A stretch of DNA of 64,000 nt, from assembly GCA_959347315.1 (NCBI GenBank), contig OY365822.1, positions 5,828,008 through 5,892,007 on the forward strand, written 5' to 3'. Source of the stretch: Bimastos eiseni (lineage: Eukaryota > Annelida > Clitellata > Crassiclitellata > Lumbricidae). Position 1 is the stretch's first letter. Each line of letters begins with the position of its first letter. Made by a program: the position numbers and the translations under genes. Below are positions 1-64,000 of this stretch, in pieces. Under the pieces are notes generated by a model. That model was not told the origin of the DNA. It saw nothing but the letters and a program-made list of their open reading frames with translations, and made no database searches.

Positions 1-1107
1 CTTGCTAGAACCCTTGGACTACAGCCTTCATCGAGGCACATTTACTTGGTTTACAGCGTTTCATAAGTCGGTACTCTTTGTGGATACACATTTTCCACAG
101 TGTGTAGTACTTCCAGTCACAATTGCTGGGTTGCTATTTATTATGTACCTGTTGAGATAATTTATATATCACCAATCAAGTGATAAGATGCGCTCTATCA
201 GGTAGACTTAATGATGTAACATGCTATTCACGTTTACCCTTCTATTAACGTTTGCCTCAGAAGAGTTCCTAAAAGTAATCAAGTATTATCTTTAATCAGA
301 TGTCTGCAAGCGCACGACATGTACAGAGAAAATTTTTCTTAGAGCAAGTTTTGTCAAAAGCATTTAGGCCAATATACAACTATCCATAATTCCGAAGCAT
401 AGAGGTTAATAAAAATTATCACATCGCGTACAACATCAGAAAACGGTGATGTGTAGGTTGATTCTGTCGACAATGTCAGTTCAACATTTAAGTAGCGAAC
501 AGAATTCTGTCCTGGTAGACATAATGTCGACCACACAGAGCAAACTAAACGAGTGGTCTTTTCCACAAGTCCTACGACTCCGTGTCTTTAAGTTTCCGGT
601 CTCTCTTACAGGTTAATGTTCTGTATTCTCTCTTCCGCCGCTTTTAAATATAAAAAAGATACCCTCTTCAACGTGTGCTTTGATTTTAACTTCGAGATCT
701 GTCCTAAGCTGTCAAAGCATTCAATAACATGGGCATTCGACCGCAGAAGATTTCCCAATATATCACCGTATAAAAACCGTCAAACCGTAGCCTAGAAATT
801 TTGAACATGTCATAACCTGGGTCAGGTAACAAAGAAATACAAGATCTCTATAATAAACTATAAAAGTCATAATATTGGAACAAATTAATGCCACAGTAGG
901 CCTATGTCTGACACAGATACGATTGTTGTATTGCATGTAATAAACTACATTGTAAGTAAAAATTCATATGGCGACGGATCGATAGCAGGACGAAAAATTT
1001 GCTGTCAATTTGAGCTTAGCGCTGGAAGGTTTATGAATCGGAATGTGTAGCCTATCTATTCAATTCGCTAATACAATGTGTACTTTTTGATAAAAAGAAA
1101 CTTTGTA
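1..1107. other. Upstream region of gene 1, no gene seen
   Basis: No convincing coding sequence on either strand. A short block at about 740-755 (CCGCAGAAGATTTCC) recurs at 12605-12619 upstream of gene 2 as CCGTAGAAGATTTCC, at a similar distance (about 380 and 430 bases) before the splice acceptor. This region may therefore hold the shared promoter, 5' exon or UTR intron of the ankyrin/Mab-21 genes, but I cannot place a transcription start. Confidence 0.4.
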
Positions 1108-1120
1108 TTTTGTTTCGCAG
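1108..1120 (+). other. Predicted 3' splice site before gene 1
   Basis: A T-rich tract ending in TTTCGCAG sits 80 bases before the gene 1 ATG. The same motif precedes gene 2 (ends 13032), gene 3 (ends 26278) and gene 4 (ends 41296). Sequence after the AG is also similar among copies. This suggests that the coding exon is a downstream exon and that a 5' UTR intron ends here. RNA evidence is absent. Confidence 0.55.
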
Positions 1121-1200
1121 GTGCTGACCACTTAGAGTACTTGGCCATTTGATCAGCATCTCTGTTTGCTCTTCTAAATGGAATACTGAAACACACAGCA

Positions 1201-4200
1201 ATGGGTAATAATGAATCAGTACAAGAGCCTGCGGCTGTGTCTGAAAACACACAAAACGCAAGTTACGCTGGCAACTCCTCCGAGACTCTTAAAATCGTCA
1301 GGATTGTTGGACTAACCGTGGCGTTCCCAGGCATCATGGGGGTATATCATGCTCATCGTTTTCTGACTAGATCCAACCATACGACTTTGGATCGTGTCAT
1401 TTCGCACCGTACTGGATCCAACATTGCAGAGCATCCGTTGAGAAGCAACTCAATTGCTAATATTCGCCAGCCTTTAGGTATAACGTTTCTTCATATTGCT
1501 GCTCAGAGGGGTAGCGTAGAAATGGCGAAATCGTGCATAGATTACGATGGTGATGTCAATACGGTTGACAGAAATGGTGACACTCCTCTTGATCTTGCAT
1601 TAAGAAATGGTCATTTAGACGTTGCAGAGATATTGTTAAGAAATAAGGCAGTTGCTAATTTTCGCAATGCCTCAAGTGAAACACTTCATATCGCTGCTGA
1701 AAGAAATTACTTGGAAATGGTCAAAGCATTGATTCATAACAATGTGAACGTTAATGCGGTTAACAGAGATGGCAACACTGGTCTTCATCTTGCACTAAGA
1801 AATGGTCATTTGGAAGTTACAGAGGCTTTGTTAAGAAATATGGCAGACACCAATATTTCCAATGTTTCACGTGAGACTCCTCGTCATATTGCTGCGGAAA
1901 TGGGTTACGACGAAATAGTCAAAGCAATGTTAAACTCCGATGATGAAGTTAATGCTGTGGACATAAATGGCAACACTGCTCTCCATCTAGCAGCAAGCAA
2001 TGGCCATATCGCAGTGGTAAATGTCTTGCTCAATCTGAGCACGGAAAGGAACGTGCTAACTCGTTCGCCGTTGGTTAAACTGCCGTTTAGCCAAGTTCCT
2101 GCATATGAATTGAAGCTGTCGCAACACCCTCTGAGTAAAAGAGCTGATACTAATATTCACAATGTTGCAGGTAAAACGCCTCTTCATATCGCTGCTGAAA
2201 TGGGTTACGTGGAAATAGTCAAAGCATTGATGGATTCTGATGGTGAAATCAATGCGGTTGATAGAAACGGCGACACTGCTCTTCATCTTGCAGCAAGCAA
2301 TGGCTACAGCTTTGTTGTAAATGTATTACTCAATCAGAGTGTGGTAAGGGGTGCGCAGATTCGTTCGCAGCCCACGGCAAACGAAGTTGCTGCAGGTGAA
2401 TTTCAACTATCGCATAGTACCCTAAAAAACAAAATTGATAAGGGTCTTACTTCAACCATAAATGCAGCTGTCAATGGACAACCAACACCACCTTACTATG
2501 CAGTTGAGCAAGGCAAAGCAGAACTTGTTGAGAATTCAATATATAACGGTGCTAATGTTAATGCCGGTAACAACGCCAAGATGACTCCGCTTCATTTAGC
2601 CTCTCAAAATGGTCACACATTGATTGTTAAAATTTTACTGGACAACCATGCTACCGTGGACGTCTTAAAGCAAGTTAAAAAAACGCCTTTGCATTTAGCA
2701 TCAAAGAATGGTCATGCAGATACCGTAGATTTGTTACTACGTCGTGGCATTTGCGACTTCGTGTTGACAAACCGTAAGGAGACACCATTACACGTTGCCG
2801 TCATAGAAGGTCACACGAAAGTTGTTAAGGTTATTTTGGAACACAGCCGCAGAATTTCTCAGAAATTGGCAAAAGACGGGAATAAACTTCAAGAGAATAC
2901 CAAAAAAGGCGTCATAACATTTGAGCTCCTGAATTCCGATGGTCGACGTGTTTCGGCTGAAATAGTTTATGCACAAAGAAACATGCCATTGGAGTTAAAT
3001 AGAGACTCAAAGGGAAACACTCAACTCGCACTCGCAGTGTCTTCGGTTGACCGGAAAGTGGTTAAGCTATTGCTTAGTGTAAATGAATGTATGTATTCAG
3101 AGTCGGACATAGCACATTCCTTTCGCTCCATTATTAAAAGAATCCTGTCTGAGGAGTTTACGCACGAGGATCCAAGTGACGCTATAAAATGCAGGCTGAA
3201 TTTTAAAAAACTCGCACAATTACTAATTAACTCCACTAATATTAATGTAAATCATCAGGACTCTGGATTGAATACCTTCCTTCACAATGTGATGTATCAG
3301 AATAAAGAACATTCAGCTTTAGCCACGGAGTCAAGCAGACTGACTTTGCAGTTTCAAATCATAGACGATGTGATAAAACTATTATTAGGGAAAGGAGCAG
3401 ACTGCAATGTGAAAAATCTTTTGGGCAAAACGCCTTTGATAATTGCGTCTGAGAAAGGCTGTTGTGACGTCATCAAAACTTTATTTGACTGGGAAGAAAA
3501 TTCAGAAATGACGCTTGACCTTGACGCTAGAGATCGTTTTGGAGCTACTGCTTTGATTAAAGCAGCCGAAAACCATCATGTCTCAGTTGTGCGACTTCTG
3601 CTAAGCCATAAAGCTTCCGTAAATTTGTACAACTATTGTGGATTTACAGCCTTGCACGCAGCTATCTATGAGCCAAATAGGGATCTGTTTGATTTGTATT
3701 TCTTCTGCGAAAGGCTCGTAAAGCGAAATTTCGACGACGATCAGCTTCAGATTACCATCCGTGCTTATCAAAACCGCAGGAAAGAAATCGGGAAACCAGA
3801 TGCAGTAATTGACTTATTGCTAAATTGTGTGAGCCAAATTGCGGTAATTTCTCGATTTGCACCGGTCGTTGCAATGTTGCTTGTGAATGATGAAACTAAT
3901 GTGAATGCTATAGACTACAGTGGAAATACGCCACTTGATTTGGCGCTGGAGTCTTCCAAGCGAATTACATCAGCGACCTTAACATCACTTAAGAATAGCG
4001 GTGCAGCTCGAGTGTATCAGGAAAAAAACCGACTGTCCTCAACCTGTTTAGAGGCTTTTCTTCAACTACTGAGACTCCAATTTAGGCATTGTCAAATTTG
4101 TACCGAAAAAGACATTTTCGAAAATCTACAGAGTGTGTTATCAGTAACTGCTTTAGAGGTAAACAAAATGGCAATAGAAGACCAGAGAGGTCGAAACCCA

Positions 4201-6083
4201 CTTCATCGACTGTTCATCTCTCGCATTTTATGTAGCGCAGTCAAACCTCAGAGAGACCAGAATAACAAAGATAATCTAGACTTAATGATTGATGTAATTC
4301 TTCTAAGACCAGGAAATTTCTTGGAATTGGCCACTGCAAGAGATGACAAAGGAAGAACTCCGTTACACTACGCTGTCATGCTAAAATCCAGCATGAGCAA
4401 GCGAGATGTCGATCTAGTGAAGGTGCTATTGGAAATGGTAAGCGTAAACGTAACTGATGTGTTCGGAAAACCCCTTTACACTACACAGAAATGGATGATC
4501 AATACGAATTTCTTCTCCAGTGCGGAGCCAATGAAAACACAAAAGACAAATTCGGATATACCCCTAAAGATCTTAAGCAACTGCGAAAGTCGGTGAAGGT
4601 CAACGAAGGAACCGCTAGGAATTTGCCAATCGGAAAAAAGGCACTTTACATGCCCATGGATGTTGCTCAATTCCTCAACCCAAAACATGTGACAGAATTA
4701 AGGATGAATCATAAACTAGTTGAAACTGTGCGAATTAACTCCCATTCACCTTGCCCTGAGGAATCATCAGAAAAAACTATTTGGATGATATGGACCCAAA
4801 ACGAACTATTTCGTCTCAACAGACGACTAAGACAACTTAAACCATCAGTACAAAACTTCATTGAGCGTTTGGCGGATGGTATAAAGGAAAAGGACGCTCG
4901 ATTTGAGTGCCAACCAATTTTAGTTGGAAGTGCCGATGAAGACACAAAAGCCTTCATTTCGTCGGACTTTGACTTTCGCCTTAAATTGGTTAAATTCAGC
5001 CTGCTTTGTAAAACCTTTCCACATCCATTGAGTTCGAAGGGCTTCTTTCAAATGAAATGGAAGTCGAGCGAAGTTGCAAGTAGTCGGAGTGGCGAGAAGT
5101 TTGACTGTTTTTTCAACTACGATCAGTGCTTACTGACTAATGAAGTTAATTCTAAATTCCAAATTCTAGTGGAAGATGTTTTAAAGGACCCTAAATTCTG
5201 GCAAGACGAACATCACTTCGAAAGGAACCTGAGTAATGAAGCAAAATCTGAGAAGCCACCTGGTCTGTATAAGACTGTGCAACTAAAAATGATTCATCCC
5301 ATAGAGGACGGAGAGGGCAAATTTGTTTTCATCAACATTTCAATTGACATTGTTGCCTATATCACCGTGGAAGGATGGTGGGCAGACGATCCACTCCCGG
5401 TTGGAATAAGCCCATCTGAGAAAGCAAACGGCTCTACGATGATCTTTGACAGACCACGCTTTGATCCATCCATGCCAGATGGTGATCGCTTTCTATTCTC
5501 CGAAACATTGGTCAGAATTTCATTTGCATCGCTCGAAACTCGATTCGTAAGGGAAAGCTCGCTTTTAATTAAAGCAGCATACACAGTTTGCAAAATGTTA
5601 ATTAACAAACAATGGGGAACAACTTATCAGCTGAAGACTTGTCTTCTGTTTTGCATGGAGGCATTTAATGTCATGAATGCGAGTGAGTCAAGAATAGACG
5701 ACGAGATTACACCAAAAAAACTCGCCTTCTGGGTCGAAAGGCTCATGTTTTGCTTCATGGAGTTTTCCCGTCATGGCGTTTTTCCTTGGTACTTCATGCC
5801 CTCGATCAAACAGCAAGTTGTTAAAAGCGATCGTCCTGGAGATAACAAGTATCAGACAATAAAAACGATAGTCGATGAAGAGAAGGAGGAAGTCGATTCT
5901 TTACAATACCCCGTGGTATATGGAATTTACCTTGACCTATGTCCAGATGATACAGCCGTTGATGTACCGATAATTCCAGACAAAATTGCAAAGAATAGTT
6001 GCTGTGTCAATCCTGATCCAAACTGGGAACAATTTGATAGAGAAGATTTCATTAGACGGCTATCTTCACGTAATTTCAACTAA
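1201..6083 (+). CDS. Gene 1: ankyrin-repeat protein with C-terminal Mab-21/cGAS-like nucleotidyltransferase, interrupted by a 1-base frameshift
   Basis: The ATG at 1201 has a good context (G at -3 and +4). The first frame runs to a stop at 4596 and the second continues to 6083. The two join if one A is missing from the A run at 4467-4470, where genes 2, 3 and 4 read GGAAAAACC or GGGAAAACC in frame. The repaired length would be about 1,627 residues. Ankyrin repeats fill roughly residues 92-1145, with many TPLHLAA-type helices. The C-terminal half shows VGSADEDTK, then SDFDF (D at 4965 and 4971), then SIDIV (D at 5346), which is the Mab-21/cGAS catalytic triad. The helical lobe follows with YQLKTCLLF and WYFMP. 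No cGAS-type H-C-C-C zinc thumb is visible. Residues 2-6 (GNNES) fit an N-myristoylation signal, and residues 32-49 are hydrophobic. The family makes cyclic dinucleotide-type messengers when active; activity here is inferred. The frameshift is either a sequencing error or an inactivating change. Confidence 0.82.
1843..2412 (+). repeat. Internal tandem duplication of a 300-base ankyrin module in gene 1
   Basis: The stretch beginning at 1843 (ADTNISNVS...) recurs at 2143 (ADTNIHNVA...), offset by 300 bases or 100 codons. Each unit carries two ankyrin repeats plus a linker ending in a LSQHPL/LSHSTL-like motif. Similarity is clear but imperfect, so the duplication is not very recent. Gene 2 lacks this expansion, which explains part of gene 1's greater length. 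Confidence 0.7.
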
Positions 6084-6203
6084 TTAATACAATTCCTTTG
6101 TTCTTAAATCAATAATAATCGCAGTTCATAGTCCATAAGTTGATAATGACATCATATAAAGTATTGTCTGCAAACTGATTCCTTATTCTGATTCATACAA
6201 TAA
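6084..6203. other. 3' flank of gene 1
   Basis: A+T-rich sequence after the gene 1 stop codon. No canonical AATAAA was seen immediately downstream. It holds AATAATAAT-type sequence at about 6110. Confidence 0.3.
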
Positions 6204-6420
6204 TACCATGTATCAATTGAAGGCTTGCATTCGCTTTTGCAAGGAGACTATTTCTGCCCGATATGGAAAAGAAGACGAATTCATTCGAATGGAACTGGAC
6301 TTCGGGTTTAAAGTGGATTATGTTTCGTTTCGCGGAGTTTTCGCGGAAGCGTATTTTACTTTATAACTAGGTCTACATGATCTCGGTCAAACAGCAAGTA
6401 GCAAACACGGTTCAACGGTT
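6204..6420 (+). pseudogene. Decayed Mab-21 C-terminal fragment (relic of a fifth gene copy)
   Basis: Starting at 6204 the DNA reads like the gene 1 segment that encodes TTYQLKTCLLFCMEA. Further on, GTTTCGTTTCGCGGAG and CGGTCAAACAGCAAGT match the parts encoding the MFCFMEFSR region and the IKQQVV tail. Stops and frameshifts interrupt it, and no ankyrin part precedes it. It lies directly behind gene 1, so it is probably a truncated tandem duplicate. Confidence 0.65.
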
Positions 6421-6489
6421 CATGTGATGTGACTCACGTAAACAAAATGATAACATTTGATACGCTTTGTCAGTGTTAAGAGCTTGGGT

Positions 6490-7380
6490 CATACATTTAC
6501 TCATTTTGAAAAAAATCTCCCAGCCCAACCACAGCCAGGCAAATCAGTCTTAAGCAATTAGCGAGACAATGGGTCATTATTCCTTGGCAGCAGTTGCATC
6601 TCAACTGGGAGTGTGTTCTAGGTGGAACGTCCAACAACGGAGAGGGCGCAACGCTGTCTGGTTGAAGTGCTTGCACGGAGCACCAGAAGTGCGTCACCAG
6701 AGGAAGAACGAAGAGCTCGACGGCCAAACAAAGCTGAAACAGGTCAACAGTGCTCCCGCAGATAGGCCTGGTAGAGTCAGCAAGGTATCGCCGGACCAGC
6801 ATGGCTATGATGCGCTACGAGATGGGAAAAAATCGTGCGTATAGTCCGAAACAGGAGTATACTTGGAAAAACACCCAACAGAGGTGTAACAAGGTTTTGA
6901 AAGTGGGGTGGCATAATTTAAAAAATATTGCGCGGAGCCCGCAAACATTTTTTTTGGCCCTCCCACTTCTTGAATTTTGCCCCCCAGAAATTTGAAAAAT
7001 GGGGGGGCACAAATTATCTTAACAAAAGTATTCTTAAAAATCCATTGGATAAACATAAAAAGAACTGATTTGGGGGTAAATGGGGGCACTGAGCACTAAA
7101 ACTGGGAGGGCTTTGCCCCCCCCCCAGTTTCAAAACTGGTGGGGCCGGTGCCCCTGCCCCCCGCTTGTTACACCTCTGGCACCCAAGGAATTGGACAGCA
7201 GCGCGCAGAACACGGTTGAGACGGGTTATCAACGCTTGGGGTAGGACAACCAGGCCTGAGCAGCAGCGGTCAAGTCGGCTGGTGAGAAAGGCGTGGACGA
7301 AGACAGCAGCAGCGTCATGAGATATGGAACGAGAAACAGTCCGAAGTGTATTAGGAGCAATGTGGTATAAGCTAAGCTTG
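6490..7380 (-). mobile_element. Degenerate CR1/L2-like LINE reverse-transcriptase C-terminal fragment
   Basis: On the minus strand the frame around 7200-7330 reads FLTSRLDRCCSGLVVLP followed by RLNRVLRAAVQFL. This matches the AFV-SRLDYCNSLL-GLP...LQ-VQNAAARL signature of CR1-like ORF2 C-termini. Below 6871 the frame YLADSTRPICGS continues the same region. The two halves are separated by a hAT-type MITE inserted at 6879-7178. There are several stops, so it is inactive. Confidence 0.55.
6879..7178 (-). mobile_element. hAT-type MITE, copy 1
   Basis: A 300-bp element beginning CAGAGGTGTAACAAG and ending CTTGTTACACCTCTG, which are perfect terminal inverted repeats. It is flanked by near-identical 8-bp target duplications, ACACCCAA (6871-6878) and GCACCCAA (7179-7186). 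CAGRGGTG termini and 8-bp duplications are typical of the hAT superfamily. There is no transposase ORF. It is inverted relative to the copy at 9661-9950 and has long G/C homopolymer stretches inside. Confidence 0.85.
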
Positions 7381-7639
7381 GCTTTTATATGTTACCTGAT
7401 AATTGTTCTCGCAAAATTTTATTAGCGGTCGGTCCCAAATAATCGAGATGTGATCAAGCATTTACTGAATACTATGGCTGTCGTTTATTTTGAAGGCAAA
7501 GATTATCTTGTGCCGGCTATTAACTTCAATTCCATCTCTGAGACCGCTGCAGAATTTTTTGTATTGCGATGTTATACATGCATATAGCCTATACTCATTT
7601 AGAGCTGATCCTGGTTCCTGTTTATATGTGAAAACACAA
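7381..7639. other. Intergenic, nothing recognised
   Basis: I see no coding region or clear repeat in this short stretch. Confidence 0.3.
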
Positions 7640-7892
7640 TGTAGAGCCTAGGATGATTCCCGCATCAATACAACAGCAATTGGAGACCGTCTTGTATCAT
7701 TCAAACAACACCATTCAAGAGAACTCGAACAAATCTGACGGAAACAACGGAACATGGAACGGGGAGATAGCTGAATGCTAGGACGTTGACACGACGGTCA
7801 GTCTTCAGCCCTACGGCGCTTTCAACAAGGCTACCCGCCCCATAACGCTGAATTAGCATGTCGCTCCCTGAGGAGGAGGACAGATAGCGCCT

Positions 7893-7940
7893 TGCATCAT
7901 CATCATCATCATAATCGTCATCATCGTCATCATCATCAGT
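7893..7940. repeat. CAT/CGT trinucleotide microsatellite
   Basis: Runs of CATCATCAT with CGTCAT interruptions. The equivalent place beside the channel gene is occupied by the much longer trinucleotide array at 52798-53400. Confidence 0.8.
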
Positions 7941-8744
7941 AGCAGCAGCGGCGTCGGCAGCACCAGCATAAATTCATTGTCATCGTCATCAATTACATTA
8001 TCATTTAATACTATAATATCCAATGATCTCATTCTTGCTGACATTCAGAATTAACTTCTGCCTTTCAATCTGCAAAAACATGGATTCCAAAGAGCCAATT
8101 GAGGCAAATCAAATCTAATGAAATTCATCTTCCGCCAATTTATTGCCCTGTCATTGAAAATGCTTAGTCTATTTCAACAGCTTATTCTTAAAACCATGGA
8201 ACTCGAAGTTGCGTTTTAATTATATTTCGGACAGAAATAGGAAATGAAACGATTAAAGTGTCTACATCCAAACATCAATATCTGTATCGATGCTAATAAT
8301 CCACCAAGACTGGAATCCGTCAATTTCTTCACCTATCCATTCATCATTCGTCTAATCATCGACTCATAAATTAATTTAAAAGCCAATCAAATTCATTCAC
8401 CCATTCAACCACTCAGCCATTTATCAATAACTCCACCCATTCATTCGTTAATTCATTCATCGATACGTTCATGCATTCGTACGTAAATCTATTCATATAA
8501 CTATTCATAAACTCGTCCGTCAATCCGTTTATTCGCCCATTTATCCATTCACTTATTCATCCTGTCATCCATCTAAATCAGTCATCCATGTTCTCATCCA
8601 ATCATCTCATTGAATTATCAATACATCATCTCATTCTTGCATTCATACACTCATTCGTAAATTCCTTCCTTCATTTATTCATTCATCCATTCATTCATCC
8701 ATTCATTCACTCATTCATCCAATAATACACACATTTGTTCATTC

Positions 8745-8942
8745 ACTCATTCATTCGTCCATCCTATAATTCATTCAACCATTCATTCATTCGTCCATCC
8801 TATGATTCATTCAAACATTCATTCATTCGTCCATCCTACAATTCATTCAACCATTCATTCATTCGTTCATCCTATTATTCATTCAACCATTCATTCATTC
8901 GTCCATCCTATAATTCATTCAACCATTCATTCATTCATCCAT
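8745..8942. repeat. 36-bp minisatellite, about five units
   Basis: Units spaced 36 bp apart (for example GTCCATCCT at 8757 and 8793), each made of ATTC-type tetranucleotides plus CGTCCATCCTATAA. Frames through it give repetitive HSFIRPSY peptides, which I treat as an artefact. It sits inside an A/T and ATTC-rich stretch running from about 8330. Confidence 0.85.
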
Positions 8943-9164
8943 GCATTTGTCCTCTGGTCCATCCACATCCGGGGTCTGTGTACACATAATTTTCAAACTC
9001 TTAATGAGCTGGTTAGATAAAGATTTTGTGTCTGATCATTAAGGATAAATATTTTCTCTGTCGCATTCACTGACCGTTACATCTATTCCGAAAGGACACC
9101 TTGGTCGCATTTCCGGATGTCTTCGACAGAAATATTTTTACCATTCTGCAGCTTCAATAGCAGT

Positions 9165-9300
9165 AATTGAGTTTCATATATGCCAATAGGTTTGTTTATT
9201 ATGAAATCTCAAGATTACAACACTTCGCGCCTGTGCTTTAGTATCAGGAAAAGGCTAATAGCTGTCGCGATCCACCCGGGCCGCCCATGCATTAAATTTT
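9165..9300. repeat. Dispersed repeat, copy also at 32762-32910 and 47780-47928
   Basis: The segment with TATGCCAAT-GGTTTG-TTATTATG, CTTCGCSCCTGTG, GGCTAATAGCTG and CGATCCACC recurs, diverged, in both copies of the segmental duplication. Nature unknown. Confidence 0.5.
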
Positions 9301-9660
9301 CAATTAAACTTTTACTAAGCATCCATGTTCAGCATATCGGAGTATGAGCCAAAGACACCCATCACATTATCGCTTACTGCTTACGTGAACGTGTTTGCAA
9401 AGAAACTATTTTCTGCAGGTTTCACCGTTAACAGCTTGCTGTGGGTCTTTAGATACAGAGAGAAACCCTTAATGGACACAAATCGAATAGGCAGGCGCAC
9501 CCTTCCGATTGATGGGTAGTTGCAGCTGGTTATTTACAAATACATTAGCATGGGGCAAGCTAGCTCTTTTACACAATCAGAATCAAAACCGTACATTCCG
9601 TAACGGTTGGCATCCCTAGCTGGAGTTGGCAAAACAATGCAATCGTATAGACGTGTATAC

Positions 9661-9950
9661 CAGGGGTGTAACAAGTGGGGGGCAGAGGGGGCACCGGCCC
9701 CCCAGTTTTGAAACTGGGGGGCAAAGCCTCCCCGTTTTAGTGCTCAGTGCTCCCATGTGCCCCCCAATTCGGTTCTTTTTTATGTTTATCCAATGGATTT
9801 TTAAGAATACTCTTGTTCAGATAATTTTTCAAATTTCTGGGGGGCAAAATTCAAAAAGTGGGAGGGCCGAAAAATATTTCTGCGCTTCGCGCAATATCTT
9901 TTCAATTATGCCCCCCGCCCCCCACTTTTCAAAACCTTGTTACACCTCTA
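9661..9950 (+). mobile_element. hAT-type MITE, copy 2
   Basis: A 290-bp element from CAGGGGTGTAACAAG to CTTGTTACACCTCTA, flanked by a perfect 8-bp target duplication GTGTATAC (9653-9660 and 9951-9958). The interior is homologous, in inverted orientation, to the copy at 6879-7178. The short frame across it is a shadow. It is non-autonomous. Confidence 0.9.
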
Positions 9951-10320
9951 GTGTATACAATCATGATCTTTTCAAAAACCTTACAGAACGAGGGTAGAAT
10001 AGAAATAGGCATGTAGTTGGTCACATCCTCTTCTTTATTACCCGGTTTGTATATTGAAGTTACCTTGACTACATTGAAATGGTTAGGAACAATACCTCCT
10101 TCAAAAGAGCAGTTTGTGATAGCAGATAGTAAGTTGGCAATAAAGGACGCTACTGGGACTATTATCGTCAGGTTCTAGCCAATGACTTAAAAAAAGTATT
10201 TCATTCGCGGTAGTTGGATGTACCGCAAAAGATGAAGAGGTAGGAGGATCAAGATATGGGTTTGCAGAGGGAGGAATTTTGGCAAGTAGATCCAGTACAG
10301 TTGAAGTTATCAAGCTATTG

Positions 10321-10560
10321 ATACGGTCAAAGGTCGATGCGATAACTCATTATCTGAAAACCTTGACAGGTAGCGTGACCATCCACGTCAGACGACGATT
10401 GAAAACAGGCGAATAAGTTGAAGACAGTTACAAATGCTTTCGAACTTGGCAGTTTATTGAGTTGGCCAATCACCTGTGAAAGATACGAAAGTATAAAGTC
10501 TGCACATGTTGTGACGCAAATAAAATATCTGCAAGAAGTCGTAGAGGAACCATAGACATT
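10321..10560 (+). repeat. R1 dispersed repeat, copy 1
   Basis: Shares GTCAAAGGTCG, TTATCTGAA, the CAGGTAGCG block, CCACGTCAGACGACGAT and the AACAGGCGAA stretch with copies at 20255-20380, 34160-34440, 48083-48340 and 49100-49380. It ends near TCTGCAAGAAG-CGTAGAGGAAC. No coding capacity and no clear pol III boxes, so the class is unknown. Confidence 0.65.
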
Positions 10561-10694
10561 CGTTTGGTGTCAAATGTTAAGGTACAGATCTGGATTTACT
10601 AACTCGTCTCCAAATCTCACGACTTTCTCGCATCAAACCAGCTTCTGCTTAAGCATGCAATTTCCATCAATCTCTCTTAAATTGGCCTCTAAGG

Positions 10695-10925
10695 CGACTT
10701 TTGGTTCCACATGCTCACACTGCAACCAGGCAAAATAGAGCTTTCGCAATTGTGGGTCCCAGTGTTTCTAACAACCTCCCATCTGACCTGCGCTCTCTCC
10801 CGCGCGACCTGTCTGGCTCTTTCTATAAACTTCTCAAGACTTTCCTTTTTGACCGGGCCTGGGGCGGGAGAGCCTCTGAATAGCTATCTTGAAGAGGCGC
10901 TATGTAAATTGCATTGATTGATTGA
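10695..10925 (+). mobile_element. CR1/L2-like LINE 3' end
   Basis: The frame at 10701-10883 reads QNRAFAIVGPSVSNNLPSDLR and then SGSFYKLLKTFLF. This is the C-terminal tail of LINE ORF2 proteins (RSF-VAGP-WNSLP-LR...FK-LKTYLF). The element ends in GCGCTATGTAAATTG followed by ATTGATTGATTG, the microsatellite 3' tail seen again at 35705-35950 and 56345-56372. Confidence 0.75.
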
Positions 10926-11054
10926 TTTAAACATTATTAATTTCATATAATCCAGTTTCTACTTACGCTCTTTTCTTTAGGCATCACTAGTTAAAGTTTT
11001 GTGAGGTTTTGAGCGAGTACTGAACTGCGCTAGAGCTTCACCTTTGAAATTTCT

Positions 11055-11870
11055 TTGAAATTTCTTTCTTGCATATCAATGTCATTCTTCTCCGCTCTTT
11101 GTCCAACACCACGTCAACCAGCGACCACGACGAAGGCCCAACGACAGACGAGGGCGGCGGCCAACACCCCTAGTGTGGCGGCGACGATGACGACGACGAC
11201 GACCTTCTCGCCAAGCTCTATCTCTACCTCCATGGCACAGTTACTCAATGTGGTCAACCAAAGCTCTCAACGGATGTCGTCCAACTTCCTCTGCATTGAC
11301 CCTTCCAGGGCAGAATTCATCATCATTGGCCGTCATGACCAAATCAAGAAAATCATTGATCTTAAATACACCTATTCACTAATTCACCATCCTTTCCCTT
11401 CACATCTGATTCCCCTGCCTGCAGCATGAGTGCTACGTATGATCCTCGTTATTATTTATCGAGTCGCATCTTCAACCCCAAGCGATCCTGCTTCGGGTAC
11501 ATTAATGACCTCCGACGCATCCAGCCCACGAATGCTCAACTTAAAAACTGCCTTCACAATTGCTAACTCCATTGTCCACTCAGAGCTTGATTACTGAAAT
11601 TTCTCTTTCCTCAACCTTGTTATGACACAACTCAAGCGTTCGCGACTTATCCAAAACTCCCTAACCGAGGTTGTCACTTGAACGCCAAAGCATTATCACG
11701 TCACTTCTGTTCTCAAATAACTCCATATGCTAAATATCGCGGACGAATCCAATTCAATGTCATATATAGCTAACCTGTAACTCCTTACAATGCTCCATGA
11801 CGAAATATCTTCGTGAACTCTTCACCAGCCAATCCGCTCTACCCGATCACCTCCTGTCTCAGTTTCGTAA
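11055..11870 (+). mobile_element. Degenerate CR1/L2-like LINE reverse-transcriptase fragment
   Basis: The frame to 11429 contains NFLCIDPSRAEFIIIG. After a stop, the next frames read through DLRRIQPT and HSELDY, matching the IRDLRRIR...SFVHSKLDYCNSL block of CR1-like reverse transcriptases. LKRSRLIQNSL and LHMLNIADRIQFNV follow. Many stops make it a dead fragment. It may belong with the 3' end at 10695-10925 but is out of order. Confidence 0.65.
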
Positions 11871-11934
11871 TCCTGTAGTTTAGCGTATTTTGTTCCACAA
11901 AAGTTTCATCAGAAAAAATAGCGTATTCAATTGT

Positions 11935-12450
11935 TTGGCGTGAATAGATGTCGAACTGCAGCTCAAATTTAGACGGGATCGATGAAAAAGTATAATGCGC
12001 AAGTAGAAACTTGATTGGTGAAAGAAATTATGCTGCAATGGAAGCTGGATCTGTGAAAATGTCACGCTCGATTGATGTGAGAATGTCGTTGCGATGGACG
12101 TGGAATCGATGTATACAAGGCCGTGTACGCGAGCAAAAATCCGATTGAGGAAAAGAATATACCTAAGCGGAAGCTGGACTGATGAAAAGAAATATACTTA
12201 AATGGAAGTTTTATCGACGAAGAGAAATAGGCATGAATGGAAGCTGGATCGGTGAAAATGGCATGCATAATTGCAAGTTCGATTGATAACAAAATGGCAT
12301 CGCAATGAAATCTAGTGGAATTTCTGATCAATATTTTGTTTACTGAAATATTCTAAAACACTTTTAAAATTCCTTTTATAGATCCAGCTTCCATGTAAAG
12401 CATAACTATTATCATCAATCCAGTTTTTACTTACAAAATACATGACATAA
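11935..12450. mobile_element. Foldback-type element, copy 1
   Basis: The left arm has diverged tandem units of the form GAAGCTGGATYGATGAAAA on the plus strand. The right arm (about 12380-12430) carries the inverse, ATCAATCCAG and CCAGCTTCCAT. The same architecture recurs at 19775-20135 and 49485-50285. Inverted arms made of short tandem subrepeats resemble the TU foldback elements described from sea urchins. No ORF belongs to it. Confidence 0.6.
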
Positions 12451-13018
12451 TGAAGGAAATAATTAATTACGCTAAACTACAGGTTTACCCTCAGCTTTAC
12501 TCGACCACGGTCACTGCTCATCTCATTTTCAAAGTCTGATATAAAGCAATTTATCTTCCGAGTCTCCCCTAAAACTCACCACACGCAGTGGTACTTGCGT
12601 TTAACCGTAGAAGATTTCCAAAAACATTTGAGGAATTCACCAAGCGTCACGGGCAAACCGTCATCTTGGTAAATTTCATGGTGCAGGCCGTTTATTCCGT
12701 ATTCTGGCAAATGTCACCGAATTTCCTCCAAATCGGTGTCAAATTCTGATTGTTCACCGGTGTCAAGTTCGGACCCGAATACTGAAAATACAAGGCTTCT
12801 CCCATATAATCACTCTAAATCATCATCGGTGTTTCAATTTCCAACGAAATACAAAATTCGTATAGTGTCAATTCGACAGCGAGACGATTCAAGCAGACGT
12901 CTGAGTAGCTCTAGAACCTACAACACTTAGGTCTAAAGGTTCATACATTGATGTATAGCCTGGTAATTCAATTAGCTAGAACATTGCGTAGCTTGCAGTT
13001 AACAAATCGAAATTGTGC
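12451..13018. other. Upstream region of gene 2
   Basis: No coding sequence that I trust. CCGTAGAAGATTTCC at 12605-12619 resembles the gene 1 upstream block. The 60 bases before the splice acceptor (GTATAGCCTGGTAATTCAATT) also resemble those before gene 1. Confidence 0.35.
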
Positions 13019-13032
13019 ATTTTGTTGCGCAG
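13019..13032 (+). other. Predicted 3' splice site before gene 2
   Basis: ATTTTGTTGCGCAG, the counterpart of the acceptors ending at 1120, 26278 and 41296. It lies 81 bases before the first usable ATG. Confidence 0.5.
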
Positions 13033-13113
13033 ATACTGAACAGATAGGATGCTTGTCCATTGGATCAGCAGCCTCGTTTGCTAAATGAAATATTGAAACA
13101 CACAACGCCGCTC

Positions 13114-16100
13114 ATGGATAATAAGAAATCAGTACACAAGCCTGCGGGTGTGTCTGCAGACACGCGAAGTTCAGGTGATGTCAGAGTATTGCCAGATCAC
13201 CGAAGAGAAGTTAATGCGCCTGGCGAACGTGAAGACTCAAGCGTCAATTGCGTTGCTTGTTTCTCCAGACGCACAGATCGCGGAGGTAAAGTTGACGCGG
13301 TTGACAAAAATGGCGAAACTGCTCTTCACCATGCGGCAAAAAGGGGAAATACTGAGGAGGTGCAGCAGCTCCTTCTGAGAAGCAACGCAAACAGTCCAAA
13401 TGATTGCAAATTTAAAGGTACGAATGTAAATGCATGTAACAACGACAAGCTGACTCCACTTCATTTAGCCTGTCAAAGAGGTCACACATCGATTGTTAAA
13501 ATTTTACTCGACAATGGAGCTATAGTGGACGTGATGAAACAATCCGAAGAAACGCCATTTTATCTTGCAGCTAAGAATGGTCATGCAGATGTTGTGGATT
13601 TGTTACTAAGCCATGGCTTATGCGATTTCGTGTTGACAGACGATTTTGAAACACCATTACACGTTGCTGTCGAAGAAGGTCACACGAAAGTTGTTCGGGT
13701 TATTTATGAAAAATTAGCAAAGGATCGACGTGAAAATGTAAAGAAGTCGACTGAGGCCAGAGACGTCAAGAAAATATCACTTTTTAGATCTGATCGTCGA
13801 TTTGCTTCAGGTGGAGTAGTTTTGAGAGAAGAAGACCTACCTCTGGAGATACGGAGAACATCAAGAGAATATACTGCTCTCCAACGCGCTGTTCGTTTAG
13901 CCCAACCAGAAATGGTTAAGCTCTTGCTCAGTGCAAACGATAATGCGTATTCGGAAAAGCATCTTAGAATGGGTTTTCATGAATTGATACAGGCGTTCTA
14001 CGTGATTCCACGTGAAGAACATTCAAACATCGTCAAAGAAATCGAAAAAGCTCTTATTAATTCCAGCAAATTTAATGTCAACTACCAGGACGACGCTGGG
14101 GAAGCCTCAATTCACTACATGATGCACTTATCAAATAATTATCCTCCCAATAAGATTCACATGGGATACTTGATACAGCTGCTTTTAGAGAAAGGAGCAG
14201 ATTTCAACTTGAAGGATTGTTTTGGCCGGACGCCCTTGATAATTGCCTCCCAATTGGGCTGCTGTGATGCTATTCAAATTTTGTTTAACTGGGAAGAAAA
14301 ATCTGGAACGAAGCTCGACATTGACGCAAGAGACGAATATGGAGCAACTGCTTTGATTAAAGCAGCTGAAAGGCGGCACGTACCAGCAGTTCGACTGCTG
14401 CTTAGCCATAAATTATCAGTGAATTTGTTCGACTATTATGGATTTACTGCCTTGCATGCAGCTATCTACGAGCCAAATGCGGACTGGTTTGATTTGCATT
14501 TCTTCTACAAGGAGCTGCTTAAGAGAGATGCTAACGGTGATTATTTTCTTGCAACTAGTGGCAGCAACCAACCTACCTGGAAAACTGACTCTTTGGATCT
14601 AAATAAAGTAACTGAGAGGCTGCGTACACATCTTGAATATGACAAGAAAATCGCTCCATTCAAAGAAGAAATTGTTAAGTTATTGTTGGCTAATGATGAA
14701 ATTGATGTGCATGCCCTAGACTTCAGAGGAAATACGCCACATGACTTGGCAGTCAAGTCTGCCAGACCAAACGCTCCTGCGATTATCAAAGCACTTAAGA
14801 ATCGCTGTGCCATTAGAACGTGCCGGGAGCACGAAACGCCAATAGAAATGGCAAGGGTTGACAAAAGAGGTCGAAACCCACTTCATCGACTGATCATCTT
14901 CCAGACTGCACGTTATAATAGAAAGTACCGAAGTGAGTTCAAAATAATAGAGATTGGTGAAAATGTCAATTTCGTGGTTGATGGAATTCGTCTAAGACCA
15001 CAAAGTTTACAAGATTCGGTCGCTGAAAGCGACGACAAGGGAAGAACACCACTTCACTACGCTGCCATGATGCCATCATTGGGATTACAGCGAGGATTGG
15101 AATCAGTCGATGACATTGAACGACATTGCGATGTAGTGAGGGCGTTAGTTGAAATGGGTTCTGACGTAAACGCGGTTGATAAATACGGGAAAACCCCTTT
15201 ACATTACGCAGATACATATAAGCAATGCAAATTGCTCGGCCAGTATGAAAGTTCGATCACGATAAAAGACCAACGCGGACATACGCCTACAAATCTTACG
15301 AAGCTACGCCAATCAGTTATCAGCGAAAGAAACGCACGGCAATCGTCAATCGAAAAGCATGAATATTCCACTTCCACAGATTTTGCGCAGATACTCAACA
15401 CTAATCATGTGACAGAATTGACGAAGCGAAAACTGGTTCACTCGATTCGCTTTTTCGACCAATCGCCTCGCCCTAAAGAATCAGCAGAGAAGACGATTTG
15501 GAAGATATGGAAACAAAGCGATTTTGTTAGCCTTAATGGACGCCTCAAAAATACTAAAGAGTTAATACAAGAATTCATGGTTCATTTGGCGGCTGGTATA
15601 AAAGAAAAGGATGAGCGATTTGAGTGCCAACCGATTTTAGTTGGAAGTGCCAAAGAAGAAACAAAAGTAGTCATTTCAACAGATTTTGACTTCAACTTCG
15701 AACTGATTAAATTCAGTTCCCTTTGCGAAGCGTCTCCACATCCACTGGGTCCGAAGGGATATTTTCAACTGAAAAAGACGTCAAGTGAGAATGCAATGAG
15801 TCAGAATGACGAGAAGTTTGCCTCTTTCTTCAACGCAGATCAGTGGTTATTGACTAATGAAGTTAACTCTAGATTCAATATTACTTTAGAAGAAGTCTTA
15901 AGTGATCCCGCCCTCTGGCAAAGCGAATGTAATTTTGAGTGGAACGACATAAAATATATGCACAAAACTGCATCTGATGAGCGAGGTAGTATGTGTGAAA
16001 CTGTACAACTTAGAATGATTCATCCAATTGATGATGGAAAGGGTGGCTCCATTTTTGTCAACATTTCAATTGACATTGTTGCTTGTCTTCAGATAACGGG

Positions 16101-16788
16101 GTGGTTGCCAGAAGACCCACTGCCAGATAGCATAAGCCCATCTGTGAAGGCAAAAAGTTCAACGATGGTCTTTGATAGGCAACGGTTGGATTCCTCTAAA
16201 AAAATTAGTATTCGTTTTTCCGAAACGTTTGCCAGGATTTCGTTTGCGCAGTTAGAAAGTGATATCATAGAACAAAGTCCGCCTTTAATTAAAGCAGCCT
16301 ATATAATTTGCAAGCTGCTACTTTATACTGAACCGAAAACTACATATCAATTGAAGACCTGTCTTCTGTTTTGCATGGAGGCTCTTAATGCCAGAAATGT
16401 AAATGAGACGAGAAACGATAACGAATTTACACAAGAGCAGCTCGCCTTCTGGGTCGAGAGGATCATGTTTTGCTTCTTGGAGTTTTCACGACATGACGTT
16501 TATCCTTGTTACTTCATGCCTTCTTTCAAACAGAAAGTTGCAAGGACGACCAATGATCAGAGAATTTTGATGAAAATCAATGATAAGCAAAAGTCAGCAG
16601 TTCCGTTACGTTACTCTATGGCTTGTGGAATTTATTTTGACCTATGTCCAGATGGTACTTCAATTGATATACCTATAATTCAAAAGAACGTTCCTGAAGA
16701 AAGTTTTGATGCAAATCATGATCCAAACTGGGAGCAATTTGATCGAAAAGAATTCACAGCAAAGTTATCTTCACGTATCTCCAGTTAA
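13114..16788 (+). CDS. Gene 2: ankyrin-repeat protein with C-terminal Mab-21/cGAS-like nucleotidyltransferase
   Basis: An uninterrupted frame of 1,224 residues. The open frame could be extended to 13060 only by using a TTG. The ATG at 13114 aligns with the gene 1 start (MDNKKSV against MGNNESV), so I use it. Ankyrin repeats span about residues 65-735. The nucleotidyltransferase shows VGSAKEETK (G844, S845), TDFDF (D857, D859) and SIDIV (D987), so the predicted catalytic triad is intact. The helical lobe has YQLKTCLLFCMEA and CYFMP, and the protein ends with DPNWEQFDRKEF and a short basic tail. There is no zinc thumb. Gene 2 lacks the Gly-2 of gene 1. Cytosolic sensing is inferred from the cGLR family; the ligand is unknown. 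It could instead be a non-catalytic Mab-21 relative, though the triad argues against that. Confidence 0.92.
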   Translation: MDNKKSVHKPAGVSADTRSSGDVRVLPDHRREVNAPGEREDSSVNCVACFSRRTDRGGKVDAVDKNGETALHHAAKRGNTEEVQQLLLRSNANSPNDCKFKGTNVNACNNDKLTPLHLACQRGHTSIVKILLDNGAIVDVMKQSEETPFYLAAKNGHADVVDLLLSHGLCDFVLTDDFETPLHVAVEEGHTKVVRVIYEKLAKDRRENVKKSTEARDVKKISLFRSDRRFASGGVVLREEDLPLEIRRTSREYTALQRAVRLAQPEMVKLLLSANDNAYSEKHLRMGFHELIQAFYVIPREEHSNIVKEIEKALINSSKFNVNYQDDAGEASIHYMMHLSNNYPPNKIHMGYLIQLLLEKGADFNLKDCFGRTPLIIASQLGCCDAIQILFNWEEKSGTKLDIDARDEYGATALIKAAERRHVPAVRLLLSHKLSVNLFDYYGFTALHAAIYEPNADWFDLHFFYKELLKRDANGDYFLATSGSNQPTWKTDSLDLNKVTERLRTHLEYDKKIAPFKEEIVKLLLANDEIDVHALDFRGNTPHDLAVKSARPNAPAIIKALKNRCAIRTCREHETPIEMARVDKRGRNPLHRLIIFQTARYNRKYRSEFKIIEIGENVNFVVDGIRLRPQSLQDSVAESDDKGRTPLHYAAMMPSLGLQRGLESVDDIERHCDVVRALVEMGSDVNAVDKYGKTPLHYADTYKQCKLLGQYESSITIKDQRGHTPTNLTKLRQSVISERNARQSSIEKHEYSTSTDFAQILNTNHVTELTKRKLVHSIRFFDQSPRPKESAEKTIWKIWKQSDFVSLNGRLKNTKELIQEFMVHLAAGIKEKDERFECQPILVGSAKEETKVVISTDFDFNFELIKFSSLCEASPHPLGPKGYFQLKKTSSENAMSQNDEKFASFFNADQWLLTNEVNSRFNITLEEVLSDPALWQSECNFEWNDIKYMHKTASDERGSMCETVQLRMIHPIDDGKGGSIFVNISIDIVACLQITGWLPEDPLPDSISPSVKAKSSTMVFDRQRLDSSKKISIRFSETFARISFAQLESDIIEQSPPLIKAAYIICKLLLYTEPKTTYQLKTCLLFCMEALNARNVNETRNDNEFTQEQLAFWVERIMFCFLEFSRHDVYPCYFMPSFKQKVARTTNDQRILMKINDKQKSAVPLRYSMACGIYFDLCPDGTSIDIPIIQKNVPEESFDANHDPNWEQFDRKEFTAKLSSRISS

Positions 16789-19770
16789 TTAAGGCAAATT
16801 CTAATGTACTGCAATTTAAGAAGTTACTGCATATAAGCCAAGAATATTTGTTATAAGGTTAAATATTTCAAAACAAGCTAAATTTTTCACGATATCCAAG
16901 ATGGCGTCTAAAATGGCAGTCATGTTCCAAGGGCATAGTTATAATGTGGATAGGCCAGGCCTATAGCTCACAACAAGCTGAATTTTCCGTTACTATCGTA
17001 GTTTTGCAAAGTTAGACGTCTTGTTGACAGCCATTAGATATCCAACTGCACCCACGAGACACCATGTTGAGCAATGTTTCAGGTGCAATTGAGGTGTTTC
17101 CAATGGCGTGGGTTAATTCCTGTGGTCTTCATACCCAATGTGTTAAAGACAAGGTACCTCTCAATATCCATCCAAAACGTCATAAGTAAGGTTACCTAGC
17201 TGTAGCAATAGTTGGAGGTGGAATTGTTGGTTGAATGAACGAACTGATGGAACTGCGATCGACTGACCTACGAAATGAGTTGCAAACACTTAGTTCAAAT
17301 TACCTGTTTACAATTATATGTAACACTACCACTCCTGATACTATCGTAATAGTATAGATACTCCATACTGCTAAAGCGCCCATGAAAGCGAAAACCAGTT
17401 ACGATAGGACCCACTGATAATATAATGCGCCATCAGATTAGATAAATTATTCTATTAGGATTTTATCTGGATTTCGTTGCCGCTTAAAAATCACTTCACA
17501 CCACATCGCATGGTGACTTCAAAGCCGTTTGCACAAGAGGATGATATTGAATTTATTCGTGAATGCCTTTTTGTACTCGTTGCCCATGATAACCGGCGGA
17601 CACTCGACGAAAGCGAGTAAATTGTGCTGCTCTGTTAACTACGTTTGTCTATGGGTGGGGGTGATGGTGGAATGGTAATGTGATGTGGTGTAAATCTTCG
17701 AAAATTTATCGGCGCCCACAGAATTTCAGAGACGATGAGGCTTGATGTTGAAAGAAAGAAAGTTATGGTGATACACAGTGGCATCGCTACCATTGAGTCG
17801 CAGAGGAGCGTGCCTCCATTAGGTTTTTTTATTTCAATTATTTTTTACATTGAAAAATAGCCTGTATCACCCGGCATTAACAGTGTTACCCCAGAGACTG
17901 ATGACAGCTTGTTGCAATTATTCCGCAGTGGCAGGAGTTTCCCGCGTGATATTCGTTGCATAAACTTGCATTAGCCTCTAGGCTTATTGTATGGTACATG
18001 ATCTAGCCGGTGACTTACCACTTTGAATCGTTCCACTTTTGCAGAATTTTGACGGCATCGTCCAAAACAAATGATAACTGTAACATTGTTATTTACAAAA
18101 AAATAGTGGGTTTAGGGATGAGATTAAGTAGCCCCTCTCCTACCCCATCATATCCAATATGTCTTCTCTGGCCTCTAATCTTAGCGACGCCACTGGTGAT
18201 ACAAAGGCACGATGAGCAGAAGGATACAGGTTCAAAATCCGCTATCCCATTAGGTTGAGTCAGTCTTCCACTCCGTAGAACTAAAGATATCGCAGAAATA
18301 GGACGGATCCGGTCAGTCATCCATGAAACCATAAGAGCAACTTCTCTTTAACTTGTTATCATGTGGTCCTGTAGTGTCATGCTATCAATGCTGCCATTTT
18401 GTGGGTTTTAATTAAATTACTCGAATGATATATAGGTTATATTTATTAATTCATTGTCTTTACTCTTACCATATCCAAGAATGTCGACAACAAATTGCGT
18501 CTTTGATGCGATATAAGCTAATAAAATTAATTATAAATTGTATATGGCACAAAATATGAGATAGGGGCCTACTGAGAGTCATCGTTGAAGTTCTCTTTGT
18601 TATGTTTTCAAAGTTTGTAAACAATATTATTGTTGGCCTTAAGTTCACTGCTTCAAACAATGTACCATTCATTTTGCCCTATTTATAACTATTCTTTCTG
18701 TCCGCATTATTAAGACTTTTCTTTTCCCACAGAGCTTTTCGCACTGAGAGCGCCTCTGCTTAGGTTATACTGAGAGAGGCACAATAGAAATCTGTGAATA
18801 TAAAACTATGCAAGATTATTATTGCAACTGTTTACATTAATTTTCTCATTTATAAACTTCTATGGCGTCGAAGTCTAATGCACAAGGGAGGAATCGATAG
18901 CACAACATATCCAAATGATATTCATAGATCTATAAACATACAGTGCAACATTCATAAGGTCAAGCGGTAGGACGTCAACATCCAGAAGGTCAACCTATTT
19001 TGCAGTGCACTATTTAAATAGCATTTTCATTGCGATCCTTAGTAACATCGGCCTATAGGGAGTTAACATTGCACGCTATAGCCTGCAGCTTGAAAATGAA
19101 TCTTATCATTCTGCTATATCGAATACATCACGATTTGACTAAACTGCATTAACCAGAACAGTGGCATATCTTATAGACTCTTCACGAAACAAGAATTCTT
19201 CTCAAGACTCAATATTTACTCCAATCGTAATCTTCAAACAACTTCTAGGGTGCCACTCAAAAGCCACGCCCGGGGCACAAGCTTATTCACGAGCGCTGCG
19301 TGTCCTCAGTCAGACAGAATAAAGGTATCGCAACAAAGACCTTTCGTCTCATTTGTAGGCTGAATGGTAACCAACAAACTCTAGACCACTAATTGTCCAG
19401 TCTTGAGTTACTTCTCTTGCTCCAGATTGAACTGCTACCAATTGAACTATTGATTGGAGTTAGCCGAGAGATGTTGATTGGATCCATGGACCACGCCCCT
19501 ACGAATATCTACACAGGCGTGCAATAAGCCTAAAAATCTACATTAAATTACTCTCCGTTTAATTTAAAACTGACAAACCGCGGTATAATTACAAGCACAG
19601 TATGAGCGAATAATGACAAGTTATTAAAGAAGTCGAATTTAACCGTCGTCAGTCACGCAAGCGCTATTTATATAATTAATTTACCAAAGCCTCCGCCTAG
19701 CAAAATAAGGACTAGTCAACCTTACAGAGGAAACGGGTCTCGAATTCGGTTCCTTAGCTCTTCGCCCCAA
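16789..19770. other. Intergenic, about 3 kb, no gene seen
   Basis: A+T-rich with only short frames. A block at 17698 (CTTCGAAAATTTATCGG) matches 22808 and 36090 near the segmental duplication starts. At 19252-19300 lies a dispersed motif (GCCACTC...GGGGCACAAGCTTATTCACGAGCGC) that recurs at about 21712, 22835, 36110, 63640 and, inverted, 61868. Confidence 0.4.
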
Positions 19771-19774
19771 TTAG

Positions 19775-19911
19775 CTGGATTGATGAAAATAAAAAATCCT
19801 ATTTAGAAGCTGGATCGATTAAAAGAAATATGCATGAATGGAAGCTAGATTGATGACAAAATTATTATTTTTATTATTATTTTATTTTTATTATTATCAT
19901 TTTTATTATTA

Positions 19912-19984
<73 letters not shown>

Positions 19985-20135
19985 GGTACCACAATGTAAG
20001 GTAGTTGGATTTATGATTAACATTTTGTTTAATTATATAGGCCTACTCTAAAGTACACTATCAAAATTCTGTTCATCAACCCAGCTTCCATTTAAACATA
20101 TTTATTATCATCAATCCAGTTACTACTTAAAAATA
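19775..20135. mobile_element. Foldback-type element, copy 2
   Basis: Left arm with GCTGGATTGATGAAAAT and GAAGCTAGATTGATGAC, right arm with CATCAACCCAGCTTCCATTTAAAC and ATCATCAATCCAG. The right half (from about 19981) aligns with 12290-12460. A long TTA microsatellite (19861-19985) occupies the centre. An R1 repeat follows at 20255. Confidence 0.6.
19861..19985. repeat. TTA trinucleotide microsatellite
   Basis: Nearly pure TTATTATTA over about 120 bases, slightly interrupted at its left end. Confidence 0.95.
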
Positions 20136-20254
20136 CGTGATATAATTATGGAAATAATTAAATATGCTAAAATAGATAAGAACTGTGGAATAAGTAAATA
20201 GGGTGAACTATGGGATTACCATAAATATAATTAATCACTCAGATGAAGATATCA

Positions 20255-20380
20255 ATATATTGAGCCAGTCAAAAGGTCGTTTGCGATAACTCTTTATCTG
20301 AAGATTTTGATGCACAGATAGCGACACCATCTACGTCAGTCGACGATCGCGAGCTGGTGAGTTTGTTTGAAGTAGTTAGA
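20255..20380 (+). repeat. R1 dispersed repeat, copy 2 (partial)
   Basis: Contains AGTCAAAAGGTCG, CTTTATCTGAAGATTTTGA and CATCTACGTCAG, then diverges. It sits directly right of foldback copy 2. Confidence 0.6.
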
Positions 20381-22135
20381 ACTTATATATATTCATTCAT
20401 TCATTCATAAAGACTCGAATCCGCATACACTGAGATCAGCGCTCCAACTTATTTATCATAATGCTCCAGCGCTATTGCGATATGATTTAAGGAGACTAAA
20501 GATTTATTTGGATATGTTTTGTTGTTAATTAAGAATTTGTGTTCAACTTTGCTTTTGTAAATTATCTGTATTTTATATATATATATATAATTAATTAATT
20601 ATATATCTATATTCGTGTATATATATATATATATTCATTCATTCACACAATTATGATTCCAGTTCAAGTTACAAATTTATAGAGCGCCGCAATAGAATAA
20701 GCTATGGAGAGATGCTTAATGAATAATATTATACTTGCCTAAATGACGTTATAATTATATTTTTTAGGTAAGCTATATCGTAGACAGTGCTTTTTTATGG
20801 CGGAACGCGCCGGAACGGCGTTCCGGTTCCTTTTTTCAATGACAAAAAAAATTTGGGTTGTGTAATAACTCTGGTATTTGATAGAAACTTTACAATCTCA
20901 ATTTTATACATTCTAAAAGTAACTATTGTGATCGCTTAGTCTTATAAAATGTATTTTATTTGGTAGTTATAATTTTAGCGTAATTTCTTTCGTCAATTAT
21001 ACAGATGCGTTCCGGCACCTTATTTTCTAGAAAGAAAGTCCTGATCGTAGATATTCGAAAGATACTCTGTGAATACCTGTCGATGAGTCATTTGTGTTGT
21101 GTCGTGTCGTGTGGTTGAATAAGTAAGTAAGAGCAAACGTAGATGGCATTTTTGGCTAAAGTCTGCCGAACTTGAATGGGCAAAAATAAATTTTGTACCG
21201 ATTCATTCTAAATCAATTGTTATCTGTCTTTTCATTATTATATTTGCGAACTTTCTAGTTTTAACCTGCTGCCTTCCATATAATTTTTTCATTGCGCAAA
21301 TCATTATCACAAAACAAGGAACGATGACACTTATACGAGACAAATTTATATTTGCGCATGGAGTGAAGGCGCACAAACACAGCAGTTGTTAATCTTTGCG
21401 AGGCTAGGTTCAACCCCTTGCTCTTTTCCAAATTCCCTCTTCTGAGCAACTTGAAAGCTGTCAGACTCTGTCAGACCATCCGGCACTTTCGTGGTAGGCC
21501 TATTTATAATCAATGGCCAGTCTCTTGCGTCATAGAATGTAGAATGAATGTTTCTGGGCTATAAACTGGTAGGCATGACTGTGTGGACAAAACCACTGAA
21601 CTGTGAACGAGAAGAAGTTACAAAACATAGTTACAATAATTGGATCGTCCTAAAGTGTAATGGTGCCACCCCTCTGCTAATGTCATCGCAATTGCAAACT
21701 CCAGTCAGCTTAAGCGTCGCCCTACAATCAAGCGCAGGGCGCCAGCTTATTCATCAGCGGCGGAACAACAAAAGCCAGGATACTCATCCCATAGAACCTA
21801 CGATATGACATGACACAACATGGCAAAAAGATATCTGATTAGAACATGATGTGATCTGGATTTTATCATCGAATGAAAACCGCATCACATCATCGTACTC
21901 AGTGACTTTGGAAGCCGTTTGCATAAGACAACGATTATTCATTTCTTCGTCAATTAATTTTACCCTCGTCATCCGCAGAATATAATGTGCACTCTACTAA
22001 CTACGTAGTTTATCAATTGCAGGGTTACCAACATGGGGTGAAGGCAACCCAAGGGTGCGACATATCATTTCTGGGCTGAGAGATAGAGGGAAAGAAAGCA
22101 CTGTCTGGATAAATCAATCATGCAGGAGAATTAAC
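20381..22135. other. Intergenic, no gene seen
   Basis: Holds TA-rich simple repeats at 20574-20590 and 20617-20632 and the dispersed GGGCGCCAGCTTATTCA motif at about 21737. Short frames here have no recognisable domains. Confidence 0.35.
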
Positions 22136-22139
22136 GTGC

Positions 22140-22302
22140 TGTCATATTTTGTTTACAAGATATCAACACATCATCTGCGTGGATAGCGGTTCCAAGCCGA
22201 TTCATATCGTACCGCAGCACTCGTTTATGTAAAAATACTTCATTTAGGATTCCCGCATCAATATGACAACATTTTAAATCCGTCTGACGTCATCTTAATA
22301 AG
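22140..22302. repeat. Dispersed block related to 52255-52395
   Basis: GATATCAACAC, AAGCCGATT-ATATC and GGATTCCCGCATCA occur in the same order near 52275-52380, left of the channel gene. The last of them also appears at about 7652. It directly adjoins the channel pseudo-exon at 22303. Confidence 0.55.
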
Positions 22303-22380
22303 AGGAACCGTCGACATGGACACAGGCTGAAGGTTGCAGATGGTAATGGAGGGAAACTCGATGTAAGCATCGTCACCTGC
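22303..22380 (-). pseudogene. DEG/ENaC pseudo-exon fragment
   Basis: On the minus strand this reads DAYIEFPSITICNLQPVSMST, almost identical to the start of the channel's exon 2 (AYIEFPSITICNLQPISMST at about 55400-55463). It is preceded by a CAG acceptor-like site, but about 10 bases are missing between the acceptor and the conserved GCTTAC, which breaks the reading frame. Homology then fades. A CA repeat lies immediately upstream on the minus strand (22386-22455). Confidence 0.75.
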
Positions 22381-22385
22381 GCGAA

Positions 22386-22386
22386 A

Positions 22387-22417
<31 letters not shown>

Positions 22418-22455
22418 CACGCAGACACACACATGCAGACACAAACACACACACA
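22386..22455. repeat. CA dinucleotide microsatellite
   Basis: A CACACA run with CGCACA and GCAGACA interruptions. Confidence 0.95.
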
Positions 22456-22829
22456 CCAATGGCCTTTAGTAATATATTATATGATTTAATGATATATCAA
22501 ATTAATATAGTAAATGGTAAAAAAACAATGCACCAGCGCCTGTTGTAGCAGTTGGAAGTTGTAAATTAAATGTTAGCTGAGGTTCGTCGGATTTCTTTGT
22601 ATTCGCATAACTAGTACAGAGCACGTATCGTAGTAGTGTTCTGTATAAAATTATGGCGTTAAACAAATTAACAAATTTCAATGCTATTCACACAGAAACA
22701 GCTCTAGCGAGCATAATTAAATCTATTCGGTAACTCATTGCTAATTATTATGGCAGCTATATAATAAGCACTGTTATCGGTTATTTATAATTTCACGTAA
22801 TATAATCTTCGAAAATTTATCAGTGCCTG

Positions 22830-24290
22830 CAAAGGCCACGTCAGGAGACCGGCTTATTCATCGGCGATACACCAAATCAAGCCCGCAATAGCCAAGCCTC
22901 TCGTTTCGCTCCGGTGCCAGGTCAAGCAATTTAGTTGACCCGTGGCTAAGATTTCACGAGTGTTCTTCATAAAACCATAGAAAAAGCCACACACTTGGAA
23001 TTTCCCACATTCATGCAACATTCTTCCTTGAAAGCATAAACCGGTTACACCCCTATTCACATTCGTCGAGTGTCTTCGAGCAAAATGGTAAGCATATAGC
23101 ATATAGGCTACGTAATTCTGCCGTTTCCTTCTCATTGATGTTTGATGTTCGATACGGTCTATGTGGTTGCTGTTGTCCACTGGGATTGTGTATTTAATTA
23201 AACAACTTCACGCATCTTCATTCTCCAGTATATTCAAAACAAATATTTTATGATCGTTTCAGATTTCATAGGCTACTAAAAAACTGAATGCATGATATTG
23301 ATCGGATACTTACCCTCGGATGAAAAGATCAACCTGGCTATATAGCGGTGGCGGTATGTTAAGTTTATTTAATTTTTACATAAAGCAAAGCCTCAATTAA
23401 AAATTAAATAAACTTAAAAAAAATTTTTTTGGTTAAGTATTTCTTAACATTGTGTGGACGATTCAAATAAAAGAGAGGCATAGTCAGACAGGAAACATAA
23501 ATGAAGGCTTATAATTGCTCACTGGACTTGACAAATAACCGAGGACATTCTAGATCATTGCTTCGTACCCATCTCCAGCAAATAGTTGACGTCATGAACG
23601 AATGATGATGGCGAATTGATGATTTCTTTAAAATTGTCTGATCCAGACGAGCACAATGCCTATAGCTCGTATTACCTACGTTCTAAATTTATACGCGATG
23701 TACAGGCATTCTGTTGTTGAATCATCTATTGTCCGAATAATAAGAGGTGTTTATATCGTGGTAGAGAATCTAAATGTTTGGTATCTCCGATACCTGTATT
23801 TAATCGCAGCAAGTATCGCTATTGTTTTATTTTGCTGGCGTCGCATGACATTGTGTTTCGCCGATACTTCTCTTTAGCCGGTAAGCGATAGTGGATACTA
23901 ATACTTTTTCCCACTGTAATTTATAAGGTTTCTCATCCGCATTAAATTAATCGTGATCAAGAGATGATATGAGAACTGGCCTAAATCGGTACGCTTCGAG
24001 AGGCGACTCTTTTGGGCATATAATCCTGGTTGCAAACGGATAGAATTCAAGAAATGACTGAGAATACCCCTATGTCCTTTTGTGATCATCGGTAGAAATG
24101 GCTTGCCTAATTTATTTGGGAGCGATATCAGCGCAGGGTGTTCGAAGTTAGGACCTACTGTTGTCTGAAGGCTGCTTCAAATACATTGCCATTGATCCAA
24201 GCGGTCACGCACAGACTGGTAATGGCCACGTAGAAAATACCTTATGGTTACTGTTGCATGAAGTGTAGCTCTGAGCACACTTCATGTAGC
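22830..24290. other. Non-coding part of copy A
   Basis: Small frames at 22854-23180 (minus), 23656-23877 (plus) and 23898-24089 (minus) have counterparts in copy B. Their conservation follows from the duplication and they show no known domain. I do not call genes here. Confidence 0.35.
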
Positions 24291-24310
24291 TCTTAGCACA
24301 CTTCGTGTTA

Positions 24311-24590
24311 TCAGCATACTGGTGAAAAAGAGACACCTAGATTAAGGATGCGCCCTGCGCAGAGGTGCACCAGATAAATGGTAGTGAGTGGTGACAAAAC
24401 CTGTAGACCAACTGATAGAGAAACCAGCTCTTGCTGGTAAATCCAAATGCCACTGATAGGTACCCATTGCCGATTGGAGAGGAATGATTGGAGCCAGAGG
24501 AGCGCAGTACCAGAGGTGCCGAATAGTGTCAATAGGCGATCAAACAGGATAGAGTGATCGACAGAGTGATGAGCGAACGCTAGAAAATAG
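24311..24590 (-). mobile_element. LINE reverse-transcriptase fragment (copy A)
   Basis: The minus-strand frame reads SVDHSILFDRLLTLFGTSGTALLW..., then LSVGLQVLSPL and IYLVHLCAG. This is the palm region of CR1-like reverse transcriptases, just before the YADD box. In copy A the sequence breaks before YADD; copy B at 39205-39600 keeps it. Confidence 0.75.
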
Positions 24591-25639
24591 CACGATAGAA
24601 AACAACATTTAGCATTTTAGATTGTTAAGGCATACTTTGTCAATGCTACATTATATCATTTAGAAGATAGCAGTCTTATTTTTGAGACGCACAGTTGCAA
24701 ATCACCCTGAACTTGCACATTCGCCACAAATTGACAGCAGAATCGGGCAACCACAGGGCACTGATCAGTGGTGGTTTCTCGGTCTCTGTTTGATTGACTA
24801 AAACATCCATCTCTTTTCATTTGTTCTGAACTGTAGTAATCAAATTTTGGTGATATGAGATGTAAGTGACAATCCAAGAAGTCGTTGCTGGATAAAATTG
24901 CAAAAGACCGTTCGAGTCCGACTGGTTTTGAAAGTAAGAGAAGACTTTGTCTTTGAAATTTAAAAGCAAATAGACGTACAGGTCAGCCAAATTAGCATGC
25001 TTTAAGCTTACAGCGAATAATTTGGATCCAACCATGTACATAACTTATTCGCACTGAGGTGTGAGGGCTTTATCTGACAGAAGGAAGTGTGTGTACTGGC
25101 ACGAATGGCGAGGGGAGGGTGTCAACAGAATGGGAACGTACGCAAGCAATATTTATAAATAATCATGACATCAACATTTGAGTATTTGTATTATAAACAG
25201 GCTAATGTGGACATCCTTATATGAAATTTATGTTTGCGTATGTAGGCCCAAGTCATACGAAGTTATGACTGAGTCTGTTGAATCAGACCACATTGTTCCA
25301 GAAGTTCAAGGTAGCCAGTGCTGTACTATGGGCATGATCCTGGAGAGGGAGATTGAGATCACCTGGTTACACCAGCTGGGTGTTATGCAAGACAAATGTG
25401 TCCAGTATAGTCGATAATTCAGCCAAGAAAGCGACGGATGGTGGCATGGACGGCATATGGTAAGGACAGTGAGACCACCAGTATTTAAAAGGTGAGAGGG
25501 ATACTGGTCAGTGGGCTGTTGGTCATTCGAAGAAAGTCCCTGTAGTAAAAGACCTTGCCATCACCACGGTCGGTCGTCTTCACCAGATGGAATATACCAG
25601 CGGAATAGAGCGTAGAAGAGAGACATCCCATGAGCAACC

Positions 25640-25890
25640 GGTGCCATCATTCTGTTAGAGCGAGGAGGTCGATGTCATGAATCTCATGATGTTGCATTGT
25701 ATCGACGACTGGGGTGCATTTTTCACGCAGCGACCGGACATTCCACGTAGCCATTCGGAGTCCATTTGATGGACCAGGATCAGGTGTAGGAGATGATATG
25801 TGAACAGGGTGAGGTGGGGGAAGAACTGTGGCACCTGAGAGGGGTTGAGCGTGCTCCAAGTGGTCTGAACAGCTGTTTTTCAATTTGCGC
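25640..25890 (-). mobile_element. LINE ORF2 N-terminal (endonuclease start) fragment (copy A)
   Basis: The minus-strand frame ends with NGLRMATWNVRSLREK and DIDLLALTE, the first strands of an APE-type endonuclease from CR1-like LINEs. It stops shortly after. The intervening 24,590-25,640 is unrecognisable, so this and the RT fragment may be separate insertions. Confidence 0.7.
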
Positions 25891-26262
25891 TATGCATACT
25901 AGTCATTTCAAAGTCTCGGCTCATTGTCGCGTAATGTAAACCTTTTTGAAGAGATTTATGGATTCGTAGAAAGTAGCGGATCGGTTGATGAATTTTGGCA
26001 GAAGGTCATAGTAAAGCATTCACACACTTAACCGATGTATTCAAAGTAACAAACCACATTGTAATTGATTGTTGATATTGCACTGAATTTTAAAACAACA
26101 CAAGATTGTGTGAGGGTGAAACATGTGAGAGGATTGCAATTAGAATTAGACTCATCAACACCAAACGTTCATGCATATTTGCATATTTGGTATCAATAAT
26201 TAAATTGATCACGTGATTCAATTCTAGTCATCATTTGTATAAAATCTGCTAATCGCGCTCAT

Positions 26263-26278
26263 GTATTTTGTTTCACAG
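26263..26278 (+). other. Predicted 3' splice site before gene 3
   Basis: GTATTTTGTTTCACAG, counterpart of the acceptors ending at 1120, 13032 and 41296. It lies 81 bases before the gene 3 ATG. Confidence 0.55.
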
Positions 26279-26359
26279 ATGACGGGCGCCTAGAACACTT
26301 CGGAAATTTTTTTTATCGAGAACAGTCATTTGCCGAATAGAATCCTGAGTCATACAGAA

Positions 26360-29300
26360 ATGAATAAAGAAACAACACAGACAACTATGGATGCGAAATG
26401 CTTTGTAGCAGATGAAGCTCAAATTAACGCATCTTCACACACCCCTTCAAAAGTTGAGGAATTGATTAAAAATAATGAAAATGACGACTGCTTTATTTCC
26501 GAAGCTGACGCCGATGATGATGAGTGGGGCTTTCAGGTTCACAGAGTAGATTCTGAAGCTGATGATGATGATGCTGGTGATGATGACGATGATGATGCAC
26601 AATGCCTTAGTCAGCTTCACCTTGCAGCCGACTGTGGTGATACGGAGGCTGTTAGAAGTCTACTGATGTCGTCAACGAATGTCGATGTACTGGACACAGA
26701 GAATAACACTCCCCTACATTATGCGTCTAAAAATGGTCACGTTCATATTGTCAATCTTCTGCTAAGCAAGGACGCCTGTGCTAAGTCAAAAAACGCATCC
26801 AGGGAGACTTTGCATCATCTGATGGCAGAGAAACGCCATTTAACACAAAGTGATGAGCTCGAAATCGTGGATATTCAATTGAGTCTTTCTTCTACCTTTA
26901 ATTCAGAGTGCAAAGGTCAAGCGATACAAAATGCAGATATTGTAGATAATCTGATATTTAGCGGTGCGAATGTTAATGCTTGTAACAACGCCAAGATGAC
27001 TCCACTTCATTTAGCCTGTCAAAATGGTCACGCTTCAATTGTTGAGATTTTACTGGACAACCATGCTACCGTGGACGTCATGAAACAAGCTAAGGAAACA
27101 CCGTTGTATCTTGCAGCCAAAAACGGTCATGCAGCTGTCGCGGATTTATTAATGCGTCGTGGTGTGTGCGATTTCGTGCTGACAAACAGCAGTCAGACAC
27201 CATTGCACGTTGCCATCAAAGAAGGTCACACAGAAGTTGTTGAGGTATTACTGACACAGAGCCGCATGATTTATGAGAAATTAGCAAAAGAGGGGGAGAT
27301 ACTTCGCAGGAATGCCAAGAGAGGCGTTATCCCAGTTGAATTTCAGAAACCTGATGAACGACGTGTTTTTGCTGAAATAGTTTGGACAGAAATAATCACA
27401 CCCCTGGTGATAAGGAAGGACGGACTCATGAATGCCCCAATTGTGCTTGCAGCGTTTTCGAAAGACCCGAAAATGGTTCAGCTATTGCTTAGTGTAGATC
27501 AATGTATTTATTCAAAGGAGGATATCGCAGACAGCTTTCACTCCCTCATACTGGCAATGGACAAGACTTATGGCCAGGAGGCTAGTGAATGCATGAGCAA
27601 TTTCATGAATGTCGCGAAATTTCTAATCGACTCGAGCAAATTTGATGCAAACTACCAAGACCAGGAATTAAATACATATCTTCACAATGTGATAGAGTGG
27701 AATTGCGATTATTATTCTGACAGTCGGCCTAATGATGAAAAGTGTCCACGTTTGAAGAATGATATCAGGAACGACGTGTTGCAATTGTTATTAGAGAACG
27801 GAGCAGATATAAACGTTAAGAATATCCGCGGCGATACACCTTTGATAATTGCTTCTGGAATTGGTAATTGTGATGCCATTCAAATTCTGTTTGATTGGGA
27901 GGATAAATCAGGAATGAAACTCAACCTCGACGCAAGGGACAAATATGGAGCAACTGCTTTGATTAGAGCAGCCAAAGAGCATCATGTATCAGTAGTACAA
28001 TTGCTGCTAAGCCATAAAGCTTCGATTAATTTGTACGACTATTACGGATATACTGCATTGCACGCAGCTATCTATGAGCCAAACACGAACTGGTTGGATT
28101 TTGAGTACTTCTGCAGTGGGTTTCGCAAACGCATCTTTGGATGCGTTGATTCTTTTACAGTGAGTGACCGAATACGGCAACTCCATGAATGTAACGAGGA
28201 GATGGCTCTATTCAAAGGAGAAATAGTTAAATCGTTGCTGGCTAATGACGAAATTAAAGTGAATGCCTTAGACTTCAGAGGAAATACGCCACTTGATTTG
28301 GCAGTTAAGTCTTCCAAGCCAATTACCAGAGCGACTTTCGAGGCACTTAAGAATTGTGGTGCCGTAGGACAGTTACTGGAATCGGAAGACGAAGCACCAG
28401 CCAAAATGACAAGTGTAGACAAGAGAGGTCGAAACCCCCTTCATCGACTGATCATATATCACATCTCAGGCTGCGATTCTAGAGAAGATACGGGAGCCAA
28501 CACTGAGCAGGACGAAGAACGGTTGAACTCTATGGTTGATCGAATTCACCTGACACCAGAGAATTTTAGGCATTTAGCTACTGCAACAGATGACGAAGGA
28601 AAAACTCCACTTCACTACGCTGCCATGCAGACACCACTCATTTCCAATCAAAATCACAATCTAGTAAATCTGCTAGTCAAACTAGGTTCTAACGTCAACG
28701 CATCTGATATGTATGGAAAAACCCCTTTGCATTACGCAGACATCGAGAGCTATGACAGCCTGAGTCAGTACGAAGATCTCGTCGAACACGGAGCTAATGA
28801 AAACACACAAGATAGAAGCGGATACACACCTAAGGTTCTTAAGCAGTTACGAGAATCGGTGGAGGTCAGCAATAGCAATGTATGGGAAACGTTTTACGCA
28901 TCCAGAGAGTCCGGGTTAGTTCCCCGCGCTAACCATGTGACAGACTTAACGAAGCATAGATCGATTGAAACGATTAAAATAAAGTCGCAATCCCCTCGCC
29001 CCCAAGAATCGTCAGAAGAAGCAATATGGAAGATATGGAACAATAACGAATTATTTCGCCTCAACAAACGCCTAAGCCAACTGAAACCGTCAGTACAAAC
29101 CTTCATTGAACGATTGGCTAATGGTATAAAGGAAAGAGACGAACGATTTGAATGCCAACCGATCATAGTTGGAGGTGCTGATGAAGAAACAAAAGCCGTC
29201 CTTTCAGCAGACTTTGATTTTAGCTTCAAACTGATTAAATTCAGCCAAATTTGTGACCCGCTTCCACATCCACTGGGCCCTAAGGGATTCTTTCAATTGC

Positions 29301-30304
29301 GACGGAAGCCAAGTGAAAATGCAAAGAATCGGACTGACAAGGAGTTTGACAGTTTCTTTAACAAAGAGCATTGCCTTTTGACAAACGAAGTCAAATTTAG
29401 ATTCAGGATTCTTGTGGAAGATGTCTTAGAGGACCCACAATTCTGGAAATATGAACATCTGTTGGAATGGGATTTGAGATATGAAGTGAAATCTGAAAGG
29501 CCAGTTGAAAAGCTAATTGGTTTGTGTAAGACCTTGGATCTAAAAATGATACATCCCATTGAGGACGGAGAGGGGGGCTTACTTTTTGTAGACATTTCAA
29601 TTGACATTGTCCCATGTGTTGACGTTGAGGGTTGGCATTCAGTAGATCCGCTGCCTGTTGGCACAAGACCATCTGTGAAAACAAACGGTTCTACTATGAT
29701 CTTTGATGGACCCCGTTTTGATCCATTAAATGCATCTGGTGATCAATTTCTGTTTACCGATACATTTGCAAGAATTTCATTTGCACGTTTCGAAAGTGCT
29801 ATCATAAAAGAAAGTTCGCCTTTACTGAAAGCAGCGTATATTGTTTGCAAGATGATACTTTATGATCATTCGGGTTGTACTTACCAGTTGAAGAATTGTC
29901 TTCTATTTTGCACGGAGGTCCTTTATGCTCAAATCTCTAGTGAAGCACTGGACGAAGACGAAATTACGTCAAAGGAACTCGCCTTCTGGGTTGAGAGGAT
30001 CGTGTTTTGCTTCGCGGAGTTTAATCGACGTGGCGTTTATCCTTGTTATTTTATGCCCTCGTTCAAACTGCAAGTTGCTGAAAATTTCAATTTTGGAAAA
30101 TTGACGAAAACCTATGAAGAGAAACAGGTAATAGGTGCCTTTGAGTACACTATAGTTGATGAAATTTACCTTGACATGTGTCCAGATGGCACTGAAATTG
30201 AACTAATTCCGAAAGAAAGATGCGATGAGAATTATGATCCAAACTGGGAATTTAATCGCGATGAATTCATTAGGAAACTATCTTCACGTTGTCCCAGCTA
30301 TTAA
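26360..30304 (+). CDS. Gene 3: ankyrin-repeat protein with C-terminal Mab-21/cGAS-like nucleotidyltransferase
   Basis: An uninterrupted frame of 1,314 residues from the ATG at 26360. The open frame extends to 26330 only through a TTG. Residues 40-80 are strongly acidic (runs of D and E). Ankyrin repeats cover about 81-840. The nucleotidyltransferase follows with VGGADEETK (G938, G939), ADFDF (D951, D953) and SIDIV (D1082). The helical lobe has YQLKNCLLF (about 1175) and CYFMP (about 1230), and the end is DPNWEFNRDEF plus a basic tail. The predicted catalytic triad is complete. The Asp-to-Asp spacing of 129 residues is longer than in cGAS, and no zinc thumb is seen. It is nearly identical to gene 4. 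A role as a cGAS-like immune receptor is inferred from domain architecture. Confidence 0.93.
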   Translation: MNKETTQTTMDAKCFVADEAQINASSHTPSKVEELIKNNENDDCFISEADADDDEWGFQVHRVDSEADDDDAGDDDDDDAQCLSQLHLAADCGDTEAVRSLLMSSTNVDVLDTENNTPLHYASKNGHVHIVNLLLSKDACAKSKNASRETLHHLMAEKRHLTQSDELEIVDIQLSLSSTFNSECKGQAIQNADIVDNLIFSGANVNACNNAKMTPLHLACQNGHASIVEILLDNHATVDVMKQAKETPLYLAAKNGHAAVADLLMRRGVCDFVLTNSSQTPLHVAIKEGHTEVVEVLLTQSRMIYEKLAKEGEILRRNAKRGVIPVEFQKPDERRVFAEIVWTEIITPLVIRKDGLMNAPIVLAAFSKDPKMVQLLLSVDQCIYSKEDIADSFHSLILAMDKTYGQEASECMSNFMNVAKFLIDSSKFDANYQDQELNTYLHNVIEWNCDYYSDSRPNDEKCPRLKNDIRNDVLQLLLENGADINVKNIRGDTPLIIASGIGNCDAIQILFDWEDKSGMKLNLDARDKYGATALIRAAKEHHVSVVQLLLSHKASINLYDYYGYTALHAAIYEPNTNWLDFEYFCSGFRKRIFGCVDSFTVSDRIRQLHECNEEMALFKGEIVKSLLANDEIKVNALDFRGNTPLDLAVKSSKPITRATFEALKNCGAVGQLLESEDEAPAKMTSVDKRGRNPLHRLIIYHISGCDSREDTGANTEQDEERLNSMVDRIHLTPENFRHLATATDDEGKTPLHYAAMQTPLISNQNHNLVNLLVKLGSNVNASDMYGKTPLHYADIESYDSLSQYEDLVEHGANENTQDRSGYTPKVLKQLRESVEVSNSNVWETFYASRESGLVPRANHVTDLTKHRSIETIKIKSQSPRPQESSEEAIWKIWNNNELFRLNKRLSQLKPSVQTFIERLANGIKERDERFECQPIIVGGADEETKAVLSADFDFSFKLIKFSQICDPLPHPLGPKGFFQLRRKPSENAKNRTDKEFDSFFNKEHCLLTNEVKFRFRILVEDVLEDPQFWKYEHLLEWDLRYEVKSERPVEKLIGLCKTLDLKMIHPIEDGEGGLLFVDISIDIVPCVDVEGWHSVDPLPVGTRPSVKTNGSTMIFDGPRFDPLNASGDQFLFTDTFARISFARFESAIIKESSPLLKAAYIVCKMILYDHSGCTYQLKNCLLFCTEVLYAQISSEALDEDEITSKELAFWVERIVFCFAEFNRRGVYPCYFMPSFKLQVAENFNFGKLTKTYEEKQVIGAFEYTIVDEIYLDMCPDGTEIELIPKERCDENYDPNWEFNRDEFIRKLSSRCPSY

Positions 30305-32515
30305 TGCACTTCTAATGCATTGCACTGCAGAATTACTGCATTTGAAATTGCCTACTTTCCAAGTTCAGAAGTGATCATACGATAGACTGTCTATATCGCT
30401 GCACACATGTGAGTGCAGTACTTCCTCAAGCCCTCAACATAGACTATACCTAGTAACCGCTTATGGGAAGACTAGAACTCGTACCCTACGCGTTATTGGA
30501 CCAGCTCTCAACTCAGTCTTCTACCGTGCTCCACGTGTAAAAAATTCTGTGAGACCTGCGATTTCAGAACATAAGAGAAATTGAGATGTTTTGTCAGTAT
30601 TGAGAGTCTGACGCTGTTTAATAGGTATTTAACATGACTTTTGTAAATAATCTTAGCAAATTTTATGTGCAATTGATCCAAACAAAGTCCACCTAATTGC
30701 GACTTTTATTCAAGCCAGAAATTATGCTACTCTGCTTCGAAAGAAACTAATTTGAGATCCTTTTTGTGTGCACTAGCCTAAATGACGTTTTTATATAAAA
30801 TACGGTTATCATGGGTGTGTGAAATTGTACCCTATGAATGTCTTTATTTAAGAAATCCGTTGGACCTATTAATTAATAGAGCAGTGTCCATCAGATTGTA
30901 TTGACAGATTTAATTTGTTTTGCTTGTAGAATTATCATGAGAATATTATAATCGAGCATGATAATTCTTATGAAATTGCTTTTCATTAGATTATTCTTGT
31001 TATTTTTAGTTTTCACTAAGTTGCTGCTCTCCGTATAAAGTTTCATTGTGCAATATATTATCTCCAACTACAAAGCGCGATTACACAGCGCTTGAATACG
31101 ACTGCAGGCGAACAGGCGCTCCGATGGCGGAGACCTTATAAGAGGGTACAGCTGGAACAGTTCTACCAAAATTTGAAGGGAGGATGGAGTGTCTTACATT
31201 CCCCATATTTCAGATGATTGAATGTCAGCTTGATGATGTTTTATACCTGCATGACTGCATCTGGATTCGTGGTGCGCCTGTTGTTTCATTTGTCAAGTAG
31301 GGGTCTTCACTGAGTGACTTATCAATGTGAGATACAAGACACAGGCTGAGGGAAGGACCAGGTAGTGTTCCAGAGATCATGGCCTCACACGGCGGTCTAG
31401 ATGTTTCGCATAGTCTGGTGTAGACCCACACTGTGTGGCTGTGTATCGGCTATCCGGTACCTTTCGCACCAGTGATGCTTTATAATATATATATATATAT
31501 TCATATATTGCATAGGCCTACGTCATGCAATCACACGTATACCTAGTCAGCCTTCAGACAATAACACAAAGTTGCCCATCTCAGCCACCACAGTATCGTC
31601 TGCTCTCATCTATACTCACTTAGTTGTTATGACTTTATGACAGATTTATCCTAATTGACAGCCTTTCTCATTTTATTGCATATAGCGTTTTGGTTATTTG
31701 AATGATTTAGTAGTCTTGCTGCAGCATTGTTTTTTTTATGGGAAATGAGGCGAGCAATGGTAGCAGCAAACGCTTAAATTTAAAAACTATTTCAACTTTT
31801 AAGTTGACCTATATTAAATTAAACTGTAATGAGTAAATTTAAATCTGATGTGGTGTGCTGTAGAATATGTACTCGTTTTGTTGCGGTATCCTATCCGAAG
31901 GGCGAAAATGAAAAGGGTGACAATGGAAAGGGTGGCCTTTTTATTGTCGCCTTTTAAACGTGCGCCCTTTTGATTGTCGCTCTTTTGATTATGTGCTTTT
32001 TTGAACGTTCGCCCTTATGATTTTCGCCCTTCTTATTGCGCCCTTTTTATTATCGCCCTTTTGATAGTAAACCTCGACTTTGTTGCAACCCATTGCTTTG
32101 TAAGAAATTAATAATTATCGAAGATATACTTTACAATACATTGCAATATCACAGAACTTTCACATCGACATTAGGCCATACAGCAGTTCACGTCGCTTTC
32201 TATAATCTATTATTATGCCCTGGTGAGACATTGTATGATGGGAGCTTACTACTACACGTTTTGATGCATCAATGCATTTTATCACTGCCACCTCATGAAC
32301 TAGAATATCCTACAATATCCTACATGTGTTGTGTATACGGCCTGTAGGTCGAATTATTTATTTTAGCTAAAGGGGACATCCACCCTACTACAAGCGCATG
32401 CGCAGACTTCAAACTTCTAAATTGCCCCTCGAAAACAAGCGCTGACCTCCAGCTTAGGATATTCGTGAAAACAACAGCAACAGTTAGATGGACCCACTGT
32501 ATTGTGAAATTTGAA
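30305..32515. other. 3' flank of gene 3, no gene seen
   Basis: Identical by eye to 45323-47533. Frames at 31225-31431 (minus) and 32036-32347 (plus) match no family known to me. A TA repeat lies at 31484-31500. Confidence 0.4.
31905..32072. repeat. Degenerate TTTTGATTGTCGCCC minisatellite with an inverted start
   Basis: About eight units of roughly 15-20 bp, such as GCCCTTTTGATTGTCGC. They are preceded by inverse units (GGGCGAAAATGAAAAGGG), so the array can fold back on itself. The same array sits at 46923-47090 in copy B. Confidence 0.7.
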
Positions 32516-32716
32516 ATTTTGATATCGCCCTTCTTCCAACATTTTTTGCTCAGAAGTGAACGCGCCTCGACAACGTAATTGCAGTTGTACTGCAGAGCAA
32601 TTATGTGCGAAGGACTTGTTCAAGGTCCCAAACCAGTGACTCCTCGAGCGAGGGTCGAGTCCGCTCACTCAGCGCACACTGGGCTGGCCGCTCTAACCGA
32701 TCGGCTATCGTGCCAC
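32516..32716 (-). mobile_element. tRNA-derived SINE (copy A)
   Basis: On the minus strand it starts TGGCACGATAGCCGATCGG (box A-like), with GGTTAGAGCGGCC, and has box B-like GAGTCGACCCTCGC. Then come CTTCGCACATAATTGCTCTG and the tail CAAAAAATGTTGGAAGAAGGG. A better preserved copy is at 58870-59087. Confidence 0.75.
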
Positions 32717-33210
32717 ATGTGTAATATGACAAGACTCAACATAATAATAGGGATGAATTCTAGATATTCAAGCGAAGGGTTGAGACTGTTTGTATGCCAA
32801 TTGGTTTGCTTATTATGCAAACGCATGACGACAACGCTTCGCCTGTGTGTCACTACAGGCCTAATAGCTGCCGCTATCCACCTCAGCCGCGCAAGACATA
32901 ATAGCCCACGAAATCTGGCTCAAAAACAGCGACAACACGTGCAAAATTGCTTCAGAGGCTTTCTAAACGGTTTTCTACACAGAAATCATTTCGGAATTTT
33001 TACATAGTGAAAATCCCACAAAATTGGTTCATGGGGTCTCCCACCAAAATGAACTTCAAAATAAAACTCATAGTTCAAAAGGTCAGTGCAAAAGGCAATG
33101 GTCAACCAAGCCAAAATATTTGTTCCAGTTGGGTAATTAATTTATCTGCTAGACAATAGAGACCAACCGAAACCATGTTTTCATTTTCGGTGACACGAAT
33201 GCACCACCGA

Positions 33211-33251
<41 letters not shown>

Positions 33252-34150
33252 GCATATATGCCCGCACACAAATATATGTCATCAATACTAATGATGATAT
33301 ATTTATATATTGGTGTGCAGACATGTATGTAGGCCTATATATATGACGATCGCCGACCGGAGCTGTAATCGAGGAGCGACTGACTAAAAGCAACACTCGA
33401 TACCAATTTGCTTAGGCAGCCGACAGCATTTCGACGCGACTGAAGGAATGTCGATGCGACTGAAGGCCATTTCGCCCTCTCCGTGTTGACAATATTAATT
33501 TCCATGTAACCAAGAGATAATTCTATGTGTTCAACGCAAAGATGTCATACTTATTAGACCGTACAGGACACGCCATAGCATGCGAGACTGCATGCAGTCG
33601 GTAGACACTAATTTTACAGTTTCGGATTGTGTCGTAAACGATCCTTAGTTTCAACCGGAAACGCAACTGAAATGAAAATGCCAATACCAGTTTCGGGTCG
33701 AAAACGAAAATGGGCCAAAACTGACAAAATTTGCAATTTGTCTGCCGAAAATGAAAACTTTAACGAAATTTGATGTGTCCCTAATCGGCAAGGGCTGCAT
33801 TCGAGAAGACCTAATAGTCAAAGACTAACATGATACAATGTCATGTCATGGTCAAAATATTAAAATAATGGGGGAAATGGGCCAAATATTTGTCTATTAT
33901 TGTGATAATCTGTTGTGGCAATTCTCTTGTGATTTCTACTCTTGACCTTGACACGACACTGGGTTGACCAAAGTCACTTTAAGGTCAAATTCATGCAGAA
34001 TATGTAGTATTAAATAGATTAACCAGAATAGTCACTTTATTTTGCGCGATGAGTTAGTTAATGGTGCCTAAGTAGCCAAATGCAAATATAAAGTGTCCGA
34101 CCATATGCTGATTTAGCGCTATAAAAGTGTAATCGAGATATATTATTTTA
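32717..34150. other. End of copy A and following intergenic DNA
   Basis: Up to 33045 it matches 47735-48063. Then a TA microsatellite (33215-33250) and, from 33397 to 34140, a block that recurs at 48339-49080. No gene recognised. Confidence 0.4.
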
Positions 34151-34159
34151 TTATGCAGT

Positions 34160-34440
34160 TGTCAATATCAAGTAATTGATTCAGTCAAAGGTCGTTGGTA
34201 AGGACGCTTTTATCTGAAGATTTTGACTCACAGGTAGCGAAACCTTCTACGTCAGACGACAATCACGAACAGGTGAGTTAGTTTAGAACAGTTACAAATG
34301 GTTAGAATTTCGCAGCTATTTGAGTCGGTCGTTACTTTGCATATCGATTGTGAATGTTGTAAGTATACCTGACGTACATCTAGCAACGCAAGCTTAACTA
34401 AACATCTGCAAGAGGCTGTCGAGGAACTGTTGGCAGTCGT
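34160..34440 (+). repeat. R1 dispersed repeat, copy 3
   Basis: A full-looking copy: GTCAAAGGTCGTTGGTAAGG, TTTATCTGAAGATTTTGAC, CTACGTCAGACGAC, then CATCTGCAAGAGG and GAGGAACTG. Its best match is 48083-48340. Confidence 0.75.
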
Positions 34441-35704
34441 TTGTTGTCACCATCGATTCATTTCCCATTGAAATAATGATGCCATCACAGTAGTTATTTC
34501 TCTTCTATCACACGGCGCACTTGTTTTCGCTTTTCATTTTCTTTTCCCCAAACCCTACTTCCACTAATATTTTCCTCCGGCCATTTTCCCCGCAACAACG
34601 TTCCAATCTCCTTTTTGAACACATAATCTGCTGCCTTGGGTCTAGCTGTGGGGGTCGCGGACAAAACCCCCTCTGACAAAAACCCTATGACAAAAACCCT
34701 TTTGACAACCTCCCTAAGTAGGACAAAACCTCCCTAGGAATACATTTTTGTTACTTTTGTTACTTTTATTATTTAGAAACGTGTGTATACTTTAAAGTCT
34801 GAAGTAAAAAGCATGCGTCAATATGTGTCATTTCAAAGTCTGATGCGGTCATGCACTCAGGTATCGTCGTCCAATTGTTAACTGGCAAACGGTTAATTAG
34901 TTCCTTGGTCTTTTTGTTGTTAGTGTATGATAGGTCTATGTACACTGAAGGCACCACTCCACTGTGCGCGTAATGCAGGCTATCTGTGATACGGCTTTCC
35001 AGACACGTCAAGTGAGTCTATGCAGAGCGTATGTGCGTTGTCTGTGATACGATTTCTTATATAAGTTAGACCAGAAGCGTCAATCCCCCACTAAGTGAGT
35101 GAGACAAACACCCTGGTTCGAAGTGTCAGGTTTTCAAGATATCCCTTAAGACTCAAAAAAATACCTTCCGTCCCCTATTTGGACGCCTCTGAGTTAGACT
35201 ATTAGTCTACTGAGTATCACTTGTAATGTTGTGCAGACTCTGTTAGTAGTGTCAGTTATTATGGTGAGAGTCCCTTATCGAGAAGGAGCGGGAAAGCCCT
35301 CGTCGTCTCTCGAAGGCAGTTTCTGCCGTTCTGGAACGCTCTAAGGTCTCAAGCCGCCTGGACGAGGTTGCCTGCTCTGCAAAATTACGTATGTCATCCC
35401 ATCACCTCTTACACAGTCAACCAGAGTTGAATTCCACGTCAACTACCTTGATTGTTATGATACATACTCAAATGGGTTTTTCAAAATTATTAAATCAGTT
35501 ATGACTCATCAGATCATCTCCCATTAGTGATTTGGGTGAACAGTGATCCTAGCTCGAACCAATTACAGTTTACACATACCTCGTACTCCCCGTATTGTAT
35601 ATACATTCACACTGTGCAAATGGCGGACTAGTGATTTTTCACTCATCTTGTGCTCTACTAAAGCAACATTTTTTTTAAAGTAAACACGAGCGCCGATAAT
35701 GAAG
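34441..35704. other. Intergenic, no gene seen
   Basis: A short tandem of GACAAAAACCC-type units lies at about 34660-34735. A 61-codon minus frame at 34494-34679 is rich in charged residues but matches nothing I know. Confidence 0.35.
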
Positions 35705-35950
35705 CCCGATCAATCAATCAATCATAGGTACTTGATATAGCGCCTCTTCAAGATATCTACTCACAGGCGCTCCCGGCCTAAATCGAGGCTGAAAAGGACA
35801 GTTTTAAGAGAGGTAACAAAATGAAGCTGAGGAGTTCTTAGGTAGGATACGGAGCTCTATGGGAAGTATATTCCAGGTGGTAGGTACCACAACCGAGTAA
35901 GCCCGATGCTGCATTATGGAAGCAAACGCTATAAGGACGAACAGGTCGTC
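35705..35950 (-). mobile_element. CR1/L2-like LINE 3' end
   Basis: The minus-strand frame reads HRAYSVVVPTTWNILPIELR, the GP-WNSLP-LR tail of LINE ORF2. It ends in GGCGCTATATCAAGTACC and ATTGATTGATTG. Same family as 10695-10925. It abuts the left edge of copy B. Confidence 0.75.
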
Positions 35951-36099
35951 ATTAAAATTACAATGCGATTCACACAGAAACATCTCTGACGAGCATAATT
36001 AAATCTATTCGGTAACTCATTGCTAATTATTATGGCAGTTATATAATAAGCACTGTTATCGGTTATTTAAAATTTAACAGAATATAATCTTCGAAAATT

Positions 36100-37431
36100 T
36101 ATCAGTGTCTACAATGGCCACGTCAGAGGACCGGTTTATTCATCGGCGATATACCAAATCATGCCCACAATAGCCAAGCCTCTCGTTTCGCAGTCAAGCA
36201 GTTTAGTTGACCCGTGGCTAAGATTTCACGGATGTTTCTGATAAAACCATAGATAAAGCCACACACTTGGAATTTCCCACAATTCATGCAACATTCTTCC
36301 TTGAAAGCATAAACCGGTTACACCCCTATTAGCATTCGTCGATTGGCTTCGAGCAAAATGGTAAGCATATAGCATATAGGCTACGTAATTCTGCCGTTTC
36401 CTTCTCATTGATGTTTGATGTTCGATACGGTCTATGTGGTTGCTGTTGTCCACTGGGATTGTGTATTTAATTAAACAACTTCACACATCTTCATTCTCCA
36501 GTATATTCAAATCAAAGCAAGGCCTCATGTAAAAATTAAATAAACTTAACAACAAATTTTTTGGTTATAACAACAAATTTTTTGGTTCATTTTTTCTTGA
36601 CATTGTGTGGACGATTCAAAGAAAAAAAGAGGCATAGTCAGACAGGAAACATAATTGAAGGCTTATAATTGCTCACTGGACTTGACAAATAACCGAGGAC
36701 ATTCTGGATCATTGCTTCGTACCCATCTCCGGCAAATGGTTGGCGTCAGGAACGAATGATGATGACGAATTGATGATTTCTTTAAAATTGTCTGATCCAG
36801 ACGAGCACAATGCCTATAGCTCGTATTACCTGCGTTCTGTTTGCTCTCACTAAATTTATACGCGATGTACAGGTTTCTGTTGCTGGATCATCTATTGTCC
36901 GAATAATAAGAGGTGTTTATATCGTGATAGAGAATCTAAATGTTTGGTATCTCCGATACCTGTATTTAATCGCTGCGAGTATCGCTATCGTTTTATTTTG
37001 CTGGTGTCGCATGACATTGTGTTTCGCCGATACTTCTCTTTAGCCTGTAAGCGATAGTGGATACTAACACTTTTTCCCACTGTAATTTATATGGCTTCTC
37101 ATCCGCATTATATTAATCATGATCAAGAGATGATATGAGAACTGGCCTAAATCGGTACGCTTCGAGAGTCGACTCTTTTGGGCATATAATCCTGGGTGCA
37201 AACGGATAGAATTCAAGAAATGACTGAGAATACCCCTATGTCCTTTTGTGATCATCGGTAGAAATGGCTTGCCTAATTTATTTGGAAGCGATATCAGCGC
37301 AGGGTGTTCGAAGTTAGGGCCTACTGTTGTCTGAAGGCTGCTTCAAATACATTGCCATTGATCCAAGCGGTCACGCACAGACTGGTAATGGCCACGTAGG
37401 AAATTCCTTATGGTTACTTTTGCATTAAGTG
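36100..37431. other. Non-coding part of copy B
   Basis: Counterpart of 22830-24240, with small indels and substitutions. Short frames at 36226-36453 (minus) and 36810-37043 (plus) are not called as genes. Confidence 0.35.
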
Positions 37432-39296
37432 TGCTAAGAGCCTAAGAGCGAATTCGGCAAGCCTATCGAACAGTATTGGCAGTATTGCAAGTATTGGTAT
37501 TGGTATCTGCGCAATAGACACAATACATTTCGCTCTGCTTGAAAAATAATCGAATAATACTTGGGGATCAAACATTATTTTCAAAGTGACACATTGCACG
37601 GGTTGTAGGAAATTCCCATAACGTGTGAGTTTATTCGTGGTTTTCACAATCTGGTCAGAGGTGAAAAACATAATAAGTTTAGGCTTTGTTAATAAGTTTA
37701 TAAATAATAGCCGATGTGGAAAAACTTTTATTTCATTGGTATCGTAAGCAATCGGTGCCACGGTTATACGGTGAAATATTTATCTTCCCGATGATTTAAA
37801 CCTCGCGTTAATACAGTCCTTGCGTTGACCCTAAACGGCGTGGCGTCCATTCAAACGGGGAGTGGTGAAATTCTCAGTGAATTATTATAGGCCCAAATTG
37901 CTATTGAACATTTTTAAAGTGCCGCTCAAAATCAGCTTCGCTATCGACCCAAATCGGTGACTAGGTGAATAATAGGAAGGTCTTCCAACACCTCTGATAC
38001 TGACAGGGGTAGAGAACTAGGAGACAGAAGTAGGAGCTCCGCCAGAAAGGGATGGGTTATACTGCTCCAACTGGAAGGGCCTATAATTTATTAGCAATGC
38101 TACCTGTGTACCTTTTCTGTGCGATGTAGGAGACCAGAAATAATCAAAAGGCCCGTTGGTAGTATGGAAGACGCTCTGGTAGAGAGCGTCAAAAGGTATG
38201 TTGGGGCAGAGCCAATATCGATTTGCCAAAATGCCGTTTAGCCAGCTCCAGCCCGTCTTACACTGCTCCACCTGAGTTGTCGCCAGACTTCCGAAGCTCT
38301 CGCCCATCTCGGTTTTTGATGAGGGACGCGCTGCACTGGTTGCCAGTGGAGGACAGCATCACCTTCAAGATCTGACTCATGGTGCGTTCGTCGCTGGCTG
38401 GTGCAGCTTCGAACTGCATGTGTGATCTGTGTTTCAGTTGCCAGCCGTTTGGGGCGTCGGTCCCTGCGTTCTGCGTCTCGTGGGGACCTGGTGGTTCCGC
38501 GCTCTGGTATCGGCATGCGGGCAGGCAGTGCCTTCTCTTGTGTTGGACCGTTACGTTGGAACTCATTGCCATTACTAATTCGGTGTATCCCTTTCTGTGT
38601 AGCACAGAATATATTTTCTGGACTATTGAAGACGCATTTATTTCAGAACTAAAAGGTCTATAGCTTCGGTTTGCGCCTTCGTGAGGTTTGTAATGCGCTA
38701 CATAATTTTTCATATACATGTAGGTCATACATACATACGATGCAGTCTCGCATTAGCGTAAAGGCTTTAAACTCCATGCGTTGAGGTGCAGGTGGCCAAT
38801 AAAGAGAGTTACGAGTGAAGGATGAGATATAGTCAAATTTAGAAATGCCACCACTTATTTGGGCAGCAGCATTGAAGATGGATTGGAGCTTAGATACTAA
38901 AACCCACCTTGGAGCAGGTCACGGCGTGAGCTAAATTTCGTCACCGCGTGCAGAGATAGCGACTGGGGAATTGAGGGGAGTTGACCCAAGTGGTAGCAGC
39001 AAGAGTGAGAGACAGCGTTGACATGGTCGGAGAGAAAGGGTCGAGCCAAGAAGGAGACCCAATTCCCAAACAGTTGAAGATAAAAAAAGAGGTGGGGAAG
39101 GTCTGGCGAAGGGACTCTTAGTTTATCCAGCCAAGCTTGATTCGCTCGCCAAGCCAGATGAATTGGATTATTCCCGGATTTGGCTATATGCGGTTAGAGA
39201 ATAATCAAGAAGTCCAAGAGTCAAGAACAGAGGGGGCCTCCAACATGCACTCAGTCATCCACGAGGCAGAGAAATAAGTACCACGCAGGACGGTTT
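37432..39296. mobile_element. Block present only in copy B, containing LINE pieces
   Basis: Copy A passes directly from GTTGCATGAAGTGTAG (24256) to the TCAGCATACTGGTG junction (24310). Copy B has about 1.87 kb between the matching points. It includes a plus-strand LINE fragment (38300-38665) and the YADD-containing part of the minus-strand RT. It is either an insertion in B or a deletion in A. Confidence 0.7.
38300..38665 (+). mobile_element. CR1-like LINE ORF2 C-terminal fragment
   Basis: Frames read DALHWLPVEDSITFKI, then SLRSASRGDLVVPRSG, then GPLRWNSLPLLIR and LLKTHLFQN. This is the LHWLPV-RI-FK ... LRSA--G-LVVPR ... WNSLP ... LKTHLF series of CR1/L2-like elements. Frameshifts separate the parts. 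Confidence 0.8.
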
Positions 39297-39600
39297 GCGT
39301 GTCATCAGCATACTGGTGACAAGAGACACCTAGATTAAGGATGCGCCCTGCGCAGAGGTGCACCAGATAAATGGTAGTGAGTGGTGACAAAACCTGTAGA
39401 CCAACTGATAGAGAAACCAGCTCTTGCTGGTAAATCCAAATGCCACTGATAGGTACCCATTGCCGATTGGAGAGGAATGATTGGAGCCAGAGGAGCGCAG
39501 TACCAGAGGTGCCGAATAGTGTCAATAGGCGATCAAACAGGATAGAGTGATCGACAGAGTGATGAGCGAACGCTAGAAAATAGCACGATAGAAAACAACA
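39205..39600 (-). mobile_element. LINE reverse-transcriptase fragment with YADD box (copy B)
   Basis: The minus frame reads HSVDHSILFDRL..., LFGTSGTALLWLQSFLSNR, LSPL-TIYLVHLCAG and CHQYADDTQT. YADD is the catalytic box of reverse transcriptases. The upstream part lacks an open frame, so it is a fragment. Confidence 0.85.
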
Positions 39601-40657
39601 TTTAGCATTTTAGATTGTTAAGGCATACTTTGTCAATGCTACATTATATCATTTAGAAGATAGCAGTCTTATTTTTGAGACGCACAGTTGCAAATCACCC
39701 TGAACTTACACATTCGCCACAAATTGACAGCAGAATCGAGCAACTACAGGGCACTGATCAGTGGTGATTTCTCGGTCTCTGTTTGATTGACTAAAACATC
39801 CATCTCTTTTCATTTGCTCTGATCTGTAGTAATCAAATTTTGGTGATATGAGATGTAAGTGATAATCCAAGAAGTCGTTGCTGGATAAAATTGCAAAAGA
39901 CCGTTCGAGTCCGACTGATTTTGAAAGTAAGAGAAGACTTTGTCTTTGATATTTAAAAGCAAATAGACGTACAGGTCAACCAAATTAGCATGCTGTTAGC
40001 TTACAGCGAATAATTTGGATCCATCCATGTACATAACTTATTCGCACTGAGGTGTGAGGGCTTTATCTGACAGAAGGAAGTGTGTGTACTGGCACGAATG
40101 GCGAGGGGAGGGTCTCAACAGAATGAGAACGTACGCAAGCAATATTTATAAATAATCATGACATCAACATTAGCGTATTTGTATTATAAACAGGCTAATG
40201 TGGACATCCTTATATGAAATTTATGTTTGCGCATGTAGGCCCAAGTCATACGAAGTTATGACTGAGTCTGTTGAATCAGACCACATTGTTCCAGGAGTTC
40301 AAGGTAGCAAGTGCTGTACTATTGGCATGATCCTGGAGAGGGAGATTGAGATCACCTGGTAACACCAGCTGGGTGTTATGCAAGACAAATGTGTCCAGTA
40401 TAGTCGATTATTCAGCCAAGAAAGCGACGGATGGTGGCATGGACGGCATATGGTAAGGACAGTGAAGGAACCACGGCTGGACAAGACCGAGGCCACCAGT
40501 ATTTAAAAGGTGAGAGGGATACTGGTCAGTGGGCTGTTGGTCATTCGAAGAGAGTCCCTGTAGTAAAAGACCTTGCCATCACCATGGTCGGTCGTCTTCA
40601 CCAGATGGAATATCCCAGCGGAAAAGAGCGTAGAAGAGAGACATCCCATGAGCAACC

Positions 40658-40908
40658 GGTGACATCATTCTGTTAGAGCGAGGAGGTCGATGTCATGAAT
40701 CTCACGATGTTGCATTGTATCGACGACTGGGGTGCATTTTTCACGCAGCGACCGGTCATTCCACGTAGCCATTCGGAGTCCATTTGATGGACCAGGATCA
40801 GGTGTAGGAGATGATATGTGAACAGGGAGAGGTGGGGGAAGAACTGTAGCACCTGAGAGGGGTTGAGCGTGCTCCAAGTGGGCTGAACAGCTGTTTTTCA
40901 ATTTGCGC
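40658..40908 (-). mobile_element. LINE ORF2 N-terminal (endonuclease start) fragment (copy B)
   Basis: Counterpart of 25640-25890, reading GLRMATWNDRSLREK and DIDLLALTE on the minus strand. Confidence 0.7.
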
Positions 40909-41280
40909 TATGCATACTAGTCATTTCAAAGTCTCGGCTCATTGTCGCGTAATGTAAACCTTTTTGAAGAGATTTATGGATTCGTGGAAAGTAGCGGATC
41001 GGTTGATGAATTTTGGCAGAAGGTCATAGTAAAGCATTCACACACTTAACCGATGTATTCAAAGTAACAAACCACATTGTAATTGATTGTTGATATTGCA
41101 CTGAATTTTAAAACAACACAAGATTGTGTGAGGGTGAAACATGTGAGAGGATTGCAATTAGAATTAGACTCATCAACACCAAACGTTCATGCATATTTGC
41201 ATATTTGGTATCAATAATTAAATTGATCACGTGATTCAATTTTAGTCATCATTTTTATAAAATCTGCTAATCGCACTCAT

Positions 41281-41296
41281 GTATTTTGTTTCACAG
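41281..41296 (+). other. Predicted 3' splice site before gene 4
   Basis: GTATTTTGTTTCACAG, identical to the gene 3 acceptor and 81 bases before the ATG. Confidence 0.55.
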
Positions 41297-41377
41297 ATGA
41301 CGGGCGCCTAGAACACTTCGTAAAAAATTTTTATCGAGAACAGTCATTTGCCGAATAGAATCCTGAGTCATACAGAA

Positions 41378-44300
41378 ATGAATAAAGAAACAACACAGAC
41401 AACTATGGATGCGAATTGCTTTGTAGCAGATGAAGCTCAAATTAGCGCACCTTTACACACCCCTTCAAAAGTTGAGGAATTGATTAAAAATAATGAAAAT
41501 GACGACTGCTTTATTTCCGAAGCTGACGCCGATGATGATGAGTGGGGCTTTCAGGTTCACAGAGTAGATTCTGAAGCTGATGATGATGATGCTGGTGATG
41601 ATGACGATGATGATGCACAATGCCTTAGTCAGCTTCACCTTGCAGCCGACTGTGGTGATACGGAGGCTGTTAAAAGTCTACTGATGTCGTCAACGAATGT
41701 CGATGTACTGGACACAGAGAATAACACTCCCCTACATTATGCGTCTAAAAATGGTCACGTTCATATTGTCAATCTTCTGCTAAGCAAGGACGCCTGTGCT
41801 AAGTCAAAACTCGCATCCAGGGAGACTTTGCATCATCTGATGGCAGAGAAACGCCATTTAACACAAAGTGATGAGCTCGAAATCGTGGATATTCAATTGA
41901 GTCTTTCTTCTACCTTTAATTCAGAGTGCAAAGGTCAAGCGATACAAAATGCAGATATTGTAGATAATCTGATATTTAACGGTGCGAATGTTAATGCTTG
42001 TAACAACGCCAAGATGACTCCACTTCATTTAGCCTGTCAAAATGGTCACGCTTCAATTGTTGAGATTTTACTGGACAACCATGCTACCGTGGACGTCATG
42101 AAACAAGCTAAGGAAACACCGTTATATCTTGCAGCCAAAAACGGTCATGCAGCTGTCGCAGATTTATTAATGCGTCGTGGTGTGTGCGATTTCGTGCTGA
42201 CAAACCGCAATCAGACACCATTGCACGTTGCCATCAAAGAAGGTCACACAGAAGTTGTTGAGGTATTACTGACACAGAGCCGCATGATTTATGAGAAATT
42301 AGCAAAAGAGGGGGAGATACTTCACAGGAATGCCAAGAGAGGCGTTATCCCAGTTGAATTTCAGAAACCTGATGAACGACGTGTTTTTGCTGAAATAGTT
42401 TGGACAGAAATAATCACACCCCTGGTGATAAGGAAGGACGGACTCATGAATGCCCCAATTGTGCTTGCAGCGTTTTCGAAAGACCCGAAAATGGTTCAGC
42501 TATTGCTAAGTGTAGATCAATGTATTTATTCAAAGGAGGATATCGCAGACAGCTTTCACTCCCTCATACTGGCAATGGACATGACTTATGGACAGGAGGC
42601 TAGTGAATGCATGAGCAATTTCATGAATGTCGCGAAATTTCTAATCGACTCGAGCAAATTTGATGCAAACTACCAAGACCAGGAATTAAATACATATCTT
42701 CACAATGTGATAGAGTGGAATTGCGATTATTATTCTGACAGTCGGCCTAATGATGAAAAGTGTCCACGTTTGAAGAATGATATCAGGAACGACGTGTTGC
42801 AATTGTTATTAGAGAACGGAGCAGATATAAACATTAAGAATATCCGCGGCGATACACCTTTGATAATTGCTTCTGGAATTGGTAATTGTGATGCCATTCA
42901 AATTCTGTTTGATTGGGAGGATAAATCAGGAATGAAACTCAACCTCGACGCAAGGGACAAATATGGAGCAACTGCTTTGATTAGAGCAGCCAAAGAGCAT
43001 CATGTATCAGTAGTACAATTGCTGCTAAGCCATAAAGCTTCGATTAATTTGTACGACTATTACGGATATACTGCATTGCACGCAGCTATCTATGAGCCAA
43101 ACACGAACTGGTTGGATTTTGAGTACTTCTGCAGTATGTTTCGCAAACGCATCTTTGGATGCGTTGATTCTTTTACAGTGAGTGACCGAATACGGCAACA
43201 CTATGAATGTAACGACGAGATGGCTCTATTCAAAGAAGAAATAGTTAAATCGTTGTTGGCTAATGACGAAACTAAAGTGAATGCCTTAGACTTCAGAGGA
43301 AATACGCCACTTGATTTGGCAGTTAAGTCTTCCAAGCCAATTACCAGAGCGACTTTCGAGGCACTTAAGAATTGTGGTGCCGTAGGACAGTTACTGGAAT
43401 CGGAAGACGAAGCACCAGCCAAAATGACAAGTGTAGACAAGAGAGGTCGAAACCCCCTTCATCGACTGATCATATATCACATCTCAGGCTGCGATTCTAG
43501 AGAAGATACGGGAGCCAACACTGAGCAGGACGAAGAACGGTTGAACTCTATGGTTGATCGAATTCACCTGACACCAGAGAATTTTAGGCATTTAGCTACT
43601 GCAACAGATGACGAAGGAAAAACTCCACTTCACTACGCTGCCATGCAGACACCACTCATTTCCAATCAAAATCACAATCTAGTAAATCTGCTAGTCAAAC
43701 TAGGTTCTAACGTCAACGCATCTGATATGTATGGAAAAACCCCTTTGCATTACGCAGACATCGAGAGCTATGACAGCCTGAGTCAGTACGAAGATCTCGT
43801 CGAACACGGAGCTAATGAAAACACACAAGATAGAAGCGGATACACACCTAAGGTTCTTAAGCAGTTACGAGAATCGGTGGAGGTCAGCAATAGCAATGTA
43901 TGGGAAACGTTTTACGCATCCAGAGAGTCCGGGTTAGTTCCCCGCGCTAACCATGTGACAGACTTAACGAAGCATAGATCGATTGAAACGATTAAAATAA
44001 AGTCGCAATCCCCTCGCCCCCAAGAATCGTCAGAAGAAGCAATATGGAAGATATGGAACAATAACGAATTATTTCGCCTCAACAAACGCCTAAGCCAACT
44101 GAAACCGTCAGTACAAACCTTCATTGAACGATTGGCTAATGGTATAAAGGAAAGAGACGAACGATTTGAATGCCAACCGATCATAGTTGGAGGTGCTGAT
44201 GAAGAAACAAAAGCCGTCCTTTCAGCAGACTTTGATTTTAGCTTCAAACTGATTAAATTCAGCCAAATTTGTGACCCGCTTCCACATCCACTGGGCCCTA

Positions 44301-45322
44301 AGGGATTCTTTCAATTGCGACGGAAGCCAAGTGAAAATGCAAAGAATCGGACTGACAAGGAGTTTGACAGTTTCTTTAACAAAGAGCATTGCCTTTTGAC
44401 AAACGAAGTCAAATTTAGATTCAGGATTCTTGTGGAAGATGTCTTAGAGGACCCACAATTCTGGAAATATGAACATCTGTTGGAATGGGATTTGAGATAT
44501 GAAGTGAAATCTGAAAGGCCAGTTGAAAAGCTAATTGGTTTGTGTAAGACCTTGGATCTAAAAATGATACATCCCATTGAGGACGGAGAGGGGGGCTTAC
44601 TTTTTGTAGACATTTCAATTGACATTGTCCCATGTGTTGACGTTGAGGGTTGGCATTCAGTAGATCCGCTGCCTGTTGGCACAAGACCATCTGTGAAAAC
44701 AAACGGTTCTACTATGATCTTTGATGGACCCCGTTTTGATCCATTAAATGCATCTGGTGATCAATTTCTGTTTACCGATACATTTGCAAGAATTTCATTT
44801 GCACGTTTCGAAAGTGCTATCATAAAAGAAAGTTCGCCTTTACTGAAAGCAGCGTATATTGTTTGCAAGATGATACTTTATGATCATTCGGGTTGTACTT
44901 ACCAGTTGAAGAATTGTCTTCTATTTTGCATGGAGGTCCTTTATGCTCAAATCTCTAGTGAAGCACTGGACGAAGACGAAATTACGTCAAAGAAACTCGC
45001 CTTCTGGGTTGAGAGGATCGTGTTTTGCTTCGCGGAGTTTAATCGACGTGGCGTTTATCCTTGTTATTTTATGCCATCGTTCAAACTGCAAGTTGCTGAA
45101 AATTTCAATTTTGGAAAATTGACGAAAACCTATGAAGAGAAACAGGTAATAGGTGCCTGTGAGTACACTATGGTTGATGAAATTTACCTTGACATGTGTC
45201 CAGATGGCACTGAAATTGAACTAATTCCGAAAGAAAGATGCGATGAGAATTATGATCCAAACTGGGAATTTAATCGCGATGAATTCATTAGGAAACTATC
45301 TTCACGTTGTCCCAGCTATTAA
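41378..45322 (+). CDS. Gene 4: ankyrin-repeat protein with C-terminal Mab-21/cGAS-like nucleotidyltransferase
   Basis: 1,314 residues from the ATG at 41378 (the open frame to 41348 would need a TTG). Same layout as gene 3: acidic stretch 40-80, ankyrin repeats about 81-840, G938-G939, D951/D953, D1082, then YQLKNCLLF and CYFMP. By my count it differs from gene 3 at about 22 residues, mostly in the ankyrin half (for example residue changes K13N, N23S, S25P, S26L) and the last 120 residues, with only about 6 silent changes. About 1.6 kb of the middle of the CDS shows no difference at all. The triad is intact. It is either a true recent paralogue or an allele misplaced in tandem. Confidence 0.92.
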   Translation: MNKETTQTTMDANCFVADEAQISAPLHTPSKVEELIKNNENDDCFISEADADDDEWGFQVHRVDSEADDDDAGDDDDDDAQCLSQLHLAADCGDTEAVKSLLMSSTNVDVLDTENNTPLHYASKNGHVHIVNLLLSKDACAKSKLASRETLHHLMAEKRHLTQSDELEIVDIQLSLSSTFNSECKGQAIQNADIVDNLIFNGANVNACNNAKMTPLHLACQNGHASIVEILLDNHATVDVMKQAKETPLYLAAKNGHAAVADLLMRRGVCDFVLTNRNQTPLHVAIKEGHTEVVEVLLTQSRMIYEKLAKEGEILHRNAKRGVIPVEFQKPDERRVFAEIVWTEIITPLVIRKDGLMNAPIVLAAFSKDPKMVQLLLSVDQCIYSKEDIADSFHSLILAMDMTYGQEASECMSNFMNVAKFLIDSSKFDANYQDQELNTYLHNVIEWNCDYYSDSRPNDEKCPRLKNDIRNDVLQLLLENGADINIKNIRGDTPLIIASGIGNCDAIQILFDWEDKSGMKLNLDARDKYGATALIRAAKEHHVSVVQLLLSHKASINLYDYYGYTALHAAIYEPNTNWLDFEYFCSMFRKRIFGCVDSFTVSDRIRQHYECNDEMALFKEEIVKSLLANDETKVNALDFRGNTPLDLAVKSSKPITRATFEALKNCGAVGQLLESEDEAPAKMTSVDKRGRNPLHRLIIYHISGCDSREDTGANTEQDEERLNSMVDRIHLTPENFRHLATATDDEGKTPLHYAAMQTPLISNQNHNLVNLLVKLGSNVNASDMYGKTPLHYADIESYDSLSQYEDLVEHGANENTQDRSGYTPKVLKQLRESVEVSNSNVWETFYASRESGLVPRANHVTDLTKHRSIETIKIKSQSPRPQESSEEAIWKIWNNNELFRLNKRLSQLKPSVQTFIERLANGIKERDERFECQPIIVGGADEETKAVLSADFDFSFKLIKFSQICDPLPHPLGPKGFFQLRRKPSENAKNRTDKEFDSFFNKEHCLLTNEVKFRFRILVEDVLEDPQFWKYEHLLEWDLRYEVKSERPVEKLIGLCKTLDLKMIHPIEDGEGGLLFVDISIDIVPCVDVEGWHSVDPLPVGTRPSVKTNGSTMIFDGPRFDPLNASGDQFLFTDTFARISFARFESAIIKESSPLLKAAYIVCKMILYDHSGCTYQLKNCLLFCMEVLYAQISSEALDEDEITSKKLAFWVERIVFCFAEFNRRGVYPCYFMPSFKLQVAENFNFGKLTKTYEEKQVIGACEYTMVDEIYLDMCPDGTEIELIPKERCDENYDPNWEFNRDEFIRKLSSRCPSY

Positions 45323-47533
45323 TGCACTTCTAATGCATTGCACTGCAGAATTACTGCATTTGAAATTGCCTACTTTCCAAGTTCAGAAGTGATCATACGA
45401 TAGACTGTCTATATCGCTGCACACATGTGAGTGCAGTACTTCCTCAAGCCCTCAACATAGACTATACCTAGTAACCGCTTATGGGAAGACTAGAACTCGT
45501 ACCCTACGCGTTATTGGACCAGCTCTCAACTCAGTCTTCTACCGTGCTCCACGTGTAAAAAATTCTGTGAGACCTGCGATTTCAGAACATAAGAGAAATT
45601 GAGATGTTTTGTCAGTATTGAGAGTCTGACGCTGTTTAATAGGTATTTAACATGACTTTTGTAAATAATCTTAGCAAATTTTATGTGCAATTGATCCAAA
45701 CAAAGTCCACCTAATTGCGACTTTTATTCAAGCCAGAAATTATGCTACTCTGCTTCGAAAGAAACTAATTTGAGATCCTTTTTGTGTGCACTAGCCTAAA
45801 TGACGTTTTTATATAAAATACGGTTATCATGGGTGTGTGAAATTGTACCCTATGAATGTCTTTATTTAAGAAATCCGTTGGACCTATTAATTAATAGAGC
45901 AGTGTCCATCAGATTGTATTGACAGATTTAATTTGTTTTGCTTGTAGAATTATCATGAGAATATTATAATCGAGCATGATAATTCTTATGAAATTGCTTT
46001 TCATTAGATTATTCTTGTTATTTTTAGTTTTCACTAAGTTGCTGCTCTCCGTATAAAGTTTCATTGTGCAATATATTATCTCCAACTACAAAGCGCGATT
46101 ACACAGCGCTTGAATACGACTGCAGGCGAACAGGCGCTCCGATGGCGGAGACCTTATAAGAGGGTACAGCTGGAACAGTTCTACCAAAATTTGAAGGGAG
46201 GATGGAGTGTCTTACATTCCCCATATTTCAGATGATTGAATGTCAGCTTGATGATGTTTTATACCTGCATGACTGCATCTGGATTCGTGGTGCGCCTGTT
46301 GTTTCATTTGTCAAGTAGGGGTCTTCACTGAGTGACTTATCAATGTGAGATACAAGACACAGGCTGAGGGAAGGACCAGGTAGTGTTCCAGAGATCATGG
46401 CCTCACACGGCGGTCTAGATGTTTCGCATAGTCTGGTGTAGACCCACACTGTGTGGCTGTGTATCGGCTATCCGGTACCTTTCGCACCAGTGATGCTTTA
46501 TAATATATATATATATATTCATATATTGCATAGGCCTACGTCATGCAATCACACGTATACCTAGTCAGCCTTCAGACAATAACACAAAGTTGCCCATCTC
46601 AGCCACCACAGTATCGTCTGCTCTCATCTATACTCACTTAGTTGTTATGACTTTATGACAGATTTATCCTAATTGACAGCCTTTCTCATTTTATTGCATA
46701 TAGCGTTTTGGTTATTTGAATGATTTAGTAGTCTTGCTGCAGCATTGTTTTTTTTATGGGAAATGAGGCGAGCAATGGTAGCAGCAAACGCTTAAATTTA
46801 AAAACTATTTCAACTTTTAAGTTGACCTATATTAAATTAAACTGTAATGAGTAAATTTAAATCTGATGTGGTGTGCTGTAGAATATGTACTCGTTTTGTT
46901 GCGGTATCCTATCCGAAGGGCGAAAATGAAAAGGGTGACAATGGAAAGGGTGGCCTTTTTATTGTCGCCTTTTAAACGTGCGCCCTTTTGATTGTCGCTC
47001 TTTTGATTATGTGCTTTTTTGAACGTTCGCCCTTATGATTTTCGCCCTTCTTATTGCGCCCTTTTTATTATCGCCCTTTTGATAGTAAACCTCGACTTTG
47101 TTGCAACCCATTGCTTTGTAAGAAATTAATAATTATCGAAGATATACTTTACAATACATTGCAATATCACAGAACTTTCACATCGACATTAGGCCATACA
47201 GCAGTTCACGTCGCTTTCTATAATCTATTATTATGCCCTGGTGAGACATTGTATGATGGGAGCTTACTACTACACGTTTTGATGCATCAATGCATTTTAT
47301 CACTGCCACCTCATGAACTAGAATATCCTACAATATCCTACATGTGTTGTGTATACGGCCTGTAGGTCGAATTATTTATTTTAGCTAAAGGGGACATCCA
47401 CCCTACTACAAGCGCATGCGCAGACTTCAAACTTCTAAATTGCCCCTCGAAAACAAGCGCTGACCTCCAGCTTAGGATATTCGTGAAAACAACAGCAACA
47501 GTTAGATGGACCCACTGTATTGTGAAATTTGAA
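45323..47533. other. 3' flank of gene 4, no gene seen
   Basis: Looks identical to 30305-32515, including the TA repeat (46502-46518) and the degenerate minisatellite at 46923-47090. Confidence 0.4.
46923..47090. repeat. Degenerate TTTTGATTGTCGCCC minisatellite, copy B
   Basis: Duplicate of 31905-32072. Confidence 0.7.
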
Positions 47534-47734
47534 ATTTTGATATCGCCCTTCTTCCAACATTTTTTGCTCAGAAGTGAACGCGCCTCGACAACGTAATTGC
47601 AGTTGTACTGCAGAGCAATTATGTGCGAAGGACTTGTTCAAGGTCCCAAACCAGTGACTCCTCGAGCGAGGGTCGAGTCCGCTCACTCAGCGCACACTGG
47701 GCTGGCCGCTCTAACCGATCGGCTATCGTGCCAC
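47534..47734 (-). mobile_element. tRNA-derived SINE (copy B)
   Basis: Duplicate of the SINE at 32516-32716; no differences seen. Confidence 0.75.
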
Positions 47735-48082
47735 ATGTGTAATATGACAAGACTCAACATAATAATAGGGATGAATTCTAGATATTCAAGCGAAGGGTTG
47801 AGACTGTTTGTATGCCAATTGGTTTGCTTATTATGCAAACGCATGACGACAACGCTTCGCCTGTGTGTCACTACAGGCCTAATAGCTGCCGCTATCCACC
47901 TCAGCCGCGCAAGACATAATAGCCCACGAAATCTGGCTCAAAAACAGCGACAACACGTGCAAAATTGCTTCAGAGGCTTTCTAAACGGTTTTCTACACAG
48001 AAATCATTTCGGAATTTTTACATAGTGAAAATCCCACAAAATTGGTTCATGGGGTCTCCCACCATATTATTTTATTATGCAG

Positions 48083-48340
48083 TTGTAAATATCAAGTAAT
48101 TGATTCAGTCAAAGGTCGTTGGTAAGGACGCTTTTATCTGAAGATTTTGACTCACAGGTAGCGAAACCTTCTACGTCAGACGACAATCACGAACAGGTGA
48201 GTTAGTTTAGAACAGTTACAAATGGTTAGAATTTCGCAGCTATTTGAGTCGGTCGTTACTTTGCATATCGATTGTGAATGTTGTAAGTATACCTGACGTA
48301 CATCTAGCAACGCAAGCTTAACTAAACATCTGCAAGAGGA
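48083..48340 (+). repeat. R1 dispersed repeat, copy 4
   Basis: Nearly identical to 34160-34415. It begins at the right boundary of copy B and is followed by a block (48339-49080) that in the copy A region precedes R1. Confidence 0.75.
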
Positions 48341-49080
48341 TACCAATTTGCTTAGGCAGCCGACAGCATTTCGACGCGACTGAAGGAATGTCGATACGAC
48401 TGAAGGCCATTTCGCCCTCTCCGTGTTGACAATATTAATTTCCATGTAACCAAGAGATAATTCTGTGTGTTCAACGCAAAGATGTCATACTTATTACACC
48501 ACACAGGACACGCCATAGCATGCGAGACTGCATGCAGTTGGTAGACACTAATTTTACAGTTTCGGATTGTGTCGTAAACGATCCTTAGTTTCAGCCCAAA
48601 ACGCAACTGAAATGAGAATGCCAATACCAGTTTCGGGTCGAAAACGAAAATGAGCTAAAACTGACAAAATTTGCAATTTGTCTGCCGAAAATGAAAACTT
48701 TTACGAAATTCGATGTGTCCCTAATCGGCAAGGGCTGCATTTGAGAAGACCTAATAGTCAAAGACTAACATGATACAATGTCATGTCATGGTCAAAATAT
48801 TAAAATAATGGGGGAAATGGGCCAAGTATTTGTCTATTATTGTGATAATCTGTTGTGGCAATTCTCTTGTGGGTTCTACTTTTGACTTTGACACGACACT
48901 GGGTTGACCAAAGTCACTTTAAGGTCAAATTCATGCAGAATATGTAGTATTAAATAGATTAACCACAATAGTCACTTTGTTTTGCGCGATGAGTTAGTTA
49001 ATGGTGTCTAAGTTGCCAAATGCAAATATAAAGTGTCCGACCATATGCTGATTTAGCGCTATAAAAGTGTAATCGAGATA
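48339..49080 (+). repeat. Duplicate of 33397-34140
   Basis: From ATACCAATTTGCTTAGGCAG through GTGTAATCGAGATATAT this matches the intergenic block right of copy A with a few percent differences. The order relative to R1 is changed. Confidence 0.8.
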
Positions 49081-49099
49081 TATTTAATTATGCAGTTGC

Positions 49100-49380
49100 A
49101 AATATCAAGTAATTGATTCAGTCAAAGGTCGTGGATAAGGACGCTTTTATCTGAAGACTTTGACTCACAGGTAGCGAAACCTTCTACGTCAGACAACGAT
49201 CACGAACAGGTGAATTAGCATAAAACAGCAACTAATGTTTTAGAACTTCGCAGTTATTTGATTTGGTCAATACCTTGTTCATCGCCTGTAAAGGATGTAA
49301 GTATGCCTGATGTACATTTAGCAACGAAAACCAAACATATGCAAGAGGATGTAGAGGAACGTTGGTGTTCGTCACCTTGC
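49100..49380 (+). repeat. R1 dispersed repeat, copy 5
   Basis: A more diverged copy: GTCAAAGGTCGTGGATAAGG, TTTATCTGAAGACTTTGAC, TCTACGTCAGACAAC and GCAAGAGGATGTAGAGGAAC. Confidence 0.7.
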
Positions 49381-49484
49381 CACCTTGTGCCGTCAGTTCT
49401 TAGAACTCTATAGCCACTGTCATGATAAACCTTCTCGAACGTCCTGGATTCCTCTCCACCTTCTATTTTAGAAGATTCTTTCTT

Positions 49485-50285
49485 CGGTCCAACACTCCAG
49501 CTTGCATTTAAGTAGAAGATGAACGAAAATAATTCGACTTAAATTCAAGCCGGACCGATGAAAAGAGATCTTAGTTGAAAGCTGGATTGATGAAAAGAAT
49601 TCTACTAAATGCAAGCTGGAGTGTTGGACCGAAGAAATAATCGTATAAAATAGAAGGTGGAGAGACGAGAGGTAAATCCGCCTAAAAATGATGCTTAAAT
49701 AAAGCGAGATCGATGCAAGCTGGACCGATGAAAATAGATCTTCTTAAACAGAAGCTGGATTGATGATAGTCAATGGGGCTTAGATGAAAGTGGAATCAAT
49801 GAAAGTTATTGTACCGGACAGTTCGGCACAAACAATCATTTCATCAATCCAGCCTCCATTTAAACAAATCTATTTTCATCACATCCAGCTTCTAATAAGG
49901 CATGCATATTTTAATTACATCCAACTTCTACTTTATCTTTATGCTTTCATAACCCATGACTCGTTAGAACAACTTTCTACTTTAGCAAACAAAGAATTAG
50001 CATATGTCAATAACTGGTTAAAGGTTAATCTGCTCTTCAGTTTACGAAGAACTTTTTCTTCGTTCCAGCTTGCATTTGAGTATAATTCTTCTCATTATTC
50101 CAGCTTCCTTTTGTCGACGAATTCTTTAAATAAACTAGCTTCCGTTTGATCATAATTTTATTACGCTTAATAATAGCGCCGATGTTTTTATCAATACAGC
50201 TTTCATTTAAGCGGACTCCTTTTCATCAATCCAGCTTTCATTTCAGCACAATTACTTGCATCAATTTGAGGACAAATTATTATCA
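49485..50285. mobile_element. Foldback-type element, copy 3
   Basis: The left arm (49490-49800) is built from GCTGGATTGATGAAAAGA- and GCAAGCTGGACCGATGAAAA-type units. The right arm (49835-50260) is built from the inverse, such as CATCAATCCAGC and TCCATTTAAACAAAT. It is the largest of the three copies. A 121-codon plus frame inside (49784-50149) is a product of the repeat units and is not called as a gene. Confidence 0.65.
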
Positions 50286-50410
50286 TCGATGCAACCAGCT
50301 TGAGAGCGCAGGCCATGTGCATATTAATTTTGTGTGCCGTAAGCCTTTAAGATAAAATTAAACTGCGATCTACATGCTCACATCTAGATCGAGTAGAGGG
50401 AGCAAGAAGC

Positions 50411-50935
50411 CGAGGGAGAGAAACAACCTGGATGGACGATATTAGAGAAGATCTGAGGACGGTAAACGTGAATATGAGAGAGACGGTAGAAATGGCTAGA
50501 GATAGAACTGTATGGAGACGTTTCGTTGAGGCCTCATCGTCGGCTCAAGTCTGACGGAGGAGAGAAAATGAAAATGAAATGGAATGAATATGCACGCATA
50601 TTATACATCGTATTAAAATAATTAATAATAGCTTAAAGCTGTTAGTATGATGCGCCATCCCATTAATATCTGTATTTGGTAAGTGATGATACGGGGTGAA
50701 ATGTCAGGACACCGGTTTGTTGATAGTGTCTCGTGGTGAACTGTAAATGACAACTGCCGAAATGCTTGTTATTACATGAGTGGCTCTGCTAACGGGACTT
50801 AGGTCCTATTTGGGTTTTATCCTCCCTGTTGTGCCCTGCTAAAGCTTTTTACTGTTTACTGTTTCTGTTCCTTGTTACTCTTATTGGGTCCAATAAAAAG
50901 ACGTTGTATTGTTGTTTGTATTGTTGTTAAACGTG
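50411..50935 (+). mobile_element. LINE 3' end (RT C-terminal tail plus 3' UTR)
   Basis: The frame 50411-50554 reads RGRETTWMDDIREDL..., ending DRTVWRRFVEAS before a stop. This is the GRP--RW-D-IREDL ... A-DR--WR signature found at the end of many LINE ORF2 proteins. The following non-coding part ends around CAATAAAAAGACGTTG and a TTGTTG repeat, as expected for a 3' tail. It belongs to a different LINE group from 10695-10925. Confidence 0.7.
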
Positions 50936-51184
50936 ATAGGACGATTTCGTTGAGAATGTGCTGTGGGTTAGCTATTATCGAGTTGACGTCGCTAGAACGG
51001 AATTACTATTATTATAACTCTATTATCGCATAATGATTAATGAGGCGTTTCCTTAAAGCAAATAAATGTTTGTTACGTCAATTTTCAACGTCATTTACAC
51101 CTTTGTGACCATTCCAGAATGTTCCATATCGCGACGTCGTTTCGCGTTAGGAAATTTATGTATCATCAATTTATTATTTGTTTA

Positions 51185-51275
51185 TGACCTAGTCGCACGT
51201 AGGCCTTCTGCATCGCGTCGATACCAGTCGATGGTGAAAACCCGAGAAGTATTTCGAAGTCGAAAGCACTCAATT
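51185..51275 (-). pseudogene. DEG/ENaC exon 2 relic
   Basis: The plus-strand blocks CCTAGTCGCACGTA, ATACCAGTCGATGGTGAAAA, CCCGAGAAGTAT and TTCGAAGTCGAAA match channel exon 2 at about 54838-54915 with scattered substitutions and small indels. The fragment lies 3 kb downstream of the intact exon and is frame-broken. Confidence 0.65.
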
Positions 51276-52797
51276 AATTACACGTAAGCTGTAAAAAAGT
51301 TTTTTTTTATCGTAGACAGTCATAGATATCCAGACATTCAAAGGAAATCTGGAGCGTATTCATAGAGTTTAAGAAAGTGTAAATGTCGGTAAATAAAAAG
51401 TAGATGCATGAATTTGTGGGCGTATTGTGTTATGCGGTCAATAGGACGGGTTACAGAGCGTAGAGCGTGGTATAGGCTGCTCAGTAGAGGCCAACATTGC
51501 GAGAGCAGCAATAGTACTGCAGTGTAGAGTCTGGTGGCAATATAGTAAAAGCCACAAGAAATGAGACTGTGCGAGAAGACTAATGCATTACCCAGCTGGC
51601 CTAAAGGATACCCTGTTTGCATTCCAGGATGTCTCTACGCAAATATTTTTAGAGTTCGGCTCCTTCTGTTATGTTTTGAGCGATTGTTTTGCGATGTGAA
51701 GTCGTTCACTTGATCAAGATAGACAGAATGGCCTACCTTGTGTCGGTTAGAATATTAGTCTATACAATTAGTGACAATTATTATATCAAAGAAAATGTCC
51801 TGAAATTGCTTTGTAAAAATGTCGTTGGTAAGAACTCAGTCGGTTGAAAGCATTGATTCACAGGTAGAGATGCAAGTTTTATAACAATTCTGCTTGCCCC
51901 CCCCCCATTAGCTTAACCCAATCATTCATCCCCTAAAGGGATGGCATTATAGGCCTACTAAGTAACAAATTATGTTTGGCACAAAATATTAGTAATAATG
52001 AGAGTCTTCGTTCATACTGAGTTTTATTTCCGATTCTGGTTTGAAACGGATGATATAAAACAACAATTTCTATTATCTATTTTTGGCAGTTAAGCTGAGA
52101 GTTTATGCGTATTACTTATTCTGAAAGCAAAGAAATTTCTGTGAAGATTACTTCAATTTCAGTATCAAATCCACCCTTGTGAACATTCGAGAATTTTTCA
52201 TTTCGCGAAGTCGTTTCCCGTTAAAAAATTTATGACCGCAGGAGTCTCAAGGGAACAGTTTTTTTGCCAGGATATCAACACTTGTACTGCATCGGACTTG
52301 GCTCTAAGCCGATTTATATCATGCCCCAACATTCAGTTATGTACAATGTTTCGTTTTGGATTCCCGCATCAGTAGGGCAACATTTGAATTCCTTATTTGA
52401 AGTTCTTTCATCATCCTAAGCACACACGCTAATAAGAAGTCTAAGCATAAAGACATGGGTAGGCAATTGTTGAATATTAACACGTTCGTACGAAGATCAT
52501 AAACTCCCGTGTTCGATACCCGCAAGCCCAAAAAGCCCAATTTGGTCATCCGCTACCTCAGAGCGTCAGGAAAAATAATGAGTAGTCGGACAGATGGGAG
52601 CAATTAGGCTGCCATTCGGTTAATGTCAACTCCTGTAAACCTTCTTATCTTGCATTACTACTATTTCATGTAGCCTAATCTGCCTGCGTAGTTGTCCATT
52701 CGAATATCGTAAACAAATATTATCATTGTTGGACCCTATTACAATTATTTTTATAATCATTATTATAATTACTCTCAATAACCATTTATTGTTATTA
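51276..52797. other. Intergenic DNA between a channel relic and the trinucleotide array
   Basis: No gene seen. 52186-52240 (TTTCATTTCGCGAAGTCGTTTC) matches 51121-51165, and 52255-52395 matches 22140-22300, so this stretch is itself part of the duplicated channel neighbourhood. A C run is at 51897-51907. Confidence 0.4.
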
Positions 52798-53400
52798 GCA
52801 GTAGTAGTAGGAGTAGTAGTAGTAATAGTAGGGGAAGTAGGTGGAGTCTCAGTAGTAGTAGTAGAGGAAGGGGAAGTAGTAGTAGTAGTAGTGGGAAGTA
52901 GTAGTAGCAGTATTACTATTATCATTATTATTGTTTTTATTATTATTGTTAGTCGCAGTAGTAGTAGTAGAGGAAGGGGAAGTAGTAGTAGTAGTAGTGG
53001 GAAGTAGTAGTAGCAGTATTACTATTATCATTATTATTGTTTTTATTATTATTGTTAGTCGCAGTAGTAGTAGTAGAGGAAGGGGAAGTAGTAGTAGTAG
53101 TAGTAGTGGGAAGTAGTAGTAGCAGTATTACTATTATCATTATTATTGTTTTTATTATTATTGTTAGTCGCAGTAGTAGTAGTAGAGGAAGGGGAAGTAG
53201 TAGTAGTAGTAGTAGTGGGAAGTAGTAGTAGCAGTATTACTATTATCATTATTATTGTTTTTATTATTATTGTTTGTCGCAGTAGTAGTAGTAGAGGAAG
53301 GGGAAGTAGTAGTAGTAGTAGTGGGAAGTAGTAGTAGCAGTATTAGTAGGAGTAGTGTTCCAATAATATCATTATTATTGTTTTTATTATTATTGTTGTT
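52798..53400. repeat. Higher-order array of about 106-109 bp built from AGT and ATT microsatellites
   Basis: Each unit contains an AGT run, GAGGAAGGGGAAGT, another AGT run with GTGGGAAGT, then an ATTATT run. The start of the ATT part repeats at 52931, 53037, 53146 and 53255, with steps of 106, 109 and 109 bp. All frames across it are artefacts. Confidence 0.9.
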
Positions 53401-54140
53401 GTTGCTGCTGCTGCTGTTAGAACCGAGGATCTCATTCTACCTCACTTCCAGATTTTACTTCTACATACCAATCAGAACATGTAATCCAAGGAGCTAAGTG
53501 AAATGGATTTAATCTCACCACATTCTTCCTATACTAATTTATTGTCTTAACTTTGAGATGATTTGTCTATTCTATAAATCATATAAATCACCAAGTCGAA
53601 TTTTAATTCACTAAGTTTCTGCAGATGTAAGAAGTGAAACGCACGAAGAGACTACATCCAAACATCAATATATACAATGATATTTAAAAATCTACCCAGA
53701 CATTAGTTCAAACATTTAATTGCTCATACACCCATTAATTAATTCAGCCACACATTCATTGTTTATTCCTCCATTCATTAACCCATTCATCTACCAATCA
53801 CTCAATTAATGCATCCACAAATTCATTTTGTCCATTCATACATTATTAAATATAGTCAATCAACGATCGTTCATCAATTAATCCATTCAACTGCTCATCA
53901 ATAATATTCTTCTTTCCTTTATTCATTCATTCGTTTATCCACCTTCCATCTACGCCTGGATACCCTGCACAGTACACGATCCCTGTTGAACACAATTTTT
54001 AACTCTTAATGAACTGGTTTGACATAGATTTAGTGTCTGTTCATACAGAAAAACTTCTCTGTCGTACTCACTAACCGTTGCGTCTAATCCGATAGTGGGC
54101 CTACTCTAAGCGCCAATCGGAAATCTTTATCTGACGCTGA
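53401..54140. other. 3' flank of the channel gene
   Basis: ATTC-rich sequence homologous to 8020-9110. On the minus strand an AATAAA hexamer lies at 53923-53918, about 220 bases past the channel stop codon, and is a possible poly(A) signal. Confidence 0.4.
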
Positions 54141-55478
54141 TCAGTTCAACTCGTATCGTTCTCGTCTGAGTTTCTTGATCCATCGCAGCAGCAGATGAGT
54201 TGTCAGCTCAAATACCTCTCCCCACGTCAGGACGCTCATTCCGATCCAGAGTCCAAAGGTTCCTCCGATGTCCGAGAACAAATTGAAGAACGTGTAGCTT
54301 CCCTTCTGAACCGTTTCCTCGATGATCAACGACTTTAGGTAGACATTCAGACGAATGAAATTCTTCCGAACGAGGCCTTGATGAACTATCTCTGAGAAAT
54401 TGAAGCCCTTCAAGTTCTGATAAGCTTTCAGCTGGTCACGATTCTTGTTCTTGAGGACGTACTTCCTGAAGAACTCCTCCTGCGAGAAATCGATCGGCCA
54501 GTAGGCGTAGGATAGATCCGTCCGATAGGTGGACTCGGAGCAGGGAGCGTCGCAGGTACAACGCGATCTCAGGGCCTCGTCGTTAGCAAATTCATCCATG
54601 CGATCCGCTTCGCAGTCGGACTTCTTGAAGACGTGCACTGGATCCGTTTCGTTGAAGTATCCACAGTAAGACTTTCCGTTCACGTTCAGTGGAACTGGGA
54701 GCAGAGAGGACAGACATCCGCAGCTGGAGTAAATGTACTCCTGCTGACAGGTCATGAGACACGCGTGGGCCGAGTAGACGAATTGACCCATCCCCTTTGC
54801 TGGGGGTTCCTCTGCCCGGCACTTGCCATACGGAGGACCAAGTCGCACGTACTGCAACACGTTGATGCCAGTCGATGATGAAAACCCGGGAGGTATATCG
54901 AAGCCGAAATCAATGGGGCTTGGTCTCGTGTCCGGAGCATGTATGGTCACTCTGACCCCCGCAGAATTCCCCACATTTAGGTACGTATAGTAGGGACCGT
55001 CGTACCTCATATCCCCGTTGTCGCTTTCCAGGTAAAGCACAAGGGACAGCCCGGCCTCTGGTCCCGTCGCTCGTGCCATCAATTTTTCCACCTCCATATT
55101 TCCACCGTTGAAGGTGTAGCAGTTGAAAAAGGAGGGGCTCTGAAAATAACTGAAATTCACAGAACCGCACACTTCCTTCCCGAATGTGCAACCGAGGATG
55201 AAGTCCGACGGTTGGTGACCAACGATGCGTGACTCGTCTCCAATGTTCTCGAAGAAACCTCTTGGTCCTCTCATCCGGTCGTACCAGATCTCATAGGTGT
55301 GAGTGTCGTTCGCTTGGGATTCCAACTCGCGGAAGAAGTACTTGGTGGTGTTATTCCAGCGGTAGAATTCGGTGGATGAGTTAAGCAGAAGAGAATTGGC
55401 TGTGGACATCGAAATTGGTTGTAGGTTGCAGATAGTAATGGACGGAAACTCAATGTAAGCCACCTCAACCTCCGTGAC
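54141..55478 (-). CDS. DEG/ENaC-family sodium channel, exon 2 (extracellular domain and TM2)
   Basis: The minus-strand open exon starts after an AG acceptor (55480-55479) and ends at the stop at 54141: 445 residues, phase 0. It opens with VTEVEV and FPSITICN, the conserved post-TM1 motif. A cysteine-rich extracellular domain follows (CLMTCQQEYIYSSCGC, CTCDAPCSES). Near the end comes FSDIGGTFGLWIGMSVLTW, the TM2 region with a G-x-S selectivity filter (GMS, about residues 630-632 of the spliced protein). The short basic C-tail ends RRERYELN. The product should be a trimeric plasma-membrane cation channel of the amiloride-sensitive type; acid, peptide or mechanical gating cannot be told from sequence. 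A codon-level start at GTG 55463 is only an ORF artefact, because exon 1 lies at 59373-60023. Confidence 0.93.
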   Translation of the reverse strand, partial: VTEVEVAYIEFPSITICNLQPISMSTANSLLLNSSTEFYRWNNTTKYFFRELESQANDTHTYEIWYDRMRGPRGFFENIGDESRIVGHQPSDFILGCTFGKEVCGSVNFSYFQSPSFFNCYTFNGGNMEVEKLMARATGPEAGLSLVLYLESDNGDMRYDGPYYTYLNVGNSAGVRVTIHAPDTRPSPIDFGFDIPPGFSSSTGINVLQYVRLGPPYGKCRAEEPPAKGMGQFVYSAHACLMTCQQEYIYSSCGCLSSLLPVPLNVNGKSYCGYFNETDPVHVFKKSDCEADRMDEFANDEALRSRCTCDAPCSESTYRTDLSYAYWPIDFSQEEFFRKYVLKNKNRDQLKAYQNLKGFNFSEIVHQGLVRKNFIRLNVYLKSLIIEETVQKGSYTFFNLFSDIGGTFGLWIGMSVLTWGEVFELTTHLLLRWIKKLRRERYELN

Positions 55479-55949
55479 CTATATATACGCAAATACCAGT
55501 GACCTCGAGTAATACATTAAATGACACGATAATAAATATGATATCAAAATATATCACAGAAAACTCTATCAGTGTCTCTGGGATGGGAGTCCTATGCATG
55601 TTAGCTCATCCTTGAGTCAACTGGCCGGTTGCGGCATATATCATACTCCAGGGACATTGGTTCATTGGCTGATACATCCCCTTATTTTTTTTAGAAATTT
55701 AAACAAGAGATTTTTCTTAGGTTATCAGAACCTATCTTCACTGTATGCTCTTAGATGATGGTCTTAATTTAGTTATCATCGCATTCAACGCGGACATGGG
55801 CACAAAAGTGTGTAGGGCCTACCAATAATGTTACACGCATAAATTTCCTTGCGCATAACATCAACAAACAATTAGAGCGAATAGTGGTTCTGACTGTTAA
55901 ATATCGTAGTTGATTAATGATTGATGTAACTAGAAACCCGGTTGGTGGA

Positions 55950-56372
55950 ATCTCGTGTTCCTTTGGGTTATCAGCCGACTTCCTGTTTCACTCTGTTTCA
56001 GTTTGTAACCATTTGGGTTGTTGCAACTCAGTGCAGACTCAGACTTTCCGTAAACGTCCTGTTGCCGCTAGAAGACGTGCTGGGTCGTCTTCCTGTCCCT
56101 TTGTCTCGGACCTCTGTGGTGCAGTATCGTGTTTATAGGCTGTGGGCCCAACCGCTTGGAATGGCCTCTCATTGAATCTTTGAGTGCAACCGTGCTTAGG
56201 AGTATTGAATCCTATTGAATCTTTGAGTGTAAACATACTGTGGCTCTTGCCTGTGAACTCTCTAACCCCTTTCAATTCTACTCTTAAATCTGTCTTCTTT
56301 TTGTTAGACTGGGAACCCCTCTGTTTGGATTTTTAATAGGCGCTATATCAAGTCATCATTGATTGATTGATG
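55950..56372 (+). mobile_element. CR1/L2-like LINE 3' end
   Basis: A frame near 56137-56170 reads AVGPTAWNGLSLNL, and near 56260-56310 NSTLKSVFF. These correspond to the GP-WN-LP and FK-LKT stretches at the end of LINE ORF2. It ends GGCGCTATATCAAGTC followed by ATTGATTGATTG, the same tail as at 10925 and 35705. Confidence 0.6.
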
Positions 56373-56379
56373 GAAACAG

Positions 56380-56545
56380 ATGCGCACGGCGCTGCGCTGC
56401 AACACGTGTGTCTGAAAGTCGTCGCTCGTCACGTCACGTTCATAGGTCGAGAAGACTCTCTCCATAGCAACGGACCGAGATTTATCACGCGACGTCATAA
56501 CACTTGTTTCTTTGACGTGTTTGTATCGGTCGCGTCAGGCGTGGG
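56380..56545 (+). promoter_or_regulatory. CpG-rich promoter-like block with X-box and CRE-like sites
   Basis: Unusually CpG-dense for this window. It contains an E-box CACGTG (56403-56408), a CGTCACGTCACG pair (56427-56438), an RFX X-box-like CCATAGCAAC (56462-56471) and a CRE-like GACGTCAT (56491-56498). A short ORF follows at 56565. Whether it drives anything is unknown; it sits inside the channel intron on the opposite strand. Confidence 0.35.
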
Positions 56546-56564
56546 AACGATTATTAGATAAATA

Positions 56565-56687
56565 ATGGGCGATAAAGATGAGGCTCTCGTGGAATTGTTC
56601 CAAGTGCTATCAAGCAACGCTGGGACTAACACTGGTCGAAGGCACTTCGTTGTAGTGCCTGACGACAGCAAATACTATTTCCGGTAA
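56565..56687 (+). CDS. Candidate 40-residue ORF or first exon, unknown function
   Basis: An ATG 20 bases after the CpG-rich block opens MGDKDEALVELF..., ending VVVPDDSKYYFR before a TAA. The composition looks like ordinary protein and not repeat. The stop lies within CCGGTAATT, so a splice donor (CCG then GTAATT) could end an exon here instead. I see no downstream exon. This is weak evidence and could be chance. Confidence 0.3.
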   Translation: MGDKDEALVELFQVLSSNAGTNTGRRHFVVVPDDSKYYFR

Positions 56688-56898
56688 TTAATAATTAGCG
56701 GCATAAGTTTATTAGATGCATTCGATCGCTCAGTGAAATAAAGGTTTAAAAGGTTGAAGGTTCTATAGAGATGGACATCAATAGCCAGTCTTCATTCTAT
56801 ATTAGCTCCGCAATTCACAGTCGTCTGTGTATCTACTAATGTTGACTGGTATTGGTGACATTATCTCACACTTTACACGTAGATCGGGCAACATTTAT

Positions 56899-57095
56899 GT
56901 ATGTATGTATGTATGTATGTATGTATGTATGTATGTATGTATGTATGCATGTATGCATGTATGCATGTATGTATGTATGTATGTATGTATACATGTATGT
57001 ACGTATGTATGTATGTATGTATGTATGTATGTATGTATGTATGTATGTATACATGTATGTATGTACGTATGTATGTGTGTATGTATGTATGGAAA
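56899..57095. repeat. ATGT tetranucleotide microsatellite
   Basis: About 200 bases of TATG units with GCATG, ACATG and TACG variants. Frames give MYVC and HTYI repeats on both strands, which are not proteins. Confidence 0.95.
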
Positions 57096-57146
57096 AATGG
57101 ACATTCTAATATGGATTAATCGTAATAAATAGTCATACGTATATGT

Positions 57147-57480
57147 ATGTTACGGTGCGTTACGGTGCGTTACGGTGCGTTACGGTGCGTTACGGTACGT
57201 TACGGTGCGTTACGGTACGTTATGGTATGTTACGGCACGTTACGGTGCGTTACGGTGCGTTACTGTACGTTACGGTACGTTACGGTGCGTTACGGTACGT
57301 TACGGTGCGTTACGGTACGTTATGGTATGCTACGGTACGTTACGGTGCGTTACGGTGCGTTACGGTGCGTTACGGTGCGTTACGGTACGTTATGGTATGC
57401 TACGGTACGTTACGGTGCGTTACGGTGCGTTACGGTGCGTTACGGTGCGTTATGGTATGTTACGGTATTTTACGGTATTT
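57147..57480. repeat. 10-bp minisatellite, unit GTTACGGTGC
   Basis: About 33 head-to-tail 10-bp units, alternating GTTACGGTGC with GTTACGGTAC and a few GTTATGGTAT. It merges on the right into ATTTACGGT units and another ATGT array. 10 bp is not a multiple of 3, so all three plus frames stay open with the same peptide (GALRYVTVRY-like). It is not a gene. Confidence 0.95.
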
Positions 57481-57497
57481 ACGGTATTTTACGGTAT

Positions 57498-57690
57498 TTA
57501 TGTATGTATGTATGTATGTACGTACATACGTATGTATGTATGTATGTATGTATACATGTATGTATGTATGTATGTATGTATGTATGTATGTATGTATGTA
57601 CGTATGTATGTATGTGTGTATGTATGTATATATGCTTATATGTATGCGTAGTATGTATGTATACATACATATTATGTATGTATGTATACA
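57498..57690. repeat. Second ATGT microsatellite
   Basis: ATGT units with CGTACATACG interruptions, continuing past the 10-bp minisatellite. Confidence 0.95.
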
Positions 57691-58130
57691 TGTTTGCACC
57701 AACTCGTCAAGCTCTTGGTCACGTTCATTAATGCAAACACAGATGGAGAAGAAGGGTCGTCTCTTTTGTTCGGTATTAAATACTATGTGATTTACCATTG
57801 TTAATCACCCCATCCCAGTATTTATTGCTTGTGCGGTCGATCTAAAGGATGAGAATCTCTCGAATGCAACAACCTTAGATCAATCAACCATGTCACACGA
57901 CGCATCAGTTGAGTGCGATGACGATTACAATGACGACGACGACGACGATGATGATGATCATTATCAATTAGCTCAATGTACCGTATCCGAATGTTTCATT
58001 AGGATGAGAATGTCTCAGATGCAGCCGAATGTTCAATGTCAAACCTTTGAAGGGACTCATAAAGCATCTCAAGCAGTAACAGCCTTAGATCAGTCAACAA
58101 TGTCATCTGACACATCAACTGATAACGATG
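57691..58130. other. Intronic stretch, no gene seen
   Basis: Two related segments, around 57865-57950 and 58040-58150, share AACCTTAGATCAATCAAC / GCCTTAGATCAGTCAAC and a GATGAT run, an internal duplication of about 210 bp. A third GATGA/GACGATG block is at 58545. Confidence 0.4.
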
Positions 58131-58337
58131 AAGATGGCGATGATGATGATGATGATGATGATTATTATTATTATTATTGTTGTTGTTATTATTATAATTA
58201 TTATTATCATTATTATTATGATTATTATTATTATTATTATTAGTAGTAGTAGTAGTAGTTGTAGGTGGAGTAGTAGTAGTAGTAGTAATAGGGGAGTAGT
58301 AGTAGGAGTAGTAGTAGGAGTAGTAGTAGGAGTAGTA

Positions 58338-58416
<79 letters not shown>

Positions 58417-58455
58417 GTGGAGGTGGAGTAGTAGTAGTAGTAGTAGTAGTATCAC
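58130..58455. repeat. Compound GAT / ATT / AGT microsatellite
   Basis: GATGAT, then ATTATT (about 58160-58240), then AGTAGT (58240-58455) with GTAGGAGTAGT periods. Confidence 0.95.
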
Positions 58456-58869
58456 TATTATTTAGATGCGTTTGGTTATTAATCGCCACTATCTAATGAA
58501 CAAGGAGCATTATACACCATGTCTTTTTACACTTCAACCGATCACGATGATGACGCTGATGACGATGAGGGCAAAAGTGAGGATGATTTTGATGATTCAT
58601 TCATTCATTCAAATTTATATAGCGCTCCTTCAGGGTAACTGCTCAAAAACGCTCCAACTCCAACTACGACAAAAAGGTAAGTTTTAAAATGGCCATAAAA
58701 AGTACCACTATACGATTTCGGGAACAGGCGAAGAGAGCGACAAGTTCTGTACCCGATGCTGGCTTACAAAGATTCATTAGGTAGAGTGTGCGAGTGCAGA
58801 CCATAGAAACAATGATGAAGGCGACCATTTTTATTATTATTTATTTATTATTTTTTATTTATATATTCT

Positions 58870-59087
58870 GAAATTTGATAATTCCCTTCTTCCAACATCT
58901 TTTGCTCAGAAGTGCACACACGCCTCGACGGCGCAATTGCAGTTGTACTGCAGAGCAGTGGTGCGCGAAGGACTTGCTCAAGGTTCCTACTCAGTGACTG
59001 ACGCCCCGGACGAGGGTCGAACCCGCTCCTTAAGCGCATACCGAGTGTAACAGGGTGACCGCTCTAACCGATCGGCCACTGTGCCAC
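58870..59087 (-). mobile_element. tRNA-derived SINE, best-preserved copy
   Basis: On the minus strand it begins TGGCACAGTGGCCGATCGG with GGTTAGAGCGGTC (box A region) and has GCGGGTTCGACCCTCG (box B). The tRNA-unrelated part, with CTTCGCGCACCACTGCTCTG, ends in CAAAAGATGTTGGAAGAAGGG. Same family as 32516-32716. Confidence 0.85.
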
Positions 59088-59372
59088 ACGCGATGGGACC
59101 ATTATGATCATGATTTTAATTGCGATTACAGTCATGATAAATGCTGTGGTGGATATCGCTATCAACGGCCTTAGTTAGTGCTGGTAACAACACTGTACCC
59201 TACATGCAAATCAAAGGGTGTAGGAAATATTGCCTGTGTTACGCCGATAACGGAAACGATGATAAAATGGCATACATGAAAGGATGATGATGACGACGTC
59301 AAACAATGATGTCGACGACGACAACGACGATGGTGATGACGATAATAGTAGCAAAAGTTACGTTCAGGTAAC

Positions 59373-60023
59373 CTGTTCGTAGGGAAATCTGAGATATTGT
59401 GAGACGAGAATCGTAACGTGAGCGACGTTGATGGCGAATGCCGTGAGAGTGACGACGGTCCAGAGGGCCTTCACCGGGTAGTTGGGCGCCCTGGCCACGT
59501 GTCCCCATCCGTGGGCAGAGGTCGTCTCGAAGAACTGTCGGACGATCTCCTTCGTCCGTCTTTCCTCCTCCATGTCGGCCTCAGACTTCGCGCTCGTCTG
59601 CTTCCCCACTGCGACCGCTCCCTCAGTTCCCTTACCTCCCTGCCCTGCTCCTGCTCCAGCCGCTCCCTCGGTGGCGATCGCTCCTTTGCCTCCCTGTCCT
59701 GCTCCTCCTGCTGCAGTGACCGCTGCTCGCTCCTCCTTCTCCTGCCCGTCATGGGACTGTCTCATCTCGTATGGATCCATTTCAATGACTTCTTCTGTTG
59801 GTCTTCTTTTCTTTTCCTCTTTCAGGGTCGAATGTCGACCGATTCCGTCGACTGCAACCGAAGACTTCGTGGCGCCATCTACGGCCGGATCTTCCTTGTT
59901 CATCAATTTATCAGCAGCAGCAGCAGGAGACCGAACAGAGCAATGAGCATCGGATGCATCAACGCCTGCGATACATTGGTCGTTTGTATTTACATGCATC
60001 AGTATGATGTATTTAGAAAACAT
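59373..60023 (-). CDS. DEG/ENaC-family sodium channel, exon 1 (N-terminus and TM1)
   Basis: Minus-strand frame of 217 codons from the ATG at 60023, with an in-frame TAA 24 bases upstream, to the donor after CAG at 59373. The first roughly 150 residues are low complexity, charged and Gly/Ala-rich with GQGGKG repeated. FFETTSAHGWGHVARA follows; the His-Gly pair (171-172) is the conserved gating motif of this family. TM1 spans about residues 186-208 and the exon ends LRFPYEQ. The neighbouring exon 2 supplies the rest, giving about 662 residues, a normal family length. The start could also lie at a later Met such as the one in MNKEDP. Confidence 0.88.
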
Positions 60024-60040
60024 TTTGTCAACTATAGGTC

Positions 60041-60062
60041 TAATTTATTATTATTATTATTA

Positions 60063-60122
<60 letters not shown>
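60041..60122. repeat. ATT trinucleotide microsatellite
   Basis: TTATTATTA run immediately upstream of the channel's first exon, with a second ATT run at 60296-60366. Confidence 0.95.
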
Positions 60123-60123
<1 letters not shown>

Positions 60124-60294
60124 GATCATGTTACAATTATAATTGTTATTATTATTATTATGTTAATCAGTACTGGCGGATATTCTGATCAAAAATTTAT
60201 TAACGCCCTAAGTTAGCAGCCTTTCGAGACGGGTTATTATTATTGGTTGAATAGGTTCCGCTGCAGACGTAATGCTCTCGACACAATTCCGAGG

Positions 60295-60295
<1 letters not shown>

Positions 60296-60327
<32 letters not shown>

Positions 60328-60366
60328 CATTATTATTATTATTATTATTACTATTACTATTATTTT
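60296..60366. repeat. ATT trinucleotide microsatellite
   Basis: TATTATTAT run with two CATTATT interruptions. Confidence 0.95.
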
Positions 60367-60369
60367 AAT

Positions 60370-61590
60370 ACATTAGCTATGTGTATTTCGATACATTGGT
60401 CCAGTGAATGTAAGCATGCACTAATAATGTCGATATCAGTCGAATAACGGGATGGGGCTTCTTTTATTTTACCCAAGTGATCTCCACTGGTTTCTTCCGC
60501 TCACTCCTTTGTCTGACAATTTCTGTTTTGCTGTTATCATGGATTATTATTCCCAAGCTGTCAGTTTTGTCTTGAAGTGAAAATCGAAACAGATATATCA
60601 GGCATTACTCTAGAGCACCCGTTCTTTACCGAACGTTACTTCAAATCGGTTGGGTTGTCCAGGGATGCCCCTGGTCAGTGGAGATCCGAGTCCTGTTGCC
60701 TTTATATGAGACCAGATAGAGGGGGAGGGAGGCAGAGCGTCTGCTGCGGAGGGTTTCTATGACTTGAGGACGGGATGCTTTGAAGGCTGGATGGAGAAAG
60801 GCGGATGATGGGATGGAGGGAAGAAGTACTTACCATCTATCTGAGGCAGTTCTATTGAATTACAGCGCACCATGATCTTCTAATTCAGTTCTTTTGCGAT
60901 GAAATGAGTAGTCACCCCAACGTGCGCATGCTCACTCATCTAATAGCTAACGTATTGCTTACTTAGCGTAACATGCATTTTGCATGGATGTCAACCGTTA
61001 TCATTCGTTCATAATGTACTTGAAATCATGCTTCGATTTGTCAGTTTGAAAATAATCGAAAATTATGATCATCATTATGACTCTTAACTTTACTTATCTG
61101 TGTAGTCATTTTATAAACCAATGACATAGTTACTTACTTACCTAATGACATTCTTGATTACTTGATTACTTCTTACTTACTTACGTCTATGCCTTATTAC
61201 TTACTTACTTAGTTACTTACTTTCATACCTTACTTATATTTGTGTACTGGAACCGATGAAATTAGTTTGTCCAGGGAGGGACTTAGGTTCGGGACCGTCC
61301 GCATCCCGTCGGGAATGTCGCTGGTAATTGTTTAGGCAGGGAACCAGTGGAGAGATTTATCAGTACGAGCAGCTAAGCCAACAAACCGTTTGGACGATGA
61401 CTGCCATCTTCTCATCACCGCCGCTGACACCACGCTAATGATGCTACTGCTGCCTCCGCATCCGCTTATGGCACCGGCTGCGGCGGCAGGAGAAACAACC
61501 ACAGCCGAATTTAATTGCGCCGACCATCGATGACCTCTTCTTTTATCGCCATTGTTTGACTTATTATTGGACGGATGAAGTCATCGTCGT
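60370..61590. other. Upstream region of the channel gene, no gene seen
   Basis: May contain the channel promoter. TTACTTAC tetranucleotide repeats lie at about 61125-61230. A 32-codon ATG frame at about 61437 is GC-rich but not convincing. Confidence 0.35.
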
Positions 61591-61591
61591 T

Positions 61592-61592
<1 letters not shown>

Positions 61593-61668
<76 letters not shown>
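61593..61668. repeat. GA dinucleotide microsatellite
   Basis: Pure GAGAGA over about 75 bases. Confidence 0.97.
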
Positions 61669-61670
<2 letters not shown>

Positions 61671-61867
61671 GGGAATGGACCGAATGACGTCGTCTGGAAA
61701 GCAGCTCTTGGGTCAAGGAGTCTATACAACGTCGATTTGCATATACGAATAGTGTTCCAGAACGGTCTCTTTGTTTGTAAATACCGACAAAATCAGGTCC
61801 TCGCAGCAAACGACTGATTCCCGTGACGTGCCCACTTGCTTCGGCATATAATAGCTCATTTGTTATT

Positions 61868-61916
61868 ATGTCAGCGCTCGTGAATAAGCTGGTGCCCTAC
61901 GCTTGGCTTACAAGTG
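61868..61916 (-). repeat. Inverted copy of the CAGCTTATTCACGAGCGC dispersed motif
   Basis: The minus strand reads GTAGGGCACCAGCTTATTC then ACGAGCGCTGACAT, matching 19252-19300, 21712-21765 and 63640-63690. Confidence 0.55.
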
Positions 61917-61986
61917 TTTGGATAATTACGCTTGCGATCATTATTGCGGTTATTGTGTCATTGTGTTCTCATGTCGTTAGTCAAGA

Positions 61987-62095
61987 TTAAATGCTAAATA
62001 ATTGAATGCTAAATAATTGAATGCTAAATAATTGAATGCTAAATAATTGAATGCTAAATAATTGAATGCTAAATAATTGAATGCTAAATAATTGC
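61987..62095. repeat. 15-bp minisatellite, unit CTAAATAATTGAATG
   Basis: Seven head-to-tail units with no visible differences. Confidence 0.95.
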
Positions 62096-62175
62096 CGTTA
62101 ATCATAAACATTAACCATAAAATGTCAAACAAATAATCATAGCTGTAAATCTTGTTGTTACAATAAAAAGTACAT

Positions 62176-62177
62176 GC

Positions 62178-62209
<32 letters not shown>

Positions 62210-62262
62210 GTTGGCTGGCTGGCTGGATGGCTGACTGACTGACTGATTGATTGATTGATTTG
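62176..62262. repeat. ATTG / GGCT / GACT tetranucleotide array
   Basis: GATTGATT changes stepwise to GGTTGG, GGCTGG, GACTGA and back to GATTGATT. Confidence 0.95.
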
Positions 62263-62299
62263 TATTTACTTAATTTCCGCTGTCGTTCCATCATTGCAT

Positions 62300-64000
62300 T
62301 GCATCATCTAATTTCATTTCCCACAGCGTCAGCTGATGAGCTCGATCATTACGATGTCAAGAATCGTGTAATGATTAAATCGCGTGTATTAGATCGACTA
62401 TAACACTCGCAATCAAATCTCCAGATTAATACAGCGCAAAAATTCTAAAAAAACGGGAACCAGATTAATCACTGCCCCATTCCTCATTCAAGCTCGGAAA
62501 AACACAAAGCGTCTGTTACGCACAGGTCTGGAAAGTTCCTATGTAACGTCGCGCCACTAGTTTTTGGACGATAATCGGGAGCCAGAAATTTACACATCTT
62601 TTTGACATAACAGACTGATTCAACGAATAACCATAAGACCTATCAGCCAAAAATGCCTTTGAAGGTTAACGACGTCATATTTCCAAATAAAAGCGAAATT
62701 TAAATTGGGGCGACATCTATGTCTAAGAGTGAAACGTGTACACGGATATTTGACGAGTAACCATTCTCTAGTGCAAATTCATTGGAAAAACTCATTTGAC
62801 CCGACACTTGAACTAGCTGGTGCCATGCGCTTATACTTCTGAGTCTATGCTTATGATTACGAACGATTTGTCAAAGTAAAATCGTTGGGCAGGTATGACA
62901 AATATCGGTTCCAGGTCAAGAGGTCAGACAGGCAGACGTTTACCATGCTTCATGTTAGTCGACATGTGATCTATGACTGTTGCTTTCAGTGTTTAGTGAG
63001 CATCAGTCATCGTTCTCTCAGTCCAAATATTATCAATTACGTCGCGGCATATATCTTCAGCCGAATCATCCTGATTTTTTTATCTCACTATATTTCCTCT
63101 ATATAATAAATTAATATATTACTTAAACGTGCAAAGCCAATAATGCAACGATTAATCTATGATTAATTAGTGTTAGGGTAACTGTTGTTGCTACAATTAA
63201 TTAATGCAACGATTGATAAATTAAGTCATTGGTTATATTACAACTGGGTATAATTAATTAGTTAATTTGATCTTATCAGCTACTTACTCGGTCCCAATTA
63301 ATTGTCGCTGTTGTAAACCTGTTACATAATTCTTCTGTCTGCGGTTCCTGGCAGTCAAGTGGTTACACAACGTCGAAAATAGGCCTAACCGACATTAATC
63401 GGTGCATTGGATATAGACAATTGAATTAATGCGGGTATACGGTCTTTGATCTTTTGTAGTCTACTCCATCGGTTTCCATAGCGATCGCCGGAAAAGACGA
63501 AGTCCTGGTCAAGTAATTGGTTACTATTTGGACTCAAGCAAACCAAAGAGACCGAATAAAAATATCTGGCTCAGGAAATCAGGTCACTGTTAGTGTTAAG
63601 ATATTCCTGGTAATCGTATTCGTAATCTCTAAGCAGCTAAAGCGCCACTCGAAAGAAAGCGCAGGACACCAGCCTATTTACGAGAGAAATGTACTTATAT
63701 GAACACAGAGAAATGCAGAGATACAGAGAGCTGACACTACACCTATCAGTTCTGTTCAAGTAACATTATCGTCGTTTGCGAAGTCTCTTACACAGCGCTA
63801 TAAAAACCCAGATACAAACACGCATAAATAAATACATGCCAGCATACATACAGACGTATATACATGTATATACGTACGTGGGCCTGCATACATACAGACA
63901 AAGCAGCAAAGGCAGGTGGGTGCAGAAAGACATAGACATTGTCAGACAAAAGCCGGCAGCGACCTGGATGGCCTATAAAGCGCTGAGGCTGTTGACTGGC
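62300..64000. other. Right end of window, no gene seen
   Basis: Only short frames without recognisable domains. The dispersed AGCGCAGGACACCAGCCTATTT motif is at about 63655. Several ATTAATTA-rich stretches (63120-63300) and TACATA-type repeats (63830-63890) occur. Confidence 0.35.

Follow-up and report, generated by a model that had tools for sequence, protein, structure and literature searches.

A tandem array of ankyrin-fused cGAS-like genes in an annelid: a probable group of innate immune sensors

Proteins in which ankyrin repeats are joined to the nucleotidyltransferase (NTase) of a cGAS-like receptor (cGLR) have been described from the coral Stylophora pistillata, the genome of which holds many cGLRs and several STINGs (PMC9980059). 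The architecture is already known, since such fusions are in print, and the novelty that an earlier note on this DNA had attached to the fusion is not supported. Likened by description, the proteins reported here differ from the coral fusions in belonging to an annelid, in forming a tandem array and in possessing a spacer of 122-144 residues. Fusions of the Mab-21/cGAS domain with other interaction domains, namely DED, TRADD-N and TPR, form part of a lophotrochozoan expansion in oyster, and ankyrin is not among the partner domains in the available sections of that report (PMC8195603). A further comparison by description is offered by the invertebrate Mab21 family of shrimp, where LvMab21-1, LvMab21-2 and LvMab21-3 have an antiviral role and are reported to act without nucleotide synthesis; shrimp Mab21 proteins activate IKK-epsilon (PMC12928593). 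No paper on the present annelid clade was found among those listed in searches of an open-access library, nothing on an ankyrin fusion was found in PMC10855445 or in the available sections of PMC6321704, and the word annelid is missing from the main text of the cGLR survey PMC9980059. Statements taken here from PMC9980059, PMC12928593, PMC8195603 and PMC2639372 refer to the sections of those papers that were available.

The window, that is, the whole stretch of 64,000 nucleotides under analysis, corresponds to C17:5828008-5892007 of an assembly of 660 Mb in 118 contigs. Four genes are present on the + strand, each with ankyrin repeats first and an NTase domain thereafter (Table 1), and the ORF listing of the window places their frames at 1153-4596/4458-6083, 13048-16788, 26294-30304 and 41324-45322. 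The earlier note had reported four such same-strand genes; this holds for the frames and for the repeats, with Ank_2 at E values no higher than 2.6e-61 (7.2e-106, 2.6e-61, 2.4e-66 and 1.7e-65 on the four ankyrin-bearing frames), but gene 1 is itself frameshifted and extends over two frames. The ankyrin frame of gene 1 matches gene 3 up to position 813 and the NTase frame matches from 809; because the frameshift falls inside one gene, the sequence indicates that gene 1 is probably a pseudogene or carries an assembly error. The relic of a fifth gene was recovered as reported. The array had further been called very long: an array is indeed present, but 17 repeats were detected in gene 1 and 11-12 in genes 2-4, several with scores near zero bits. 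The reading that we favour, with some reserve, is that these genes belong to an annelid clade of cGAS-like receptors with fused ankyrin arrays, clustered in the genome and still diversifying.

Table 1. Positions of the array genes and associated features in the window.
Feature	Position	Strand	Remarks
Gene 1, ankyrin part	1201..4480	+	First ATG 1201; repeats ~1477-4380; frame breaks near 4467-4480
Gene 1, NTase part	4467..6083	+	Different frame; LVGS..DFDF..SIDI present
Fifth relic, piece of NTase C-terminal core	6140..6400	+	E 3.5e-6 in tblastn and 6.6e-9 in blastn (best of 15 queries)
Gene 2, single open coding exon	13114..16788	+	Ankyrin ~13312-15210; NTase ~15400-16785
Gene 3, single open coding exon	26360..30304	+	Ankyrin ~26615-28738; NTase ~28859-30301; GG for GS at nucleotide-binding motif
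Gene 4, single open coding exon	41378..45322	+	Ankyrin ~41633-43756; NTase ~43877-45319; GG for GS
Segmental duplication copy A, with gene 3	24304..33046		98.87% identity to copy B
Segmental duplication copy B, with gene 4	39298..48064		98.87% identity to copy A
Acceptor-like AG, gene 1	1119..1120	+	After T-rich run; ~80 nt 5' of ATG
Acceptor-like AG, gene 2	13031..13032	+	Second CAG 11 nt further on
Acceptor-like AG, gene 3	26277..26278	+	Upstream of gene
Acceptor-like AG, gene 4	41295..41296	+	Upstream of gene

Gene 4 is a recent copy of gene 3, the NTase parts being 99% identical, and the segmental duplication that contains them measures ~8.7 kb with extra flanking pieces at 92.5-93.7% identity. 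An acceptor-like site ~80 nt before the ATG is common to eight of the 12 family members compared, and a retrocopy origin of the cluster was therefore ruled out. At locus L048 a stop lies one codon after the conserved start.

The C-terminal domain was not evident from routine searches. A full-length Pfam scan of the four ankyrin-bearing frames of the window gave no PF03281 at 1e-3, genes 1-4 were not among the at least 148 genome matches listed for PF03281, and a single-sequence search of the PDB with the C-terminus yielded four matches at chance level (E 0.21-1.7). Since the full-length Pfam and single-sequence PDB searches missed the NTase, its recognition required C-terminal pieces, a family alignment and comparison of folds. 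The check for PF03281 proposed in the earlier note succeeded for the C-terminal piece of gene 2 alone, at 28.8 bits against a cut-off of 24.1, but those of genes 1, 3 and 4 remained under it at 17.8-19.4 bits; outer-clade relatives on contig C13 score above the cut-off. The family alignment A3 comprises 16 C-termini, three of them from broken genes (gene 1, L043 and L049); with the limit set at E 1, PF03281 was found in 15 of the 16, the strongest match having E 2.3e-13. PF20266 (Mab-21_C) was listed by Pfam for none of the 16, and this C-terminal half was recognised via fold instead. When the A3 profile was compared with the PDB, three sequences were returned at E up to 1, two of cGAS and one of MB21D2.

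The AlphaFold2 model of the gene 3 C-terminus was of low confidence (mean pLDDT 53.2, pTM 0.55), and its fold matches are to be taken cautiously on account of that pLDDT. Its best 50 matches, sought as the earlier note had advised, were of the cGAS/Mab-21 type, comprising Cv-cGLR1, cGAS and MAB21L1, with the best alignment covering both lobes across model residues 51-451. A longer model of gene 2 gave a pLDDT of 71.4 and a pTM of 0.70, with 27 of the 37 ten-residue blocks of the NTase part (741-1110) at 70 or above; the best 50 fold matches listed for it were all ankyrin-repeat/DARPin chains, a result that bears on the ankyrin part. Comparison of the family profile with that of the Mab21L-like genes of the same genome did not reach significance (E 0.15, probability 0.4%). 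The C-terminus is shown, by computation, to be a two-lobed cGAS/cGLR-type nucleotidyltransferase, the profile search of the PDB and the fold comparison agreeing on cGAS, cGLR, MB21D2 and MAB21L1, and the cGAS/Mab-21 fold first read from the letters is upheld. This amounts to predicted structural homology to cGLR/CD-NTase enzymes in the sense of PMC9980059.

Each of the 16 A3 members retains the acid pair, as [DE]FD, and the third acid, as S[IV]DI; GS is present in 14, the exceptions being genes 3 and 4 with GG. The pattern printed for cGLRs in the preprint PMC9980059, h[QT]GS-X8-20-[DE]h[DE]h-X50-90-h[DE]h, is fitted by none of the 16, in which glycine, acid pair and third acid follow one another as in the pattern, the residue before the glycine is V (14) or I (2) where the pattern has Q/T, and the spacer between the acid motifs covers the 122-144 residues given above. 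The solved cGAS 7lz3, aligned to the A3 profile, likewise has V before GS, with a spacer counted as 91; the rule as printed is too strict to settle the matter, because this solved enzyme also breaks it. Other Mab-21 rows of the genome (L001, L002, L004, L005 and L008) fail the strict pattern too, and the idea that the published rule sets this clade apart was dropped. The single match to the strict pattern in 46 rows (P0003) is spurious, falling on EAEA within the ankyrin part, and for rows L045, P0004, P0008-P0010 and P0021 the G picked up by a relaxed motif is not the true motif. Between the acids, the NTase core of the clade is some 30-50 residues longer than that of 7lz3.

Judged by its motifs and modelled fold, the clade appears cGLR-like in fold and is probably enzymatically working; activity is predicted for gene 2 and for most paralogues, and genes 3 and 4 may be weakened or may handle nucleotides differently. 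The GG of these two genes would also suit a scaffold, in which a cGAS-like fold now makes no nucleotide and both NTase and ankyrin array act by binding proteins. A precedent exists in shrimp, where Mab21 proteins are reported to drive antiviral signalling without dsDNA/dsRNA binding or cGAMP in response (PMC12928593). We regard the scaffold as possible but unlikely for the annelid proteins, given that the three catalytic acids are kept throughout the 16 members and that the relaxed motif was not found in three of three Mab21L-like genes of the same genome. On the state of the site in Mab21L proteins PMC9980059 gives two accounts, a figure legend describing Mab21L1/2/3 as without a predicted functional active site and the text counting Mab21L1/2 with human cGLRs that have complete putative sites.

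Several properties of the NTase bear on the ligand of the proposed receptors. The pattern H-x4-7-CC-x5-8-C, which we take to be that of the cGAS zinc thumb, was found in none of the 16 A3 members, and no histidine is common to all 16. The pI of the NTase lies between 4.96 and 6.53 in all 16, against >8.5 for nucleic-acid-sensing cGLRs (PMC9980059); taking pI as a proxy for the surface only, the basic DNA-binding surface of vertebrate-type cGAS is not seen. The clade accordingly differs from vertebrate cGAS in its acidic NTase, its ankyrin array, the lack of a zinc-thumb-like pattern and a spacer of 122-144 residues against 91 in 7lz3, and from the oyster Cv-cGLR1 (PDB 8gjw), with which it has 17% identity, in being acidic and bearing an ankyrin array. 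Cv-cGLR1 is nevertheless the closest fold, among the best 50 matches, and the cGLRs of that oyster include dsDNA sensors (PMC9980059), as might be expected if these proteins were cGAS-type nucleic-acid sensors with the ankyrin array a mere adaptor. The pI values and the missing zinc-thumb-like pattern and common histidine make such a sensor improbable, and the nucleic-acid ligand that the earlier note had allowed for is not supported. For acidic cGLRs, PMC9980059 proposes positively charged, non-nucleic-acid ligands. The favoured clade of cGAS-like receptors looks, as an acidic, diversifying branch, suited to protein rather than DNA sensing.

Helical repeats are visible in the gene 2 model, as expected of an ankyrin-repeat protein, and between 9 and 32 repeats, several of them weak, were detected across the 11 intact loci of the family. 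The concave positions, here presumed to be those randomised in DARPins, were the most variable (1.66 vs 1.10 and 0.78 bits, p 0.0002). Omega in four pairs was 0.60 at concave and 0.36 at outer-helix positions (p 0.042; dN p 0.006), values obtained with a looser repeat threshold in place of an earlier estimate of 0.89 vs 0.36 from six overlapping pairs. Among three deep pairs omega did not differ significantly (0.67 vs 0.45, p 0.127), with p 0.028 for dN. The outer clade showed the reverse (0.52 vs 1.04, from 14 and 19 columns; p 0.079 for dN).

With the gene 3 C-terminus as query, the genome gave 61 matches. The inner clade was examined at 22 loci, four in the window and 18 elsewhere, with further fragments on C10, C12 and C17 outside this sample. 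All but two of the 22 lie on C17, at 5.27-5.33, 5.81-5.87, 14.05-14.30 and 14.83 Mb; C6 and C7 hold a single locus apiece, and an outer group of 32-40% identity occupies C13, C15, C17 and C4. An unbroken ankyrin and NTase frame of 1246-2072 aa is present at 11 of the 22, bearing out the clustered family that had been proposed, and the other 11 are broken. Searches of public proteins gave 21 relatives (P0001-P0021), 13 of which carry both ankyrin and PF03281 in precomputed domains. In a tree of 35 rows, drawn with a midpoint root and with the C4 outer copy left out, the inner clade is separate at 100/100 support and the public relative P0001 groups with L051, also at 100/100; at least that line has therefore persisted. 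Omega was 0.27-0.94 in diverged pairs. Positive selection over entire regions was not seen, as omega exceeded 1 in none of 42 region values from seven such pairs; one region of genes 3 and 4 gave 1.35, but from 12 changes. On average, the family is under purifying selection.

The broken half of the inner-clade loci examined, the frameshift in gene 1 and a segmental duplication at 98.9% could be those of a decaying, recombination-prone tandem array of little present function, clustered through repeat-driven duplication only. The long open frames at 11 loci, the omega values of diverged pairs and the persistence of the line of P0001 and L051 render this improbable. A non-immune role like that of the developmental Mab21L genes, suggested by the superfamily fold in common, is the least probable of the alternatives. 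The Mab21L-like genes of this genome (L001, L002 and L004, which we so name, as an assumption, from resemblance) sit apart from the array with ORFs of 386-409 aa, and the clade is separate from MAB21L1/2 in the tree. The whole ankyrin-cGLR group splits from the Mab21L-like and C7 rows at 99/97; these rows match the family profile at E 0.015-1.9, two are flagged as long branches, and the Mab21L-like rows align unsurely because their match is weak (E 0.064-1.9).

At least 148 matches to PF03281 and at least 150 to PF20266, which are matches and not genes, show a very large Mab-21 radiation in this annelid. The same genome holds STING ligand-binding exons (seven PF15009 exon matches above the cut-off), giving substance to the STING setting that had been envisaged; the sole tie between the array genes and STING is this common genome. 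A nuclear copy of mitochondrial DNA (L059) reads nad3-trnS-nad2-cox1-trnN-cox2-trnD-atp8-trnY-trnG-cox3, with atp8 assigned by position and a weak frame, and cox1-trnN recurs in the mitochondrial contig piece L060. Location of nad3 between nad1 and nad2 is an annelid trait (PMC2639372). In L059 nad3 adjoins nad2 and cox3 follows trnY-trnG, so that the host belongs to the annelids, broadly defined, and is not the echinoderm that the earlier note had supposed.

The variability of the concave face, the acidic NTase and the STING exons together fit a protein-sensing, STING-coupled receptor. The genes have undergone tandem and segmental duplication. In the mechanism that we propose, a ligand, most likely a protein and not a nucleic acid, would be bound on the concave side of the ankyrin solenoid; binding would turn on the NTase, the product of which would be a cyclic nucleotide read by STING. 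Taken to its full extent, this would constitute an NLR-like receptor system built on cGAS-like enzymes that are acidic and have an enlarged NTase core: proteins that are foreign or modified would be recognised by the variable face of the ankyrin array, a nucleic-acid-independent NTase would make a second messenger, and the repertoire would grow by tandem duplication and change of repeat number; in that complete form we put it forward tentatively and hold it rather doubtful. We infer an immune function for the family, and the gene array is probably a branch of the innate immune sensors of this annelid. Every activating cGLR ligand identified in the available sections of PMC9980059 is dsDNA or dsRNA, and none of those identified belongs to an acidic member. 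With a protein-binding array, a variable face and catalytic acids that are kept, the family would allow the question of protein sensing by animal cGLRs to be put directly.

The N-terminal ankyrin arrays were greatly extended in two genomic paralogues of the ankyrin and cGAS-like nucleotidyltransferase genes, L045 and L047 (C17:5.28-5.32 Mb), in which 32 and 19 repeats were detected, respectively. A long, acidic, glutamate-rich stretch N-terminal to the ankyrin array was common to the paralogue on contig C7 (L051) and a public protein relative, P0001. Among the matches listed, further hits to the Mab-21 family formed big clusters on contigs C5 and C7, with both Mab-21 domains present and frames of 600-1060 amino acids in many; L005, one of three such loci inspected (with L007 and L008), carried GS and DFDI close to its start.

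On the minus strand of the window (54141-60044), a sodium channel gene of the degenerin/ENaC type is represented by exons that match PF00858. Spurious ORFs arise from long low-complexity and minisatellite-like tracts.

Additional features of the window
Feature	Position	Strand	Remarks
Low-complexity/minisatellite-like tract	52745-53436		unit of ~100 bases near 52.7-53.4 kb
Degenerin/ENaC-type exon	54141-55478	-	PF00858, E 8.6e-73
Low-complexity/minisatellite-like tract	57110-57731		
Low-complexity/minisatellite-like tract	58115-58492		
Degenerin/ENaC-type N-terminal exon, weak	59367-60044	-	PF00858, E 2.9e-4, under cut-off

Nuclear mitochondrial copies are abundant in the host assembly (G000), in addition to the mitochondrial contig C118 (15,339 bases); COX1 matches numbered 35, and six of the nuclear copies are near full length for COX1. 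STING ligand-binding exons were located at C17:9959528-9959752 and at C3:3713319-3762939 of the same assembly, those on C3 apparently representing several tandem copies.
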